A stretch of DNA of 64,000 nucleotides from Colwellia sp. PAMC 21821 (GTDB lineage Bacteria > Pseudomonadota > Gammaproteobacteria > Enterobacterales > Alteromonadaceae): NCBI RefSeq assembly GCF_002077175.1, contig NZ_CP014943.1, positions 4,278,001 through 4,342,000 of the forward strand. Direction: 5' to 3'. The stretch's first letter is position 1. Each line of letters opens with the position of its first letter. The notes beneath the pieces are model-generated. The model saw nothing but the letters and a program-made list of their open reading frames with translations, did not search any database and was not told the origin of the DNA. Shown here piece by piece: positions 1 through 64,000 of this stretch. The position numbers and the translations under genes were made by a program.

Positions 1-338
1 CTGAGCAAGCGGTGATGTATATCACACCAAAATTAGGAAAGACTTTTGATCAAACCGCGAGTTATGACAAAAACATTCGTTTTATCAATAATAAAATCTC
101 TTCACATGGCGGTCGTATAGTTTGGGCTGACCGTGTAGACGGTTTATTGATCGAAGGTAATGAAATCACGCGTGATATTGATAAGCCTTCTCTTTACCCA
201 GACGCACCTGTTTTTGATTTAGTAAATAGTAAAAATGTAATAATCAAAAATAATAGTTACAAAGGTGAATATAAACAAGTAATTAAAGCTGATAAACAAT
301 CTAAAAAATCGTTAATTAATGATCATTCTATTAAGTAA
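1..338 (+). CDS. GH110-like beta-helix protein, C-terminal end (5' truncated by window)
   Basis: The reading frame is open from the left edge (codons begin at base 3), so only the last ~111 residues are present. They form right-handed beta-helix rungs with repeated N-x-I and NN turns. The stretch starting YDKNIRF aligns by eye with the C-terminus of the complete GH110 protein at 8460-10286 (YHKNITF): both share the pattern KNI-F--N-I, then VDGL, then N-I, P, YP, SKN and NN. I infer a second GH110 alpha-galactosidase that would trim terminal alpha-1,3-linked galactose. The catalytic region lies outside the window, so activity cannot be judged. It is followed 40 bases later by a sulfatase gene on the same strand. 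Other beta-helix enzymes remain possible. Confidence 0.6.
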   Translation, partial: EQAVMYITPKLGKTFDQTASYDKNIRFINNKISSHGGRIVWADRVDGLLIEGNEITRDIDKPSLYPDAPVFDLVNSKNVIIKNNSYKGEYKQVIKADKQSKKSLINDHSIK

Positions 339-378
339 TAGTCATTAATCGGTGAGGGTGAGGGTGAGGAATATAACC

Positions 379-1809
379 ATGATTAAATTAGCAACAAGTT
401 TAAGTGTAACATTATCTTTAATAGCCACTATAGGTTGTGCAGACGTTAGTAAAAATAAAACGGCAAGCACGGTAGTAAACGCAGCAAAAAAAACAGTAAA
501 TGAGCCAAATAAAAAGCCCAATATTGTGTTGTTTTTTGTTGATGATATGGGCTGGGCATCTCGTACAAGTAAAAATAGTCATTACGAAACACCTAATATA
601 GAAAAGCTGGCAGGCGATGGTGTCGATTTTAATAGTATGTATATACCAACACCTACCTGTAGTCCAAGTCGGGCAACGTTAGTGACAGGGCAGCATCCAG
701 CCAGAATAAAAATGGTAAGGCATATACCGCATAAACCGCAATATGGCTTTGATGAATATGGCCGCACTGAACAACGCTTTCATTATTGGGAAAAAGATCC
801 CGCAAAGGTGCCTAGTGTTAATTGGCTAGATACTGAATATACGACTTATGCAGAAGCCTTAAAAGAGCAAGGTTATTATAATATGTTTGTCGGTAAATGG
901 CATTTAGGTCATGAAGGGTATTTACCAACAGATCAAGGTTTTGATCAGCAACGCGGTACAACAAATTGGGGTCACCCTAAAAGTTATTATGCACCATTTT
1001 TTAAAAATAGTGATGTTTATAAAGACGTTAAAGAAGGCTACTTAACTGATAAATTAACTGATGATGCCGTTGAGTTTATTGAAGAGTTTGATCAAGATAA
1101 GCCTTTTATGTTGTCTATGTGGTATTACGGTATACACAGTCCTTTGCAGGGCAGAAAGGATTTATATGAACATTATAAACAAAAAGGTCTTTCTGATAAG
1201 GAAGCACATCATGCCGCTTTAGTGGGGGGTGTTGATGAATCTATTGGTCGAATTAGACAAGCACTTTCAGATAAAAATATTGATAAGAACACCATTGTTA
1301 TCTTTTTATCTGATCAAGGGGGCTTGTTAGACAATGCACCTTTACAGGGTGGGAAAAAAATCGATACCTTATTTGAAGGCGGCGCTAGAGTACCTTTCAT
1401 TGTAAGTTGGCCTGGCGTAACACAAGCTGGAAAAACCAATGATAGCGTTGTTCAATCAACTGACTTGTTTCCGACCTTAATCGAAATTAGCGGCGGTAAT
1501 GTTGAAAAATACCAAAACCTTGATGGTATTTCTCTTGTTGAGACAATCAAGAATAACTCAAAACTAACACGTACTGAACCTATCTATGGTTATCGTGCAT
1601 ATGAAGATTTATATGCATCTGTGCGTGAAGGCGATTGGAAGTTACTTGCCTATCGAAGTGGTAAATTAAAGCTTTTTAATATTGAAAATGATATGTCAGA
1701 GAAAGTTGATTTAGCCACTGAAAATCCAATCATTGTCACAAAACTTAAAGCTAAGCTTGTGAATTGGGAAAAAGAAATGGAAGTTGAGCAGTATTCTGGT
1801 GTGCAATAA
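379..1809 (+). CDS. S1-family sulfatase, lipoprotein
   Basis: Formylglycine-dependent sulfatase of 476 residues, expected to hydrolyse a sulfate ester on a carrageenan oligosaccharide. The motif C94-S-P-S-R98, followed by ATLVTG, is the site converted to formylglycine. VDDMGW (residues 54-59) supplies metal-binding aspartates, GKWHLG is the usual substrate and sulfate pocket, and SDQGG carries the later metal ligand. I chose ATG 379 because GAGGA lies just upstream and because it gives a signal peptide ending ATIGC at Cys20, suggesting a lipoprotein; a GTG at 352 would add nine arginine-rich residues with no benefit. It is first in a same-strand series with two further sulfatases. The exact S1 subfamily and sulfate position cannot be read from sequence alone. 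Confidence 0.9.
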   Translation: MIKLATSLSVTLSLIATIGCADVSKNKTASTVVNAAKKTVNEPNKKPNIVLFFVDDMGWASRTSKNSHYETPNIEKLAGDGVDFNSMYIPTPTCSPSRATLVTGQHPARIKMVRHIPHKPQYGFDEYGRTEQRFHYWEKDPAKVPSVNWLDTEYTTYAEALKEQGYYNMFVGKWHLGHEGYLPTDQGFDQQRGTTNWGHPKSYYAPFFKNSDVYKDVKEGYLTDKLTDDAVEFIEEFDQDKPFMLSMWYYGIHSPLQGRKDLYEHYKQKGLSDKEAHHAALVGGVDESIGRIRQALSDKNIDKNTIVIFLSDQGGLLDNAPLQGGKKIDTLFEGGARVPFIVSWPGVTQAGKTNDSVVQSTDLFPTLIEISGGNVEKYQNLDGISLVETIKNNSKLTRTEPIYGYRAYEDLYASVREGDWKLLAYRSGKLKLFNIENDMSEKVDLATENPIIVTKLKAKLVNWEKEMEVEQYSGVQ

Positions 1810-1831
1810 CTAAAGTTAACTGTCGTTTGTT

Positions 1832-1875
1832 ATCGACTTAATTAAAGGTTAAGTCGATGTAAACATTATTTTTTA
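1832..1875 (+). terminator. Hairpin between sulfatase genes
   Basis: Perfect 10-bp arms ATCGACTTAA (1832-1841) and TTAAGTCGAT (1849-1858) enclose a 7-base loop. A T-rich stretch follows from about 1867, with a gap of several bases, so this may be a weak terminator or a 3'-end stabilising hairpin within the operon. Confidence 0.45.
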
Positions 1876-1903
1876 TTAACCGTAAAGGTTGATTGAAAAA
1901 GCT

Positions 1904-3841
1904 ATGAGTGTTTGTATGTTTAAAAAATTTAGTATGATATTGATTTTATGTTCAGCAGGAACAAATTTTGTTTTTGCAGCTAATACCGATAAAGTTGATG
2001 TTACTAACGTTGAGAAAAAGCCAAACTTTTTATGGCTAATATCGGAAGATAATTCCAAGCACTTTTTAAAGCTTTATAATGAGCATGGTGCAGCAATGCC
2101 TAATGTTGAAAAGTTAGCCCAGCATGGACTTATTTTCGATAACGCTTTATCTAATGCCCCGGTTTGTTCAACAGCAAGAACCACCTTAGCAACAGGCGCT
2201 TATGGGCCTAGAATAGGTACGCAATTTCATCGTCCAGCACAAAAGGTAAACTTACCCCAAGGGCTAACGGTATTTAGCACTCAGTTAAAAAATGCGGGCT
2301 ATTACACAACGAATAATGCAAAGCTTGATTATAATTTTATTGAAGATAGTAAAGAGTGGGATGAGTCTTCAAAAAAAGCACAATGGCAGAATCGCAAACC
2401 TAACCAACCATTTTTCCATATGCAAACATGGAAGGATACGCATGAACATAAATTACATTTTCCGTTAACCGACCTAGAGACTGTTGCAACAAAACACGAT
2501 CCAAATTCAGTTGAATTATTTCCAATTTACCCTAATACCGAATTATTTCGCTACACTCAAGCCCGCTACTTAGATGCGCATCAAATTGTTGATAAGAAAA
2601 TTGGTGAGGTTATGGCTAAACTTGAGCAGGAAGGCGAGCTTGAAAATACCTTTGTTTTCTATTTTGGTGACCACGGCGGTGTAATGCCAGCAAGTAAAGG
2701 ATATATATATGAACGTGGCCTTTCAGTACCGTTAGTCGTGCGCATTCCAAAAAACTTTCAGCATTTGGTTGCTCAAGATATGCAAAATGTCAGTAATAAG
2801 CGTGTTTCGGGTATCGTAAATTTTATCGATTTTGGACCAACCTTACTAAAACTTGCGGGTTTAAATAAAGCAACGCAGCATGATGGTAGCGCCTTTATAG
2901 GCAAAAATATTAGTTTAGCGAGTGTTAACAAAAGAGACACCAGTTTTAGTTATGAAGACCGTATGGATGAAAAATATGACTTTGTTCGCGCTATTCGTGT
3001 AGGTAAGTTTAAATACGTTCGTCGTTATTTACCGCATTATCCTGATGCACTCTTTAGTGAATATCGCTACAAACAAGCAGCGGCATTAGAATGGAAAGAC
3101 TTATATCGCCAAGGTAAACTTAATGCTAACCAGTCAGCATTTTATGAACCTAAAAGTGCTGAACAGTTATTTAATATTGAAACTGATCCCCATGAGATGA
3201 ACAACCTTGCCAATGAACCTGCTTATAAAAATACACTTGTCTCTTTACGTACAAAATTGAACGTGCAATTAAAATCAATGCCAGATTTAAGTTTTTACCC
3301 TGAGTCTTTCTTAGCAAAAGAAGCCTTTAATGATACGGAAACTTTTGGTCATGATAACAAATCTCAGATCAGCGAATTGATTGATATTGCAAATATGCAG
3401 TATCAGCCGGTAAGTGAGTCAAAAAAAGAATTAACTACCTTACTTAATTCAAAGAATGAATGGAAACGCTATTGGGTATTAATGGTTTTAACATCTTATG
3501 GTGAGCAGGCCGCAATGTTTATACCCGATATTAAAGCATTATATAAATCTGAATTAAACCTGCTTAACAAAGCTAAAGCAATTGAGTTTCTTACACTATT
3601 TAATGAAATTGACACCGTTAAAGCTTTGACTGCAATTATCAATCAGAGCCAATCCGATATTGAAACTTTAGAGATATTAAATAGTGCTAATTATTTACAC
3701 GACATGTTTTCTCTACAGTTTAATCCGCCAGAGAACACTACAGCAGATGCGGCAAAACAAAACCCTTGGATGAAACGATGGTTATCATCTCGTTGGAATC
3801 ATTTACAAAGCGATAGTTTTCTTACGCCTTACTCAAAATAG
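1904..3841 (+). CDS. S1-family sulfatase with unusual CSTAR site and helical C-terminal extension
   Basis: A sulfatase-fold protein of about 645 residues, roughly 150 longer than its neighbours. The modification site reads C88-S-T-A-R92, with Thr where proline or alanine is usual, followed by TTLATG. The metal motif is SEDN rather than DD, and GDHGG is conserved near residue 255. The sulfatase domain ends near residue 470. The rest contains helical segments (ERKRYWVL-like and KAIEFLTL-like) resembling HEAT repeats. An N-terminal signal peptide ends near FVFAA. The start is uncertain: TTG 1889, ATG 1904 and ATG 1916 are in frame and none has an ideal ribosome site; ATG 1916 gives the neatest signal peptide. 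Substrate unknown; context suggests a sulfated galactan. Confidence 0.85.
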   Translation: MSVCMFKKFSMILILCSAGTNFVFAANTDKVDVTNVEKKPNFLWLISEDNSKHFLKLYNEHGAAMPNVEKLAQHGLIFDNALSNAPVCSTARTTLATGAYGPRIGTQFHRPAQKVNLPQGLTVFSTQLKNAGYYTTNNAKLDYNFIEDSKEWDESSKKAQWQNRKPNQPFFHMQTWKDTHEHKLHFPLTDLETVATKHDPNSVELFPIYPNTELFRYTQARYLDAHQIVDKKIGEVMAKLEQEGELENTFVFYFGDHGGVMPASKGYIYERGLSVPLVVRIPKNFQHLVAQDMQNVSNKRVSGIVNFIDFGPTLLKLAGLNKATQHDGSAFIGKNISLASVNKRDTSFSYEDRMDEKYDFVRAIRVGKFKYVRRYLPHYPDALFSEYRYKQAAALEWKDLYRQGKLNANQSAFYEPKSAEQLFNIETDPHEMNNLANEPAYKNTLVSLRTKLNVQLKSMPDLSFYPESFLAKEAFNDTETFGHDNKSQISELIDIANMQYQPVSESKKELTTLLNSKNEWKRYWVLMVLTSYGEQAAMFIPDIKALYKSELNLLNKAKAIEFLTLFNEIDTVKALTAIINQSQSDIETLEILNSANYLHDMFSLQFNPPENTTADAAKQNPWMKRWLSSRWNHLQSDSFLTPYSK

Positions 3842-3870
3842 TTAGTTTTATGTTGTCGATAAACTTAATA

Positions 3871-3946
3871 GGCAATTTTAGTTAAATATAAAAATACATA
3901 GTTATCATTGTATTATTTATAACTTTTATATTTGAATTGCCTTTTA
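3871..3946 (+). terminator. Long bulged hairpin after sulfatase
   Basis: GGCAATT (3871-3877) and AAATATAAAA (3884-3893) pair with TTTTATATTT (3924-3933) and AATTGCC (3935-3941), giving a 17-bp stem with an internal bulge and a 30-base loop, followed by TTTT. It sits 30 bases after the stop codon. Confidence 0.55.
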
Positions 3947-4015
3947 TAGATTTTTATGTGATATTTGGGTTTAGCGTTAAACCTTATTTTTTGATTGTAC
4001 TTTGGAGTGTTAAAG

Positions 4016-5566
4016 GTGAGAAAAAACAAATTATATTTGTCGGGAATATGTTTTTCATTATTAGGGCTGTTAGCTTGTAGTGAACAAGTAACAACTGAGC
4101 CGACTAAAGAAGCAACAGCAAATATTCAAAAGCCGAATGTTGTGATTTTTTATGTTGATGATCTGGGCTATGGTGATTTATCAAGTTATGGGGCTACCAG
4201 TGTTTCAACACCTAATATTGATGCCTTAGCACAAGATGGTATTCGCTTTACTGATGCACATAGTTCTGCATCTACCTGCACGCCTTCACGTTTTTCATTG
4301 TTAACTGGAAGATATGCTTTTCGCAATAAAGCCGCTATTTTGCCGGGTGATGCACCATTAATTATTGATCATACAAAACCCACGCTCCCAAAAGTGTTTA
4401 AAGAGGCTGGGTATAAAACGGCCGTGGTGGGTAAATGGCATTTAGGGTTAGGTGATGGCTTCGTTGATTGGAATAAAGCGGTTAAGCCAGGTCCAATAGA
4501 GTTAGGTTTCGACTATAGCTTTCTACTACCAGCAACAGGGGACCGTGTACCTACCGTTTACTTAGAAAACCACCATGTAGTGGGATTAGATCCTAATGAC
4601 CCAATTAAAGTAAGTTATGCAGAAGATATTAGTGATCGACCGTTAGGCACAGAAGCACCTGAGTTATTGAAAATGGGTGCTGATCTACAACATAGCGCGA
4701 CCATTGTTAATGGAATTAGTCGAATAGGCTGGATGTCAGGTGGTAAAGCCGCTGAATGGGTTGATGAAGACTTCCCGTTTGTTTTTACTGATAAAGCGAA
4801 AACCTTTATGCAAGAAAGCAAAGATGAACCCTTTATGCTTTTCTTTCCGTTTTCAGATATTCACGTCCCTAGAGCGCCGAACAAAATGTTTGTTGGCAAA
4901 ACTAGTATGGGTCGCCGTGGTGATGCCATTGTACAAATGGACTGGATGACAGGGCAGATTGTAGATGAGTTAAAAAAACTTGGCTTATATGAAAACACGC
5001 TCATTATTTTTTCAAGTGATAACGGCCCAGTGCTCGATGATGGCTATGATGATGCTGCAGTAGAAATGCTAGGTGATCATGATCCTTCAGGAGCTTTTAG
5101 AGGCGGAAAATACAGTGCCTATGAAGCAGGTACACGTGTACCTATGATTGTTACTTACCCAAATGGAATAAAAGTTAATGGCGATAGTGATGCGTTAGTC
5201 AGTCAAATTGATTTCTATCGCTCATTAGCTACCTTGGTTGGTGTTGACGTTCCTTCAACCGAAGCCATTGATAGCCAAGATATTTTACCTGCACTATTAA
5301 ATGTTGATGGCGAAGGCCGAAGCGTTATGTTGGAAGAGTCATTTACTTTGTCACTTCGTGAAAACAACTGGAAATATATTGCACCATTCTCTGGTGAAAC
5401 ACCGGACTGGTTGTCTAATAAGACCGTAGAAAATGGTTTATCTAGCGAAGCGCAATTGTTTGACTTATCAAAGGATTTAAAAGAACAGCATAATGTTATT
5501 GCGCAATATCCTGACATCGCAACACGCTTAGCAGCCACGCTGACCAACATTATTAATAAAGAATAA
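4016..5566 (+). CDS. S1-family sulfatase (arylsulfatase A-like), lipoprotein
   Basis: A 516-residue sulfatase. YVDDLGYGDL (residues 46-55) gives the first metal ligands, C88-T-P-S-R92 with FSLLTGR is the canonical formylglycine site, GKWHLG follows, and SSDNGP provides the later Asp-Asn metal pair. I chose GTG 4016 because GGAG at 4004-4007 is eight bases upstream and translation then begins RKNKLYLSG and runs into a perfect lipobox, LLAC21. TTG 3995 and GTG 4007 are also in frame but poorly placed. It is probably anchored on the outer membrane or in the periplasm. A hairpin precedes it, so it may have its own promoter. It is expected to remove sulfate from a galactan fragment; regiospecificity is unknown. 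Confidence 0.9.
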   Translation: MRKNKLYLSGICFSLLGLLACSEQVTTEPTKEATANIQKPNVVIFYVDDLGYGDLSSYGATSVSTPNIDALAQDGIRFTDAHSSASTCTPSRFSLLTGRYAFRNKAAILPGDAPLIIDHTKPTLPKVFKEAGYKTAVVGKWHLGLGDGFVDWNKAVKPGPIELGFDYSFLLPATGDRVPTVYLENHHVVGLDPNDPIKVSYAEDISDRPLGTEAPELLKMGADLQHSATIVNGISRIGWMSGGKAAEWVDEDFPFVFTDKAKTFMQESKDEPFMLFFPFSDIHVPRAPNKMFVGKTSMGRRGDAIVQMDWMTGQIVDELKKLGLYENTLIIFSSDNGPVLDDGYDDAAVEMLGDHDPSGAFRGGKYSAYEAGTRVPMIVTYPNGIKVNGDSDALVSQIDFYRSLATLVGVDVPSTEAIDSQDILPALLNVDGEGRSVMLEESFTLSLRENNWKYIAPFSGETPDWLSNKTVENGLSSEAQLFDLSKDLKEQHNVIAQYPDIATRLAATLTNIINKE

Positions 5567-5669
5567 GTTATTTGATAGCTATTAGTCTAATCACTAACAC
5601 GATGATGGTTAAGGCTATAACAGCAATTAGCACTAGCTCTCTCAATTAAAAATTATAGGAGTGTTTAAT

Positions 5670-6854
5670 TTGAAATTACATAAAATTTGCAGTATCAAAT
5701 TAATCACTTTTATTTTTTTATTGCTGAGCTTTTTTGTCTTTAGTTATGAAGCGAAAGCAAATGTCAGTATTGATAGTGAAGAGTATGGTGAACTGAGCAA
5801 TGGTAACAAAGTTGATTTGTATACATTAAAGGCCGGTAGTATCACCGTTAAAGTGATTAACTATGGCGGGATCATCACCGAGATTTTGGTTCCAGATAAG
5901 CAAGGTAAATTAGCGGATGTTGTGCTTGGTTTTGATAATTTAGCTGATTATGAAACTAAAAATCGTTATTTTGGTGCCATTGTTGGTCGTTTTGCTAATC
6001 GTCTTCGCGATGGAAATATCAGTATTTCGGGTATAAAACATCAGCTTTCTCTTAATCGACCGCCTCATCAAATACATGGAGGCAATAAAGGCTTTGATAA
6101 AGTCTTGTGGAATGCAAAAACTCAACAAAATGATGATAGTGCTAGCTTAACATTAAGTTATTTAAGCCCTGATGGAGAAGAAGGTTACCCAGGGAATTTA
6201 CTTGTTCATGTTCGTTATACGGTTAATCAACAAAATGAATTAGTCATAAATTATAAAGCCAATACAGATAAAAAAACGGTTATAAACTTAACACAACACA
6301 GTTATTTTAATTTAGCTGCTAAAAAGAATAACAATGTATTAAAACATGATTTAATCGTACATGCCGATTCATATTTACCACTGGCAAACGATGGATTTCC
6401 TACAGGGGAAATTAAATCTGTTGCTAATACACCGTTTGACTTTAGAAAAGCTAAAGCCATTGCAAAAGATATTAATAAAAATCATACGCAATTAGAAATT
6501 GCGCAGGGTTATGACCATTATTGGTTAATAGATAAAAGCATGATTAAAATAAGGAAGCATGAATATCATGCTATAAAATCTTCACTTAATTTAGTCGCCG
6601 AATTGTCAGAAAAACAATCTGGCCGGTCGTTGCAAGTGTGGTCAACAGAAGATGGTTTACAGATATACAGCGCAAATTATTTGAATGAAAATGTTATAGG
6701 GAAATATCAACAGGCTTACTCACCACAATATGGTATTTGTTTGGAAACAGGTCAGTTACCTAATTCGCCAGCCGAAGTTGAATTTCCAACCTATGTGTTA
6801 ACGCCAAATAGTACTTATACATCTACCACAGTTTATAAATTTTTAAGCCAATAA
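5670..6854 (+). CDS. galM: Exported aldose 1-epimerase (galactose mutarotase)
   Basis: Aldose 1-epimerase of 394 residues that interconverts alpha and beta anomers of galactose. Family features seen are NYGGII near the start of the domain, LTQHSYFNLA with the catalytic His, QGYDHYW, and ETGQLPNSP with the catalytic Glu near the C-terminus. Unlike the cytoplasmic E. coli enzyme, it begins with a hydrophobic signal peptide ending near EAKA, so it should act in the periplasm. AGGA at 5657-5660 touches the GTG at 5661, whereas TTG 5670 lies nine bases downstream, so I prefer TTG 5670. Its place between sulfatases suggests it prepares galactose released by exo-galactosidases. A terminator overlaps its stop codon. 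Confidence 0.88.
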   Translation: MKLHKICSIKLITFIFLLLSFFVFSYEAKANVSIDSEEYGELSNGNKVDLYTLKAGSITVKVINYGGIITEILVPDKQGKLADVVLGFDNLADYETKNRYFGAIVGRFANRLRDGNISISGIKHQLSLNRPPHQIHGGNKGFDKVLWNAKTQQNDDSASLTLSYLSPDGEEGYPGNLLVHVRYTVNQQNELVINYKANTDKKTVINLTQHSYFNLAAKKNNNVLKHDLIVHADSYLPLANDGFPTGEIKSVANTPFDFRKAKAIAKDINKNHTQLEIAQGYDHYWLIDKSMIKIRKHEYHAIKSSLNLVAELSEKQSGRSLQVWSTEDGLQIYSANYLNENVIGKYQQAYSPQYGICLETGQLPNSPAEVEFPTYVLTPNSTYTSTTVYKFLSQ

Positions 6855-6882
6855 ACCGTAACAACTTTGGGTTGGCTTTTTT
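6846..6882 (+). terminator. Intrinsic terminator overlapping the galM stop
   Basis: AGCCAA (6846-6851) pairs with TTGGCT (6872-6877) and is followed by a run of T. The stem begins inside the last codons of the epimerase gene. An inner ACC/GGT pairing can extend it. Confidence 0.65.
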
Positions 6883-6914
6883 AATTGAAAGTTGAAATTA
6901 AATAAGGTTAAAAA

Positions 6915-8387
6915 ATGAATTTTCACCATAAAGCAGTAATTTTATTAAGTACGCTGATATGTTGTTCTAGTGTCAGTGCTTTGGCTGCCAACCAAGACCA
7001 AATAAAAACAGCCCCTGACAAAGCGCCTAATATCGTTTTCTTTATTGCTGATGATCATGGCCGCGAAGCGCTAGGGGCATACGGTAACAATACCATCAGA
7101 ACACCTAATTTAGATCAGCTAGCTTCTGAAGGTTTATTGTTTGAAAATGCCTATGCAACAACAGCAAGTTGTAGTGCTAGTCGTTCTGTTATTTTAACGG
7201 GCTTGCACAACCATGCTAACGGCCAGTATGGGCATGACCATGGTATTCATCATTTTAGAACCTTTGATAAAATTAAAAGTTTGCCTGTTCGACTTGCTAA
7301 AGCAGGATATCGCACAGCTCGCGTGGGTAAATATCATGTAGGACCTGAAAAAGTTTATCATTTTGATGAAGTCTTAGAAGATTTCAAAGTATATAAGCCT
7401 GATGGTTCAAGAAATACGGTTGGCATGGCCTTAGCGTCACAAAGCTTTATTGCCAAAAAAGACAGTAAACCTTTTTTCTTATACTTAGCGACTAATGACC
7501 CGCATAGAAGCGGAAAAACCAATACGTTGGGCGATAACGTATTTGGTAATAAAAAAGATCTTGGTGAGGGAATGGCTAGGCTAAATTATGAGCCAAGCAA
7601 AGTTACCGTGCCGGATTACTTAAATGATACCCCAGCTACAAGACGCGAACTTGCAGAGCAATACGAGTCAATTTCACGTGTAGATAATACCATGGGTGTG
7701 CTGGTGCAGTCTTTAAAAGATGCAGGCGTTTATGACAATACCATAATTTTCTATTTTTCAGACAATGGCTCAGCCATGCCTGGCGCTAAAACAACCATTT
7801 ATGAGCCAGGTGTTAAATTGCCATTAATTGTTAAATTACCTAAGGCTTATGCGCAACGTGCAGGCGAAAAAGTCACTGAGCTTATTTCTTGGACTGACTT
7901 AACCCCAACAGCGCTAGACTTTGCCGATGCTGATTATGATAAAGCTGATTTTAATGGCCGTACATTTAAACCGGTATTAACAAACACGAATACGAAACAT
8001 GAAGACTGGAACACCATTTATGGCTCACACAGTTTTCATGAAATTACCATGTATTACCCAATGCGTATGATAAGAAGCGGTAAGTACAAATTGGTTTGGA
8101 ATATCGCTAGCGGTTTAGATTACCCGTTTGCTAATGACTTATACAAATCAAGTACATGGCAAAGTACGTTAAAGGCAAATATAAATGTTTTAGGTAGCAA
8201 AACTATCGACAATTTTATTCATCGTCCTGCTTTTGAATTATTTGATTTATCGGCTGACCCCAGTGAAAGTAAAAACTTAGCTGATGATCCTGACTACTTA
8301 GCGGTTAAAGAAAGTTTAATGGCCAAATTAATGCAATTTCAAAAAGAAACGAAAGACCCTTGGGTAGTAAAGTGGTTACACGAATAA
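6915..8387 (+). CDS. S1-family sulfatase with CSASR site
   Basis: A 490-residue sulfatase with a signal peptide ending near SALAA. FIADDHGRE (residues 43-51) gives the first metal ligands. The modification site is C86-S-A-S-R90 followed by SVILTG: alanine replaces the proline of the commonest motif, a form accepted in characterised sulfatases. GKYHVG replaces GKWHLG, and FSDNGS carries the later metal pair. These features resemble the heparan N-sulfatase-like branch of S1, but the carrageenan context argues for a sulfated galactose substrate. The start ATG has AAGG 10 bases upstream. It lies 32 bases after a terminator and 72 bases before the GH110 gene, so it probably starts a new transcript with GH110 and the GH150 candidate. 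Confidence 0.9.
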   Translation: MNFHHKAVILLSTLICCSSVSALAANQDQIKTAPDKAPNIVFFIADDHGREALGAYGNNTIRTPNLDQLASEGLLFENAYATTASCSASRSVILTGLHNHANGQYGHDHGIHHFRTFDKIKSLPVRLAKAGYRTARVGKYHVGPEKVYHFDEVLEDFKVYKPDGSRNTVGMALASQSFIAKKDSKPFFLYLATNDPHRSGKTNTLGDNVFGNKKDLGEGMARLNYEPSKVTVPDYLNDTPATRRELAEQYESISRVDNTMGVLVQSLKDAGVYDNTIIFYFSDNGSAMPGAKTTIYEPGVKLPLIVKLPKAYAQRAGEKVTELISWTDLTPTALDFADADYDKADFNGRTFKPVLTNTNTKHEDWNTIYGSHSFHEITMYYPMRMIRSGKYKLVWNIASGLDYPFANDLYKSSTWQSTLKANINVLGSKTIDNFIHRPAFELFDLSADPSESKNLADDPDYLAVKESLMAKLMQFQKETKDPWVVKWLHE

Positions 8388-8459
8388 GCCTGTAGTCGGA
8401 TTAAATGTACTAAATAATCTTTAATGATAAGAGCTAACAAGAGATAAGAGAAATACCTG

Positions 8460-10286
8460 ATGAAAAAACTGTTGTTTTCAGTATTGAGTTTAACTTTTTT
8501 AATAAATGGCGCAAATGCCAAAGACTACAATGTAGCTGATTATGGCATTGTGCCCGGAGAAGACGCGAGTTATAAGCTCAATTTATTGATTAATAAAATT
8601 GGTGATGAAACCAATGCAACTATCATTTTTCCTAAAGGCCAGTATGACTTTTATCCAGAAAATGCCACTGAAAAATACCGTTATGTTGCTAACCATGACA
8701 ACGGTTTAAAACGAATGGCTTTTCCACTGTATAACGCTAAAAATGTTACCGTGGACGGCGGTGGGTCTACATTCATGTTTCACGGTCGTATTGTGCCTTT
8801 CACATTAGAAAGTGTTGAAGGCGCAACATTAAAGAACTTTAGTATTGATTTTATTCGTTCATATCATGCTGAACTATCGATTGTCGAACGCAATGAGAAA
8901 GATAAAAGTTTTATTGTTGAAATCGACCCGCAGTTATATCCCTATAAAATTGAGGCTGGTCAAATTTTATTTGAACGATTTGGTCAATGGGATCCAATCG
9001 GCTCAAATATTGTCTTTGACCCTAAAACACGCTCGCCTATTTTTAACACTAACCGTTACTCAATAAGCGGCTTAACAACCCAAGTGACTAAATTAAATGA
9101 ACAACGTTTAAAGTTTGAAAATATTGGCAAAGGATCACCACCACCTATTGGCAGCGTTTTAGTCGTATATGGTGTGCATCCTACGAGTCGTCTAGTTCCT
9201 GGTATTCATATTACTAACTCAAGTGATATTCATATTGAAAATGTTACGGTACTTGACGCTGGGGGCATGGCACTTATTGTTGAACGCACAAATAACATTG
9301 ATTTAAATAACTTTAACGTTACGTCAGCAGAAGGGCGCTATGTCGCCACGCGTGCTGATGCAACACACTTTGTTGGTTGTAAAGGACTTATTAAAGTAGA
9401 AAACAGTATATTAGAGCACATGCTAGATGACGGCATTAACGTACATGGTGCTTATGTTAACGTCGATAGTTACTTAGGCAATAAAGAATTTATTGCCTCT
9501 ATTAGTCACTTTCAACAAATGGGGCTAGTTTTTGGTGAAGCGGGCGATGAAATTGCTATTTTATCACGTGAAACAGTCTTACCCTTTTTTAAAACCTCAA
9601 TCAAAAGCGTTCGCGAGATAAATGAAAAACGCTTTGTTATTACTTTAAATGATGTCCCTAAAAACATGCCTAGCGGTCCATTATCATTTGAAAACCTTAC
9701 GTGGAATCCTGATGTTGTTATTCGTAATAATAAATTTAGAGAAAACCGCGCTCGCGGTGCGTTAATCACCACGAAAGGAAAAGTGTTAATTGAAAATAAT
9801 TATTTTAATTCACAAATGCACGGAATTTTAATCGAAGGCGATAACAAAAAATGGTATGAATCAGGCGCGGTTCAAGACGTTACTATTCGAAATAATACTT
9901 TTGATAATATTGGGTTTTCTGGCAAAGACGCCTATCCGTTATTTGCAGCACCTATGCTAACGCCACAACAACGAATTGGCGAAGGGCAATATCATAAAAA
10001 CATAACGTTTACCGGCAATACCATACACAGCTTTAATGGTTTAATGGTGCATGCACTTTCAGTTGATGGTTTAACGGTAGCCGATAACACCATTGTTTTT
10101 AGTGATACTTATCCTTCAATTGATAAATACCCAAGTATCGATTTACATTACTCAAAAAATAGTAAATTAACGGATAATACCGCTAAAGGATTTAAACGTC
10201 CGCTCATCGTATTAGTATCAAGTGACAGTGAAAATGTTATTGAAAAAAATAATACCGGCTTCAGTGATATCAATGTCAGTCACTGA
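8460..10286 (+). CDS. GH110 exo-alpha-1,3-galactosidase
   Basis: A 608-residue secreted protein with a cleavable signal peptide (cut near NGANA) and a long right-handed beta-helix. ADATHF (residues 299-304) and LDDGINVHG (322-330) are the characteristic GH110 motifs; D300, D323 and D324 appear to match the aspartates implicated in catalysis in the family. GH110 enzymes are inverting exo-alpha-1,3-galactosidases, and marine members act on carrageenan-type Gal-alpha-1,3-Gal. Here it would trim galactose from desulfated oligosaccharides made by the enzyme encoded next. The last ~100 residues match the truncated protein at the left edge. No catalytic motif is missing. Alternative names (parallel beta-helix protein) are less specific. 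Confidence 0.85.
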   Translation: MKKLLFSVLSLTFLINGANAKDYNVADYGIVPGEDASYKLNLLINKIGDETNATIIFPKGQYDFYPENATEKYRYVANHDNGLKRMAFPLYNAKNVTVDGGGSTFMFHGRIVPFTLESVEGATLKNFSIDFIRSYHAELSIVERNEKDKSFIVEIDPQLYPYKIEAGQILFERFGQWDPIGSNIVFDPKTRSPIFNTNRYSISGLTTQVTKLNEQRLKFENIGKGSPPPIGSVLVVYGVHPTSRLVPGIHITNSSDIHIENVTVLDAGGMALIVERTNNIDLNNFNVTSAEGRYVATRADATHFVGCKGLIKVENSILEHMLDDGINVHGAYVNVDSYLGNKEFIASISHFQQMGLVFGEAGDEIAILSRETVLPFFKTSIKSVREINEKRFVITLNDVPKNMPSGPLSFENLTWNPDVVIRNNKFRENRARGALITTKGKVLIENNYFNSQMHGILIEGDNKKWYESGAVQDVTIRNNTFDNIGFSGKDAYPLFAAPMLTPQQRIGEGQYHKNITFTGNTIHSFNGLMVHALSVDGLTVADNTIVFSDTYPSIDKYPSIDLHYSKNSKLTDNTAKGFKRPLIVLVSSDSENVIEKNNTGFSDINVSH

Positions 10287-10357
10287 GTAAAGCAGAAAAA
10301 TAAATAAATCAGAACAAATAAATATTTGAGTATAAGACTCAATGTAGGATGTTAAAA

Positions 10358-13201
10358 ATGAAAACTATAATCAATAAAATGTCATTCCTTGTATTAAGTA
10401 CATTGGTAACAAGTGCCTGCACTGTTGCTAGTCCAAGTAGATTAACACCTGATGTAACGTCAGCGTTGTACAGTATTGAAACCCCATACACCATCAGTAA
10501 AGTGAGATCAGCCAACCAAAAGTCAGGTTCATACATCGTAGGCTCTAGTTACGAAGGGACTTTATTAGCGGTAGATTATGACGGTAAAGTTTTATGGGAA
10601 AATAAATTATCTGGTTACATGAATCATGACGTTTGGACACAAGATATTAACGGTGACGGTAATGACGAAATATTAACCGCCAATGCTGATGGTCATGTGT
10701 ATTGTTTATCAGACAAAGGTCAATTGAAATGGTCATTTAAAGTTAACGATGCACCTATGTACTCAGTTACCACCATAAAAAAAGATAATACCTCTTATGT
10801 GGTTGCCGGTGGTTTTGATAATAATTTTTATTATTTAGACACTCAGGGTAAATTAATAAAGACCATTGCTTCGTCAACTTATTCTATTGAACAAGCGCGT
10901 CCAAACAAAGCGACCAAAGATAACCCCAAAGCACGTTCTCAACCAGCTAAACGTCATTCAATCAACTTTTTAAGAGCCCTTAAACAGGCCGATGGTAGTG
11001 AGATTTTAGCGGTGCAAGGTGTTGTTAACTCAATGCAAGGCACTGGCGCTATCTATTTATTTAACCCACTTGACGATAAGCCATTTGTTTCTAATTCATT
11101 AAAAGCAACGCGTTCACCTATTGGTGATTTACGTGTAGTGGATGTTAATGACGACGGAAATCAAGAGATACTTTTAGGCAGCACTAAAATGCAAAGCCAA
11201 GGCATCGCCTTATATGATCCTAAAACAAAGTCTCAAACAGTTATTTCATTAAAGAAACTATCACCTATATTTGCTAAATTTGGCTATCGTGTCGCACAAA
11301 CTGAACTTGTTGAGTATCAAGGTGAAAAAAGTATACTTATTCTTTATGGCAATAGTTTAACTATTATTCCTGCCACCATGAAAAAAACTAAAAGTAGTGT
11401 GGTAACTGGCAAGTATTCGTTTAACGATATGTGGAAAGACCCCGCAACTAATAAAATTATTTTAGCGAGTAGTCAAAGTGGTGGTAGCAGCATTCACGTT
11501 TTAGATCTAGCGAAGCAAGGCTGGGACAAACAATTTGAAAACTTAAATCCTCCTGGAAAAATTACCGCTATTTTAAATAATATTGACAAGGTAAACCAAC
11601 AGTTAACGCATTACCAAGAAACAAAATATAACCATAAACCATTACCTGTATATTTAATGTCAGATGTAAATAAGACATCAAAACAAGTGGTTAAAAAAAT
11701 CACCAAAGAATACGATAGTCCGATATTCCTTGATTCAGGTAATCTGGGTACTGAAGAGTGGGACCGTTCGATTATACCGACTAAGGTTTATCAAAAAAAA
11801 CGTGACCGAAGAAAAAAATATGATTTATCACAAAATGAAATATTAGAAAAAGCCAAAAAACTCTACCGTGGTGATGTTGGCGCCGCCTATTGGGGTGGCC
11901 ATGGTAACGATCCATACTACCGGAGTTTAGACACCCATATTAAAACCTTAAAAGTGGCTGATGGGAAAAAATCAGTATTAATTTTTCCTGAAGTGGCTCA
12001 CTACGATAAAGACTTTGAAATAATGCTAGAGGACTTTATGTTCCCTTTGGCAGAAGCGGCTCAAGAGCTCAACGGCAACTTGTTTTTAAGAAACAAACAC
12101 ACGTTCTGGCAATCAATGATTTATAAAAAAGGCTGGTCAAGATTACTTTCAGGTGAATTTGCCGATGTTTTTGTACCAGCAATGGAAGAAACTACCGATA
12201 AATCAATGGAATTAAGCGTTGCCGCTAGAACTGGTTTATGGGCGAGTGGGTCGGTTAATAATTGGGGTGCGCGTTTAGCTCGCGATAACACCAGTTATGA
12301 TCGATTAAGACAGCATTCACATCAAATGCTGCCTAACCATGCTTTACGTCAATACATATACAGCGTAGCGAACGGCGCCACCTATATTAATAACTTCCCG
12401 GTTGACCAAGCACATATGAAAACCTTCTGGGATTTAATTGGCAAAGGCGCACTGTATGTACCTAAACCTCATGAAATATTGAGTTACTCACCGGTAAATA
12501 TTGGTATGTTACCGCCAGATGATCATTACCTGGATGAAGGCAGTAATGTTAAAACAACGTCATTATTCGATCAAAAGGTTGAAGATGAAAACCCAATGGT
12601 ATTCAGCCGACTTAATGGCTCATGGCCAGGGGCTCCTGTTACTGAATGGGACTTTTCACGCTATGCTGCAGGTGTTAAAGAAAGACGTTTAGGTTTCTTA
12701 CCTGAATACCCGAATGGCTTAGTGTTAATCACGCCGCCACAACAGGGTGTTTTTGCTGATCACAAAGCTGCTCGAGGTGCTTTAGTTGATCATCTACACC
12801 CGATTTATAAAAATATTATGCAAGAGTATTTAACTGACGGTAGAGAGTATGTTTCTGCAGATGGTAAACAACGTTTTCCAGCAAAAGAATTTTATAAAAC
12901 GGTAGAAAAAAGTATTAAGGATAAATCAAAGCTATTACCCATTACAGTTAAGGGCAATGTAGCTTGGGTTGTCGCGCAAACCTCACCGACTAACTTACGT
13001 TTAACTTTGGTTGATGGTGGTTACATTAATCCACAATCAGCATTAGCTGAGGTAACTTTTAATACAATATCACCTAAAGCCATTAAAGATATTTTGGCTG
13101 GCGATGAATTTAAAGCAACAAATGGCAAGTTGAATATTCAGTTACCAACAGGTGGATTTAGGTTTTTCGATATTACTTTAGATAAACCATTATCAGATTA
13201 A
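10358..13201 (+). CDS. Candidate lambda-carrageenase (GH150-like) lipoprotein with N-terminal beta-propeller
   Basis: A 947-residue exported protein. AGGA at 10346-10349 points to ATG 10358, nine codons... more exactly three codons after the first in-frame ATG (10349), giving a signal peptide with a lipobox-like TSAC. The first ~350 residues show propeller blades of PQQ/FG-GAP type (DINGDGNDEIL, DVNDDGNQEIL, GTLLAVDYDGKVLWE). A lysine-rich linker (KVYQKKRDRRKKYDLS) precedes a large second domain containing AAYWGGHGNDPYY. The characterised GH150 lambda-carrageenase of Pseudoalteromonas carrageenovora has a predicted N-terminal beta-propeller, a linker and about 105 kDa, closely matching this layout. 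Placement beside GH110 and sulfatases supports endo-cleavage of lambda-carrageenan. I rely on remembered architecture, not an alignment, so the family call is tentative; the safe name is beta-propeller lipoprotein. Confidence 0.55.
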   Translation: MKTIINKMSFLVLSTLVTSACTVASPSRLTPDVTSALYSIETPYTISKVRSANQKSGSYIVGSSYEGTLLAVDYDGKVLWENKLSGYMNHDVWTQDINGDGNDEILTANADGHVYCLSDKGQLKWSFKVNDAPMYSVTTIKKDNTSYVVAGGFDNNFYYLDTQGKLIKTIASSTYSIEQARPNKATKDNPKARSQPAKRHSINFLRALKQADGSEILAVQGVVNSMQGTGAIYLFNPLDDKPFVSNSLKATRSPIGDLRVVDVNDDGNQEILLGSTKMQSQGIALYDPKTKSQTVISLKKLSPIFAKFGYRVAQTELVEYQGEKSILILYGNSLTIIPATMKKTKSSVVTGKYSFNDMWKDPATNKIILASSQSGGSSIHVLDLAKQGWDKQFENLNPPGKITAILNNIDKVNQQLTHYQETKYNHKPLPVYLMSDVNKTSKQVVKKITKEYDSPIFLDSGNLGTEEWDRSIIPTKVYQKKRDRRKKYDLSQNEILEKAKKLYRGDVGAAYWGGHGNDPYYRSLDTHIKTLKVADGKKSVLIFPEVAHYDKDFEIMLEDFMFPLAEAAQELNGNLFLRNKHTFWQSMIYKKGWSRLLSGEFADVFVPAMEETTDKSMELSVAARTGLWASGSVNNWGARLARDNTSYDRLRQHSHQMLPNHALRQYIYSVANGATYINNFPVDQAHMKTFWDLIGKGALYVPKPHEILSYSPVNIGMLPPDDHYLDEGSNVKTTSLFDQKVEDENPMVFSRLNGSWPGAPVTEWDFSRYAAGVKERRLGFLPEYPNGLVLITPPQQGVFADHKAARGALVDHLHPIYKNIMQEYLTDGREYVSADGKQRFPAKEFYKTVEKSIKDKSKLLPITVKGNVAWVVAQTSPTNLRLTLVDGGYINPQSALAEVTFNTISPKAIKDILAGDEFKATNGKLNIQLPTGGFRFFDITLDKPLSD

Positions 13202-13255
13202 CCTATTGATTAACTGCATAATTACACACGTTTCTTGTCGTTAGTTATAAGAACG

Positions 13256-13282
13256 CTTGGGTCTTGTAGTTTAAGGCCCAAG
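13256..13282 (+). terminator. Hairpin after the GH150-like gene
   Basis: CTTGGGTCTT (13256-13265) pairs with AAGGCCCAAG (13273-13282) with one G-T wobble and a seven-base loop. No T-run follows, so it is a probable 3'-end hairpin rather than a textbook terminator. Confidence 0.45.
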
Positions 13283-13479
13283 GAAACAGTGACAAAGAAA
13301 CAGTTATAAAAAATAGTAATAGTCAATTATCAGCAATTAAAAAGTATAATCACTAAAATAATCATTTATATAAGGTAATTAGAATTTGATTTAACTTAAA
13401 TTGCCGATATTTTATGGCTTTATGTGTAATATACTTTTTGATTTTTAGTCTTGATTAAAGGTACTATGTTTATAAATAT

Positions 13480-13507
13480 CAGTTGTTTGTTGTTTGTTGT
13501 TTGTTGT
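13480..13507 (+). repeat. Short TTGTTTG tandem repeat
   Basis: TTGTTTG is repeated about four times with complete regularity just upstream of the efflux operon. Function unknown; such a run could slip during replication. Confidence 0.6.
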
Positions 13508-13681
13508 GTGGTAAGTGCTCAGTTTACAAGAATCAACCGTGGATTTTTATGACAAAACGTTATGCATGAGTGATTGATGCAGCAATAAAATAAACCGACA
13601 ATTGAATGGAATCATTGGATTTTAATACGTTATATATTGAAAAATATTAGTAAAATAGTCGCAACTATAGAAATTAGGTAT

Positions 13682-15070
13682 ATGTATTTTAAAGTTTTAT
13701 TTATTATCCTCATGTTATCGTCTTGCACACTAACAAATGATGTTGTGCTTGAAGACATTGACTATTCAACCTCTTTTATCAACGAAGGGCAGCAGAAACT
13801 TGATATCAATTGGTGGAATAGTTTTAATAACGACGAACTGTCTCAATTGGTTTCCCAAGGTCTTAAAGATAACCTCTCTCTCAAAGCGCAAGATCTTCGG
13901 TTAAAAAACAGCGCGATTAATACCAACATTGCAGAAGCTGAGTTTTATCCTACGTTAAATTTTAATGCCAGCGCATCTTCCAGTTTTGATGATTTTGGCG
14001 ATATTAGTAACTCATCTGTTGGGCTAAGCTCAAGTTGGGAACTTGATATTTGGGGTGGCATAATAGCAGTTGAAAATAAAGCGGTTTGGGATTATAAATC
14101 GCAAGAGGCTATATATCGTGCACGTGCAAACCTGGTTGCTGGTAATATCACTAATGCTTGGCTCGGCTTAGTTTCAGAGCAACAGAAAAAAATTGTCTTA
14201 GCTAATCAATTTCAACGTACACATGATGCGTTAACGATTATTTCTCGGCGTTTTGCCATGGGTAAAAATTCTGTTACTAATATTTGGCAGCAACAAAATT
14301 TATTAAAAAGCATTGAAGTGCAGCAGGAGAAAAACATTGCTGAGCTTTATATTAATCAACAAACATTAGCGCTTTGGTTAGGCATAACAACAGATAAATT
14401 AATTGAGGTAGACCTCAGTATTTTACCTCACTTACCTTCACTACCTGCAATGGGCATCCCGATGGAGGTGCTAAAGTTTCGTCCTGATATTGAACAAGCA
14501 TTTGCTAAAATTCAAGCGGCTAATGAAAATTTAGCGGTTGCCATTACTGATCAATACCCTCGCATTACACTCAGGGCTAATTATTCAACTTCAAACACCT
14601 CGATAAAAGAAGTACTGGACGATTGGTCAGGAAATTTAATTGCTGCACTTACTTTGCCACTCTTTGATTCAGGGATAAAAAAATCAATTGTTGAGCAACG
14701 AAAATTAATTGTAGAAGCACTAATATTCGACTACCAACAGGTGTGGTTAGAAGCCATTGCTGCGGTGAACCAAGTCCTTGTAAACGAAGCTCAATTATCT
14801 AAAGTAGCTATAAACCTATCATCCCAGTTAGATTTGGCTAAACGGACTGAAAAACTAACCACCATTAAATATTTAAATGGTAAAACGAATTACTTAAACC
14901 TGCTTAAAGCACAAGAGAGTATTTTGTTACTGGAAAGACAAATTATCGACGCAAATAAAAAGGTCATGGTAAATCGGGTTTTATTATACAGAGAGTTAAG
15001 TCATGGCGATTTCTCACCTGAAATACTGACCAAAGATAATAATCATATTAATATAGGAAAACAGTCTTAA
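13682..15070 (+). CDS. RND efflux outer-membrane factor (TolC/NodT-like lipoprotein)
   Basis: Outer-membrane channel subunit of a tripartite efflux pump, 462 residues. It begins with a lipoprotein signal peptide with lipobox LSSC and has the duplicated helical-barrel architecture of the OEP family; WWNSFNNDEL near the N-terminus and LKFRPDIEQAF near residue 265 (equivalent to the family motif RPDI) are diagnostic. ATG 13682 is preferred over TTG 13637 because it yields a proper short signal peptide; a weak TAGG lies only three bases upstream. Its stop overlaps the adaptor start by one base, so the three pump genes are translationally coupled. Substrate unknown. No obvious link to the neighbouring carrageenan genes. 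Confidence 0.88.
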   Translation: MYFKVLFIILMLSSCTLTNDVVLEDIDYSTSFINEGQQKLDINWWNSFNNDELSQLVSQGLKDNLSLKAQDLRLKNSAINTNIAEAEFYPTLNFNASASSSFDDFGDISNSSVGLSSSWELDIWGGIIAVENKAVWDYKSQEAIYRARANLVAGNITNAWLGLVSEQQKKIVLANQFQRTHDALTIISRRFAMGKNSVTNIWQQQNLLKSIEVQQEKNIAELYINQQTLALWLGITTDKLIEVDLSILPHLPSLPAMGIPMEVLKFRPDIEQAFAKIQAANENLAVAITDQYPRITLRANYSTSNTSIKEVLDDWSGNLIAALTLPLFDSGIKKSIVEQRKLIVEALIFDYQQVWLEAIAAVNQVLVNEAQLSKVAINLSSQLDLAKRTEKLTTIKYLNGKTNYLNLLKAQESILLLERQIIDANKKVMVNRVLLYRELSHGDFSPEILTKDNNHINIGKQS

Positions 15071-16284
15071 TGGGCTTTTTAGTAGTTAAAAACAAATTAT
15101 TGCCGATATGTATTCTCTTACTCGGTGGTGTAGTTGGTTACTTTATTTTAAATGCGGATGCTCAAACCTCAACTAACTTTAAAAAAAATAAAGCTAAGGG
15201 TTTACGTACTGTGCAAACCAGTGAGTTAGTTAAGGGGTCGGTTGTGCCTTTTTGGCAAGCATCTGGCTTTGTTATTCCTGCAGAGTCAGTAAACGTCTAT
15301 GGGCGTGTATCAGGAAATATTGAAGCCATTAACCCGTTAGCTCTACCCGGTGGGCATCTTAAAAAAGGCCAGTGGTTAGCTAAACTTGAAGCGATAGATT
15401 TTGAATTAGCGCTGCAGTCGCAACAAGCTCAGCTAGCCCAAGCCCAAGCGAGCTTTAAACTTGAAGAAGCGGATCAAATAATAGCAAAAGAAGAGTTGTC
15501 GTTACTCAATCATCATAAAAACTTGGGTGTAGATGAATCTTTAGTTCTGCGAGAGCCACAATTGACGGTGGCTAAAGCAAAAGTATCAGTAGCAATGAAT
15601 AATGTTGCAACAGCCGAGTTAAACTTAAAAAGGACAACGGTTTTAATGCCTTTTGACGGTAGTATTATGAGCAAATCTGTAGGCCTTGCGAGTAAAGTAT
15701 CGAACAATACGTTGCTATTTTCAGTGGTTAATACCGACACTTATTGGATAGAAGTTAAAATACCCCATAAATTTTTACCTTTGCTTGATCGAGGACAACC
15801 TGCTGAAATATCTCAAACACGCCTTTGGGGCGAAGGGAAAACACGCCAAGCACGCTTTATTTCAATTTTACCTGAGTTAGACAGCAAAGACAGGCAAGTT
15901 AAAGTGTTACTTGCCATCGACTCTCCTAAAATTGCAGACAACAATAGCCCTCAAGTATTTATTAATGACTTTTTAAATGTAGAGCTTAAAGGTAAGCCAA
16001 TTAAAAATGCTTGGGTGATTAAGCACCCTTGGCTACAACCCGACAATACTATTTGGGTAGTGGATAAAAACAGTACATTACAAAAAAGAGCGGTTGAGGT
16101 GTTGTTTAAAGGACGTGAGGTTATTTATATTAAATCGACCTTTGAAATAGGTGATAAAGCGTTAACAGAAAAACCTGGGATTGCCGCTATCGGTTTACAA
16201 GTCAAAACAAGAGAAAACAGAGGAAATAGAGTAAAAAAAGTAGCACTAGAGACAAAAGTAAAGGGCCTAACTGATGAGCGTTAA
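15070..16284 (+). CDS. RND efflux periplasmic adaptor (HlyD/AcrA-like)
   Basis: Membrane fusion protein of 404 residues linking the inner-membrane pump to the outer-membrane channel. An N-terminal hydrophobic segment (residues ~10-30) anchors it. A biotinyl-lipoyl-like half motif (GRVSGNIEAI, then LKKGQWLAKLEAIDFEL), a helical hairpin rich in Gln-Ala (LQSQQAQLAQAQASF), and the returning half (RTTVLMPFDGSI) are seen in the usual order, followed by beta-barrel domains. The C-terminus is basic. It overlaps the upstream gene by one base and the pump gene by eleven. Function inferred from family and operon; the transported compound cannot be predicted. Confidence 0.9.
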   Translation: MGFLVVKNKLLPICILLLGGVVGYFILNADAQTSTNFKKNKAKGLRTVQTSELVKGSVVPFWQASGFVIPAESVNVYGRVSGNIEAINPLALPGGHLKKGQWLAKLEAIDFELALQSQQAQLAQAQASFKLEEADQIIAKEELSLLNHHKNLGVDESLVLREPQLTVAKAKVSVAMNNVATAELNLKRTTVLMPFDGSIMSKSVGLASKVSNNTLLFSVVNTDTYWIEVKIPHKFLPLLDRGQPAEISQTRLWGEGKTRQARFISILPELDSKDRQVKVLLAIDSPKIADNNSPQVFINDFLNVELKGKPIKNAWVIKHPWLQPDNTIWVVDKNSTLQKRAVEVLFKGREVIYIKSTFEIGDKALTEKPGIAAIGLQVKTRENRGNRVKKVALETKVKGLTDER

Positions 16285-19200
16285 TCCCATAACGTGGATG
16301 ATCAAGCATAAGGTAGCACCACATTTATTGATGCTGACCTTAATCTTTGGTGGCTTGGTCATGTCGTTTATGATCCGCAAAGAATACATGCCAGAAACCT
16401 CTCGTGACACGGTTTCTGTCAGGATATCTTATCCAGGTGCTGCGCCCAGTGAAATGGAAATAGGGATAGCAGCACCGGTAGAATCTGCTCTGCAAAATAT
16501 TGATGGTATTAGTCGAGTCGATACCTTTATTGGTACCGGGTGGATCAGAGTTACGGCAGAATTAGAGGCGGGTTCACATCCTCAGAAAATTTATCAAGAT
16601 GCACAGCAAGCGGTAAACCGTATATCTTCTTTTCCAGCCAGTATAGAAAGGCCCAGTGTTAAGTTAGATACGCGTATTGCTGATGTTATGGAGCTTATTG
16701 TTCATGCTGATTTAGATCGTTTTGCCCTGAAACGTCTTACTGAACAAATCCGTGATCGTATTTTACAATCGCCCTACATTTCACAAGTTAAGCTTAGAGG
16801 TATTCCAAGTGAAGAAATTCATGTAGAAGTCGCTCAAACAGATTTACAAGCCTATAACTTAACCTTAAATCAAATTGCGACCATACTAAAAAAGAATGTT
16901 GTAGAGCAGTCTGCGGGTAAAATAAAAGGCGATAATGGTGATATTCTTGTCTCTGTTGATCAACGCGAGTTTTGGGCAGAAGATTTAGCCAAAGTGCCGC
17001 TTATTTCAGATAAATCTGGCGATCAAGTTACACTGGGTGAAATAGCGAATGTGACTGAAGGTTTTGCCGATATTCGTGATTTAGTGACCTACAATGGGCA
17101 ATTATCGGTACAGTTAAATATTTATCGCATGGGTGAGCAAACACCGTCACAAATTGCCGATGCCATTGAAAACATGTGGCCAGAAATACTGGTTATGCTG
17201 CCACCTAATGCGGGCATTGCGATAGTTGATGACGATGCAAAAAATTATCAAAAACGCTTAAGTTTATTATTAAGTAATGCCTTTATAGGTTTGCTATTAA
17301 TTTTAATAATTATGAGCATCTTCCTACAATTTAAACTCGCCTTTTGGGTTGTCGCCGGCATCCCCAGTGCTTTTTTAGGCGCAATGTTATTTTTACCCAG
17401 TTTTGATGTCTCTATCAATATGGTGTCAATGTTTGGTTTTATTGTGGCATTAGGCATTGTTGTTGATGATGCGATTATTGCCGGTGAAAATATTTATTCG
17501 CATATGCAAGACGGTATGTCATTTGAGCAAGCTGCAATCAAAGGGGCAAATGAAGTTGCTAAGCCGCTCACCTACGCTATTTTAACCAACATTGTCGCCT
17601 TTTTACCGCTGTTGTTACTGCCGGGCAGCATGAAGTTATTATTTGGCGCAATTCCTATTGTTGTTGTACTTTGCTTTGCGGTTTCTTGGGTTGAGGCGTT
17701 ATTTATTCTTCCGTCACATTTGGCCCATATTAAAGAAAAAAGACCCAATAAATTTGAACAATGGTTTAGTGGTATACAAAACACATGCAATAGTAAATTA
17801 AACCATTTTATTGAAAATATTTACTTTCCACTGCTTAACAAATGTTTGAATTGGCCTAGTTTAGTTTTATCTATTGCCAGTTTTATTTTCTGCATCGTGA
17901 TTGCCTATGCGCTTAGCGGAAAAATGGGCTTTAGTTTATATCCTAAATTAGATGGACGTTGGGTAAAAGCTAGTTATGTGATTTCTGAAACGACGACAGA
18001 AAAAGAAGCGTTTATATTAAGAGATGCACTCGAGAAAAGTGCGCAGTCTATGATCAAAGATAGAGCACTGCAAAGCAGCGTGGTGAGCACTCGAAGCATC
18101 ATTCGCGAGAATAGTGTTGAAGTGGCTTTGTTGTTAGTTGAGAGTGAAGAGCGTGAATACGCGACAAGTGATATAAAAGAATTTTGGCGTGAACATGCAA
18201 AGCCTTTAGCTAAACTGGGCAAGTTAAGCTTTAGCGGCGCAAGGCGTGGCTCTAGTGCATTAGCTACAGCCTCGTTAACCATAGAACTTCGTCACAGTGA
18301 TAGCGGTGTACTTGCACTGGCGGCTCAAGAGACCGTCGACTTTCTTGATACTAATGAATATGTTGTTGCCACCGTTAATTCAATGGAAGAAGGTAAACCT
18401 CAGTGGAAATTAACGCTTAATCAAAACGGCAGGGCCTTGGGTTTAGATGCCGCTGATTTATCAGCTCAAATGCGCGCATCTTTATACGGCGCAAGAGCGC
18501 AAAGACAACATCGCCTACGTAATGAAGTGACGACGTTAGTGAGATTACCTGAACACGAACGTACAGATGTAAATAAAATAGAGTCAATGCTAGTGCGCAC
18601 TAAAGCAGGTGGTTACGCACCGCTTGGCAGCGTAGCAACCATAAATAAAGTCTTAGCACCGGGTTTTATTCTGCGTCGCAAGGGGCAACGTGTAGAAAAA
18701 GTAGGGGCTGAAATACTGCCTGAAGAAAATATACCCGCCGTAACCAAACTGGTGAGAAATCATTTGGTACCTGAACTAGAAGGGCGCTACCCAGGCATTA
18801 ACGTTGTCTTTGGTGGTGATCAAGAAGAAATAGCCAACAGTGTTTCTAGGCTAGAGCTAGGAACAGGGTTTGCGTTAGCAGGGATATATATGTTATTGGC
18901 AATTGCCTTTAGAAGTTATTCTCAACCATTAATTATTATGGCTATTATTCCTTTTGGTGCTGTGGGCGCTATTCTAGGACATATGGCACTGGGGTTTGGC
19001 TTAAGTGTGGTGAGTTTAATGGGGATGCTAGCACTCGCTGGCGTGGTGGTTAACGACAGTTTGATCCTCGTGGAGTATGCGAATAAAAAAATGGCTCAAG
19101 GTCTCTCTGCAATGGAGTCTATTAAAGAAGCCTGTAGAAGGCGCATTAGGCCGATTTTACTCACGACTATTACTACGTTTTTTGGCTTAGCGCCGATGGT

Positions 19201-19405
19201 GTTTGAAACATCACGACAAGCTCAGTTTGTTGTTCCTATGGCGGTATCGTTAGGTTTTGGTATTTTATTCACTACGATTGTGTGTTTATTAGTCTTACCG
19301 GCTTTGTGTCTTGTTATCAATCAAGATATTAAAGAAATTAAACGTGAGGCGGCGAACCTGCCACTCATTAAAGATCAAAGCGCGCAAGACACTATTAAGG
19401 GGTAA
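16274..19405 (+). CDS. RND efflux inner-membrane transporter
   Basis: Proton-driven RND pump of 1043 residues, the normal length for the AcrB/MdtB superfamily. It has one N-terminal membrane helix (~12-35), a large periplasmic domain starting YPGAAPSEMEIGIAAPVE, six helices around 335-545, a second periplasmic domain and six C-terminal helices from ~855. VVDDAII places the paired proton-relay aspartates at 398-399 in helix 4. RRRIRPILLTTITTFFGLAPM is the conserved loop-and-helix near the C-terminus. It overlaps the adaptor gene, completing a three-gene operon. The GSRRG-type porter specificity residues do not identify a substrate. No truncation is visible. Confidence 0.93.
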   Translation: MSVNPITWMIKHKVAPHLLMLTLIFGGLVMSFMIRKEYMPETSRDTVSVRISYPGAAPSEMEIGIAAPVESALQNIDGISRVDTFIGTGWIRVTAELEAGSHPQKIYQDAQQAVNRISSFPASIERPSVKLDTRIADVMELIVHADLDRFALKRLTEQIRDRILQSPYISQVKLRGIPSEEIHVEVAQTDLQAYNLTLNQIATILKKNVVEQSAGKIKGDNGDILVSVDQREFWAEDLAKVPLISDKSGDQVTLGEIANVTEGFADIRDLVTYNGQLSVQLNIYRMGEQTPSQIADAIENMWPEILVMLPPNAGIAIVDDDAKNYQKRLSLLLSNAFIGLLLILIIMSIFLQFKLAFWVVAGIPSAFLGAMLFLPSFDVSINMVSMFGFIVALGIVVDDAIIAGENIYSHMQDGMSFEQAAIKGANEVAKPLTYAILTNIVAFLPLLLLPGSMKLLFGAIPIVVVLCFAVSWVEALFILPSHLAHIKEKRPNKFEQWFSGIQNTCNSKLNHFIENIYFPLLNKCLNWPSLVLSIASFIFCIVIAYALSGKMGFSLYPKLDGRWVKASYVISETTTEKEAFILRDALEKSAQSMIKDRALQSSVVSTRSIIRENSVEVALLLVESEEREYATSDIKEFWREHAKPLAKLGKLSFSGARRGSSALATASLTIELRHSDSGVLALAAQETVDFLDTNEYVVATVNSMEEGKPQWKLTLNQNGRALGLDAADLSAQMRASLYGARAQRQHRLRNEVTTLVRLPEHERTDVNKIESMLVRTKAGGYAPLGSVATINKVLAPGFILRRKGQRVEKVGAEILPEENIPAVTKLVRNHLVPELEGRYPGINVVFGGDQEEIANSVSRLELGTGFALAGIYMLLAIAFRSYSQPLIIMAIIPFGAVGAILGHMALGFGLSVVSLMGMLALAGVVVNDSLILVEYANKKMAQGLSAMESIKEACRRRIRPILLTTITTFFGLAPMVFETSRQAQFVVPMAVSLGFGILFTTIVCLLVLPALCLVINQDIKEIKREAANLPLIKDQSAQDTIKG

Positions 19406-19466
19406 TTCATCCTAGGTGGGGGCACTAAAAACCTGATGAGCGGTTAGCATAATCAGACTTTATACA

Positions 19467-19521
19467 TACTTTGATAGTTTTGGTTAAATTGACAATGTAT
19501 TATCAATCTATTATCAAAGTA
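19467..19521 (+). repeat. Inverted repeat downstream of the efflux operon
   Basis: TACTTTGATA (19467-19476) and TATCAAAGTA (19512-19521) are perfect 10-bp arms 35 bases apart. It could be a 3'-end structure for the pump operon or an operator before the cytochrome gene; the sequence does not decide. Confidence 0.5.
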
Positions 19522-19614
19522 TTGAGGCTTGAATAAGCAGCTGATTAATCATCATTACGACGTTAATTATTTAAGTAAGTTATTTTGTTAAATTATTTTA
19601 AGGTAAGTAAAATT

Positions 19615-21810
19615 TTGAAGTTTTATCATTCTTTTTATCTGGTGTTACTCGGTTTGTTCTCGGCATTTTCTATACAAGCTTTTGAGGTCGAAGAGCACAG
19701 TTTTCAAAAGGCTAACGCTATATCAAATCAGCAGTGCATTTCATGCCATGAGCAATCACAACATGATTGGCAACAATCTGATCACAGTAAAGCGATGGCG
19801 CTTGCCGATAAAACGACAGTTTTAGCTGATTTTGATAATAAACAGGTTGAGCATTATGGACAAAAAGCTAATTTTTTTATTAAAGATAATCGTTATCAAG
19901 TCACTATTTCCTATGATGATAAAACAGATACTTATCCAATAAAATACACCTTTGGTCATTTTCCACTGCAACAATATTTAGTTGAAACTGAGCCAGGGAA
20001 GTTACAGGTGTTACCCTTTGCTTGGGACGCAAGAGAAAAATCTGACGGCGGGCAGCGGTGGTATCACAACTATAGCCATGAAGAAATTCAACCTGAAGAT
20101 AGGTTACATTGGCGTCAACCATTACAAAATTGGAATGGCATGTGTGCCGATTGTCATTCTGATGGCTTAGTAAGAAACTATGAGACAAAAGACAACAGTT
20201 TTGACACACTGTTCGATAATATCAACGTTGGTTGCTTATCTTGTCATGATGATATGTCTACTCATGCAAAAAAAGCGATAAAACCAAAGACGGGTACTAA
20301 TTTTACAGCGTCTAATCACCGCACTGGGGTATGGCTAAGAAGTATTGGCGACAAAACTGCACATTGGCAGGGTGAAAAACGTGATAATGAGTTTATGGAT
20401 GGTTGTTTTGCTTGTCATTCATTACGTGCACCATTAAACGATGGTATTAAACCTAACACGCCGTTTTTAGATCAATTTACCCCACAACTATTAGCATCAC
20501 CCAATTACTATGCAGATGGTCAAATCAAAGAAGAAGTGTATGTTTATGGCTCATTTTTACAAAGTAAAATGTTTGCAGCAGGGGTTAATTGCCTCGATTG
20601 TCATGATAAACACACCATGAAATTAAAGGTAGAAGGTAACGGTTTATGCCTGCAGTGTCATGGCAGCGAGGTTTATAATGTAAAAGAACATCATCAACAT
20701 GAGGATAATACGAGTGGCGCACAGTGTGTTAATTGCCATATGCCTGAAAACACCTATATGGGCGTTGATGACAGGCGTGATCATAGTTTTAAAATTCCTC
20801 GCCCTGATATTTCTCAAGCGTATAACACGCCTAATGCCTGTACAAAGTGTCATGAAGATAAATCGAATCAATGGGCAAGTGAGAGTTTAGAAAAATGGCA
20901 TGGTCAACCTAAGCCATTACTGACGAGCAAAGAATATTTAATGGCATTAAATTCAGGACAAGCCATCGATATTGAGCAGCATTTAGCGATTATTGCTGAT
21001 GTTCAACTTGATGTCATCAGTAGAGCCACCGCTCTACAATTACTGAGTTACACTACGCAAACAATAACGGCCGAAATTCTAGAGCCTTATCTCAGCCATT
21101 CTGAAGGGTTAATCAGGTTAAGTGCTGCGAATATCGCTACATTATTACCTCCTAACGATAAGGTGAAATACCTTTCGCCAGTGTTACAAGATCAATACAA
21201 ATCAATAAGAATTGCTGCGGCACGAGGTTTAATTACCAGTGAAATATCCGCTATTGATCAACCGCTGTTCGATAAAGCATTCAAAGCATTAATTCATTCG
21301 AATGAAATTAGTAGTTGGCGCGGTGAAGGCCTTGCTAATCAAGGTGTCATTGCGATTGAATTGAATAGATTAAGTGATGCAGAGAAATCATTTATAAAGG
21401 CAATTAAAATAGATCCCTACTTTTTAACAGGTTACATTAATCTGGCCGATATTTACCGTGCTCAACAAAAGCCATTTCAAGTAGCTTCAGTGTTGTCAAA
21501 GGGGATCAAAAACAATCCTAAATCAGCCGATTTACATTACTCTTACGGATTGCACTTTGTACGTCAGAAACAGTTAGATAAAGGGATCGAACATTTTGAC
21601 AAAGCCATGACCTTAATGCCTGATAATGCGCAATATGCTTATACTTATATACTGGCGTTAGATGGTGCAGGGCAGAGTGAAGAAGCCTTAACAAAATTAA
21701 AAACGTTAATCGTAAGTTATCAAAATAAGGCGCAACTGAAAGAACTAGGCTTGTACTTATCGCAAAAATTACGCAATAAAGCCTACTATGATTTCTTTTT
21801 ATCTATTTAA
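19615..21810 (+). CDS. Eight-haem c-type cytochrome with HEAT and TPR repeats
   Basis: A 731-residue periplasmic multihaem protein. Eight CxxCH haem-binding motifs start at residues 41, 177, 207, 264, 326, 345, 371 and 409. They are followed by HEAT-like helices (~455-570) and three TPR units (~575-700). TTG 19615 is preferred: AAGG lies 11 bases upstream and translation begins KFYHSFYLVL, a signal peptide ending near SIQA. The TTG at 19585 would bury the signal. Proteins of this layout occur widely in marine bacteria and are often annotated only as multihaem cytochrome with TPR; an electron-transfer or reductase role is inferred from the haems. It stands alone, 200 bases after the efflux operon. 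Confidence 0.88.
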   Translation: MKFYHSFYLVLLGLFSAFSIQAFEVEEHSFQKANAISNQQCISCHEQSQHDWQQSDHSKAMALADKTTVLADFDNKQVEHYGQKANFFIKDNRYQVTISYDDKTDTYPIKYTFGHFPLQQYLVETEPGKLQVLPFAWDAREKSDGGQRWYHNYSHEEIQPEDRLHWRQPLQNWNGMCADCHSDGLVRNYETKDNSFDTLFDNINVGCLSCHDDMSTHAKKAIKPKTGTNFTASNHRTGVWLRSIGDKTAHWQGEKRDNEFMDGCFACHSLRAPLNDGIKPNTPFLDQFTPQLLASPNYYADGQIKEEVYVYGSFLQSKMFAAGVNCLDCHDKHTMKLKVEGNGLCLQCHGSEVYNVKEHHQHEDNTSGAQCVNCHMPENTYMGVDDRRDHSFKIPRPDISQAYNTPNACTKCHEDKSNQWASESLEKWHGQPKPLLTSKEYLMALNSGQAIDIEQHLAIIADVQLDVISRATALQLLSYTTQTITAEILEPYLSHSEGLIRLSAANIATLLPPNDKVKYLSPVLQDQYKSIRIAAARGLITSEISAIDQPLFDKAFKALIHSNEISSWRGEGLANQGVIAIELNRLSDAEKSFIKAIKIDPYFLTGYINLADIYRAQQKPFQVASVLSKGIKNNPKSADLHYSYGLHFVRQKQLDKGIEHFDKAMTLMPDNAQYAYTYILALDGAGQSEEALTKLKTLIVSYQNKAQLKELGLYLSQKLRNKAYYDFFLSI

Positions 21811-21977
21811 GTTCATTTAAGGCTTCTCAGTTGTCTAAGGTGTTTTAATTGTTTACGAGATAGCAATTATATGGGAATTAATTAAATGATTGCTAGACAA
21901 TCGACGGTGGTAAATTTCTGAAAGCCAAAGTTATTTATTTTAACCATTTAGAATGAGCAGTTAATTAATCTACTTAT

Positions 21978-22010
21978 AAAGCCCGTTAATCGAAAGATTA
22001 TCGGGCTTTT
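21978..22010 (+). terminator. Strong GAAA-loop hairpin terminator
   Basis: AAGCCCGTTAATC pairs with GATTATCGGGCTT across a GAAA loop (one T-T mismatch) and is followed by TTTT. It lies 170 bases after the cytochrome gene and eight bases beyond the stop of the minus-strand remnant, so it could serve both directions. Confidence 0.75.
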
Positions 22011-22017
22011 ATCAATC

Positions 22018-22188
22018 TCAGTGTTTAGTTTTAGGAAAAGGGTTTGTAGTGCTAACCCATCGAGTAGAATCCAAATCTCTATCTCCAGGTTTTATTGCAT
22101 CCCTGTCAAACCACATAACTTTATCCTTGAAGTTAACCGTCACATTAAAAGAAGTTCGATAACCGAAAAAGTTTTTTGTTAGATGAGT
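22018..22188 (-). pseudogene. Orphan C-terminal coding remnant
   Basis: On the minus strand a 56-codon frame without a start codon at its 5' end reads like real protein: NFKDKVMWFDRDAIKPGDRD followed by LDSTRWVSTTNPFPKTKH and a stop. Immediately after the stop comes the hairpin at 21978-22010, placed as a native terminator would be. An upstream in-frame stop at 22189-22191 cuts it off. I read it as the decayed 3' end of a gene; the family is not recognised. Confidence 0.4.
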
Positions 22189-22495
22189 TCATTTAAATTT
22201 TATTCAATAGTTAATAAATAAGTTAAAAAGCGCTCAACCTCATAGTTTGATGCGGTTCAGTAAATTAGTATCCAGATAGTAGGGTTTGTTATTTATCACT
22301 CTACTATCTAGCCTTCAATTGACTAACCCAGCCTAAAATATGTTGGTGACTTCTAGGATTAGTTTATAAGCACTTCGCAAATATATTCTTTGAGTTTTCA
22401 ATATTAAATTTATTTTCATGAGTCAGTACGAGAATTAATGTTTACCTTAGTTGATATTTCAAGATAAAAGCACCGACATTTTGTTTGTAATCTTT

Positions 22496-22530
22496 CTGTC
22501 ATCTTTAAGTCATTATTTTGCCACATAAAC
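22496..22530 (+). promoter_or_regulatory. Possible Pho box and -10
   Basis: CTGTCAT (22496-22502), four bases, then AAGTCAT (22507-22513) matches the tandem CTGTCAT layout of PhoB sites in 12 of 14 half-site positions. CATAAAC at 22524-22530 sits where a -10 element is expected. The next start codon is 37 bases further on. Confidence 0.4.
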
Positions 22531-22567
22531 TCCCTAGTCTTGTTTCATTTTTAAATGACGAGACCAA

Positions 22568-24445
22568 ATGATGTTAAAAATTAACAAGTATAAAATAGGG
22601 CTGCTTACTGTTGCATTATCAATGGGGCTAAGCGGATGTAATTTCGACGGCGATAATGGCGAACAAGGTGTTCATGGCGCACAAGGCATTTCGGGTGTTG
22701 TTGGAACTGATGGCTCTAATGGTAGTGACGGTAAGAGTTTACCTCGTGCATTAAATGTTGAAGTGGTAGGCCGTTTTGCTACGGGTATTTACGGTAAAAG
22801 CGCCGCAGAAATTGTTCAGTTTCATAAAAATTCAAACGCTGCTTTCGCCATTAATGGCGCTGCTAATCAAATAGAAGTTATCAACTTAGCTAACCTTTCG
22901 ACTACTGAAGTAGGCGATCCTGTCGCTGATGAAAGCTTAAGCTCAAGTGCTTTTACTTTTCCATTAAGCGTTTTGGTAAAGAACACCTCAGGCGTTGAGA
23001 ATACCATTTTGTTAGGTGCGGTTAACTCAATTGCCATTAAAGATGATTTATTAGCCATTGCTATTGAAGGTGAGGTTAAACAAGCACCCGGCGCTATTCT
23101 ATTTTATAGTCTAAATGCGCTTGGAGAAGGCACGTTCATTAAAGCGGTAGAAGCTGGCGCGTTGCCTGATATGGTTACTTTTACGCCCGACGGTAATAAG
23201 GTATTAGTTGCCAATGAAGGCGAACCAAATGCTGATTACTCAAATGACCCAGAAGGTTCAATCTCAGTTATTGCTGTTGTTGATATGGTTCCAGCAGATG
23301 TTGCAGTCTCAATTAATTTGAGCTCAGATATTGTCTTTAGTGATGATAACTTATCTCCTGAAGATTATGATACCGATGAAAAACGACTCACTATTTTAAC
23401 GAAAGCAGGTGTTAAGTTTGCTGGGCCGATAGGTAATACGGTCGCGAAAGATTTAGAACCAGAATATATTACCACTGCCAGTAACAGCGAAATAGCGTAT
23501 GTGTCTCTGCAAGAAAATAATGCAATCGGCATTATTAACCTTAAAGATTTAACCATTGAAGTAAAAGCGTTGGGTTATAAAGATTGGGGTAAGTATCAAT
23601 TAGATTTTACTAATAAAGACCAAGTCCCTGAGTTTAAGAGTATTCAAGGTCTATATGGCATGTATCAACCTGATACTATTGCTTCATATTCGTGGAATGG
23701 TTCGACATTTATTGTTTCTGCCAATGAAGGTGATGCCAGAGATTACGACGGATATTCTGAAGAAGTGCGCGTTAAAGATATTATTGATCCCGATGAACTT
23801 AATCAAACACTGTCAACAGCGTTACAAAGCCAGTATGACGAAACGGGTGGTAGCGACTATTTAGGACGCTTAAAAGTAACCACTGCTTTAGGTGATAAAG
23901 ACCAAGATGGTGAGTTTGAAAAATTATTTTCTTATGGCGCGCGCTCATTCTCCATTTGGGATAAAAACGTTAATTTAGTTTTTGATTCTGGCGATGATTT
24001 CGGCAAAATTTCATCAGCTATTCTTGGCAACAATTTTAATGCTGCACATACTGAAAATAAAGGCGATAACCGCTCGGATGATAAGGGTGGCGAGCCTGAA
24101 GCGATTGATGTTGGAGAAATAGCAGGAAGAACTTACGCCTTTATTTCCCAAGAACGCGCAGGGGACTTATTTGTATACGACATTACAAACCCTTTTAATA
24201 CGGCTTTTGTTACCCACTACAATAACCGTGATTTTACTGTTGATTACGAAATGGATGATGATTTAGCTGATCCTTGTGATAGCAATGAAGGCATGGATTG
24301 CACCAAGGTGAATATGGCCGGTGATTTAGGCCCTGAAAGTATTAAATTTATATCAGCAGCAGACAGCCCAACTAATACGCCATTATTAGTGATTGGTAAT
24401 GAAGTATCTGGAACCGTTACGGTTTACCAAGTAACAGAGCAATAA
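22568..24445 (+). CDS. Choice-of-anchor I family lipoprotein with collagen-like segment
   Basis: A 625-residue surface or periplasmic lipoprotein. The signal peptide ends in the lipobox LSGC (Cys near 24). A short collagen-like Gly-x-x stretch follows (GEQGVHGAQGISG, then GTDGSNGSDG), and then a long beta-propeller-like domain of the choice-of-anchor I type, with DMVTFTPDGNKVLVANEGEP and the later ANEGDARDYDGYSEE typical of that family. The N-terminal segment probably acts as a spacer. Homologues are often loosely called alkaline phosphatase, but no phosphatase catalytic motif is visible. A possible Pho box 55-72 bases upstream suggests phosphate control. ATG 22568 or 22571 may be used. Confidence 0.82.
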   Translation: MMLKINKYKIGLLTVALSMGLSGCNFDGDNGEQGVHGAQGISGVVGTDGSNGSDGKSLPRALNVEVVGRFATGIYGKSAAEIVQFHKNSNAAFAINGAANQIEVINLANLSTTEVGDPVADESLSSSAFTFPLSVLVKNTSGVENTILLGAVNSIAIKDDLLAIAIEGEVKQAPGAILFYSLNALGEGTFIKAVEAGALPDMVTFTPDGNKVLVANEGEPNADYSNDPEGSISVIAVVDMVPADVAVSINLSSDIVFSDDNLSPEDYDTDEKRLTILTKAGVKFAGPIGNTVAKDLEPEYITTASNSEIAYVSLQENNAIGIINLKDLTIEVKALGYKDWGKYQLDFTNKDQVPEFKSIQGLYGMYQPDTIASYSWNGSTFIVSANEGDARDYDGYSEEVRVKDIIDPDELNQTLSTALQSQYDETGGSDYLGRLKVTTALGDKDQDGEFEKLFSYGARSFSIWDKNVNLVFDSGDDFGKISSAILGNNFNAAHTENKGDNRSDDKGGEPEAIDVGEIAGRTYAFISQERAGDLFVYDITNPFNTAFVTHYNNRDFTVDYEMDDDLADPCDSNEGMDCTKVNMAGDLGPESIKFISAADSPTNTPLLVIGNEVSGTVTVYQVTEQ

Positions 24446-24833
24446 CAAATAAAATTGCTAACGGGGTTTCAATTGATTGTGACCCTGTTACGCAATGTTA
24501 AGTGCAATGTAAAATCAACAGCAAATTAACAGGGCACTCACTTTAAATTAAATAAGCTTTACCTGTGTACTCAGGCCTTTGTTAAAATAGGTGTATCCAC
24601 TAAAATATTTTAATTCAAGTATTGCCGCAATTGTTCAAGACATATTTATTAATGAACTATAACCTTCACCAGACTTTTACCAAAAGAGAAGACAACGCCT
24701 AAAATTTAAATGTCATAAAATGACAGCCTTTTTATTTTTCAATATCTCTTTGCCATATAAATACTAAATAATCAGTGTTTTATATTTTTTATATGGCCGG
24801 CCACACTAAGTCGCATATATTTTGTCTATTTTT
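24446..24833. other. 388-base convergent intergenic region
   Basis: No gene is seen between the converging choice-of-anchor and yecM-like genes. A small hairpin, TGTCAT-AAA-ATGACA at 24711-24725, followed by a T-rich tract to 24738, is a possible terminator for the plus-strand gene. Confidence 0.5.
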
Positions 24834-25391
24834 CTACTGTTTTTCAATCGCCACCACGGCTTTAATGTCTGCGCTGTGCACTTTAATACAGATATTATTC
24901 AACTTAAATGCAATGGTCGGGTTCGCCAGTTTCTCACCCTCTGCATGCGGTGCAGAGCGTTTTACTTGAATCGCAGGGTTCGCTGCCAATACCGCTGTAA
25001 TATTCGGGTTAATTGTATTTAGTGACTGCTCTAATTCAGCCATTGTTACGGCATTACCCGGCAACACTAATTCAATATGTTCCCAACCTTGTTGTGGATA
25101 AGGTTTGCTAGGAAAAGGCAGTTCAACGCAGGCAATTTTCCAGTCTCCGAGTTGTAAGGGTTCGTTCAGTGCGATGATATAAATAGGACGACCGTTAATA
25201 ATACTGTCTGAGATAATGTCTCCTTTTTCTCGCCACTGTGCTAACAACGTCTGAGCGGTGGTAAGCTCATTCAATCGCAAAGCAGCATGATCACAAACAA
25301 GCGGTACGTCTTTTAGTCCTAACAGGGTTGCAAAATTGAGGATTGCTTGAGAGAAGTCTGGCCACTGAATTTTAAGTTGTTGATATTGCAT
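24834..25391 (-). CDS. yecM: YecM-like VOC-superfamily protein
   Basis: A 185-residue cytoplasmic protein resembling E. coli YecM, a metal-binding member of the vicinal-oxygen-chelate fold with no established reaction. Seen are CDHAALRLN near residue 33, NGRPIYII in the middle, and the pattern WEHIELVLPG followed by APHAEGEKLANPTIAF, which place the histidine and glutamate ligands expected in the fold. It starts at ATG 25391 without a signal peptide. It lies downstream of radD on the same strand, separated by about 100 bases that contain a three-copy tandem repeat. This looks like ordinary chromosomal background rather than part of the carrageenan system. Confidence 0.75.
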   Translation of the reverse strand: MQYQQLKIQWPDFSQAILNFATLLGLKDVPLVCDHAALRLNELTTAQTLLAQWREKGDIISDSIINGRPIYIIALNEPLQLGDWKIACVELPFPSKPYPQQGWEHIELVLPGNAVTMAELEQSLNTINPNITAVLAANPAIQVKRSAPHAEGEKLANPTIAFKLNNICIKVHSADIKAVVAIEKQ

Positions 25392-25456
25392 AGCAATTCC
25401 TTGATGTTAATATTTGCTGATAATAGCACAGCCAAGTAGAAAATATGCGATGGTTG

Positions 25457-25489
25457 CCCTAACCATACCCTAACCATACCCTAACCATA
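25457..25489 (+). repeat. Three-copy 11-bp tandem repeat
   Basis: CCCTAACCATA occurs three times head to tail without mismatch between the ends of radD and the start of yecM, both on the minus strand. It probably changes copy number by slippage; any effect would be on yecM expression. Confidence 0.8.
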
Positions 25490-25493
25490 GGCT

Positions 25494-27434
25494 CTATTTA
25501 AGCTCATTGGCTTTGCGATATTTACCTTGATAGTCAAAAAGACGGTCTTTAATACGCCAGTAATATTTTTGTTTCCTGGCAATAACAAAGTCTGGGCACG
25601 GTAGTATGTTAGCTAACTTTAATGCTTGCTCAAGCGTAGTGACTTCATACGACTCAGTAGCGCCAAGTTGTACACTTATTTTAGCGCTAAGGCGTTTAGA
25701 AAAAATATCGTTGAAGGCTTTTACTTGATTTGGCTTAGAAAAATCAAATGATTCATTGAGCTGGGTGCCTTCCTCATCATGGTAAGTGATTTTTAACTTA
25801 TCAGATCCCTTCTCATTGGCCTTAGCGATAGCCTTGCCAGTAACTCTGCTTAGATTAAAGCCTGCGCAGCGTATAACTTTTGAATCTTTAAGTTTTAGTG
25901 CCTTTTTTAACATATCATCAGGGTCAACCAAGACCTCAAGGCATTGTAAACAGTTACGAGCCGCTATGTCATTTTCACCACCGCAATGTGGACATTCTTT
26001 AAATACAAAACGATAGTCACATTGGCGCTGGCTTTCTACACGATGTGCTTGCTCGTCAGAGGGATCATCAACAAGACCTTTGCATCGTCGACCGTAGTGC
26101 TCAACTAAATAACCGTCATCATCACAAATGCCCCAAAATACATTGGGAAATTCACAACTTGGGCAAACAACTTGCACAGGCTGGCTTTTACTATTGGGCT
26201 TTTTCTCACCAACTTCGGGGTGATAAAGGTCAAAATCATTGCCGGTATAGTCAATCACCAAACAATCTTTTTTGTTCTCACTCAAACGCAAACCGCGACC
26301 GATGATTTGTTGATAAAGACTAACCGATTGTGTTGGGCGTAATATGGCGATCATATCAACATGGGGAGCGTCAAAGCCGGTGGTTAATACAGAAACATTC
26401 ACCAGAAACTTAATCTCTTTGTGCTTGAATGCTTTAATTAACTTGTCGCGTTCGGCGTTGTCGGTAGCGCCGGTAATTAACGCACTTATCTGCAAGGGTA
26501 AATAACTAAAAACTTCATTTGCATGTTCAACGGTGGCGGCAAATATCATAACACCTTGACGTTGATCGCTTAACTCAACAACCTGCTCAATAATACTTTG
26601 AGTCACTCGAGGATTTTTGTTTAACAGATGATTCATATCCGCAGGACTATAATCGCCAGAGGCGTTTGCACGTAGGCTACTAAAATCGTAATGCTCTATG
26701 GTGGCATCAACGAGTTTAGGCTCGGTTAAATACTCGCGTTTAATTAAGTAACGAATAGGGAGCTCATAAATGCAGTGCTCGAAAGGCCGTTTTTCTTCAC
26801 TGCGCATAAAACCACGGTAATGCTTTTTATAAATCCAGCCCATACCTAAACGATAAGGCGTGGCGGTTAACCCCAATAATTTTACATCCGGATTAACTTG
26901 CATCAACTTTTCAATAATTTGTTGATACTGATTACTATTAGACTGCTTGTTTGTTGTTTCTGGTGATTGTGCTTCGGGCTGTAATTTATCTTGAGGTGGT
27001 TGATTCGGTTTTGCGTTCAACAGAGCCTTCGAGTGTTCATCAGACAAGTCAGGGCTAGGCACATTAACTCGATGACATTCGTCAATAATAATTAACGAGT
27101 AGGGCTCATTAAAATCGTCAAGGTTACGCGCTGCTGATTGTATGCTAGCGAATGTGACTTGGTGTTGAGTCTCTTTGAGTTTTAAGCCAGCAGAATAAAT
27201 ACCGGCAGCAACGCCGTAGCTTTCAAATTTTTGATGGTTTTGCTCGACCAATTCTTTTACATGGGTCAGCACGAGTATTTTTCGCTTGGCTAAACGTGCA
27301 AGTTCAGCAATGACCAAACTTTTACCTGAGCCGGTTGGTAAAACAATCACCGCAGATTCGTTGGTTTTTCGAAAGTGTTTAAGCACCGAAGAAACAGCTT
27401 CTTGTTGATAATCTCTAAGTTGAAAAACTTCCAC
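25494..27434 (-). CDS. radD: DNA repair helicase-like ATPase RadD
   Basis: Superfamily 2 ATPase that acts with RecA and SSB in recombinational DNA repair. Closely follows E. coli RadD (YejH): RDYQQEAV at the N-terminus, Walker A LPTGSGKS (32-39), DECH (118-121), LLGLTATPYRLGMGWIY, VLTTGFDAPHVD, and QIIGRGLRL in motif VI. Cysteine clusters (CPSC, RRC, CDYRF, CPHCGGENDIAARNC) form the C-terminal zinc-binding region. GTG 27434 aligns with the E. coli start; an upstream TTG at 27464 would add ten unlike residues. A polar insert of about 45 residues, rich in Pro, Gln and Asn, follows DECH and is absent from the E. coli protein. 646 residues in total. Confidence 0.93.
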   Translation of the reverse strand: MEVFQLRDYQQEAVSSVLKHFRKTNESAVIVLPTGSGKSLVIAELARLAKRKILVLTHVKELVEQNHQKFESYGVAAGIYSAGLKLKETQHQVTFASIQSAARNLDDFNEPYSLIIIDECHRVNVPSPDLSDEHSKALLNAKPNQPPQDKLQPEAQSPETTNKQSNSNQYQQIIEKLMQVNPDVKLLGLTATPYRLGMGWIYKKHYRGFMRSEEKRPFEHCIYELPIRYLIKREYLTEPKLVDATIEHYDFSSLRANASGDYSPADMNHLLNKNPRVTQSIIEQVVELSDQRQGVMIFAATVEHANEVFSYLPLQISALITGATDNAERDKLIKAFKHKEIKFLVNVSVLTTGFDAPHVDMIAILRPTQSVSLYQQIIGRGLRLSENKKDCLVIDYTGNDFDLYHPEVGEKKPNSKSQPVQVVCPSCEFPNVFWGICDDDGYLVEHYGRRCKGLVDDPSDEQAHRVESQRQCDYRFVFKECPHCGGENDIAARNCLQCLEVLVDPDDMLKKALKLKDSKVIRCAGFNLSRVTGKAIAKANEKGSDKLKITYHDEEGTQLNESFDFSKPNQVKAFNDIFSKRLSAKISVQLGATESYEVTTLEQALKLANILPCPDFVIARKQKYYWRIKDRLFDYQGKYRKANELK

Positions 27435-27813
27435 GCAGTGCTGATACCTTAATAGGGAAAACAAAAGCCGTCATAATAGCAAAGTAGATGAGAAGTCCAA
27501 AACTTAAAACAAGCTTTCAAATTTATATCTCTGTTTTATATAAGAGAAACCCGTTAATCGTAAAATTAGCGGGCGTTTTTCACTTAAGATTTTTAAAAAG
27601 CGCTTGAGTCGTGCTAAACCTTCCAATAAATATAATTTTCTATTTCAACGCAACATAAATAAGCCAGATATATTAATGTTTTGTAATCTCGTTTCTGCAC
27701 AGCCTAAAGCAAATTAGTTGGAAGTATTCCTGCCTTTTAAAATACCACAGGGTATGTATACACTTGTAAGCAATGGCAAACTCTAATAAGCGAATTAACC
27801 TTGCTTGGTTAAT
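27435..27813. other. Intergenic region between radD and the FG-GAP gene
   Basis: Apart from the hairpin at 27550-27580, I see no gene or clear promoter. Both flanking genes are on the minus strand, so a radD promoter should lie just above 27434. Confidence 0.5.
27550..27580 (+). terminator. Hairpin terminator related to the one at 21978
   Basis: CCCGTTAAT (27550-27558) pairs with ATTAGCGGG (27565-27573) across CGTAAA, then TTTTT at 27576-27580. The T-run faces the plus strand; on the minus strand it could still end transcription from the FG-GAP gene. It shares CCCGTTAATCG with the terminator at 21978. Confidence 0.6.
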
Positions 27814-29724
27814 TCATTTTACTACCAAGGTGTATGGTTTATTTATTTGATTGATAGAAAAGTCTAACGATTCACCTGAAGACCAAGTTACGTGAGCACT
27901 TTCAACTTGTTTACAACTACCCAAGCCAAAATGCAGCTTAGTATTGTTACCTTGTGAAAATGGTGAAGAGGTTGCTCCAACCACTTTCTTGTAAAAGTTA
28001 TTACAGGCTTTTAATGTAACAGTGGCGCCGAGCGATGTTTTCTTATTCGGAGATAAAGTAACATTTACAGCTACATAATTATTATCTTGGGCGCTCTTAG
28101 TATGGTTCATGTTGTTTTCAAACAAGTGCCAACGACCACGTTCATTTGCGTAAATAATGTCAATATCGCCATCATTATCAAAATCTACAACTTCTGCACC
28201 ACCGCCTGTTGCACCCAGTTCTTTGGAAATAATGCCATGATCGTTAACGGCAGAAAAAGACGTGCCGTTTTGGTTAAGTAAAAGCAGTTGTTCAGTTTGC
28301 ATTGCAGGGTTGCCATATCGAACAATGAATAGATCAGACCAGCCATTGTTGTCAAAATCAGCTACTGTTGCACTCGTTGTTTGTTCATTGATATTAAAGT
28401 TAAACTTGTCTGATACATCAACAAATTTGCCCTGCTTATTTTCTAGCAAGTAAACGGGTAACTGTTCTAGCGCTTTAGTGGTTGGAGCAGACTCTACATT
28501 ATGAATAACACCGGCAGTTGGTGATTTGGTTTCTCCGGCTATTTTCCACGTGTCATTGCCTATATAGCCAATGTATAGGCCTTTTTTAGACATTTTTTTC
28601 GGCCAACCTTGGGCTTGTTGTTGGGTTAACTCAAGGTTTTTTTCACCATGTCGATCAACGTTAAATTCGACTTTTTGTTTTTTATTACCTAAGAAAACAT
28701 CAAAGTGAGGGAAAGCCATTTGTAAATTTTCTAGTTTAAAATTACCTTTGATTTTTAATTCGGGAAACTCAAACTTTTCATTACGAGCAAAAAATGCGAA
28801 GCGTTTTTCTATTGGATCAAAAAAAGTTTGCTGTTCAAATTGATGTTTTGCTCGCGTTAAAAATAAGTCAAAATCGCCATCGTTATCAAAATCTATTTCT
28901 GTAATAGCACTAATGTTATTAATATTTTTTAACGGTCCAAAAACATGATTACTTATGTCGGTGAATTGATTATTACCATCGCCTCTAATAGCAACCATGT
29001 TGGCGCCACCGTAAAATAAAACATCAGCGATATTATCGTTATTAAAGTCGGTAATTAACGTTTTATAACCTAGCCATTTAGCGCGAGGTAATTTGCTATT
29101 TAATTCGAAATTGCCTTTATTATTTAGATATAAGTTGTTTGCACCTTGTGTTTGGGATTTTAATGGGAAAGCAGAAAGCAGTAAATCTAATTCACCATTG
29201 TTATCACTGTCTATAAACTTAACAGCACGACCTCTTGTTCTTTCAAAATGAGTAAATTCTCCGTGGCGAACAATATTTCTTTTTTTATCGATGCTAAAAG
29301 AAACTGGGTTACGAGGTTTTTTTCCGCCACCACCGCCTTGTGCAACAATTAAGTCTATTTTTCCATCCTGATTATAATCACTGGCCGAAATACCATGGGT
29401 ATCACCGTTAATTAAATAAATAGGTGCTGAAAATTTGCCTGCATTATTCCAATAGAGCTCAGCCCTTAACGAATGCTCGGTTAAAATTAAGTCTGGCCAG
29501 CCGTCTTGGTCTAAATCTGAAACTAAGGCACTGTCCCATTTTCTTCGAGATACACCTTCTGTAGGTAAAACAGTGGTTGTTTCAGAAAATAATGTAGTTG
29601 CAGGGAGACTATTATCTGTTAATGAAATTTTAGAAGATTCACAAGCAGATAACCCAATAGCTAACAAAATTGTGCTTAGCTTTAAGTAAGTAACCGTTGT
29701 GTTATTGTTGAATGTAGCGTGCAT
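27814..29724 (-). CDS. FG-GAP/VCBS repeat lipoprotein with ASPIC/UnbV C-terminus
   Basis: A 636-residue lipoprotein with lipobox LSAC. It carries calcium-binding FG-GAP/VCBS blades of integrin type: DLDQDGWPDL, DYNQDGKIDL, DSDNNGELDL, DFNNDNIADV, DFDNDGDFDL, DFDNNGWSDL and DFDNDGDIDI. These suggest a seven-bladed propeller interrupted by an insert around residues 290-420. The C-terminus (LGATVTL, then KLHFGLGSC and VTWSSGE) fits the ASPIC/UnbV domain. Such proteins are common in polysaccharide loci, but their role is not settled; glycan binding at the cell surface is an inference. It lies downstream of the SDR gene on the same strand and may share the divergent promoter at 30.8 kb. Confidence 0.82.
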   Translation of the reverse strand: MHATFNNNTTVTYLKLSTILLAIGLSACESSKISLTDNSLPATTLFSETTTVLPTEGVSRRKWDSALVSDLDQDGWPDLILTEHSLRAELYWNNAGKFSAPIYLINGDTHGISASDYNQDGKIDLIVAQGGGGGKKPRNPVSFSIDKKRNIVRHGEFTHFERTRGRAVKFIDSDNNGELDLLLSAFPLKSQTQGANNLYLNNKGNFELNSKLPRAKWLGYKTLITDFNNDNIADVLFYGGANMVAIRGDGNNQFTDISNHVFGPLKNINNISAITEIDFDNDGDFDLFLTRAKHQFEQQTFFDPIEKRFAFFARNEKFEFPELKIKGNFKLENLQMAFPHFDVFLGNKKQKVEFNVDRHGEKNLELTQQQAQGWPKKMSKKGLYIGYIGNDTWKIAGETKSPTAGVIHNVESAPTTKALEQLPVYLLENKQGKFVDVSDKFNFNINEQTTSATVADFDNNGWSDLFIVRYGNPAMQTEQLLLLNQNGTSFSAVNDHGIISKELGATGGGAEVVDFDNDGDIDIIYANERGRWHLFENNMNHTKSAQDNNYVAVNVTLSPNKKTSLGATVTLKACNNFYKKVVGATSSPFSQGNNTKLHFGLGSCKQVESAHVTWSSGESLDFSINQINKPYTLVVK

Positions 29725-29840
29725 GTTTACTCACTTTATTTTATTAAATTAAATATTGGCTAACTAAAACTAAATCTAAAACCAGAGCTATGGCTTAATA
29801 AACCGAAAAGCCTGATACTAAAAAAATATATAGGCCTGCT

Positions 29841-29872
29841 TTAATTACGATGACTTATATCAACGTAATTAA
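29841..29872 (-). repeat. Inverted repeat between SDR and FG-GAP genes
   Basis: TTAATTACG (29841-29849) and CGTAATTAA (29864-29872) are perfect 9-bp arms 14 bases apart. No T-run follows on the minus strand, so it may be a processing or regulatory structure within the operon. Confidence 0.45.
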
Positions 29873-29922
29873 TATTTATTGCCAATTTTAGCTTTAGCTG
29901 TTGATTGAGAAATTATAAAAAT

Positions 29923-30702
29923 TTATAAGTGATATACAACAGAACGTCCGCCATCAATAATCAAGCTTTGCCCAGTCATAAAACTAGATTCTTTTGAGGC
30001 AAGAAATAATGCAGGGTAAGCAATTTCCTCACATGATGCATTGCGTCTTAAAGGGTGGATATCACCTAATTCCTTTCTCGCTGCTTCAGGATCTTCAGAT
30101 TCATCAAACCACTTAAACGCGGCAGGGGTTTCAACCATGCCCGGGCAAAGTGCGTTTACCCTAATATTGTTTTCACCTAACTCTACAGCTAAGTTTTTAG
30201 TGAGTCCTATTATCGCGTGCTTGGTTACAGCATAAGGGAAATGATTAGGTACTATTTTAAATGAATGCACCGAACCCACGTTAACAATTGTGCCAAACCC
30301 AGCTTCTTTCATATAAGGAATAACTTGTTTACAGCAATGCCACATGCCATCTAAATTCACCGCAAAGCTCTTATCCCATTGCTCAGTCGGTGTTTCTAAA
30401 AAGCTTTTGTTTTGATAGATAATACCCGCGTTGTTTATTAAAACTGAAGGTTTACCAAGCTGGGTAACGGTTTGTTCAACCATATTTTTAACTGAATCTA
30501 TACAAGAAACATCAGTCTTAACAAAAATAGCGTTAAAGCCTTGTTCGTTAAGCTTGTTAACTACCTCTGTACCTGCAACTTCATTTATATCTGCAACACA
30601 AACGCTTGCACCTTCTTGGCAAAATAATTCAGCAATTGCACGGCCAATACCGTCTGCAGCACCAGTTACAATGGCTATTTGATCTTTTAAACGTGTATTC
30701 AT
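29923..30702 (-). CDS. SDR-family sugar dehydrogenase (probable galactose 1-dehydrogenase)
   Basis: Classical short-chain dehydrogenase of 259 residues. TGAADGIG (residues 14-21) is the nucleotide-binding glycine motif, and VADIN near residue 38 suggests NAD preference through the aspartate. NNAG follows, with the catalytic Ser in VGSVHS and Tyr-x-x-x-Lys in YAVTK, and CPGMVETP is the usual post-catalytic loop. It has no signal peptide, so it is cytoplasmic. In this setting, divergent from an MFS porter and dgoKAD, the best guess is oxidation of D-galactose to galactonolactone, the first step of the De Ley-Doudoroff route. Family membership is firm; substrate is inferred from neighbours. Other sugars or a sugar acid are possible. 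Confidence 0.8.
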   Translation of the reverse strand: MNTRLKDQIAIVTGAADGIGRAIAELFCQEGASVCVADINEVAGTEVVNKLNEQGFNAIFVKTDVSCIDSVKNMVEQTVTQLGKPSVLINNAGIIYQNKSFLETPTEQWDKSFAVNLDGMWHCCKQVIPYMKEAGFGTIVNVGSVHSFKIVPNHFPYAVTKHAIIGLTKNLAVELGENNIRVNALCPGMVETPAAFKWFDESEDPEAARKELGDIHPLRRNASCEEIAYPALFLASKESSFMTGQSLIIDGGRSVVYHL

Positions 30703-30803
30703 AAAAGCCTACTTTAGTTAATTGCATGAAATAATTGAATTAATTATATTTTCAGTACAAGTTGTCATTTATATTATGACTAGATAGTAATATAAATATT
30801 TAG

Positions 30804-30830
30804 AAATATAAACATCATATGTTTATATTT
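30804..30830. promoter_or_regulatory. Operator palindrome in the SDR / MFS divergent region
   Basis: The core is AAACAT-CAT-ATGTTT (30810-30824). The arms extend perfectly to 12 bp (AAATATAAACAT and its complement) around a CAT spacer. It lies about 105 bases from both start codons, almost exactly central, so one bound dimer could control both directions. Proposed site for the GntR protein encoded at 35694. Confidence 0.7.
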
Positions 30831-30928
30831 ATTGTATCTTTGTGCTTTCGATGCTAAATTTCTAATATTAACGAGTCAAAAAATAACTTCAAAGTTAAAT
30901 AATTATAATTACAGGTAAAGGTAAAAAG

Positions 30929-32494
30929 ATGTCATTAATCGATAAGAACGTCGCTTTTTATTCACTCATTGCCGCTTTTGGTGGCTTTGTTTTTGGTTTA
31001 GATGCCGCTAACATTTCTGGTGCAATTCGTTTTATTAGCTCTCAATTTGAGTTAACGAGCTCTCAAACGGGTACCGTAGCAGGTATCGCTTTGATCGGGG
31101 TTATTTGTGCTTTATTTATTACTGGCCCTTTATGTGAACGTTTTGGTCGTAAAAAAGTATTGCTTGCTATAGCGCTAGCATATTCTGTTTCTACTATTTT
31201 ATCGTCAACCGCTGTGAGCTACGAAATGCTTGTTATTGGGCGTTTTATTGGTGGTGTTGCTTTCGCATCGATTACGGTTTCAGCCATGTATATAGGCGAA
31301 ATTGCTCCGGCAGACAAACGCGGTAAGTTTGTATCCACTAATCAATTAATGATCGCAGTAGGTTTATTGCTAGCTTTTGTTATTAATTATTTTTTAATTA
31401 AAATGATGGATGATATTAGCTGGATAAATAATGAAAATGTTTGGCGTTATATGTTGGGCGCTGAACTCATTGCTAATGTAATTTGGGTTTCACTACTACT
31501 TTGTATTCCTGAGTCTCCTCGTTGGTTAATAATAAAAGGGCGTAATGAAGAAGCAAAAGCTATTTTGGCAAAAATATCGTTAGATGCTGACATTGAGCCA
31601 ACCATAGCTGAAGTTACAGCAAGTATAAATCTTGATAAGAAAAATTCTATTTTAGATCAACTTAAAACACTTTTTAGTATAAGAATGAGATTCGTACTTT
31701 TTCTTGCCGTAGTTTATGCGGTAGTACAGGGCGCAACCGGTATGAATGCTGTGTTGTTTTTTGCTCCGTTAGTTTTTGAGCAAGTAGGTATGAGTGTTCA
31801 AGATACTTTTATGCAAACCATCATCATGGGGCTTATTGGTGTTATTTCTACCATTATTGCGATACTTTTTGTTGAAAAATTAGGCCGCCGCTTCCTAACG
31901 CTTGGTGGCTTGTTACTTGTTGTTATTGCACATAGTTCCACGTGGTATGGCTTTAGCCAGGTCACTTATGAATTCGACGATGCTACTATGGCGAAAATAA
32001 CGCAGCAACTTGCACCAGACAATATCGATACGGCCAGATTACAACCCTTGTCAGGTAAAGTTTTTAGTAGCGACGTTGATTTAAAAGCACAATTAGCTGA
32101 AATATTTGATAACAAAGAATTACCCTTAGTCAGTGGTGTGGTAATCAATGCCAGTATTAACGGCATAAATGCAGCTATGGTTTTGTTTGGAATATTTGCC
32201 TTTTTAGCAGCGTTTAATTTATCTATTGGGCCTATTCTTTGGGTAATATTCTCTGAAGTATTCCCAAACAATGTTCGAAGTGTCGCTTTACCTTTTGCTG
32301 CCTTAGTGCAAACGATTGCTTCTTGGTCAGTCAGTGAGTTTTTCCCGTGGCAATTAGAGCACTTAGGTGTGTCTAATATCTTCCTTATTTATGCTGGTAT
32401 TGGCTTAATTGGCTTAGTGTTGATGAGCTTTATATTGCCAGAAACAAAAGGTAAGACGATTGAAGCCATTGAAAAAGAATTAGTGCGTAGTTAA
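30929..32494 (+). CDS. MFS sugar porter (SP family), galactose or anhydrogalactose uptake
   Basis: Inner-membrane transporter of 521 residues with twelve predicted membrane helices. Sugar-porter signatures are present: GFVFGLDAANISGA in helix 1, ERFGRKK between helices 2 and 3, GRFIGGVAFA in helix 4, PESPRWLI before the central loop, EKLGRR in the second half and PETKGKTIEAIE at the end of helix 12. A ~75-residue extra loop (about 345-420) between helices 9 and 10 is notable. It probably carries galactose or 3,6-anhydrogalactose by proton symport. It is first in an operon with dgoK, dgoA and the dehydratase (44-base gap), behind the operator at 30810. Specificity cannot be read from sequence. 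Confidence 0.88.
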   Translation: MSLIDKNVAFYSLIAAFGGFVFGLDAANISGAIRFISSQFELTSSQTGTVAGIALIGVICALFITGPLCERFGRKKVLLAIALAYSVSTILSSTAVSYEMLVIGRFIGGVAFASITVSAMYIGEIAPADKRGKFVSTNQLMIAVGLLLAFVINYFLIKMMDDISWINNENVWRYMLGAELIANVIWVSLLLCIPESPRWLIIKGRNEEAKAILAKISLDADIEPTIAEVTASINLDKKNSILDQLKTLFSIRMRFVLFLAVVYAVVQGATGMNAVLFFAPLVFEQVGMSVQDTFMQTIIMGLIGVISTIIAILFVEKLGRRFLTLGGLLLVVIAHSSTWYGFSQVTYEFDDATMAKITQQLAPDNIDTARLQPLSGKVFSSDVDLKAQLAEIFDNKELPLVSGVVINASINGINAAMVLFGIFAFLAAFNLSIGPILWVIFSEVFPNNVRSVALPFAALVQTIASWSVSEFFPWQLEHLGVSNIFLIYAGIGLIGLVLMSFILPETKGKTIEAIEKELVRS

Positions 32495-32537
32495 TAAACT
32501 TCAGAAATTAATTGAATAAATACATAGAGCGAAAGAA

Positions 32538-33455
32538 ATGAATAAAAACTTATTATCGAAAGGTTATCTAATTGTCGATTGGGGAACAACTAACTTCCGC
32601 GTATTTTTGATGAATAAGCAGGGCGAGTTGGTAAAAAACAAAGAACTTGGCCTTGGTTTGTTACAGGTAAAAGATAATGATTTTGCCAATGCGCTTGAGG
32701 GGGTTTTATCTCAATGGTTAGACAACTATAAATCTCTTCCAATTATCATGGCCGGTATGGTCGGCTCGATGCAAGGTTGGTTTAACGTCGACTATGTGGA
32801 AACAGATGTAGATACAAACTTACTCGCTCAAAACTCATATCGATTCGAACTTCCTTGGGGAGCTCAAGCGATAATTATTCCAGGTGTTATGCATAAGTTA
32901 TCTGCAGATCGCTTTGATGTTATGCGTGGTGAAGAAGTACAGATTTTTGGCGCAGCCAAATTAATCAATAAACGGTTATTCAGTGTTGTATTACCGGGTA
33001 CGCATAGTAAACATGTGCGGGTAGTCAATGGCAAAATAACCGAAGTTTTATCATTTATGACAGGGGAGCTATTTTCGGTAATAACTGAACATACCATCCT
33101 AGGCAAAGGTTTACCTGAACAAAAATATAATCCAGAAGTTTTTTTACTTGGCGTAAAAGAAAGTAAATCAGCTAAATTAACCAATGTTCTTTTTGCTGCT
33201 CGAACCCACCGACTTTTTAAAAATATTGATGATAGTGATGTACATAGCTATATATCAGGACTACTAATTGGACATGAATTACATAGTCTAAGTGGTGGGC
33301 ATATTTATATCGTCGGTGGCGAGAGTTTATGTGAAAAATATAAGCTTGCATGTAGCGCATTAACTATTGCTTTTACCTACGTAAATGGCGACGAGTGCTT
33401 TCTTGCAGGCATGACAGATTTAATCAAGGTGTTACATCAAAATGAAAAAATTTAA
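32538..33455 (+). CDS. dgoK: 2-dehydro-3-deoxygalactonokinase
   Basis: Cytoplasmic kinase of 305 residues that phosphorylates 2-keto-3-deoxygalactonate at C6. VDWGTTNFR (residues 13-21) is the phosphate-binding loop of the DgoK family, MAGMVGSMQGW (71-81) and LPGTHSKHV (about 154-162) are family signatures, and MTGELFSV follows. GHELHSLSGG and IVGGESLCEKY form the C-terminal nucleotide-binding part. Its end overlaps dgoA by 14 bases, so the two are coupled. It is the step where the galactose and anhydrogalactose branches meet. Length is close to that of the E. coli enzyme, and no motif is missing. Confidence 0.92.
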   Translation: MNKNLLSKGYLIVDWGTTNFRVFLMNKQGELVKNKELGLGLLQVKDNDFANALEGVLSQWLDNYKSLPIIMAGMVGSMQGWFNVDYVETDVDTNLLAQNSYRFELPWGAQAIIIPGVMHKLSADRFDVMRGEEVQIFGAAKLINKRLFSVVLPGTHSKHVRVVNGKITEVLSFMTGELFSVITEHTILGKGLPEQKYNPEVFLLGVKESKSAKLTNVLFAARTHRLFKNIDDSDVHSYISGLLIGHELHSLSGGHIYIVGGESLCEKYKLACSALTIAFTYVNGDECFLAGMTDLIKVLHQNEKI

Positions 33456-34089
33456 TATAAAAAAACAATTCCCATTAATCGCTATCATTCGTGGTGTACT
33501 GCCAGAAGATGTTGTTCGTATTGCTCACATATTAATTGATGAAGGCTTTACGATGGTTGAGGTGCCACTGAACAGTCCTGATGCGCTTAATAGTATTAAG
33601 CGTTTAGTAGATGAGTTTATAACCGACAAAAATACGCAATATTATGTTGGTGCTGGTACAGTTACTACTGCGCAAAAAGCGAAAGATGTTATTGCAACAG
33701 GTGCAAACTTAATGGTTACACCTAATATGAATAAAGAGGTTATTAAACTTTCTGTTGCAGCGGGCTGTGCAACTTTTCCAGGTATTGTAACGCCAACTGA
33801 AGCATTTGATGCGCTAGAAGCAGGCGCAACAGGCATTAAAATATTCCCTGTTTCTGCCTTAGGTTTAGATGGCTTTAAAGCCTTAAACTCTGTGTTGCCA
33901 AAAGGTACTTTATGTTTTCCTGTCGGTGGCATTGATCCAACCGTTGAAAGCATGAAACCATACATAGATTTAGGTGCACAAGGATTTGGTTTAGGTTCTG
34001 CTTTATATAAACCAACCATGTCTGATGATGAAATTCGTAAGTCAGCTAAAGCATTTTTTGCTACATTTAACACGCTTGTAAACGCATAA
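33442..34089 (+). CDS. dgoA: 2-dehydro-3-deoxy-6-phosphogalactonate aldolase
   Basis: Class I aldolase of 215 residues in the KDPG/KDPGal family that splits 2-keto-3-deoxy-6-phosphogalactonate to pyruvate and glyceraldehyde 3-phosphate. E40 in VEVPLNSP is the catalytic acid-base, K133 in GIKIFP forms the Schiff base, and GAGTV, VTPN and FPVGGI line the phosphate and substrate sites. The VPLNSP sequence is typical of the galacto-enzyme. ATG 33442 lies inside the end of dgoK, indicating translational coupling. It feeds central metabolism and closes the pathway. The KDPG (Eda) alternative is less likely given the neighbours. Confidence 0.93.
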   Translation: MKKFNIKKQFPLIAIIRGVLPEDVVRIAHILIDEGFTMVEVPLNSPDALNSIKRLVDEFITDKNTQYYVGAGTVTTAQKAKDVIATGANLMVTPNMNKEVIKLSVAAGCATFPGIVTPTEAFDALEAGATGIKIFPVSALGLDGFKALNSVLPKGTLCFPVGGIDPTVESMKPYIDLGAQGFGLGSALYKPTMSDDEIRKSAKAFFATFNTLVNA

Positions 34090-34170
34090 ATTAAGCGTTG
34101 TAGACCTTAATTTAATCTTTTTTCAAGATAAATTTAAGTGTTTCACCTGTTTTTTATAAAGGTATAAAAT

Positions 34171-35340
34171 ATGAAAATTACCGCTATTAGGCCTTATGTA
34201 ATATGGGTTGGTACTCGCAATCAACTGATTGTAAAAGTGGAAACTGATGAAGGGTTATACGGTTGGGGCGAAGCTGGTTTTTCATTTCGTGAACAAGCCG
34301 TAGCTATGATGATAGAGCACTTCTCAAAGTTTATTATCGGTCAAGATCCGATGAATATCGGTCGTATTTGGCAAGAATGTTATCGTAGCCATTACTTTGA
34401 AGGTGGTCGAGTTGTTACCGCAGCAATGGCTGCAATAGATATCGCGCTACATGACATTAAAGGCAAAGCCCTTGGTGTTCCTGTTTATCAACTTATTGGT
34501 GGTAAACAACGTGATGTAGTGCCAGCTTTTGCAACTGTGCCGGCAGAGCCCGGTGAATTAATGATTGAACAAGCACTTCAACTTAAAGCAATGGGCTGGA
34601 AATGTATTCGTTTTATTGCTGATGGTATGGGGGCTGCTTACTCTTCATCTGGAGTTGCGCGTTTTGAACCTCGAGAGTCTATCAATAATACCGTACCTTG
34701 GCTGATAAAAGCTCGTGAAGCTTTAGGTCACGACGTGGTAATTGGATTAGAGTTTCATCACAGATTAAGTATTGGAGAAGCGGCTTCATTGTGTCAAAAA
34801 ATACCGTCGGGCACTTTAGACTTTTTAGAAGAGCCTATTCGTGATGAAACCCCTGAAGCTTATGAAACCTTAAGAAAATTAACCAATATTCCTTTTGCCA
34901 TTGGCGAAGAGTTTTCTTCAAAATGGCAATTTATGCCTTATATTGAACGCGAGTTAATGCAATATAATCGTTTAGATATTTGTAATGTTGGTGGCTTTAC
35001 TGAAGCACTTAAAGTAGCAGGCTGGTCTGAAGCACATTATATTGATTTAGTAATGCACAACCCATTAGGGCCAATTTGTACGGCTGCTTCAATTCATTTA
35101 GCTGCTGCGGTGCCTAACTTTAGTTGGTTAGAATGTCGTTCTTCACCTTTTGAGCAATTGGGTTTTGATAACCCTGAACTCTTTCCTGTGCAGGCAACTA
35201 TGGATGGAGCTAACTTTGTTATTCCAGAATTGCCTGGTTTAGGGGTAGAAGTAAATGAAGAGAAGATTGCTGAACAAAGTGCCACTTTCACCGAAGCGCC
35301 TCATCTGACAAGAGACGACGGCAGTGTAACGAATTGGTAA
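34171..35340 (+). CDS. Galactonate dehydratase-like enolase superfamily enzyme
   Basis: Mandelate-racemase-subgroup enzyme of 389 residues, most like D-galactonate dehydratase (DgoD), which makes 2-keto-3-deoxygalactonate. Seen are GWGEAG, the helix AAIDIALHDIKGKALGVPV, H196 in FHHR, E220 in FLEEP, E246 in GEEF and H296 in HNPLGPI, matching the DgoD His-His catalytic pair. The first metal ligand, Asp in E. coli DgoD (VDFHGR), is E194 here (LEFHHR), a conservative but unusual change. It is last in the MFS-dgoK-dgoA operon (81-base gap) and followed by a terminator. Function as galactonate dehydratase is likely; a related sugar-acid substrate is possible. Confidence 0.82.
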   Translation: MKITAIRPYVIWVGTRNQLIVKVETDEGLYGWGEAGFSFREQAVAMMIEHFSKFIIGQDPMNIGRIWQECYRSHYFEGGRVVTAAMAAIDIALHDIKGKALGVPVYQLIGGKQRDVVPAFATVPAEPGELMIEQALQLKAMGWKCIRFIADGMGAAYSSSGVARFEPRESINNTVPWLIKAREALGHDVVIGLEFHHRLSIGEAASLCQKIPSGTLDFLEEPIRDETPEAYETLRKLTNIPFAIGEEFSSKWQFMPYIERELMQYNRLDICNVGGFTEALKVAGWSEAHYIDLVMHNPLGPICTAASIHLAAAVPNFSWLECRSSPFEQLGFDNPELFPVQATMDGANFVIPELPGLGVEVNEEKIAEQSATFTEAPHLTRDDGSVTNW

Positions 35341-35345
35341 TATTG

Positions 35346-35389
35346 GTAATAGCGATATAAAAGAAGGTAATGCTATTACTTTCTTTTTG
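35346..35389 (+). terminator. Terminator of the MFS-dgo operon
   Basis: GTAATAGC (35346-35353) pairs with GCTATTAC (35372-35379), followed by TTTCTTTTT. It begins five bases after the dehydratase stop codon. Confidence 0.7.
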
Positions 35390-35664
35390 TATTGCATAAG
35401 ATCAAGCTGATTAATTAGCTGCTTATTTTTAAGAGTTAACATGAATAATTACCGCGCTATAAAATTTAAAAGTAGCGTAACTACTGACTAAACTTTACGC
35501 TTTATAGTTATACATTTTTACTCATGAAAAAGTAGACCGGCTAATTAATCAAATTTGTACGAAAAACCAACTTATTTTGCTGATTAAGGTAATTAATAAG
35601 GACTTAACATTGTGTTTTTTCAATGTTTAACGTAAAATTTTAATAACCTTCCTATTATTTTTAT

Positions 35665-35679
35665 AAACGTATAACGTTT
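35665..35679. promoter_or_regulatory. Autoregulatory operator of the GntR gene
   Basis: AAACGT-ATA-ACGTTT is a perfect 6-bp palindrome with a three-base spacer, fitting the same consensus AAACRTNNNAYGTTT as the other four sites. It contains GTNNNAC, the core common to FadR-type GntR operators. It ends 14 bases before the start codon, a position suited to self-repression. Confidence 0.65.
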
Positions 35680-35693
35680 GTGTACCTATTATT

Positions 35694-36434
35694 ATGAGTG
35701 AATTAGTTTATTACGATTTAAAGCGCGCCGCGACTATGACGCCAAGTATGCCAATACAGGTAGCTCGTGAGTTGGGTCGAAGAATTGTCGCTGGAACAAT
35801 AGAAGAAGGCACGTTAATTGATGACGAAGCTTCTTTAACCGAGCGCTATCAAGTAAGTCGTGTTGTCATTAGAGACGCGGTAAAAATACTGGTAGGAAAA
35901 GGGTTGTTGGATGTTCGTCGTGGTATAGGCACCCGTGTTAAACCTCGCAGTCAATGGGTGCTTTGGGATGACGATGTACTTGCATGGCATGTTAGTGCTC
36001 CACCAAATAAAGATTTTATACGACAGCTGATGGATATTCGCTTAGCGTTTGAACCTAAAGCTGCTCGCTGGGCTGCAGAAAGAGCAACCCCAGAAGCCTT
36101 GGCTGAAATTGAATCAGCGTGCATAGGTATGGAGCTAGAAAAAGGTTCAGTTGAAAAGTTTATTATTGCTGATGCCTTATTTCACCGTTCTGTATTAAGG
36201 GCGGCTCGTAACGATTATTTAACTGCAATGGAAGGCGTTATTTACTCAGCATTACTTATAAGTGTGCAATTAACAAATAAAGATCCACGAACAAACAGCT
36301 CTTCTGTTTCTTTTCATCGAGAAGTGTATCAAGCAATTGCTGATAAAAACGGCGCCCTTGCAGAGCAGTTAACAGAGAAGTTATTAAACGATGCAATAAG
36401 ACGTTTAAAAGAAGCATTTGGTAACGATTATTAA
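35694..36434 (+). CDS. GntR/FadR-family regulator, DgoR-like
   Basis: A 246-residue transcription factor. The N-terminal winged helix (residues ~20-85) contains LTERYQVSRVVIRDAVKILV, the recognition region, followed by GIGTRV in the wing. The C-terminal FCD domain has DIRLAFEPKAARWAAERAT, DALFHR and HREVYQAI, which supply the Asp and His residues that bind metal and effector. The layout and several phrases (for example ARWAAERAT) resemble E. coli DgoR, which responds to galactonate. It sits directly after the dgo operon, with a palindrome 14 bases ahead of its start. I infer a repressor released by galactonate or a related acid, controlling the sites at 30.8, 41.1, 41.2 and 46.8 kb. Confidence 0.87.
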   Translation: MSELVYYDLKRAATMTPSMPIQVARELGRRIVAGTIEEGTLIDDEASLTERYQVSRVVIRDAVKILVGKGLLDVRRGIGTRVKPRSQWVLWDDDVLAWHVSAPPNKDFIRQLMDIRLAFEPKAARWAAERATPEALAEIESACIGMELEKGSVEKFIIADALFHRSVLRAARNDYLTAMEGVIYSALLISVQLTNKDPRTNSSSVSFHREVYQAIADKNGALAEQLTEKLLNDAIRRLKEAFGNDY

Positions 36435-36456
36435 ATAATAATTTACTTTGTTCATG

Positions 36457-36503
36457 ACCCAAACTACTTTCAAATTAATTTGTCAGTTTGAAGTTGTTTG
36501 GGT
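36457..36503 (+). terminator. Hairpin between convergent GntR and halogenase-like genes
   Basis: ACCCAAAC plus ACTTTCAAA (from 36457) pairs with TTTGAAGT plus TTTGGGT (to 36503) with a small bulge, giving a stem of about 16 bp. Placed between two converging genes, it may stop transcription from both sides. Confidence 0.65.
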
Positions 36504-36571
36504 TAATTTATAAGTTTTATTAGTATGAGTTATTTCTAAATTCCCTCCTAAATAGGCCCTGAGTCTTTTTC

Positions 36572-38083
36572 TTATTCTTTCGCGGCTATTAACCTGTTTA
36601 TAAATTCATCATGAGTTAATGTTTTAGCAACATTGTTCGATAGGGCTGAAATACTTTGTCTAAATGCTTGTTCAATTTGATTAAAACTCGAAGCATCTAT
36701 AAGAGGATCATAACTATTTGGTCTCACACCCATACCTTCTAAAACTGAATACCAACTATCAGCTGAGAATAAATCATACTGATTTTCGTATAACTTTCCT
36801 TGGCATGTAAATAATTCAATTTTTGTCTGTAGTGTTTTTGGGATCTCTAAATGCTGCCACATTTGCCAAAAGGGCGAATCTGTTCGTTTTGTCGTGCAAT
36901 AATGTAAAACAATAAAGTCTCTAATCGCGATGTATTCATCATCTATTAATCGATTAAATTCATCTATAGGCGCCTGATATAGTTTTTTATTAGGCATGTT
37001 TTGAACAAAATTAAGCATGGTTTTCATGATCAGATAAATGCTTGTAGACTCTAAAGGCTCAAGAAACCCAGAAGACAATCCTACCGCCAAACAGTTTTTA
37101 TACCAAATTTTATCACGTTTTCCTGTGGTAAAAGACAGGAACCGTGGTTCAGTTATAAAGGGCGCACTATTGCTTTTCAGTAAAGCTAACGCAGCATCGT
37201 CGCTACAATAATCACTGCAATAAACATAACCATTTCCAATTCTATTTTGCAGTGGTATTTTCCAGCGCCAACCGTGTTCATGTGCCGTGGCTTGGGTATA
37301 AGGCGGAGTAGGGTGTTCAATAGCTGTTTGAGCCGTTACGGCTTTATTTACCGGTAAATAATGCTGCCAGTTTTCATAACCAACACGAAGTGCTTTATGC
37401 ATTATTAACGCTTGTTGCCCGCTACAATCAATAAAAAAGTCTCCTGATATGGCTTGACCATCAGCTAATATAAGTTTATCAACTTGGCCATTTTCATTAA
37501 GATTTGTTGCTTGGATATGGCCTTTGATTAAATTAACCCCTTTATTTTTACAGTAATCTGCTAAATATTTTGCGACTAAGGAAGCGTCAAAATGTAGCGC
37601 ATAAGTTGATGATGAAAGATTGTTTTTTACCTTGGGGTCAGGGATATAAAATTTGTTTTGTTTTGCCAAAGCTATTGCAGGGGAAAAATCGGTAAACTCA
37701 AACTGTGGGTTTTCAAATTGATGTTTTAGCCAATGTTGATAGAAAAGTTTTCCTTCAATTTTGTTGCCAACAAAACCAAAAGGATGCCAGTAATGATGAC
37801 CTTTTTCTTTCCAATCAATAAACTTAATACCTAATTTAAAAGTAGAGTTAGTCGCTAAAATAAACTCTTTTAGAGGGATGCGAAGATATTCTAGCAAATC
37901 TACAATAGAAGGAATGGTTGCTTCACCAACACCTATTGTGGGTACATGGGGTGATTCAACCACGGTGATTTTTACATCGGTATTTGTTAATGCTCTTGCT
38001 AATACTGCCGCTGAAATCCAACCAGCAGTGCCACCACCAACAACAACATATGATTTAATCTGTTCAGTTTTTACTTTGTCCAT
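36572..38083 (-). CDS. Tryptophan-halogenase-like flavoprotein
   Basis: A 503-residue member of the flavin-dependent halogenase family. VVGGGTAGW (residues 14-22) is the FAD-binding glycine motif, and GWRWKIP contains the WxWxIP signature of halogenases. GVGEATIP and TFKLGIKFIDW are family segments, with K83 a candidate for the catalytic lysine. CLAVGLSSGFLEPLEST is the second flavin region. It has no signal peptide. Homologues often sit beside TonB receptors in marine and freshwater polysaccharide loci; their substrate there is unknown, and tryptophan chlorination should not be assumed. It follows the TonB receptor gene on the minus strand, separated by a hairpin. Confidence 0.85.
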   Translation of the reverse strand: MDKVKTEQIKSYVVVGGGTAGWISAAVLARALTNTDVKITVVESPHVPTIGVGEATIPSIVDLLEYLRIPLKEFILATNSTFKLGIKFIDWKEKGHHYWHPFGFVGNKIEGKLFYQHWLKHQFENPQFEFTDFSPAIALAKQNKFYIPDPKVKNNLSSSTYALHFDASLVAKYLADYCKNKGVNLIKGHIQATNLNENGQVDKLILADGQAISGDFFIDCSGQQALIMHKALRVGYENWQHYLPVNKAVTAQTAIEHPTPPYTQATAHEHGWRWKIPLQNRIGNGYVYCSDYCSDDAALALLKSNSAPFITEPRFLSFTTGKRDKIWYKNCLAVGLSSGFLEPLESTSIYLIMKTMLNFVQNMPNKKLYQAPIDEFNRLIDDEYIAIRDFIVLHYCTTKRTDSPFWQMWQHLEIPKTLQTKIELFTCQGKLYENQYDLFSADSWYSVLEGMGVRPNSYDPLIDASSFNQIEQAFRQSISALSNNVAKTLTHDEFINRLIAAKE

Positions 38084-38159
38084 GTGTAATACCTGGGTTA
38101 ATAATGGCTTATATCAATTAAAGTTATAAATTAAACACTGTAGAATAAATATTATAGGA

Positions 38160-38191
38160 AAGCCTCGCCTTATAAAAATAAAACGAGGCTT
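38160..38191 (-). terminator. Hairpin after the TonB receptor gene
   Basis: AAGCCTCG (38160-38167) and CGAGGCTT (38184-38191) are perfect 8-bp arms with a 16-base AT loop, 23 bases downstream of the receptor stop on the minus strand. It would limit read-through into the halogenase-like gene. Confidence 0.65.
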
Positions 38192-38213
38192 AATTGCTTT
38201 ATAACAATGGCAC

Positions 38214-41033
38214 TTAAAATCTAGCTGTAATACCCACTTGGTATCGTCTGCCAGAATATTCAAGCTTTGTTACACGTTCTCTAACATCAGCATATTCTAA
38301 AATATTAGCGTTAGTGGCGTTAACTACTTCTGCAGAAATTGTTAAATTTTCATTAATATCATAAGAAGTACTTAGATCAAGTTGACCATAATCATCAACA
38401 TGTTGAGGTAAGCCGTTGCTGCCTATTCTTGGTCCTGAACGATACTCTAAAAACCCTTCACGCCAGTTATATGCCGCTCGAGCTTGAAAGCCATCGATTT
38501 CGTAAAATGCAATAACATTGTATGAATTTTCAGAGAACCCTTCTAAGCCACTACCAGGTGATTGAACATTTGGGCGTTCAAACTCACTTGCATCATCATC
38601 TTTACTATCTGTGAAGGTATAGTTAGCTTGCATACCAAAGCCACTGAGCCAGCCAGGTAAGTAGTCAAAATAATGAAGGGCTGCTATTTCAAAGCCGCTA
38701 ACTGTTCCGCCACTACGATTAGACTTTTGAGTGATGGCTTCAAACACAGGGCCCCAACCGTCTATATTTAAGCCCGTATCAACACTGGTTGTTTGAGTAG
38801 AAATGAAACTGGTAATATCTTTATAGAATAAACCTAATGAATAGGCGTTACCTGACTCATCATAATATTCAAATGAGGTATCAAACTGTTTTGCTTCATA
38901 AGGTTGTAAATAAGGATTACCACCACTGGTGGCTAAATCACCTGCACGGGGGTTTTGTTGATAACTTTTATTAACGCCAGTATCTTCAAGTGCGGGTCTA
39001 GATATTACTTTTGCTGCCGCTGCTTTAATAAAAAAGCCTTCGCCAAAATCCATGTTAACGTTAAAGCTTGGTAACCATTTTTGATAATCAGACGCGACTT
39101 CTATAACAGCAGGCTCTGAATAGGTGGCTTCTAGCGCTAAACCACCGCCATCTTGTACGGGTTTCTCTATTAACGCCAAACGTTCGATGCTGTGGCCTGA
39201 TGAAGCAACCTGTGTATCTACATATCGTAAACCTACATTGCCGCTCCAAGAAAAAACATCTAATTCACCCATTAAATTGACTTGGGCATAAGCGGCAAAA
39301 ATTTCTTCAGTATTTTTTACTGAACTCTCAGGTCGTAATACTTCGTCAGTCCAATTGGGTTCGCCGCGAATATTACCTATTGCCGCTTTATAATCGTTAA
39401 TATCATTAATTAAAACAAATTCTCGAGGAAAATTACCACTGACTTCACTTAGGAAACTGCTGTTGTTATTAATAGAGAATAAACTATCATCAAGATCTAA
39501 GAAGTTACCACACGTATTTACTACGCTACCACAACCATCTACACCAAATGATTTTTGAGATTTTTCTCTGTCAGTATAGGAAAATCCAAAATCAACAGAA
39601 CTAATGAAACCGTCATCTACATCGTAGTTTGTGTCAAATTTCACCTCTAAAATTTCATCTTCAATTTCTTGATGTTGTATATCATTCCAGTGGGTACGAA
39701 CTGAAGCAGGATCAGCGTAATCAATACTAGAATCTATTTGAATGACATCGCCGTTACTGCTGTCAAATTCAATATAATCTTGACCAACAATTAACCCATT
39801 TTGTTGGTCTGGCAAATAACCAGGGTCACCGGGTTTTACACTTTGATCAACATTGTTATTAACAAAGTTTGTCACTAGCGTGTTACCGCGTGGGTCAGCT
39901 GTTGCTTTTGAATAAGAGATGTCGGTGGCGAATGTCCATTTATCGACTAAATATATGCTATTAAGGCCTAAAGCTATTGTTTCTGAATCTTGTCCACGCT
40001 CCTGAAATAAACCGTCAATAGGGCTTGCTGATTTAGTCGCTTTGATTGCCGTCATGTTTTCTGAAACGATAACATCTTGCCAACCAGAAAAGTGTAGAGG
40101 AACTTGCATACCATTACTTAATGCTTGTCGACTTAAGTCGGAATATAAAACATCAAAGGTATGTGTAATATCATCATTTTGTGCCCACTGTAAGGTTAAG
40201 TTCGCACTTGTACGTTCGCGCTCTTCAGTGTCCATGGTATATGTAGCACGGCCAGGGTACCAAACTGTACCTTCTGTAACGGCATTGCCGGCTTCATCAG
40301 TAATTGGACCTGGTGCTACCGTTGTATTATCTGCTTGGAATGATGACCAATGAGTTGTACCAGCAGCATCAATTCTGTTAGTTGTTTTTTGTTTTGCAAA
40401 ACCGAGTAAAACACCAAAGCTATCGTCTAAAAAGGTATTACTGATAATAACAGAGCCTTTAGGATCGTATTCTTCAGCGAGGTCGTTATATACAAAATCA
40501 AATGAGCCAACGGCTTGTAAACCGGGGCTATTGAGAGGGCGAGCAGTATTTACGTTAATATAAGCACCTAAACTGCCTTCAGCAATATTCGCTCTCGATG
40601 CTTTAATTACATCGGCACCAGAAATTAGATCAGATGGTAGGGTTTGAAAATCAAACTCTCGACCAAAATCTGTTGTGGCTATTGTTCTGTTGTTTACTTT
40701 TACAGCATTAAATTTTGGTCCCATACCTCGAACGGTAACTTTAGAGCCTTCACCGTTATTACGAGATATCATTACACCACTGATCCGCTGTAAAGACTCG
40801 GCTACGTTTTGATCAGGAAATTTACCAATGTCTTCAGCAACAATACTATCTTGGATAGAGGATGCATTTTTTTTCTTATCCATCGACTCGGTTAAACTGC
40901 TACGAATCCCTGTAACGCTAATAACTTCTATAGCTCCATCTTTTTGCTCTTGGGCAATGGTAACGTTAGAACTGAGTGCTGCGGTAATCGCAATACCGAG
41001 TGGCAATAATCTAAATTTATTTGGTTGTTTCAT
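38214..41033 (-). CDS. TonB-dependent receptor (oligosaccharide uptake)
   Basis: Outer-membrane active transporter of 939 residues. After a signal peptide ending near TIAQ comes a TonB-box-like segment (IEVISVTGIR), then the plug (VAEDIGKFPDQNVAESLQRI, GVMISRNNGEGSKVTVRGMG) and a C-terminal 22-strand barrel ending in the aromatic GRRYQVGITARF. The form matches the receptor class common in sugar-scavenging marine bacteria (TonB-Xanth-Caul type). ATG 41033 has AAGGAAG upstream. It diverges from a GH16 gene across a 284-base region with two operator palindromes, so import of the GH16 products is the natural inference. The ligand is not determined. Confidence 0.9.
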   Translation of the reverse strand: MKQPNKFRLLPLGIAITAALSSNVTIAQEQKDGAIEVISVTGIRSSLTESMDKKKNASSIQDSIVAEDIGKFPDQNVAESLQRISGVMISRNNGEGSKVTVRGMGPKFNAVKVNNRTIATTDFGREFDFQTLPSDLISGADVIKASRANIAEGSLGAYINVNTARPLNSPGLQAVGSFDFVYNDLAEEYDPKGSVIISNTFLDDSFGVLLGFAKQKTTNRIDAAGTTHWSSFQADNTTVAPGPITDEAGNAVTEGTVWYPGRATYTMDTEERERTSANLTLQWAQNDDITHTFDVLYSDLSRQALSNGMQVPLHFSGWQDVIVSENMTAIKATKSASPIDGLFQERGQDSETIALGLNSIYLVDKWTFATDISYSKATADPRGNTLVTNFVNNNVDQSVKPGDPGYLPDQQNGLIVGQDYIEFDSSNGDVIQIDSSIDYADPASVRTHWNDIQHQEIEDEILEVKFDTNYDVDDGFISSVDFGFSYTDREKSQKSFGVDGCGSVVNTCGNFLDLDDSLFSINNNSSFLSEVSGNFPREFVLINDINDYKAAIGNIRGEPNWTDEVLRPESSVKNTEEIFAAYAQVNLMGELDVFSWSGNVGLRYVDTQVASSGHSIERLALIEKPVQDGGGLALEATYSEPAVIEVASDYQKWLPSFNVNMDFGEGFFIKAAAAKVISRPALEDTGVNKSYQQNPRAGDLATSGGNPYLQPYEAKQFDTSFEYYDESGNAYSLGLFYKDITSFISTQTTSVDTGLNIDGWGPVFEAITQKSNRSGGTVSGFEIAALHYFDYLPGWLSGFGMQANYTFTDSKDDDASEFERPNVQSPGSGLEGFSENSYNVIAFYEIDGFQARAAYNWREGFLEYRSGPRIGSNGLPQHVDDYGQLDLSTSYDINENLTISAEVVNATNANILEYADVRERVTKLEYSGRRYQVGITARF

Positions 41034-41080
41034 GTTCTTCCTTAACTTTCTTTTATCAAACGGTGTATGTCCAATAATAT

Positions 41081-41095
41081 AAACATATGATGTAT
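41081..41095. promoter_or_regulatory. Operator palindrome near the TonB receptor start
   Basis: AAACAT-ATG-ATGTAT matches the consensus AAACRTNNNAYGTTT at all but one defined position. It is 47 bases upstream of the receptor start on the minus strand, where it could overlap the promoter. Confidence 0.6.
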
Positions 41096-41194
41096 CGGTT
41101 TATGTGATGAGAGCATTATTTGCACAAGAGATCAACCTATTTACGTTGTTAATTTATCTTTAAAGTGGTTAAAAATAATAATTGATATTATATA

Positions 41195-41224
41195 TTGCAT
41201 GTCAAAACATCATATGTTTATATA
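41195..41224 (+). promoter_or_regulatory. GH16 promoter with operator inside the spacer
   Basis: TTGCAT (41195-41200) and TATATA (41219-41224) fit -35 and -10 boxes 18 bases apart. The palindrome AAACAT-CAT-ATGTTT (41205-41219) fills the spacer, a classic repressor position. The GH16 start codon is 94 bases further on. Confidence 0.6.
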
Positions 41225-41317
41225 TGTACTACATAAATTATTGTTTTATGAATAAGTGCCGAGTTCATTGGACGATTCAACATAAAACGACAAAGTACCG
41301 TTTGGGGGCGTGAATAC

Positions 41318-42415
41318 ATGAAGAATTTTATATTTAGTGGCAGTTTACCTTTACTTGCTATTTCTGCACTGGCACTTGCTGGATGTAGTGAAACAATATC
41401 TACAGACAAATCATCGACAGAAAAAGCACTAGAAACAATTGAAGTTAAACAATCTGATAATTTTTTACCTTTGTCAGATCCTCAAAATAAAGCGGGTTGG
41501 ACTTTAAATAAAGAAGTTAGCGATGAGTTTGATAGTAAATCGTTAGATGAAGATAAGTGGTATATTGTCGGTAAGCTTGATGAGAATGGCAAGCCTATAT
41601 ATAAAGATCCTGATCACCCAGAACGTGAAGTATGGATTGGCCGTGCACCCGCACAGTTTTCTGGACGTAATGTACGATTAGAAGATGGTATGTTAAAAAT
41701 ATCTACCCGTTGGGAACCTGATTTTCCTTTTGAAACGGCGCAAGGGATAGATAACGTAAAATACAAATACGAAAACTTTACCACGGCAGCAATTATCAAC
41801 CGTAAACTATTTCGTTACGGCTATATAGAAGTGAGTGCAAAAGCCGCTGATGCTGAAGTATCGAGTGCGTTATGGTTTACCCGCCATGAAGAAAAAAATG
41901 GCCAGCGTAACGATACGTCATTAGAACTTGATGTTTTTGAGCATTTCGGTAGTCACCGTTTACCAGGCAAAAGTCATCGTGACCGTGATCTTTGGTGGAC
42001 GGTTCATGATTGGGATCCAAAATATGGTCATGAAAATGGCAAGAACGTAACTTACACCGAAACAAAAGACTTAGGCTTTAGAGTTGCAGAAACATTCCAC
42101 ACTTATGGTTTTGAATGGTCAGAAACAGGACTTCGTTATTTTGTTGATGGCAAATTGTTTTCTGATGTGTCTATTGCTGATGTAGAAGCCTTTGCTAAAA
42201 CAAAAGGCCGTGATAAAGGTTGGGTAATTGATAAAGCTATGCACCTTTGGTTAGATTCAGAATCTTTCCCTTGGAGAGGCTTCCCTGATTCTAAAGAAGA
42301 TTTAGAAGCTAACAGTCCTGAGGGCGAAAAAGACGACGGTATTGTCGACTTTGAAATTGAATACTTAAGAGTTTGGCAAAAACCTGAGCACATGACTTAT
42401 AAAGTAGATCACTAA
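41318..42415 (+). CDS. GH16 endo-galactanase lipoprotein (carrageenase/porphyranase/agarase type)
   Basis: A 365-residue lipoprotein with perfect lipobox LAGC23. The GH16 jelly-roll follows from residue ~60. E203-L-D-V-F-E208 is the catalytic motif (nucleophile E203, acid-base E208, D205 assisting). WIGRAPAQF, RYGYIEV, ALWFTR and DFEIEYLRVWQKP are family landmarks shared with the GH16 at 57678. The enzyme would cleave a beta-1,4-galactan internally, releasing oligosaccharides at the cell surface. It differs from the kappa-carrageenase at 56620; the WxGRAPxQF element recalls the porphyranase or beta-carrageenase branches, so specificity is uncertain. It diverges from the TonB receptor and is followed by a terminator. 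Confidence 0.87.
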   Translation: MKNFIFSGSLPLLAISALALAGCSETISTDKSSTEKALETIEVKQSDNFLPLSDPQNKAGWTLNKEVSDEFDSKSLDEDKWYIVGKLDENGKPIYKDPDHPEREVWIGRAPAQFSGRNVRLEDGMLKISTRWEPDFPFETAQGIDNVKYKYENFTTAAIINRKLFRYGYIEVSAKAADAEVSSALWFTRHEEKNGQRNDTSLELDVFEHFGSHRLPGKSHRDRDLWWTVHDWDPKYGHENGKNVTYTETKDLGFRVAETFHTYGFEWSETGLRYFVDGKLFSDVSIADVEAFAKTKGRDKGWVIDKAMHLWLDSESFPWRGFPDSKEDLEANSPEGEKDDGIVDFEIEYLRVWQKPEHMTYKVDH

Positions 42416-42492
42416 ATAATTATCGCTAGCAGTATTTGCTGTAAACATAAGTAGTTAACATCATTAGAAAACACGAGTATCAATGACTCATT

Positions 42493-42533
42493 AAAATTGT
42501 ATCAATCCTATTGTTTGGGGTTGATACAATTTT
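42493..42533 (+). terminator. Terminator after GH16
   Basis: AAAATTGTATCAA (42493-42505) and TTGATACAATTTT (42521-42533) are perfect 13-bp arms. The built-in A and T runs make it a bidirectional-looking terminator 78 bases after the stop codon. Confidence 0.7.
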
Positions 42534-42673
42534 AGACCTTATGTTTAAGCGTTATATTTAGGCCTTATCTTTAGACATAATATATTTATTTGTATTCGTG
42601 TATTAATTTTGGCCATCCACGTTATGTTTTAGATTAACAATGCCAACAGCTCAACAAAATATTTGAGGTGAAA

Positions 42674-44290
42674 ATGAACTTTTCTCTAAAAAAACTCCTT
42701 TCTACACAAGGTTTCTCTAACGAGTTAACCAAATCAATAAAAACCGTTAATTTAACTTTTGCTAAGAAAGCTAACCTGCTTGCTTTAACCGCCAGTTTTT
42801 CTGTGCTATTTACTTCTCTGTCAGCCTATAGTGACCAAGCTACTGATAAAGCATTAAATACTAAAGAGAATGTGCTTGTTATTATGTTTGACGACATGCG
42901 TTTTGATACGTTTTCATACCGTGGTGGTCCAGTTAATACGCCTAATATTGACGCGTTAGCAAATCAGTCAGTTCGGTTTGATAATGCCATGACAACAACA
43001 GGACTTTGTTCGCCTTCTAGAGCGGCTATGTTTACGGGTCGTTGGGGACACAAAACAGGTTTAGACGATAATGTTGAACTTTATCATTCACGCTTATCCG
43101 AACTCGATCAAAAAGAGGGCGGCATAATGCGCAAAGCATCAGAAGCTGGTTACTTAGTCGGTTATGTTGGTAAATGGCATTTAGGGGCTCAGGGCACTAA
43201 ATTACGTGGTGCTGAAATAGATTTAGGTCAAGGTCACGAACCTCGCGAACGCTTCACTCGCCCTTGGACTCCATATGAAAAAGTACCACAAGTTAAAGGT
43301 TATTATGAGGGTAAGTTAGACGCTAATGACGAAAAGCATGAATACTTTATGACTTTGCCTGGCGGATATGAAGATACTCAAGCCTATAGCAAAGTTGTTT
43401 ATGGTAAAAACATGATAAAACAGGCGGCCAAAGACAAGCGGCCATTTTTTGGCGTGGTGAGTTTCAACCAACCGCATCCTGCTTATCGTGTGCCTGAGCC
43501 TTACGCCAGTATGTTTGACCCTATGGCCCTTAAATTACCCAAAAATCATTTAATAGAGCGGGTAAATAAACCCCTGGCGCAAGATGGAATATGGTGGCCA
43601 TGGCATGATGTAGGCCATATGTCTGATTTAGATTGGCGTAGATCTCGTGCGTTTTATTATGGCGCTATCGCCATGGTTGACCGTATTGTAGGTGACTTAA
43701 TTCAAACCGCAAAAGATGAAGGCATGTATGATGACCTAACGATTCTTTTGGTCGGTGACCAAGGCAGCATGCTAGGTGAACATGGCCTTTATGACAAAGG
43801 ACCTTATGCTTATGACGAATTAATGCGTATGCCGCTACTGATCCGCACACCAGCACTTGCGCCGAAAATCGTTAATCGACAAGTATCTATTATTGATATT
43901 GCCCCAACCTTAACTGAAATTATGGGACTAAAGGCTGATGAAGATATAGATGGTCGTACTTTACTACCGCTAATGACAAAAGGTGATGTCGCTGATAAGG
44001 GTAAAGTAGACTCTGCGCTTTATGCTTATGAATGGTACAACGGTTCTTGGTTCGGTATTAGAGCAATTAGAACGCCAGAAATGAAGTTTGTTTGGAATCC
44101 AGGCGATACCCGAGATGAGTTTTATGATCTTGTTAAAGACCCGATTGAAAAAGACAATCAAATTAACAATAAGTTATACCGTAAAAAATTAAAAACGATG
44201 GTTGCACTATTAGAACAAGAATTAGTAAGAGTTAGCGACCCATCTGTTGAGCGTTTTCGACACCACATGAACGCCCGTGGATTACTTTAG
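42674..44290 (+). CDS. S1-family sulfatase
   Basis: A 538-residue sulfatase. MFDDMRFDTF (residues 71-80) gives metal ligands, C112-S-P-S-R116 with AAMFTGR is the canonical formylglycine site, GKWHLG follows near 160, and VGDQGSMLGEHGLYDKG holds the later metal site and a lysine typical of sulfate binding. GAGG at 42665-42668 is five bases from ATG 42674, which I prefer over GTG 42668. The N-terminus has an unusually long polar region before the hydrophobic stretch (residues ~34-50), suggesting a long signal peptide ending near LSAYS. It lies between GH16 and another sulfatase. The sulfate position attacked is not predictable here. Confidence 0.9.
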   Translation: MNFSLKKLLSTQGFSNELTKSIKTVNLTFAKKANLLALTASFSVLFTSLSAYSDQATDKALNTKENVLVIMFDDMRFDTFSYRGGPVNTPNIDALANQSVRFDNAMTTTGLCSPSRAAMFTGRWGHKTGLDDNVELYHSRLSELDQKEGGIMRKASEAGYLVGYVGKWHLGAQGTKLRGAEIDLGQGHEPRERFTRPWTPYEKVPQVKGYYEGKLDANDEKHEYFMTLPGGYEDTQAYSKVVYGKNMIKQAAKDKRPFFGVVSFNQPHPAYRVPEPYASMFDPMALKLPKNHLIERVNKPLAQDGIWWPWHDVGHMSDLDWRRSRAFYYGAIAMVDRIVGDLIQTAKDEGMYDDLTILLVGDQGSMLGEHGLYDKGPYAYDELMRMPLLIRTPALAPKIVNRQVSIIDIAPTLTEIMGLKADEDIDGRTLLPLMTKGDVADKGKVDSALYAYEWYNGSWFGIRAIRTPEMKFVWNPGDTRDEFYDLVKDPIEKDNQINNKLYRKKLKTMVALLEQELVRVSDPSVERFRHHMNARGLL

Positions 44291-44350
44291 TTCTCGCGAT
44301 TATACACAATTAATATGTAGTTTTTATGCAGGAATGTTTAAGGAAAAATA

Positions 44351-45841
44351 ATGAAAAGTAATATATCACTCAGTAAGATAGTTTTAGCGTGTTTTTGTGT
44401 CATTGCCAGTCAAGCATCGTATGCAGCTGAAGACTCACTCAACACAACTGAGAATAAAAGGCCCAATATTTTGGTTATTTTAACCGATGATATGGGCTAT
44501 GCCGATGTTGGTTTTAATGGTTCAACTGATATTAAAACGCCAAGTTTAGATCAGTTAGCAGCAGAAGGCGTGGTATTAACCTCTGCCTATAACGCACACC
44601 CATTTTGTGGACCTAGTCGTGCGGGCATTATGACAGGTCGATACCCACATAAATTTGGATCGCAATTTAACTTACCAACAAGTAATCGTTCAGGCGGTTT
44701 AGGTGTACCAACAGAAGAAGTTTTTATCAGCAAAGTATTACAAGATGCGGGTTATAAAACGGGTGCTATTGGTAAATGGCATTTAGGCGAAGAAGCTGAG
44801 TTTCATCCGAATAACCGTGGCTTTGATGACTTTTATGGCTTTTTAAATGGTGGGCATGATTATTTCCCATCGAAATATAAACCTCAATATGAACGTCAGC
44901 GTAAGCAAGGTTTAAATCATAGTATCTTTCATTATCTCAGACCCCTTGAGCATAACGGCAAAGAAGTTGATGAAAAAGAATACGTAACCGATGGTTTATC
45001 ACGAGAAGCGGTCAATTTTATTGAAAAATCAGCTACCAATAAAGACCAGCCTTTCTTTTTATACATGTCTTACAATGCGCCGCATTCACCGATGCAAGCT
45101 AAAGAAGAAGACATGGCAGAGTTTCCAGAAATAAAAGACCAGAAACGAAAAATCTATGCAGGTATGGTTTATGCTGTCGACCGTGGTGTTAATAACATTG
45201 TAAAAGCGCTTAAAGCAACAGGTCAATACGACAACACGTTAATTGTATTTTTTAGTGACAATGGCGGTAAGCCAAATCTTGGTGCCAATAACTCTCCATT
45301 AAGAGGGCGTAAAGGTAGCGTATTAGAAGGGGGATACAGAACGCCAATGTTTTTCCATTGGCCTAAAAACGTTCCTGAAGGAAAAACCTTTAGTTACCCA
45401 ATATCTACTTTAGATTTATACCCAACATTTGCAAAGCTTGCTGGCGCTAAAATACCGGATAATAAAAAGTTAGACGGAAAAGATGTTATGCACGATTTAA
45501 TTGCAGGTTCTAATCCTAGACCAGGTGAAATGATCTACGCAGTGAGACATAGAAAAGGCTTTTCAGAAGCTGCTGCTCGCAGAGACAATTGGAAAATTGT
45601 TAATACAGGTAAAGAATGGCAACTGTTTGATGTAGATAAAGACAAAAGTGAAAGTAATGATGTGAGTAGCAAACATCCGTTCATTGTTAGAGAAATGATC
45701 GCTGAAATGGAAGTTTGGAGTTGGACCAATCCACAACCTTTATGGTTTCATCATCATGAAGAAGGCACTATGTGGAGAGAAATGGGTATGCCAAGGTTTC
45801 ATGAAACTTTTAATTTAAAAGGTGATGAAAAAGCGCATTAA
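44351..45841 (+). CDS. S1-family sulfatase (S1_19-like)
   Basis: A 496-residue secreted sulfatase with a signal peptide ending near ASYAA. LTDDMGYADVGFNG gives the metal ligands, and C86-G-P-S-R90 followed by AGIMTGRYP is the formylglycine site. GKWHLG and NNSPLRGRKGSVLEGG follow in order. The CGPSR plus AGIMTGRYPHKFG pattern is shared with the sulfatase at 49490 and recalls subfamily S1_19, members of which remove 4-O-sulfate from carrageenan; this assignment is from memory of motifs. AAGGA lies about nine bases before the ATG. It is 60 bases after the preceding sulfatase and ends before a strong terminator, so the pair probably forms one transcript. Confidence 0.9.
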   Translation: MKSNISLSKIVLACFCVIASQASYAAEDSLNTTENKRPNILVILTDDMGYADVGFNGSTDIKTPSLDQLAAEGVVLTSAYNAHPFCGPSRAGIMTGRYPHKFGSQFNLPTSNRSGGLGVPTEEVFISKVLQDAGYKTGAIGKWHLGEEAEFHPNNRGFDDFYGFLNGGHDYFPSKYKPQYERQRKQGLNHSIFHYLRPLEHNGKEVDEKEYVTDGLSREAVNFIEKSATNKDQPFFLYMSYNAPHSPMQAKEEDMAEFPEIKDQKRKIYAGMVYAVDRGVNNIVKALKATGQYDNTLIVFFSDNGGKPNLGANNSPLRGRKGSVLEGGYRTPMFFHWPKNVPEGKTFSYPISTLDLYPTFAKLAGAKIPDNKKLDGKDVMHDLIAGSNPRPGEMIYAVRHRKGFSEAAARRDNWKIVNTGKEWQLFDVDKDKSESNDVSSKHPFIVREMIAEMEVWSWTNPQPLWFHHHEEGTMWREMGMPRFHETFNLKGDEKAH

Positions 45842-45883
45842 CTCTTTGAGAAATTAACTTGAGAGCTATATAGCAATGAGTAG

Positions 45884-45926
45884 CTTACAGTTGCCTGATT
45901 AAATCAGGTAACTGTAAGATTTTTTA
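45884..45926 (+). terminator. Strong terminator after the sulfatase pair
   Basis: A stem of about 17 bp (CTTACAGTTGCCTGATT with its near-perfect complement ending CTGTAAG at 45918, one G-T pair) is followed by TTTTTT. It closes the sulfatase transcript. Confidence 0.85.
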
Positions 45927-45961
45927 AGTAAATAATTCTTTTGTATATATGAGGCAAAGAG

Positions 45962-46504
45962 ATGAGTGTTATAAAACCGCTACTATTGTTCACTATGGTT
46001 GCACTTTCAGCATGCGCCTATCAACCAACCCCTTATAAAGTTGTACAACAAGAAAAATATGAGCAAGGAGCTTTAGCCGGTTTATATCAGTTAGGTGTTA
46101 CAGAAGAGCGTATTAGTCAAAGCGAATATGTTATTACCGTTAAACTCGACGGAGGTAGTGACCCACAAAGAGCAAGAAACATGTTAATGCTACATGCATC
46201 TAAATTAGCGTTAACCAGCGGTTATAAACATTTTAAAAAGAGTCAGCTAAAAGCTGGTAGTTGGTGTAACAAAAGTCGTAATAAGGTAACAAACAAAATT
46301 TCTTTTGCAGAAGGTGGGCCTTCAGCAAAAGCAAAAGTCTCCTTTGTTCATGCCAATGAATCAAATTTCAAAAAGAATAAAACACATTTCAATGCCGAAA
46401 AACTTATTGAAAGACTAGAGCCCATTGTTAATAAGGTTATCACTCAAGAAGTGGCTGACTCTAATGCCAATAAACGCATGCGAATTTGCTGGAATAAAAG
46501 GTAA
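45962..46504 (+). CDS. Small lipoprotein, CC0125/CC1285-like
   Basis: A 180-residue lipoprotein with lipobox LSAC18. The segment GLYQLGVTEERISQSEYVIT and the later RARNMLMLHASKLALTSGY follow the pattern of the CC0125/CC1285 lipoprotein family, whose role is unknown. It has no catalytic motif. It lies between a strong terminator and a long intergenic region, so it is probably transcribed alone. A good ribosome site (GAGGCAAAG) precedes ATG 45962. Any part in carrageenan use is unproven. Confidence 0.7.
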   Translation: MSVIKPLLLFTMVALSACAYQPTPYKVVQQEKYEQGALAGLYQLGVTEERISQSEYVITVKLDGGSDPQRARNMLMLHASKLALTSGYKHFKKSQLKAGSWCNKSRNKVTNKISFAEGGPSAKAKVSFVHANESNFKKNKTHFNAEKLIERLEPIVNKVITQEVADSNANKRMRICWNKR

Positions 46505-46903
46505 TAGCTCAGAATCTAAGGCTTCTCATAACTCAATACATTATCTATCTATCAATCTATCTAACGTTACGTACATCGTCTAAAAAGCATAAAACTTATG
46601 CAAACCAATGTTTTACCTTCTCGCCTTAAACGTTATCATTATAACTACTCAATAGTAGAAATATTCTTTTTTTAGCTGATAAATAATTATTTCATCATAA
46701 TAATTGTTGATATTTATAGAGTTAAAACTTTTTTAATTAAATGTTGGTCAATTTTTAATATATTTTGTTGTAAATCGAAACATCATATGTTTAACTATGT
46801 ATTACTTTTACAAATATAATTTATGTGGCTGAGTTAATTTGTGTTGTGTTAATACAATTAAACTAACTATTTCCCATTGGCCAAACAAGCAGGTTAAAGA
46901 CAA
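46505..46903. other. Intergenic region before the cycloisomerase operon
   Basis: A 399-base AT-rich gap. It has a short run of TCTA-type repeats near 46542-46562 and the operator palindrome at 46778-46792. No gene is seen. Confidence 0.6.
46778..46792. promoter_or_regulatory. Operator palindrome of the cycloisomerase operon
   Basis: AAACAT-CAT-ATGTTT, identical to the cores at 30810 and 41205, lies 111 bases upstream of the cycloisomerase start codon. TTGTTG at 46765-46770 just before it is a possible -35 box. Confidence 0.65.
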
Positions 46904-48055
46904 ATGAAAATAGAATGCATAAGAACTCACCATATAAGATGCGAATTAAAAAAACCTTTTGGTTTTTCTCAGTGGTTCTATAACCAGCGTAATGTTCTAC
47001 TCATCGAAGTTATTGCTGATGATGGTACATCTGGCTGGGGAGAGTGTTACGGTCCTGCTGATGTTATTCAAGCCGCGGTTGAAAAATTTTACGCACCAAG
47101 ACTTATGGGAATGGATGCCCAATCTACAGAAGCTATTTGGCACCATATGTGGCGGTCGTCATTAGATTTCGCTCGTTCAGGTATCATGATGGCAGCAATG
47201 TCGGGTATTGATATGGCATTGTGGGATTTAAAAGGCAAAGCATTAAATTTAAGTGTAAGCCAATTAATGGGCGGGGCAGTTAGAAACACCGTTCCTTGTT
47301 ATGCCACGGGTATGTACTTCCAAGATCTCCCTGAAGATAAATTACTCGATACCTTAGTGTCAGAAGCTGTTACCTACGCAGAGGAAGGCTTCAAGGCAAT
47401 GAAAATAAAGGTTGGTAAGAACTTAGCCTTTGATGAAAAGCTTATTAAAGCCATGCGTAAAGCACTGCCAAATACTGTTTTAGCCGCTGATTCAAATCAT
47501 GCTTATGATCTACCAGAAGCACTTAAAATAGCAAAAATACTCGAAGATAATGATTATCATTGGTTTGAAGAGCCTTTATCGCCAGAACATCCTGACTTAT
47601 TCAGACAACTACAAGATAAAACCAATATCGCTATAGCAACCGGTGAATGTGAGCAAACACGTTACGGTTTTAAAAGACTTATTGAGCAGGGCGGTGTTCA
47701 ATTAGTACAAGCCGATTTAGCTTATTGTGGTGGTCCAAGCGAAGCACTTAAAATACGCGCATTAGCATCAGCTAGTGGTTTAAACATGATACCGCATGTG
47801 TGGGGTACGCAATTAAACTTAGCAGCAGCGACACATTTCTTAGCCACAGCTTATTCTGAACCAGGGCGTGCTGAATCTAAACCCTTATATTTAGAGTATG
47901 ACCGTACCGAAAACCCTTTAAGAGACAATCTTTACAAAGTTAATGTTGAAGTTAAGCAAGGTGAAGCCATTGTTCCTTCTGCACCAGGACTCGGTGTTGA
48001 AATAGATAACGACGCTTTAAACGAATTTACTATCTGTATGACGGAATCAAAATGA
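46904..48055 (+). CDS. Sugar-acid cycloisomerase, enolase superfamily (probable 3,6-anhydro-D-galactonate cycloisomerase)
   Basis: A 383-residue enolase-superfamily enzyme, not closely like the dehydratase at 34171. K167-x-K169 in KIKVGK, D196 and N198 in ADSNHAY, E222 in FEEP, E248 in GECE and H298 in PHVWGT give a mandelate-racemase-type active site. The whole, including PHVWGT and the ending PGLGVEIDNDALNEF, resembles galactarolactone cycloisomerase (Gci) of Agrobacterium. Coupled by a 4-base overlap to an aldehyde dehydrogenase, it most likely opens 3,6-anhydro-D-galactonate to 2-keto-3-deoxygalactonate, joining the dgoK-dgoA route. The family is certain; the substrate is inferred from context. 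An operator palindrome lies upstream. Confidence 0.82.
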   Translation: MKIECIRTHHIRCELKKPFGFSQWFYNQRNVLLIEVIADDGTSGWGECYGPADVIQAAVEKFYAPRLMGMDAQSTEAIWHHMWRSSLDFARSGIMMAAMSGIDMALWDLKGKALNLSVSQLMGGAVRNTVPCYATGMYFQDLPEDKLLDTLVSEAVTYAEEGFKAMKIKVGKNLAFDEKLIKAMRKALPNTVLAADSNHAYDLPEALKIAKILEDNDYHWFEEPLSPEHPDLFRQLQDKTNIAIATGECEQTRYGFKRLIEQGGVQLVQADLAYCGGPSEALKIRALASASGLNMIPHVWGTQLNLAAATHFLATAYSEPGRAESKPLYLEYDRTENPLRDNLYKVNVEVKQGEAIVPSAPGLGVEIDNDALNEFTICMTESK

Positions 48056-49488
48056 ACGATATTCAATATAAAATGATTATAAATGGCGAACGTGTCAGTT
48101 CGGCTACTACTTTTCCAGTGATCAACCCTGATAACGAACAAACGGTTGCACACGTACCTCAAATTGAAGCCCAACAAGTTGAAGCTGTTTTAGCTGCAGC
48201 AGAACAAGGCTTCAAGCTTTGGTCTAAAGTTTCTGTAGCAGACAGAGAAAAACTCATTTTAGCTTATGCCAATTTATTGGAACAACACAAAGACGAAATT
48301 GTCGATATTCTTATTAGCGAATCAGGTAAGCCCATTGATAATGCTGAATACGATTTTGGTATGTTAGTGACTTGTTTACGTTACTTTGTTGAAGAAGCTA
48401 AACGTGTTGAACAGCCTGTTATTGTAGACCCTGATGGAAGATTTCATCATTACATTCAACGTCAACCTATTGGGGTTGCGGTAGGATTTTTAGCTTGGAA
48501 CTTTCCATTACTAAACTTCGGTTACAAACTAGCGCCAGTACTTGCCACAGGTTGTAGTAGCATTATAAAACCATCACAAGTAACGCCACTTGCCACTTTA
48601 AGATGTGCCGAGTTAGCCCTAGAAGTTGGTTTTCCTGCTGGTGTTATTAATGTTATTACCAGTAATGACTATGATGTAACAAATCCATTATTAACCAGTA
48701 AAATCCCTGCTTTATTTACCATGATTGGCTCAACCAATTCAGGTGTTAAAGCGATGCAAACAGCTTGTACTAGCGTGAAACATTTTTCAGTTGAACTTGG
48801 CGGTAATGCACCTGTAATTGTTTATGATGATGCTGAAGTTAAAAAAGCAGCACACAATATTATTGACCTTAAATACGGTAACAGTGGTCAAGTTTGTGTT
48901 TCACCCAACCGTTGTTTTGTTCACGAGTCGGTTTATCAAGAGTTTATTGCTGAAGCCAAAGCGCACGCAGAAGGTCTTGTACTTGGCGCTGGACGCGGCG
49001 AAGGTCGTCAAATGGGACCTGTTATTAATGCAAAAGAACGTAAACGCATTCTTTCACTGGTAGATGATGCAGTTACAAAAGGTGCCACTTTAACTTTAGG
49101 CGGCAAAGTGCCAGCTTCTCGTACTAAAGGCTTTTACATGGAGCCTACAATTTTGACAAACGTTAGCGTTGATATGTCGGTTGCTCGAGAAGAAATATTT
49201 GGTCCTGTTTTACCTATTATTCAATTTAGTGATGCTGACGATATTATCGCTTTAGCCAATGATTGCGAATATGGCCTATCGGCCTATGTTTATACCACTA
49301 ACTTAAAACGTGGCATGCAAGCAGCCAATGAAATTCAAGCGGGTAGCGTTTGTATCAATGAAGTTCATTATGCCGTGCATTTACCTCATGGTGGTTTAAA
49401 GCAAAGTGGTGTTGGTAAAGATTGTTCACGCTATAGCCTTGAAGAATACTTAACCAATAAACGCGTTTCAATTTTAGTGAATGACTAA
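48052..49488 (+). CDS. Aldehyde dehydrogenase (probable 3,6-anhydro-D-galactose dehydrogenase)
   Basis: NAD(P)-dependent aldehyde dehydrogenase of 478 residues. N150 in AWNFP, E248 in VELGGNAP and C282 in [11 protein letters not shown] are the oxyanion, general base and nucleophile residues, and EEIFGPVLP follows near residue 377. The size matches the succinate-semialdehyde and anhydrogalactose dehydrogenase branches. ATG 48052 overlaps the cycloisomerase stop by four bases, giving tight coupling. In carrageenan degraders this pair oxidises 3,6-anhydro-D-galactose to the acid and isomerises it, so that is the proposed role. The cofactor cannot be decided by eye. No residue is missing. Confidence 0.85.
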
Positions 49489-49489
49489 T

Positions 49490-50944
49490 ATGAATATTTC
49501 AATTAAATCTTTATTTACTTGTGTCGCTTTTATTACTGCTTTAGCACCGTTAAGTCATGCGATGGCAGTCACTGCGGATGAAAGCAATACTAATAAGTCA
49601 GTTAAACAGCCTAATATCGTTTTACTGTTTTCTGACGATGCTGGTTATGCAGACTTTGGTTTTCATGGTAGTAAAATCATGCAAACGCCTAATTTAGACA
49701 AGCTTGCTCAACAAGGCGTTAAATTTCAACAGGCTTATGTAACGGATCCTACATGTGGTCCTTCACGAGCGGGCCTTATCACTGGTAAATATCAACAAAG
49801 ATTTGGTTTTGAAGAGAATAACGTGCCTGGTTATATGAGTGAGAACTCTGCAGCAGATGGCAGTGATATGGGTATTCCTGTTGAAGAAGTTACCATGGCT
49901 GATTACCTTAAAAAACTCGGTTATACCAACGGTTTTTATGGTAAATGGCATGTTGGTGGCGCAGATAAGTTTCACCCATTAAAAAGAGGCTTTGACGAAT
50001 TTTACGGGTTCAGAGGTGGTGCACGTAGCTACTTTGCTTATTCAAAAGCACCAGCGAGTAAACTAGATCTTAACGAGCGTAACTTTGGTAACTTTGAAGA
50101 ACCTAAAGGTTATTACACCGATGTACTTGCTGAAGAAACTATACAATTTATAGAAAAAAACGCTAAAGAAGATAAACCATTTTTTGCCTTTGTTTCTTTT
50201 AATGCGGTTCATACACCTATGGACGCTCAACCAGAAGATCTTGCTAAATTTCCTGCCCTTAAAGGCAAGTTAAAAACATTAGCTGCGATGACTCTGGCAT
50301 TAGACCGAGCTTCTGGAAAAATAATGGATAAGTTGGCCGAACTGGGTATTGATGACAACACCATTGTTATTTTTACCAACGACAATGGCGGACCAAGCGA
50401 TAAAAATGCTTCAAGCAATGCACCGTTTAGTGGGACAAAATCTAATCACTTAGAAGGTGGTCTTAGAGTACCTTTCTTAATGAAGTGGCCTAATCATATT
50501 CAAGCTAACTCTACTTATGAATACCCGGTTAGCCTATTTGATCTACTACCAACTTTTTATTCGGCTGGTGGCGGTTTAACGAAAGACTTACCAGGTATAG
50601 ATGGTGTAGATCTTATGCCATATATCCAACAAGACAATAACAACCGTCCACACGACGTTCTTTATTGGAAAAAAGATACCAGAGCGACAATTCGTGAAGG
50701 AGATTGGAAGTTAATACGTTTTCCTGACCGCCCAGCAGAACTTTACTATGTTCCTGAAGATATTAGAGAAGTTCATAACGTGGCGAGTAAACATCCTGAA
50801 AAAGTAAAAAAAATGTTTAAGCAGTTATTTGCTTGGGAATCAACTTTAGAACGACCGCGTTGGTTACTTAAACGTGAATTTGAAAACTACGATATTGACC
50901 GAATGGATAAGTACAGAAAAGTAGATTTAGAAAATAAAGATTAA
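49490..50944 (+). CDS. S1-family sulfatase (S1_19-like)
   Basis: A 484-residue secreted sulfatase with a signal peptide ending near [20 protein letters not shown] gives metal ligands, C89-G-P-S-R93 with AGLITGKYQ is the formylglycine site, GKWHVG follows, and FTNDNGG carries the later pair. [20 protein letters not shown] resembles the corresponding region of the sulfatase at 44351, so the two are probably related in specificity. ATG 49490 begins two bases after the dehydrogenase stop; ATG 49481 (eight-base overlap) is also possible. Either way the gene is translationally coupled to AHG catabolism, which favours a carrageenan substrate. Confidence 0.9.
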
Positions 50945-51027
50945 GTAACTACGATTGAATTTAAGAATAAAAAGGGCGTTTAATTAAGTAGTAAAGCCTA
51001 TACAACATAAAGAACTGGGGAGATTAC

Positions 51028-54000
51028 ATGAATAAGCATTTTAAATTGAAAGCTTTATCTGTTGCTATAATAACAACATTTATTACTTCACCGTATGCAA
51101 TGGCAGCTGAAGAGGTTAGCACTGCAGTTGAAGTAAAAAAAGCTGAAGAAGTTGCAAAGAAACAAAAACCAACTCAAAACATTGAAGTGATTGAAGTTAC
51201 TGGCTTTAAGGGTAGTTTACGAAAGTCGATGAATTCTAAACGTTTCTCTGACAGTGTTAGTGATTCGATATTTGCTGAAGATGTTGGTAAATCTACGGAT
51301 CAAAATATTGGTGACGCATTATCACGTGTTACCGGTGTTACTGTTCAGGAAGAAGATGGTGAAGGTACAAGAATCTCTGTGCGTGGTGCCGGTCCAAGTT
51401 TAAACCAAATAACGCTTAATGGTGTTTCTTTAACCAGCGGCTTATCAGGTGGTGGCAATAATCCTTCGGCTGATCAAAGTGTTGATTTAAGCTCTTTTTC
51501 TTCAGATATATTGTCATCAATTGACGTTGTTAAAACATCATCAGCAGATCAAGATGAAGGTTCATTAGGTGCAAGTGTTATTTTACGCACCGTTAAACCA
51601 CTTTCATTAAACGCGCCACGTCGTTCGTTTAATGTTGAAGGTCGTTATAATGACTTTTCACAAGAAAATGATGGCCGTATTGGTGCGAGTTTTGCTGACA
51701 AATTTCTCGATGATACCTTAGGCTTTGTTATCACGCTTTCGCATGACAAACAGAAAACCCGTCAAGATAGTTTAAATACCGACTGGGTCGATTCTACTGT
51801 ACCTATTGTTGACTTATTTGCCAGTAGTGGCAGAACGGCCCATGATTTAGCTACAGGCAAAGCAATCCGCCTATTAAGTGAAGGTCAAACCGTTGAAGAC
51901 CTAGCTAATTGGGATCCAGACACGCAAATAGCTGTAGATGGACCATTAGATGTTTTAGCAAGAAATTCGAGCGATTTTTCAGTTACTTCAAATGAACGTG
52001 AAAGATTTTCAGTTTCTACTGGCCTTGAATGGCAGGCTTCAGATTTTACAAATATTCAACTTGACGTTACTCACACTAAGCAAACCGTTACGACTGATTA
52101 TCATAACTTTCGTCTGAACTTTGCACCATTAACCGGTGTTTCTTCAAATGATCCAGTAACCGATTGGAATGGAGTAAATTTAGATACACGTACTCTTGAT
52201 AAGTCTTACAGTCGCTCATCATCTGGCTTTTTTAATCGTAACCAAGGTGAACGAGAATTAGAAACAAATGTTGTTTCATTAACGCTTGATCACGAATTTA
52301 GCGACACTTTCCGTATGGCGATAGCTGCAGGTTATTCTGGTACTGACGATGTTACTGACAACTTTGTGGGGTTAACCACGGCGACTTGGAATACAACGGG
52401 TCGTCAACTTATTGATGGTATGCCTGCTGAAATCATTGAACCTATTGGTTTAGACTGTACATTCAGTGGTGGAGATTGTACTTTTGCAATGGGTCAAACT
52501 GCGGCAGTAATTGATCCTTTCGATGGCAGTGTAACTCAAGCGACTAGTCGTTTTAATCCTTTTGATTTAGAAGCAAACCATCTTGGTGGCTTAACCTTCA
52601 GAGATAACAATCAATCAGATACCAATAAACAAATTAAAGTAGATTTCGATTGGGATGTAGACGTTCTAGATACCATAACAAAAGTTGAATTTGGTTTTAA
52701 ATACTCAAACCGTAATAAAGATGTTTATACGCAAAATCAAACCGTTAACACGGGTACAGCCTTAGTTGATCGCAGCGATCCTAATATTAACTACAGTACG
52801 GTAGGTATGGGCTCTATTGGCGTTATTGACATGATGTCAGGTGAAGCCTTTCCTTACGATAATTTTGCTGAAGATTTAGTTGGAGACCGAAGCAGTGAGT
52901 TTTTTGGTGGTTGGCCAATGCTTGACGCAAATAAAGCCATTGCTGCTTTTGCAGGCAGAGACCCAGGCACTGTTGGTGTTAGTGCCAATGCACTCGGAAC
53001 ACGTGAAATTGAAACAGAATCGAACTCTGCTTATGTTAAAGTCAATTTTGAAGGTTTTGATGGTCGTTTAACGGGTAATATTGGTCTTCGCTATGTTAAA
53101 GACAAAAATACTGCATCGGGTGTAGGTGGTATTAACTACTATCGTAACCCTCATTTACTTGACCCGTATGATTTACTTATTGCACGTCGTTTAGGTGATA
53201 TAAATGGTTCACAACCTTGTGCTGAACCAACGGCAAATATTAACCCTGATACAGGAGTTCCAGATACTCGATTTGGTTCAACTAACCAAGATCAACTAAC
53301 GGGTTGTTGGGATTGGGCACTGACTCATGGTTATGATTTAAATAATTCAGACACTATTCCTTATGTTAATGGTAGCTGGGTTTTACCAGGCGGGATTAAC
53401 ACCAATAACTTAACCAATATTGATTATTCTGGTGCTACTCCTTTTGTTAATGAACTATTACCTTTGCCAAATCAAATTGTTGATATTAATGGTAATTTAG
53501 TTGATGTAACGAGAAGTAATCACAGAAGATTTAGTTCTAATGGCGCTATTTGGCAGTATCTAGATTTATCTACTGCTTGGACAGGTCCAAATGGCAATGT
53601 TGACTCATCAAGTCGTCGTGAAGCCTCTGTTGGTGGTTCAAATTCTGAGACACTATTACTCCCAAGTATAAATCTTAACTACATGATTAATGATGAGATG
53701 ATTGGTCGTTTTGCTGCTTCAAAAACAATGGCAAGACCACAATTTGATTCATTAAACCCACGTTTACAAATTAATGAAAATATTTGGGGTCCTAATGCTG
53801 CAGGTAGTGCTGGCAACTCCGATCTGAAGCCACTTGAATCTAAAAACTTAGATTTATCATTTGAATGGTATTTCGACGAAGCTAGCCTTGTCTCTGCTGC
53901 TTTATTTTATAAAAAAATGTCTAACTTTGAAGAAACAGTTGCCACACCATTTCACTATAAAGACGTACGTTCAGAATACGACTTAACTGATGCTAATTTA

Positions 54001-54687
54001 TTGCTTGATTATGATGAAAATCGTCAGCCTGGTGATGCAGACAACTGTATGCCACATCGTTATCCAGGTGGTTCATTAGCCAGTGAATGGAAGATTGAAT
54101 GTCACACGGCCATTATTGACATCGTTAAAAATGGTAAGGGTGCAGAAATTAAAGGTTTAGAGCTTGGTTACACCCAAACCTATGACTTTTTACCTGGTAT
54201 TTGGTCTGGTTTAGGTTTAAGCCTTAATTACACTTATCAAGACTCTGAAAAAGAAATTGAAACTATCGGAACAACTGGTTTAGTTACTCAACCGTTACCG
54301 CAAGCTTTTACGCCTAAGCATTCAGCTAACGCGACAATTTTCTATGAGAAAGATGGTTTACAACTGCGCTTAGCTAACCGTTTCACTGATGTACAGTTAG
54401 TTGATGATGGTGTACCAGGTGGTGCTATTTGGCAAGAATCTACCAACAGACTCGACTTTAGTTCAAGTTATGCTTTTAACAAGACATACAGCTTAACCTT
54501 TCAAGTAAGTAACCTTACCGATGAAGTGCGTCGTAACTTTTACACAAGCTATGACACACAGAATCAAGCGGGCGAAGTTGTATTCGATGAAGGTGATGCT
54601 ACTGATGGCGGTGTAACTCAAGATCGTACAGTATCTGTTTATAAAAGTGGTCGTCAATACCGTTTGGGTATTAGAGCTACATTTTAA
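51028..54687 (+). CDS. Very large TonB-dependent receptor
   Basis: Outer-membrane receptor of 1219 residues, much longer than the 939-residue one at 38214. A signal peptide (to about AMAAE) precedes an Ala-Lys-Glu stretch, a TonB-box-like segment (IEVIEVTGFKG), the plug (FAEDVGKSTDQNIGDALSRV, TGVTVQEEDGEGTRISVRGAG) and a barrel ending GRQYRLGIRATF. Extra length lies in extracellular loops around 400-560 and 660-820 that contain cysteine-bearing segments such as LDCTFSGGDCTF. GGGGAGA-type ribosome site precedes the ATG. It is in line with the cycloisomerase operon (83-base gap) and directly before a surface lipoprotein, suggesting a two-part uptake unit for large oligosaccharides. Confidence 0.9.
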   Translation: MNKHFKLKALSVAIITTFITSPYAMAAEEVSTAVEVKKAEEVAKKQKPTQNIEVIEVTGFKGSLRKSMNSKRFSDSVSDSIFAEDVGKSTDQNIGDALSRVTGVTVQEEDGEGTRISVRGAGPSLNQITLNGVSLTSGLSGGGNNPSADQSVDLSSFSSDILSSIDVVKTSSADQDEGSLGASVILRTVKPLSLNAPRRSFNVEGRYNDFSQENDGRIGASFADKFLDDTLGFVITLSHDKQKTRQDSLNTDWVDSTVPIVDLFASSGRTAHDLATGKAIRLLSEGQTVEDLANWDPDTQIAVDGPLDVLARNSSDFSVTSNERERFSVSTGLEWQASDFTNIQLDVTHTKQTVTTDYHNFRLNFAPLTGVSSNDPVTDWNGVNLDTRTLDKSYSRSSSGFFNRNQGERELETNVVSLTLDHEFSDTFRMAIAAGYSGTDDVTDNFVGLTTATWNTTGRQLIDGMPAEIIEPIGLDCTFSGGDCTFAMGQTAAVIDPFDGSVTQATSRFNPFDLEANHLGGLTFRDNNQSDTNKQIKVDFDWDVDVLDTITKVEFGFKYSNRNKDVYTQNQTVNTGTALVDRSDPNINYSTVGMGSIGVIDMMSGEAFPYDNFAEDLVGDRSSEFFGGWPMLDANKAIAAFAGRDPGTVGVSANALGTREIETESNSAYVKVNFEGFDGRLTGNIGLRYVKDKNTASGVGGINYYRNPHLLDPYDLLIARRLGDINGSQPCAEPTANINPDTGVPDTRFGSTNQDQLTGCWDWALTHGYDLNNSDTIPYVNGSWVLPGGINTNNLTNIDYSGATPFVNELLPLPNQIVDINGNLVDVTRSNHRRFSSNGAIWQYLDLSTAWTGPNGNVDSSSRREASVGGSNSETLLLPSINLNYMINDEMIGRFAASKTMARPQFDSLNPRLQINENIWGPNAAGSAGNSDLKPLESKNLDLSFEWYFDEASLVSAALFYKKMSNFEETVATPFHYKDVRSEYDLTDANLLLDYDENRQPGDADNCMPHRYPGGSLASEWKIECHTAIIDIVKNGKGAEIKGLELGYTQTYDFLPGIWSGLGLSLNYTYQDSEKEIETIGTTGLVTQPLPQAFTPKHSANATIFYEKDGLQLRLANRFTDVQLVDDGVPGGAIWQESTNRLDFSSSYAFNKTYSLTFQVSNLTDEVRRNFYTSYDTQNQAGEVVFDEGDATDGGVTQDRTVSVYKSGRQYRLGIRATF

Positions 54688-54802
54688 TAAACGCTATAAA
54701 CCATTAAAAAATAACTATAAATCTTGGTTAAATTAAACGCCGAATTATGAATTTATAAATTCAGGAAAATAATTTAATCAAGTAATAAATTGGAGTTGTA
54801 AG

Positions 54803-56560
54803 ATGCAAACTAACTTACTTAAAAAAACAATGCTATTAACGATGATTTCTGCAGCGTTAATTGGCTGTGGTGGCGCTGACGAAGGTAAAGACTATAACTT
54901 TAAGTCGAAAAATCCTGTGCAGTTTCCTGAAGAATCATTAGTCGTAAATATTGATGAAGTTATCGGCGTGATAGAAATAGATTTATTATTCGGCGCAACA
55001 GTAGATAGCCAACCAATTGATCCAGCAGAATCAACAGTGTATGTTCGAAATTTTCGGTTCGCACCGCTTAATGATAATTTCGTAACACCACAAGCTGCTG
55101 GTAATGTAGCGAGTCAAGGTGTCTCGCCATTTTTTGTTTCAGAAGATAAAACAAAGTTAATTGTTGTTACCGATGCTTTTGACCAAGCACTTCGCATGTG
55201 TGATACCACAGATGTTCGTGGCGCCGTTGATGCTGATGGCAATAACATTGGTGATGGTGTGCGAGATTTTCCGCAATCTATTACTTACAGTGTGCATTAT
55301 GTAATTGATAATGGCTTTGATTTAGCACCGGGGGTTGAGCATCCAGAACGCGAATTATTATTAACCATTAATGCCATATCAGATCCTGTTATTGAAGTTC
55401 AAGCATTTAATACTGAAGTTGCCTCAGGTGATACTACACCGATGTTATCAGCCACTTTACCTTCTTACGCTTGTAACAGTAATTTAACTTACGAAATTGT
55501 TGAGCAAACCATTGCCAGTATCGATGATGACGGCATTATAATGGGTAACAACAAAGGTGAAACTACCATTACAGTAACGAGTGAAGAAAACTCTGAACTC
55601 AATGCTACTGCTACCATCACTGTGACACCAGGATTTAACTTAGCTATCACTAATCAAGATGTTAATGATTTAGGCGCACCATTAGGCACTAAATCGGTTC
55701 CTACTTGTTCAGCGATAGGTATTACTGTTGAACCGTCTATTGTTGCTGACACGTTATCGGGTGATTACAGCTATAGTTGGATGTCTGGTACTCAGACCTT
55801 CTCTAATGAACATAGCGATGGTGCTTTCGGTGCTACTGGTCAATTCACTAACAGTTTAGCTAGTGGTGAAATGGCTACTGTAACTGTGGGTTATGATGCT
55901 GGTTATACTGGTGCAACGAGTTCAGATGACGTGCAAGAGCAAATGGTCACTGTTACTGCAGAAAGAAACTATGCCTGTGAACCGGGTGAACTGCCAAATG
56001 GCCCTACAGATCTTCTATTAAATGCTGGTAACTGGGGTCCTAATGCTACGCATGTTGCTGGTGGCCTAGATGGAACAAGTTTGTTAGTTACCTCAAATAA
56101 TGATGACGCTGCACAGTTCGGTAATACGACTCGACAAGTTTGGAATGCAAATAATAACTTTCATAGCCTTACCTTTGGTCGAGGTGGTGAATCAGTTGGT
56201 AGAGTATTTAAGTTTGCTGTTTGGGCAAAGCTTTCGCAGTTACCTGCTGAATCTACTGACGAACTTAAATTAGACCATACCTTGTTGGCTTGGAACTGTG
56301 ATGGTTGTGGAGTAACAGACGGTTTCCCAGGTCGTTATACAGATGGCGTTACAGGTTCTGTATCCGCTGTACTTAAGCATACTACTGATTGGCAGTTAGT
56401 TGAGTTTATTAACCCACTTACTGGCACTACAGAGTGGACAGTTCCTGCAAATTGGAACGTAAATACAGCTGCATTTCAATTCTGGGATCTATATGGTTTC
56501 GGCAATGGTGATTCAATCGAGCTCGATAACTATTCTATTGTAGAAGTTGAAGTAGAGTAA
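54803..56560 (+). CDS. Surface lipoprotein with Ig-like and jelly-roll domains, likely receptor partner
   Basis: A 585-residue lipoprotein with lipobox LIGC22. Residues ~40-200 form a domain I do not recognise. Residues ~205-285 form a bacterial Ig-like (BIG2) domain (SIDDDGIIMGNNKGETTITV). After a second beta-rich region, residues ~400-585 resemble a carbohydrate-binding jelly-roll (SLLVTSNNDDAAQFG, KFAVWAKL, WQLVEFINP, DSIELDNYSIVEV). No catalytic motif is visible. Acidic composition and a position 115 bases after the large TonB receptor suggest a cell-surface glycan-binding partner, playing the part SusD plays in Bacteroidetes. A terminator follows. Function is inferred only. Confidence 0.72.
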   Translation: MQTNLLKKTMLLTMISAALIGCGGADEGKDYNFKSKNPVQFPEESLVVNIDEVIGVIEIDLLFGATVDSQPIDPAESTVYVRNFRFAPLNDNFVTPQAAGNVASQGVSPFFVSEDKTKLIVVTDAFDQALRMCDTTDVRGAVDADGNNIGDGVRDFPQSITYSVHYVIDNGFDLAPGVEHPERELLLTINAISDPVIEVQAFNTEVASGDTTPMLSATLPSYACNSNLTYEIVEQTIASIDDDGIIMGNNKGETTITVTSEENSELNATATITVTPGFNLAITNQDVNDLGAPLGTKSVPTCSAIGITVEPSIVADTLSGDYSYSWMSGTQTFSNEHSDGAFGATGQFTNSLASGEMATVTVGYDAGYTGATSSDDVQEQMVTVTAERNYACEPGELPNGPTDLLLNAGNWGPNATHVAGGLDGTSLLVTSNNDDAAQFGNTTRQVWNANNNFHSLTFGRGGESVGRVFKFAVWAKLSQLPAESTDELKLDHTLLAWNCDGCGVTDGFPGRYTDGVTGSVSAVLKHTTDWQLVEFINPLTGTTEWTVPANWNVNTAAFQFWDLYGFGNGDSIELDNYSIVEVEVE

Positions 56561-56581
56561 TTTCTTTAACTATTAATAAAT

Positions 56582-56607
56582 AGCCATCTTTACGGATGGC
56601 TTTTTTA
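56582..56607 (+). terminator. Intrinsic terminator before the kappa-carrageenase gene
   Basis: AGCCATC (56582-56588) pairs with GATGGCT (56595-56601) across six bases, then TTTTTT. It is textbook in form and leaves only about 12 bases before the next start codon. Confidence 0.85.
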
Positions 56608-56619
56608 TAGGACTCAATA

Positions 56620-57582
56620 ATGTTAAATAATCTTAAAGTATCGATATTACTGGTGACTTTGTTAACAGGGTGTCAGGCAACAGAAGTAAAAAAAACAAGC
56701 GCAATTAAGCCAACTATTAACAATACAGATCTAAATCAATGGGTTTATGTTGAGCCGTTGTCAGATGAGTTTAACGATAAAAGTATTAATAAAAATAAAT
56801 GGGATAATGATCCAAACGACTGGGGTCCATGGTCGTGGGAGCAAGAAAATACTCAAGTAAGCGAAGGGAATTTGAATATTTCTCTAACTTATGAAGAACA
56901 TGTAGCTAAACGTTGGTCTGGAAAAAAACAAAAAGTCGCTGTTAATTTGTTTTATAAGTCAGGCATTTTACGTAGCCATCAATATCAAACTTACGGCTAT
57001 TACGAAGTAAGAATGAAGGGCATTCCAACATTTCCAGGTTCAAGTCCCGCATTTTGGATTTATAGTCTAAATGAAGAAATCAACGCGATGGGCCTTAAAA
57101 AATCTGAGGAAGGTAACGTCACGTATTCTGAAGTTGATATTGTCGAATTACAGCAATCAGAATGGATTCACGGCAGTTACAAAAAATATGATAGTGCCAA
57201 TGTTATTGATATGAATTTGCATACTCGAGTAATTGAAAACGGTAAAGAAATTTGGAAAAGACCCGGGAAATATCCAGAGCTAACGCGTAATAAAATTCAA
57301 GCTGATTTTGACGCTCGTGACGACTTTCATGTTTATGGCGCAGAAGTTTCTAAAGAAAAAATCATTTGGTACATTGACGGGGAAAAAGTGGCCGAAAAGC
57401 CTAATGTTTACTGGCATTTACCTATGCACGTTACGTTATCTTTAGGGTTAAGACGACCACATGTTACCTATAACAATTGCCCGGATGGACTCGAACGATG
57501 TCCCGTACCAGAAGAGGCTACATCTGAAGGCTACCCAAGTGCAATGCAAGTTGACTGGGTCAGAGTTTATAAAAAACGTTAA
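56620..57582 (+). CDS. cgkA: GH16 kappa-carrageenase, lipoprotein
   Basis: A 320-residue lipoprotein (lipobox LTGC18) that hydrolyses internal beta-1,4 bonds of kappa-carrageenan. It follows the Pseudoalteromonas carrageenovora enzyme closely: SDEFN, GPWSWEQENTQVSEG, GYYEVRMKG, FPGSSPAFWIYS, the catalytic motif E171-V-D-I-V-E176, DDFHVYG, IIWYIDGE, and YWHLPMHVTLSLGLRRPH near the C-terminus. E171 is the nucleophile and E176 the acid-base. It lacks the C-terminal module of the P. carrageenovora protein. Its start lies 12 bases after a strong terminator, so its expression may depend on read-through or a nearby promoter. GGAC is the only weak ribosome site. Confidence 0.92.
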   Translation: MLNNLKVSILLVTLLTGCQATEVKKTSAIKPTINNTDLNQWVYVEPLSDEFNDKSINKNKWDNDPNDWGPWSWEQENTQVSEGNLNISLTYEEHVAKRWSGKKQKVAVNLFYKSGILRSHQYQTYGYYEVRMKGIPTFPGSSPAFWIYSLNEEINAMGLKKSEEGNVTYSEVDIVELQQSEWIHGSYKKYDSANVIDMNLHTRVIENGKEIWKRPGKYPELTRNKIQADFDARDDFHVYGAEVSKEKIIWYIDGEKVAEKPNVYWHLPMHVTLSLGLRRPHVTYNNCPDGLERCPVPEEATSEGYPSAMQVDWVRVYKKR

Positions 57583-57640
57583 CTGAATTGAACTGAACTG
57601 AGCTGAATTAAGCTGAAATGAACTTAGCTAAACTTAGCAA
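57583..57640 (+). repeat. Degenerate AACTGA/AGCTGAA repeat
   Basis: Immediately after the kappa-carrageenase stop, units such as AACTGAATTG, AACTGAACTG and AGCTGAATTA repeat imperfectly for about 50 bases. It covers the space before the next gene and no function is visible. Confidence 0.5.
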
Positions 57641-57677
57641 GTTTTACACTATAACCATCAGTAGAAAGTATAAAATT

Positions 57678-59123
57678 ATGTTGAATAAAGTACTTATCAC
57701 AACAAGCTTGTTGTCAATTGTTTCAGCTTGCCAAGTGCAGGGTGATAATAAATTCAGCGTTGAAAAAACGCCAATTAATGCAGCCCAAACGTTAATAACT
57801 AGTACGTTAGCGCCTGCGTCGGATCAAAAAAACCAAGAGGGCTGGTTATTAAATACGAAAGTCAGCGATGAGTTTAACGCTAAAGTAATAGATGAATCAA
57901 AGTGGTACGTTCAAGGTAAAAACAAAGAATTCTATTTATGGAAAGGTCGAGCACCTTCACAATTTGCGCCTCATAATGTTAGTCAAAAAGACGGTAAATT
58001 AATATTAACCACACAGTGGCAACCAGACTATGAATTTGTCGGCCAACCTCCTAAAAAGCAAGCGGCGGAAGGTTATAAGTATGAAAACATAACCACTGCA
58101 GCTGTTATTGCACAAAACTCCTTTTTATATGGTTATATGGAAGTAAAAGTTAAAATACCAAAAGCGGCAATGACCGGCGCTTTTTGGGCGACCGGATATC
58201 ATTCCGAAATTGATATTTTTGAGCATATTGGCAAGGTAAATAAAGGTAATGCAGATGTGGAAAAGAAATTTACTACTTCTATTCACGATTGGCGTCCTGG
58301 CCACCCAGCTAAAAATAAAGTTTGGAAAACAACTAAAAAAATTGATTTTAATATGACCGAAGATTTCCATGTTTTTGGTGTTGAATGGTCAGATGAATTT
58401 TTAAAAGTTTACATTGATGGGGAATTAGTCAGTAACACGCCTAAAGCTGAAATAGGAGATGCATGGGTACTGAATAACCCACTAGAGTTATGGTTTGACT
58501 CTGAAGTATTTCCTTGGCATGGCATACCTAAAGCAGAAAATTTGCCAGCAACATTTGAAGTTGATTATGTCAGAGTGTGGCAAAAGCCAAATCCAAATTT
58601 ATTAGAACCGGCATTTTTTGGTTTTGAAGGGCCTTATATCAAGAAAGTATCGCCTAGACCTGATAACCGTCAAAAATATGCTCAAGCATGGTTTATCAAA
58701 GATACGGATACCCAATTTGTTTCGATAACTGATGATAAAGACTTTATGTTTTCTAGTGGCCGTAAAAGTTTAAAGTTTCAGCAAAACCAAGCCTTGTCAG
58801 GTAAAGAGATCGTCGCTTTTTCACCGAACGGAAGTGTGTCACTACCTGCTGGTAAATTCGAGTTATCTGTGGATGTATGGTTAGAGCCAAACAGTAATAT
58901 AAACCAGTTAGATATAACGCTTGAAGCACCTTGGAAAGTTTTACAAGCTATTGATTTAAGGTTAGTAGAAGCGGGTAAATGGGTGAAAGTGTCAACTGAG
59001 TTTACTCGCGAAAATCCATCGGCAGAAAACGATAGGTTACGGATTATTATGTCACCAAAGCATCTTAGTGGCACAAGTAATACTGTTTATATCGATAATA
59101 TAAGTATCACTAAAAAACAATAG
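57678..59123 (+). CDS. GH16 endo-galactanase lipoprotein with C-terminal jelly-roll module
   Basis: A 481-residue lipoprotein with lipobox VSAC18. GH16 domain at ~50-305: WKGRAPSQF, then E177-I-D-I-F-E182, the catalytic motif, and FEVDYVRVWQKP at its end. A second domain (~310-481) has the look of a carbohydrate-binding beta-sandwich (SGRKSLKFQQNQ, FELSVDVWLEP, YIDNISITK). ATG 57678 is preferred because it starts a clean lipoprotein signal; ATG 57618 would add 20 residues translated from the repeat region. It resembles the GH16 at 41318 more than the kappa-carrageenase at 56620, so it may attack a different or hybrid galactan. It leads a run of four close genes. Confidence 0.87.
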   Translation: MLNKVLITTSLLSIVSACQVQGDNKFSVEKTPINAAQTLITSTLAPASDQKNQEGWLLNTKVSDEFNAKVIDESKWYVQGKNKEFYLWKGRAPSQFAPHNVSQKDGKLILTTQWQPDYEFVGQPPKKQAAEGYKYENITTAAVIAQNSFLYGYMEVKVKIPKAAMTGAFWATGYHSEIDIFEHIGKVNKGNADVEKKFTTSIHDWRPGHPAKNKVWKTTKKIDFNMTEDFHVFGVEWSDEFLKVYIDGELVSNTPKAEIGDAWVLNNPLELWFDSEVFPWHGIPKAENLPATFEVDYVRVWQKPNPNLLEPAFFGFEGPYIKKVSPRPDNRQKYAQAWFIKDTDTQFVSITDDKDFMFSSGRKSLKFQQNQALSGKEIVAFSPNGSVSLPAGKFELSVDVWLEPNSNINQLDITLEAPWKVLQAIDLRLVEAGKWVKVSTEFTRENPSAENDRLRIIMSPKHLSGTSNTVYIDNISITKKQ

Positions 59124-59133
59124 GAGTAATTCA

Positions 59134-59937
59134 ATGTTAATAACCCATAAGATGTTAATACCACTTGTTAAAATTGCGCTAGCGGTTATTGTTTTCGTCC
59201 CTCAACTTGTTAATGCAGAAGATAAAATCAATACATTTAGTGTTCAAGAAATACTAACGGTTGGTGAAATTCCAGTCATCAATATCGATGTAGAAGTTAG
59301 CAACAAACGTGATTTACATGTTGTTCTTAAAGACGGGAAAACCCAGCGCAATATTAAAACGATAAAAAAACCGATTAAAAATTCTGGTAAGTTTCATTTT
59401 AACTTTGATATAGATGAGCTACCACCCGGTAATTATCGTTGGAATGCTTTTATAACACCACGAAAAAAAAATGGTAATGACCGTATAGGTGATTCATCTA
59501 CTCAAATGATGAAAGTAATAACGCTAGAGCAAGCGGCTATTGCCCAACAAAAATTCAAGCAGCATCAAAAAAATAATAAAGTAAATAAAGCCACAGAAAA
59601 ACAAGATAATACAGCAAATAAAGACGGGTTTAAGAAAATTAGCTGGCCAAAAGACATCTCAAATAACGATGCGTATACCTTAACGGTTGATTATTTGGTA
59701 ACACAAGCGAGAGATATCCATATTAAGTTACTGAACAGTGAAAACTGGGAAGAGCATGGCAAAGTAAAAATGAGCGTTAATGAAAATGGTACATTTTCTT
59801 TGCCATTTGACTCAATGCTAGAAAATTTTGGTCCTGGAAAATACGCTTGGGTATTGTCGATCACTGAAGTGGGTGAGCCTGACAATATAGTAAAAAAAAT
59901 GGGGCGACATTTTGTTATTTCAAAGCCGGAGAAATAA
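59134..59937 (+). CDS. Exported protein with a duplicated beta-sandwich domain
   Basis: A 267-residue protein of no family I recognise. A signal peptide ends near LVNAE. Two related domains of about 90 residues follow: the first contains RDLHVVLKDG then GKFHFNFDIDELPPGNYRW, the second RDIHIKLLNSE then GTFSLPFDSMLENFGPGKYAW. They are joined by a flexible Lys/Gln/Asn-rich linker (residues ~130-165). The shared pattern (RD-H--L, G-F, PG-Y-W) shows internal duplication. A beta-sandwich, possibly glycan-binding, is my inference. AGGAGT lies nine bases before the ATG, and the gene starts 11 bases after GH16 and ends at the SMP-30 start, so all are co-transcribed. Confidence 0.75.
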   Translation: MLITHKMLIPLVKIALAVIVFVPQLVNAEDKINTFSVQEILTVGEIPVINIDVEVSNKRDLHVVLKDGKTQRNIKTIKKPIKNSGKFHFNFDIDELPPGNYRWNAFITPRKKNGNDRIGDSSTQMMKVITLEQAAIAQQKFKQHQKNNKVNKATEKQDNTANKDGFKKISWPKDISNNDAYTLTVDYLVTQARDIHIKLLNSENWEEHGKVKMSVNENGTFSLPFDSMLENFGPGKYAWVLSITEVGEPDNIVKKMGRHFVISKPEK

Positions 59938-59938
59938 T

Positions 59939-61057
59939 ATGCTGAATAGATTCTATCTTCTGCATGTTTACACTATTTTCATCGTTTTTATGATGACTGC
60001 TTGTCAGTCATCTATAAAAACAGAGCAAGTTAAGCAAGTAATACCACCTGCTTTTATTATGCCAGATACCGATGAAACAATAGGAAAAATTGAAATTTAT
60101 GATCCAAAAGCACTCGAACTTATTACTCAAGAAACATTAATAAGTGTTAGAGGGAAAGGTTTTAATTGGGTTGAAGGACCAGTTTGGATTAAAGAGCATA
60201 ATTTCCTTTTGTTTACTGATATTCCTGACAACATTATTCGCAAGTTTGATGTTGAAAATGGCTCAAGTGTTTACCTAGAAAATGTTGGTTTTAATACGCC
60301 GAGTAATAAAGGCCCAGGTGCAAATGGATTACTCTTAAATAAACAAAATCAATTAGTCATGATGCGAACTGGTAGCAGAACGATTGCGGCTATGAATGGT
60401 GATATCACTACGCCTGAAAATAGTTTTACTACGTTGGCAAGCCATTATAATAATTTGCAGTTAAATGGCACTAATGATGGCGTAATGCATAGCGACGGAA
60501 GTATTTATTTTACTGATCCTCCGATTGGCTTAGATTTTGTTTTTGATAACAACGGCCAATTAAAAGTAAAAAATAAACATGCCAAAAATAAGGATAATAA
60601 ACGTATTCAGCAAACGCCTTATGCGGGTATTTATAGATTGTCTACTGCTGGAGAGTTAACGCTTTTAGATAAAACGTTAACTGTGCCAAACGGTATTGGC
60701 TTCTCACCGGATGAAAAAACCTTATATGTCGCAGTTTCTGATACCGAGGCTTCTGCATGGTTTGCTTTTGACGTACTTGAAAATGGTTTGCTAGCAAAAA
60801 AACGTGAGTTTTATAATACTCAGCACCTTATTGGTAAAGAAGGAGAGCAAGGTTACCCTGACGGAATGGCAGTACACTCTAGTGGTGTTATTTTCGCAAC
60901 AGGTCCTGGCGGTGTTTGGTTGTTCGATAAACAAGGTGTGGTATTAGCAAAAATAAAAACAGGGCTGTTTACCTCCAATTGTGCGTTCAGTACTGATGAA
61001 AAATACTTATTTATTACCGCAGATGATTACTTGTTGAGCATCCCACTTAATAAGTAA
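59939..61057 (+). CDS. SMP-30/gluconolactonase-family lipoprotein (probable galactonolactonase)
   Basis: A 372-residue six-bladed propeller of the SMP-30 family, members of which hydrolyse aldonolactones using a divalent metal. WVEGPVW (metal Glu), TNDGVMHSDGSIYFTDPP, VPNGIGFSPDEKTLYVA (metal Asn) and YPDGMAVHSSG (metal Asp) are the diagnostic elements in order. I prefer ATG 59939 because GGAG lies seven bases upstream and it gives a lipoprotein signal with MTAC; TTG 59912 overlaps the preceding gene. It could supply the lactonase step between the galactose dehydrogenase and the dehydratase, although its exported location does not fit a cytoplasmic dehydrogenase neatly. A different lactone or ester in the periplasm is possible. 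Confidence 0.8.
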   Translation: MLNRFYLLHVYTIFIVFMMTACQSSIKTEQVKQVIPPAFIMPDTDETIGKIEIYDPKALELITQETLISVRGKGFNWVEGPVWIKEHNFLLFTDIPDNIIRKFDVENGSSVYLENVGFNTPSNKGPGANGLLLNKQNQLVMMRTGSRTIAAMNGDITTPENSFTTLASHYNNLQLNGTNDGVMHSDGSIYFTDPPIGLDFVFDNNGQLKVKNKHAKNKDNKRIQQTPYAGIYRLSTAGELTLLDKTLTVPNGIGFSPDEKTLYVAVSDTEASAWFAFDVLENGLLAKKREFYNTQHLIGKEGEQGYPDGMAVHSSGVIFATGPGGVWLFDKQGVVLAKIKTGLFTSNCAFSTDEKYLFITADDYLLSIPLNK

Positions 61058-61067
61058 ACTAAAATTC

Positions 61068-61106
61068 ATAGCAACAATAAATAGCAACAATAAATAGCAA
61101 CAATAA
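61068..61106 (+). repeat. Three-copy 13-bp tandem repeat
   Basis: ATAGCAACAATAA is repeated three times exactly between the SMP-30 gene and the PhoD-like gene. It is likely slippage-prone; no coding or structural role is evident. Confidence 0.85.
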
Positions 61107-61142
61107 ATAGAAATAAACGTATATAAATTTGATGAGCTAAGC

Positions 61143-62519
61143 ATGGATAAACAACAATCTAGACGAAACATACTGAAAATGTTAACTGCAAGTGTCGCCA
61201 CTAGCAGTGTAGGTTGTTCGTTAATCACTGAAACACCACAGCAGCCTAAAATGCTATCAACATCGAAGCAAGATAACTGGTCTAAAACCTTCGATAGAAC
61301 ATGGTTAGGTGGTGAGTATTGGGCTAATCCAATGGAAGATTGGCATATTGTTGATGGCGGAGCCGAATGTAAAAATAGCAGTGGTAGCCGCACAGTTCAT
61401 TCACTAACTCACCAGATTAAATATACCGCTAAAGCTTTTAAGGTCTCTGTTGTTGTAAAAGCTATTGGCACCCATAACAACGTGGGTGGGTTTGGAATAC
61501 GTTTAGGTGTACGCAATGAAATTGATGAATATCGAAGTAATTGTTTTGTTCAAAAAGGCTTAGATATTGGCATTATCGGTAATAAGCTTTCCATTGATGG
61601 CAAAACAACTGCAATGAAAATGTCAATCGATGATAATGACATTGAATTGTTATTAACTGCAACACCGCAAGCGGGTGTAATGATACTTTCATTAGATGCT
61701 AGGTTAATAGCTTCCAATCAGTCTATTGGTCAATTAACCCATATGATTAGCGCTGACAAAGTAGTTGGTAACCTTGCTGTTGTAAGTAATTTCGCCTTGC
61801 GATCAAATGCACCAAAAACCGGAAATAATTGCTACAGATTTACGCATTGGGTAATGAGCGGTGATGCATTTGAGGTTAATCTAGATAACAAGTTTGGACC
61901 CATTTTATGGTCTATGTATTCTTTAAACGATACTCGATCATCAGAAGGTTTTGTTTTAAAATTAAGTGCAATTACTGGCCCATTGGGACATGAAGATAAT
62001 CAGGTAGTTGAATTGCAAGTAAAGCGTTGTGGTTTATGGGAATCACTAGGGACAAGTCAATTAGACCCCGATGCATGGGTTGCTAGCTTTAGAATTGCCA
62101 ATTGGGATGAAAAGACACAAGTAGAATACAGAGTTATCTATAGAGAAAAACACAATGATGGTAGTGAAACTCCTGATGTTTGGTCAGGAAAAATAATTGC
62201 TAACCCAAGTGCCAGACCACTCAGGATGGCCGCGCTAACTTGTCAAAATGATTATAGTTTTCCTTATGCTCCAGTTGTTAAAAATGTTCAAGTATTATCA
62301 CCAGACATAGTGTTCTTTTCAGGTGATCAAATTTATGAGAGTCATGGTGGTTTTGGCATTGTCAGAGCACCATTTGAATCAGCGATAACTAATTATTTAA
62401 GGAAATTCTATCAGTTTGGTTGGGCTTTTAGAGAGATAATGCGAGATCGCCCAACCCTTTGTTTGCCGGACGATCATGACGTATTGCAAGGTAACTTATG
62501 GGGTGAGGGGGCGCTTTGA
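61143..62519 (+). CDS. PhoD-like metallophosphatase, N-terminal portion (frame broken)
   Basis: First 458 codons of a PhoD-like protein. It begins with a twin-arginine-type lipoprotein signal (SRRNILKM then VGC25), suggesting Tat export. Residues ~45-245 form a beta-sandwich-like domain, followed by a fibronectin-like region and the start of the metallophosphatase domain with GDQIYE and LPDDHDV, which hold metal ligands. Translation then stops in WGEGAL. The remaining half of the domain continues in the next frame (62516-63487), so as sequenced the enzyme is split. Phosphodiesterase or phosphatase activity is the family role; in this locus the substrate is unknown. Confidence 0.75.
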   Translation: MDKQQSRRNILKMLTASVATSSVGCSLITETPQQPKMLSTSKQDNWSKTFDRTWLGGEYWANPMEDWHIVDGGAECKNSSGSRTVHSLTHQIKYTAKAFKVSVVVKAIGTHNNVGGFGIRLGVRNEIDEYRSNCFVQKGLDIGIIGNKLSIDGKTTAMKMSIDDNDIELLLTATPQAGVMILSLDARLIASNQSIGQLTHMISADKVVGNLAVVSNFALRSNAPKTGNNCYRFTHWVMSGDAFEVNLDNKFGPILWSMYSLNDTRSSEGFVLKLSAITGPLGHEDNQVVELQVKRCGLWESLGTSQLDPDAWVASFRIANWDEKTQVEYRVIYREKHNDGSETPDVWSGKIIANPSARPLRMAALTCQNDYSFPYAPVVKNVQVLSPDIVFFSGDQIYESHGGFGIVRAPFESAITNYLRKFYQFGWAFREIMRDRPTLCLPDDHDVLQGNLWGEGAL

Positions 62520-63487
62520 AAAAAGACCCCGCTGCTGATCCTACGGCTTCATTAACCGGTGGTTATATTGAAACGGTTCGCTTTGTTAATGCAGTACACC
62601 TAACTTGTACAAGCCATCATCCTGACCCTTATGATCCAACACCAAACCCGAGTGGTATCAGTTGTTACTATAGCGATATGGTTTTTGGCGATGTTGGTTT
62701 TGCAATACTCGCTGACCGGCAATGGAAAAGTGGCCCAGAGCAGGCAAATGCAATTGTAGGTGAAACAGGTGTTGATGAAGATCCACAATTTATTAATCCA
62801 GCCATTAATCCACCCGATCCTCAGTTACTCGGTGAGAGACAGGAAAAATTTTTTGAAAAGTGGGCAGCCGATTGGCGAGGCCATAAATTAAAAGCGGTTT
62901 TAAGCCAAACAGTTTTTGCTGGTATTTCGACCCATCAACCGACACCTCAGCGCTACCTTAAATATGACTTTGATAGCAGTGGTTGGCCTGCGCCCGCCAG
63001 AGATAAAGCCGTTAATATTATGCGTAAATCTATGGCATTGCATATTTGTGGTGATACACATTTGGGCTCTTTGGCCCAATATGGTGTAGCACAGCAGAGG
63101 GATAGTAATTGGTCGTTTTGTACACCAGCTATTTCAGCGGGTTGGCCAAGGTGGTGGATGCCTGATCAGATAGGTATTCCTCATAAAAATAGACCCTCCC
63201 ATCGCCTTGATCAAACGGGTGAATATATTGATGCTTTTGGCAACAAAATATATGTTTATGCGGTCGGTATTCCTGAAGTAGGTAAATCTAAAAATCGTTA
63301 TATAAAGGCGCACGAAAAAGGCAGTGGTTTCGGTTTTATTACCTTTGACACACAAAAGTTAACCTATACTATGCAGGCATTTCGTTACTTGGTAGATGTA
63401 TCTGATGGTAATGAGCATAACCAGTTTCCTGGTTGGCCCGTCACCATAAATCAAAAAGAAAATATTGGAGAGAATAGACTCGGTTAG
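62516..63487 (+). pseudogene. PhoD-like metallophosphatase, C-terminal portion in shifted frame
   Basis: This frame supplies the second half of the PhoD domain: GGYIETVRFVNAVHL, DPYDPTPNPSG, LADRQWKSGPE and ICGDTHLGSLAQYG with the final metal-binding histidine. It has no plausible start of its own (TTG 62516 lies inside the upstream frame with no ribosome site) and overlaps the first part by four bases. Adding one G to the run of five at 62507-62511 restores a continuous protein reading WGEGGALKKDP across the join. So the simplest view is a single gene carrying a one-base deletion or a sequencing error. Confidence 0.75.
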
Positions 63488-63509
63488 ATATTCATAGCGA
63501 ATATTTTTA

Positions 63510-64000
63510 TTAATTAAACTCAATAAAAATATTCGCGGTTAATCTGCCTGTTTTAGGATCGTTATTTACATCGTTTAATGGCTGCTTAATATAAGCAGAA
63601 TGTAGCAAGGTCGAAGGGTAAATAACTAATCTATTAGCTTTATATTCAATCACTTCTATTAATTCATAGTGTGAAGTACTGTCAGTAAAATATTTTTGTT
63701 GTGGATTACCATTAGTATTAATAAAAGCTTGTGCTTGAGCGAGATAATGCGGTTTTCTCTGTTCAGTAATGTTTTCATATCCCGTAGGTTTATGCCGGTA
63801 AATTGCTGTACCACCAAAATCCCCAGCATTTAAGTAATGCATCACCGCAAAGCTGTACTTTAGGTTATTATCAAAGTGAGGAATACATTGCAGTAGTTCA
63901 AGATCTTTTTCTTCTTGAGCCAGCAATGAATATCGTCCATCTTTTGGGTATAAGGTAAGCTCACGAGGTACTTTAAGTGCTTGATAAAAAATAGGAGCTA
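63510..64000 (-). CDS. DUF6445-family protein (N-terminus outside window)
   Basis: On the minus strand the frame is open to the right edge, so the N-terminus is missing; about 163 residues are visible. IPHFDN, MHYLN, FGGTAIYRHKPTGYENIT, LVIYPSTLLHSAYI and GRLTANIFIEF match the pattern of DUF6445 proteins. The HFD, later LLHS and R in GRLT resemble the His-x-Asp...His and Arg of 2-oxoglutarate/iron oxygenases, an inference rather than an established activity. These genes often accompany tryptophan-halogenase-like and TonB receptor genes in polysaccharide loci. It converges on the PhoD-like gene with a 22-base gap. Confidence 0.75.
   Translation of the reverse strand, partial: APIFYQALKVPRELTLYPKDGRYSLLAQEEKDLELLQCIPHFDNNLKYSFAVMHYLNAGDFGGTAIYRHKPTGYENITEQRKPHYLAQAQAFINTNGNPQQKYFTDSTSHYELIEVIEYKANRLVIYPSTLLHSAYIKQPLNDVNNDPKTGRLTANIFIEFN

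Follow-up and report, generated by a model that had tools for sequence, protein, structure and literature searches.

What switches on the digestion of carrageenan in marine Gammaproteobacteria is left unexplained in the passages of PMC6952198 and PMC6923384 that we consulted. In Colwellia echini the carrageenan-cluster genes, all four dau genes included, rise on kappa-carrageenan (PMC6952198); joint induction is reported in that paper, and the terms 'GntR' and 'promoter' are absent from its main text. Pseudoalteromonas clusters are also induced, and the relevant passage of PMC6923384 calls oligosaccharide regulation of the pathway unknown. A 64-kb stretch of the Colwellia sp. PAMC 21821 genome (hereafter the window) contains a cluster of this type, in which five near-identical palindromes mark genes that probably serve to digest this red seaweed polysaccharide. 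The genes of the cluster, with the profile evidence for each, are as follows.

29923..30702, minus strand, SDR oxidoreductase (profile searches)
30929..32494, plus strand, MFS sugar porter (TIGR00879, above cut-off)
32538..33455, plus strand, 2-keto-3-deoxygalactonate kinase, DauC/DgoK-type (PF05035)
33442..34089, plus strand, 2-keto-3-deoxy-6-phosphogalactonate aldolase, DauD/DgoA-type (NF006600, above cut-off)
34171..35340, plus strand, galactonate-dehydratase-like enolase-superfamily enzyme (NF010624, 263.5 bits, below the cut-off of 311)
35694..36434, plus strand, GntR/FadR-subfamily (FCD) regulator of 246 aa, proposed reader of the five sites (PF00392 and PF07729)
36572..38083, minus strand, tryptophan-halogenase-family flavoprotein adjoining TBDR1 (PF04820)
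38214..41033, minus strand, TonB-dependent receptor, TBDR1 (TIGR01782)
41318..42415, plus strand, GH16 glycoside hydrolase (PF00722)
42668..45841, plus strand, two sulfatases, 42668-44290 and 44351-45841 (PF00884)
46904..48055, plus strand, enolase-superfamily enzyme, putative DauB-type anhydrogalactonate cycloisomerase (PF13378/PF02746)
48052..49488, plus strand, aldehyde dehydrogenase, putatively DauA-type (PF00171)
49481..50944, plus strand, sulfatase (PF00884)
51028..54687, plus strand, TonB-dependent receptor, TBDR2 (TIGR01782)
56620..57582, plus strand, kappa-carrageenase-like GH16 (NF041449, 341.1 bits, just under the cut-off of 350)

The product of the last gene matches the kappa-carrageenase structure 1dyp in the PDB (6e-65), and the DauB-type protein is 88% identical to that of G077, the genome matching C. 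echini. We propose, with a probability of about 0.88, that the GntR/FCD protein encoded at 35694-36434 uses the palindromes as its operators: a dimer of it would bind them and repress transcription until a sugar acid released it from the DNA. The candidate operators, given without strand, are located as follows.

30810..30824, AAACATCATATGTTT, between the divergent SDR and MFS genes, 104 bp before MFS and 107 bp before SDR
35665..35679, AAACGTATAACGTTT, half-sites with an atypical CGT, 14 bp upstream of the GntR start
41081..41095, one mismatch, ATACATCATATGTTT on the minus strand, 47 bp before TBDR1
41205..41219, AAACATCATATGTTT, 98 bp before GH16
46778..46792, AAACATCATATGTTT, 111 bp before dauB

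As the initial annotation had claimed, these palindromes lie upstream of catabolic, uptake and regulator genes, each in a promoter region. Four of them (30810, 35665, 41205 and 46778) match AAACRTNNNAYGTTT without mismatch and are the only such matches in the window, a number reached in none of 100 dinucleotide shuffles (mean 0.09, largest 1); at three of them the letters are the same. When one mismatch was allowed six sites were found, the additional ones being 41081 (AAACATATGATGTAT) and 13457 in the left part of the window (AAAGGTACTATGTTT), and 3/100 shuffles reached this number. At two mismatches AAACATNNNATGTTT gave 20 matches against a shuffle mean of 12.9, with 5/100 shuffles reaching 20; as this is not clearly above the shuffles, we do not claim further sites, and 42573 (AGACATAATATATTT, before the first sulfatase) is a weak candidate only. 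The whole genome (4.88 Mb) has nine sites, four of them in this block, against four for the pattern read backwards, and at least four sites in this 16-kb stretch has a Poisson p of 3e-9, the rate being taken from the five background sites. Three of those five are inside mechanical ORFs (L121, of only 130 aa; L122; and L124, a GH43 gene), and the other two lie between genes, one next to an EF-G-like gene (L120) and one next to an IS110-type transposase (L123). Prediction of sigma-70 promoters gave no excess (52 promoter-like sites, 55 in shuffles).

Comparison between genomes ties the motif and its placement to the regulator. It can be seen that the exact 15-mer AAACATCATATGTTT is present in all 28 sampled family genomes that have the GntR gene but in only 2/367 that do not, where both copies fall inside mechanical ORFs; the p-value of 7e-41 overstates independence, given the kinship among the genomes and the block-wise transfer of the cluster. 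Across 35 related loci AAACRTN3AYGTTT occurs 104 times, 96 of these outside mechanical ORFs, and two of the long loci (L074 and L076) are without an exact site. The half-site AAACAT accounts for 81 sites in 29/31 loci, the 29 other orderings of its letters for at most two each. Individual positions recur too: the SDR-MFS intergenic site in L054-L057 and on the C. echini map, and two sites in the divergent region of L056 equivalent to TBDR1/GH16. Of the 30 DauB matches fetched, 14 have an exact AAACATN3ATGTTT upstream; 27 of the 30 come from GntR-positive genomes, and for 13 of those 27 the upstream sequence that was read contains no exact site. C. echini A3T, with an orthologous carrageenan cluster and a regulator 93% identical to that of the window, has 11 AAACRTN3AYGTTT sites in its 100-kb mapped stretch, every one outside mechanical ORFs.

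In nine genomes, which we chose from the 28 and tallied by hand, 53 of 64 AAACATN3ATGTTT sites shared a contig with GntR and lay no more than 100 kb from it; the reversed control gave 8 in all. In G077 all 11 sites fall in one 90-kb stretch. The idea of a local galactan regulon needs amending on both counts, since the cluster is of the carrageenan type and the sites are not strictly local in some relatives: G339 has four of seven sites outside the 100-kb zone, with its dauB site 192 kb from GntR, and in G088 and G093 some sites precede GH16 or TonB receptor homologs in other parts of the genome (placement covers two of the four unlinked sites given by the exact pattern in G088, and one of the two sites in G360). 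In Colwellia sp. PAMC 21821 itself three of the six AAACATN3ATGTTT sites are beyond this zone.

The placement of 35665 immediately before the regulator's own gene is likewise repeated in relatives. Among 47 upstream regions of GntR orthologs, 29 have a site at no more than one mismatch, and 40 have one with up to two mismatches within 80 bp, compared with 22/1050 random windows; seven are without a good site. The operator is often exactly 11 bp before the start codon. Plasmid records, which are independent of the motif definition, give the same picture. Plasmid pKCTC22325 of P. carrageenovora, a member of another family, has five exact sites in 40.7 kb, all outside annotated genes, and its GntR is 65.6% identical to the window protein. 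This carrageenan cluster was described as holding a 'galactonate operon transcriptional repressor' GntR (Gobet et al. 2018, PMC6262041), the passages concerned giving the name only and no operator, regulon or inducer.

The initial annotation had proposed a single DgoR-like repressor for the five sites; the likeness to DgoR holds for the domains and part of the ligand pocket but not for the operator. The window protein has a GntR winged helix (PF00392, 41.5 bits) and an FCD domain (PF07729, 81 bits), both above cut-off, and its best PDB match is 7c7e, the D-galactonate repressor DgoR of E. coli, also of the GntR/FadR subfamily (6e-30, 107.5 bits; next match 56.4; 34% identity over 215 residues). 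As in dgoRKADT, genes for 2-keto-3-deoxygalactonate kinase, aldolase and a galactonate-dehydratase-like enzyme adjoin the regulator gene. Six of the 11 D-galactonate pocket residues of DgoR (R102, D146, H150, D184, H195 and R224), including the metal-binding D/H/H and two arginines, are kept, and Q173, R179, W181, T191 and S221 are changed, W181 and Q173 to T and L. In an alignment of 55 rows, where the window protein is possibly counted twice, the metal-binding FCD residues D160 and H164 are present in all rows and H208 in 54; of the DgoR equivalents, R102, D146 and H150 are kept in 55, H195 in 54 and R224 in 51. The recognition helix, by contrast, reads SRVV where DgoR has SRNI; Val-Val in place of Asn-Ile is found in 52/55 rows, and in two more the second Val follows Ile or Ala. 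The DNA also differs, AAACAT-N3-ATGTTT here against TTGT-N3-ACAA-type repeats in the E. coli dgo promoter. A 10-kb region around E. coli dgo contains no AAACATN3ATGTTT with up to two mismatches, and TTGTN3ACAA is about as frequent in the window as chance predicts (3 against a shuffle mean of 3.1), with none at the promoters of the five sites. A FadR-type GT-N3-AC core had been offered as an argument for GntR binding, but it rests on the atypical 35665, the only one of the five with such a core. FadR-subfamily operators have TKGT/ACMA boxes around 2-3 nt (section 10 of Suvorova 2015, PMC4494728), whereas the consensus here is ACAT-N3-ATGT, with A at the G position in 95% of collected sites and G in 5%, these sites having been selected with either letter allowed. 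We conclude from these sequence comparisons that the window protein is related to DgoR without being DgoR, and that its operator code is a different one. A tree of 32 regulators was not used as evidence, because the long branches of DgoR, L017 and L134 make deep placement unsafe.

That the palindromes arose by chance or composition in AT-rich intergenic DNA could draw on the small two-mismatch surplus, but the shuffle, whole-genome, co-occurrence, half-site and linkage counts all oppose it, loci with 53-62% G+C (for example L077, L071 and L082) have the sites as well, and the conservation across genomes, the lack of which would have told against the motif, already refutes it; its probability is negligible. 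A different transcription factor, encoded in the cluster or elsewhere, might read the sites while GntR co-occurs by joint inheritance. The genes and regulator do move as blocks, an AraC-family gene is also present in the P. carrageenovora cluster, and operators of the FadR subfamily normally have GT/AC cores. Against this, no transcription factor other than GntR was recognised among the ORFs of 150 aa or more scanned in the window from 29923 to 63487, and the motif tracks GntR rather than DauB in five discordant genomes, on which we rejected the notion that it follows DauB. Three genomes, all of one genus, encode DauB (71-73% identity) but no GntR ortholog, and these lack the exact 15-mer, as well as any AAACATN3ATGTTT at up to one mismatch in 19 kb around dauB; two of these loci (L134 and L135) contain a remotely related GntR-family gene, with FCD by Pfam for L134. 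The other two, G093 and G360, have GntR and the 15-mer with no DauB at cut-off, both being draft assemblies from which dauB may simply be missing. Moreover, on plasmids of the alphaproteobacteria Roseibium, Sulfitobacter and Paracoccus, which differ in gene content, the sole exact site in each stretch of ~30.7 kb precedes GntR. We consider a different factor improbable; co-occurrence, own-gene placement, absence of the motif without the regulator and the lack of another recognised regulator among the ORFs scanned strongly support one GntR/FCD regulator for all five sites.

Somewhat less improbable, but still unlikely, is that GntR activates or has a dual role, with the sites at about 100 bp being activator positions and the near-start site serving autorepression. 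Distances to the start codon of 98-111 bp for MFS, GH16 and dauB, against 14 bp for GntR, would suit this, as would those in P. carrageenovora (75-161 bp before targets, 11 bp before GntR). Such spacing fits repression equally and so decides nothing, and DgoR, to which the window protein is closest among regulators of solved structure, represses until D-galactonate releases it (PMC12288454, seen in part).

For repression by GntR, direct binding, dimerisation, the sign of control and the class of inducer are suggested by DgoR and the FadR subfamily. A GntR dimer would bind AAACAT-N3-ATGTTT in promoter regions and repress the uptake and breakdown operon for anhydrogalactose/galactonate, the TonB receptor, the GH16/sulfatase genes, the dauB-dauA operon and gntR itself. 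Upon entry of carrageenan breakdown products into the cell, a pathway sugar acid, with 2-keto-3-deoxy-D-galactonate, 3,6-anhydro-D-galactonate or D-galactonate as candidates, may bind the metal-containing C-terminal pocket so that GntR leaves the DNA. The predicted targets of the window regulator are polysaccharide enzymes, receptors and sulfatases at several promoters, unlike the one operon of DgoR. CgrA of Zobellia galactanivorans also controls carrageenan genes, but it is of the AraC family, from another phylum, and acts positively, according to the part of PMC5698469 consulted. The operator was not found described in the titles, abstract openings and passages surveyed, and an earlier prediction is possible, for example in RegPrecise or subscription journals. 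One operator sequence with near genome-wide specificity would make the regulon readable from the genome and the question of the switch testable; it also suggests a sensor for a red-algal sugar, and a regulator of the FadR subfamily with a predicted operator outside the subfamily consensus is useful for the protein-DNA code.

Upstream of paralogs at 30-36% identity no common palindrome was found, none being shared by more than three of 21 loci. In the paralog operon of the same genome (L127) an SDR is preceded by ATACATAAAATGTTT. Locus L006 also contains a similar ACAT-N3-ATGT core, and its genome, G008, has no GntR ortholog; we therefore do not claim cross-control. We give even odds to a wider picture in which a DgoR-related lineage that has exchanged the subfamily's TKGT-N3-ACMA for a new operator code (ACAT-N3-ATGT, Val-Val helix) spreads as a regulator-plus-operator cassette with red-algal anhydrogalactose/carrageenan genes, on chromosomes and plasmids, among families of Gammaproteobacteria and also into Alphaproteobacteria. 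Since its own operator is so often 11 bp before the start, GntR may act there on a near-leaderless promoter, or on ribosome access.

The window's source genome is a single contig of 4.88 Mb, and the nearest orthologs of the window's GntR/FCD regulator occur in Colwellia and Pseudocolwellia in a scan of GTDB species genomes. A red-algal galactan cluster spans 29923-63487 of the window, with the following contents.

29923-63487, sugar uptake and breakdown: SDR, MFS sugar porter, 2-keto-3-deoxygalactonate kinase, 6-phospho aldolase, galactonate-dehydratase-like enzyme
29923-63487, regulator and further genes: GntR/FCD regulator (35694..36434, + strand), halogenase-family flavoprotein, two TonB receptors, GH16 enzymes, sulfatases
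In the cluster: enolase-superfamily enzyme and aldehyde dehydrogenase, matching the DauB and DauA steps of 3,6-anhydro-D-galactose use

One GH16 enzyme is very close to a kappa-carrageenase model and structures. The Dau names are putative, taken from homology and from published gene-set descriptions (PMC6262041, PMC6952198). The tryptophan-halogenase-family protein (36572-38083) adjoins a TonB receptor gene. On each side of the cluster is an FG-GAP/UnbV-ASPIC (CRTAC1-like) protein (27814-29724 in the window; 2325-4211 in locus L126); a CRTAC1 protein also occurs in the P. carrageenovora cluster.

All five palindromes reported in the initial annotation (30810, 35665, 41081, 41205 and 46778) are present. 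Three are letter-identical 15-mers, that at 41081 has one change from the pattern, and that before the regulator gene has CGT rather than CAT half-sites. The window holds four exact matches against a shuffle mean of 0.09, and none of 100 shuffles reached four. The statement that the left half has no site holds for exact sites but not for a single-mismatch site at 13457, and the argument from a GT-N3-AC core, which fits one of the five sites, is to be dropped. The GntR regulon reading was essentially right and the observation real, with a corrected consensus. Nine exact-pattern sites were found in the whole genome; the five beyond the window comprise three inside mechanical ORFs and two intergenic ones, neighbouring an EF-G-like gene and an IS110-type transposase. 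Sites 41081 and 41205, in the region between the divergent TonB receptor and GH16 genes, are separated by 124 bp, and the DNA may loop between them; locus L056 likewise has two sites, 114 bp apart.

The scan of GTDB species genomes with the regulator yielded 35 loci. These contain 104 AAACRTN3AYGTTT sites, of which 96 fall outside mechanical ORFs; no site was found in two loci (L074 and L076). The nearest downstream homologs, on either strand, were most often MFS (23), GntR (22), sulfatase-1 (19) and dauB (11), followed by receptors, SDR and GH16, while 39 nearest downstream genes had no homolog in the window gene set. When the overlapping or near-duplicate loci L063, L064, L079 and L081 were excluded, AAACAT half-sites with a 3-bp spacer gave 81 sites in 29 of the remaining 31 loci, and the other 29 letter orderings of AAACAT at most two each. 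We located 47 distinct regulator starts by their N-terminal codons, and a site lay within 80 bp of 17 (exact), 29 (up to one mismatch) or 40 (up to two mismatches), whereas random windows taken from these loci gave 22 of 1050; seven of the 47 had no good site within that distance. In 12 of the 29 sites with up to one mismatch the gap to the start codon was exactly 11 bp (for example upstream of GntR orthologs at L145 14975-14989, L144 19975-19989 and L055 9975-9989). This gap recurs from Colwellia to the alphaproteobacterium Roseibium and leaves nearly no room for a leader.

Because the 35 loci were picked via the regulator itself, whole-genome scans are the fairer test. We used 395 family genomes, evenly drawn from a larger group, with a regulator cut-off of E <=1e-60. 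The exact 15-mer occurred in 30 genomes and the regulator in 28, all 28 of which carried the 15-mer (Fisher p = 7e-41, to be discounted for relatedness of the genomes). Both regulator-negative matches (G094 and G096) fall inside mechanical ORFs. In nine genomes hand-picked from the 28, 53 of 64 AAACATN3ATGTTT sites shared a contig with the regulator gene and were no more than 100 kb from it, and the reversed control pattern occurred eight times in the nine together.

Sites no more than 100 kb from the regulator, out of all sites in each genome
G077 (Colwellia echini) 11/11; G157 5/5; G404 7/7; G242 6/6; G295 9/10
G177 6/7; own genome 3/6; G085 3/5; G339 3/7 (one further site before dauB, 192 kb away)

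G404 has another set of dau enzymes, with DauB at 38% identity, and all seven of its exact sites still precede cluster genes.

Of the ORFs scanned in this block of the window (150 aa or longer), only the GntR/FCD regulator was a recognised transcription factor. Five discordant genomes uncouple it from its targets. Three, all of one genus (G091, G125 and G212), lack the GntR ortholog but encode a DauB of 71-73% identity; none carried the exact 15-mer genome-wide, a site with up to one mismatch in the 19-kb stretches around dauB (L133-L135), or one with up to two mismatches in the 500 bp before dauB. Beside dauA-dauB in L134 (7038-7730) and L135 (12405-13091) is a distant GntR-family gene, which scores 32-33 bits with the window protein (FCD by Pfam in L134), apparently a natural regulator replacement within one genus. 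Conversely, G093 and G360 have the GntR gene and the 15-mer with no DauB at cut-off, and the three inspected of their four sites all precede TonB receptor or GH16 homologs; dauB may merely be missing from these draft assemblies. For 14 of the 27 DauB matches from GntR-positive genomes, the upstream stretch read contained an exact site. As a check on records that had played no part in defining the motif, a plasmid collection was searched with the regulator protein and yielded four: the P. carrageenovora plasmid has five exact sites in 40.7 kb, outside annotated genes, and those of Roseibium, Sulfitobacter and Paracoccus one each, located in the gap upstream of the regulator gene, in stretches of 55-60% G+C. 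Two tandem copies of the regulator gene occur in several relatives (L144 20001-21541; L149/L150, G404 54504-56044; G089, G226, G408), the whole-genome copies being 60-75% identical to the window protein.

TKGT/ACMA boxes are described as FadR-subfamily operators in PMC4494728. The E. coli dgo promoter has TTGTAGTACAA-type repeats, whereas the window-type predicted operator is ACAT-N3-ATGT; the subfamily G position is A in 95% of collected sites, which were chosen with A or G allowed. General arginines of the recognition helix are kept in the orthologs, but DgoR Asn-Ile is Val-Val in 52 of 55 rows. The position of FadR Arg35 is mostly Asn (38 of 55 rows), and Ala in the window protein. An altered helix together with an altered operator is expected if this regulator is the reader, although this is correlation only. 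We conclude from sequence that the window system is a FadR-subfamily regulon with a non-canonical predicted operator, wider and better supported than the initial annotation had it, and with its substrate class named.

D-galactonate releases the repressor DgoR, according to PMC12288454. Compared with the DgoR pocket (PMC7674646), the window regulator has equivalents of the metal residues, R102 and R224 but not of W181 and Q173, so that the predicted inducer is likely a sugar acid related to D-galactonate; D-galactonate, 3,6-anhydro-D-galactonate and 2-keto-3-deoxy-D-galactonate are candidates. The operator and pocket tests gave no support for counting the regulator as DgoR proper. The regulator probably works like DgoR, and by that analogy and the site beside its own start it would repress rather than activate. 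In C. echini, kappa-carrageenan induces the cluster, all four dau genes included (PMC6952198), and the mapped stretch has 11 AAACRTN3AYGTTT sites, all between genes. For an unrelated system in Zobellia, the proposed effector was 3,6-anhydro-D-galactose itself (PMC5698469). The own genome also has a second GntR gene (L127 4574-8722; own genome 190000-199000), of 32% identity, accompanied by homologs of an SDR, a sugar-acid kinase and an aldolase. Together they are probably a galactose/galactonate operon, and ATACATAAAATGTTT stands directly before the SDR gene.
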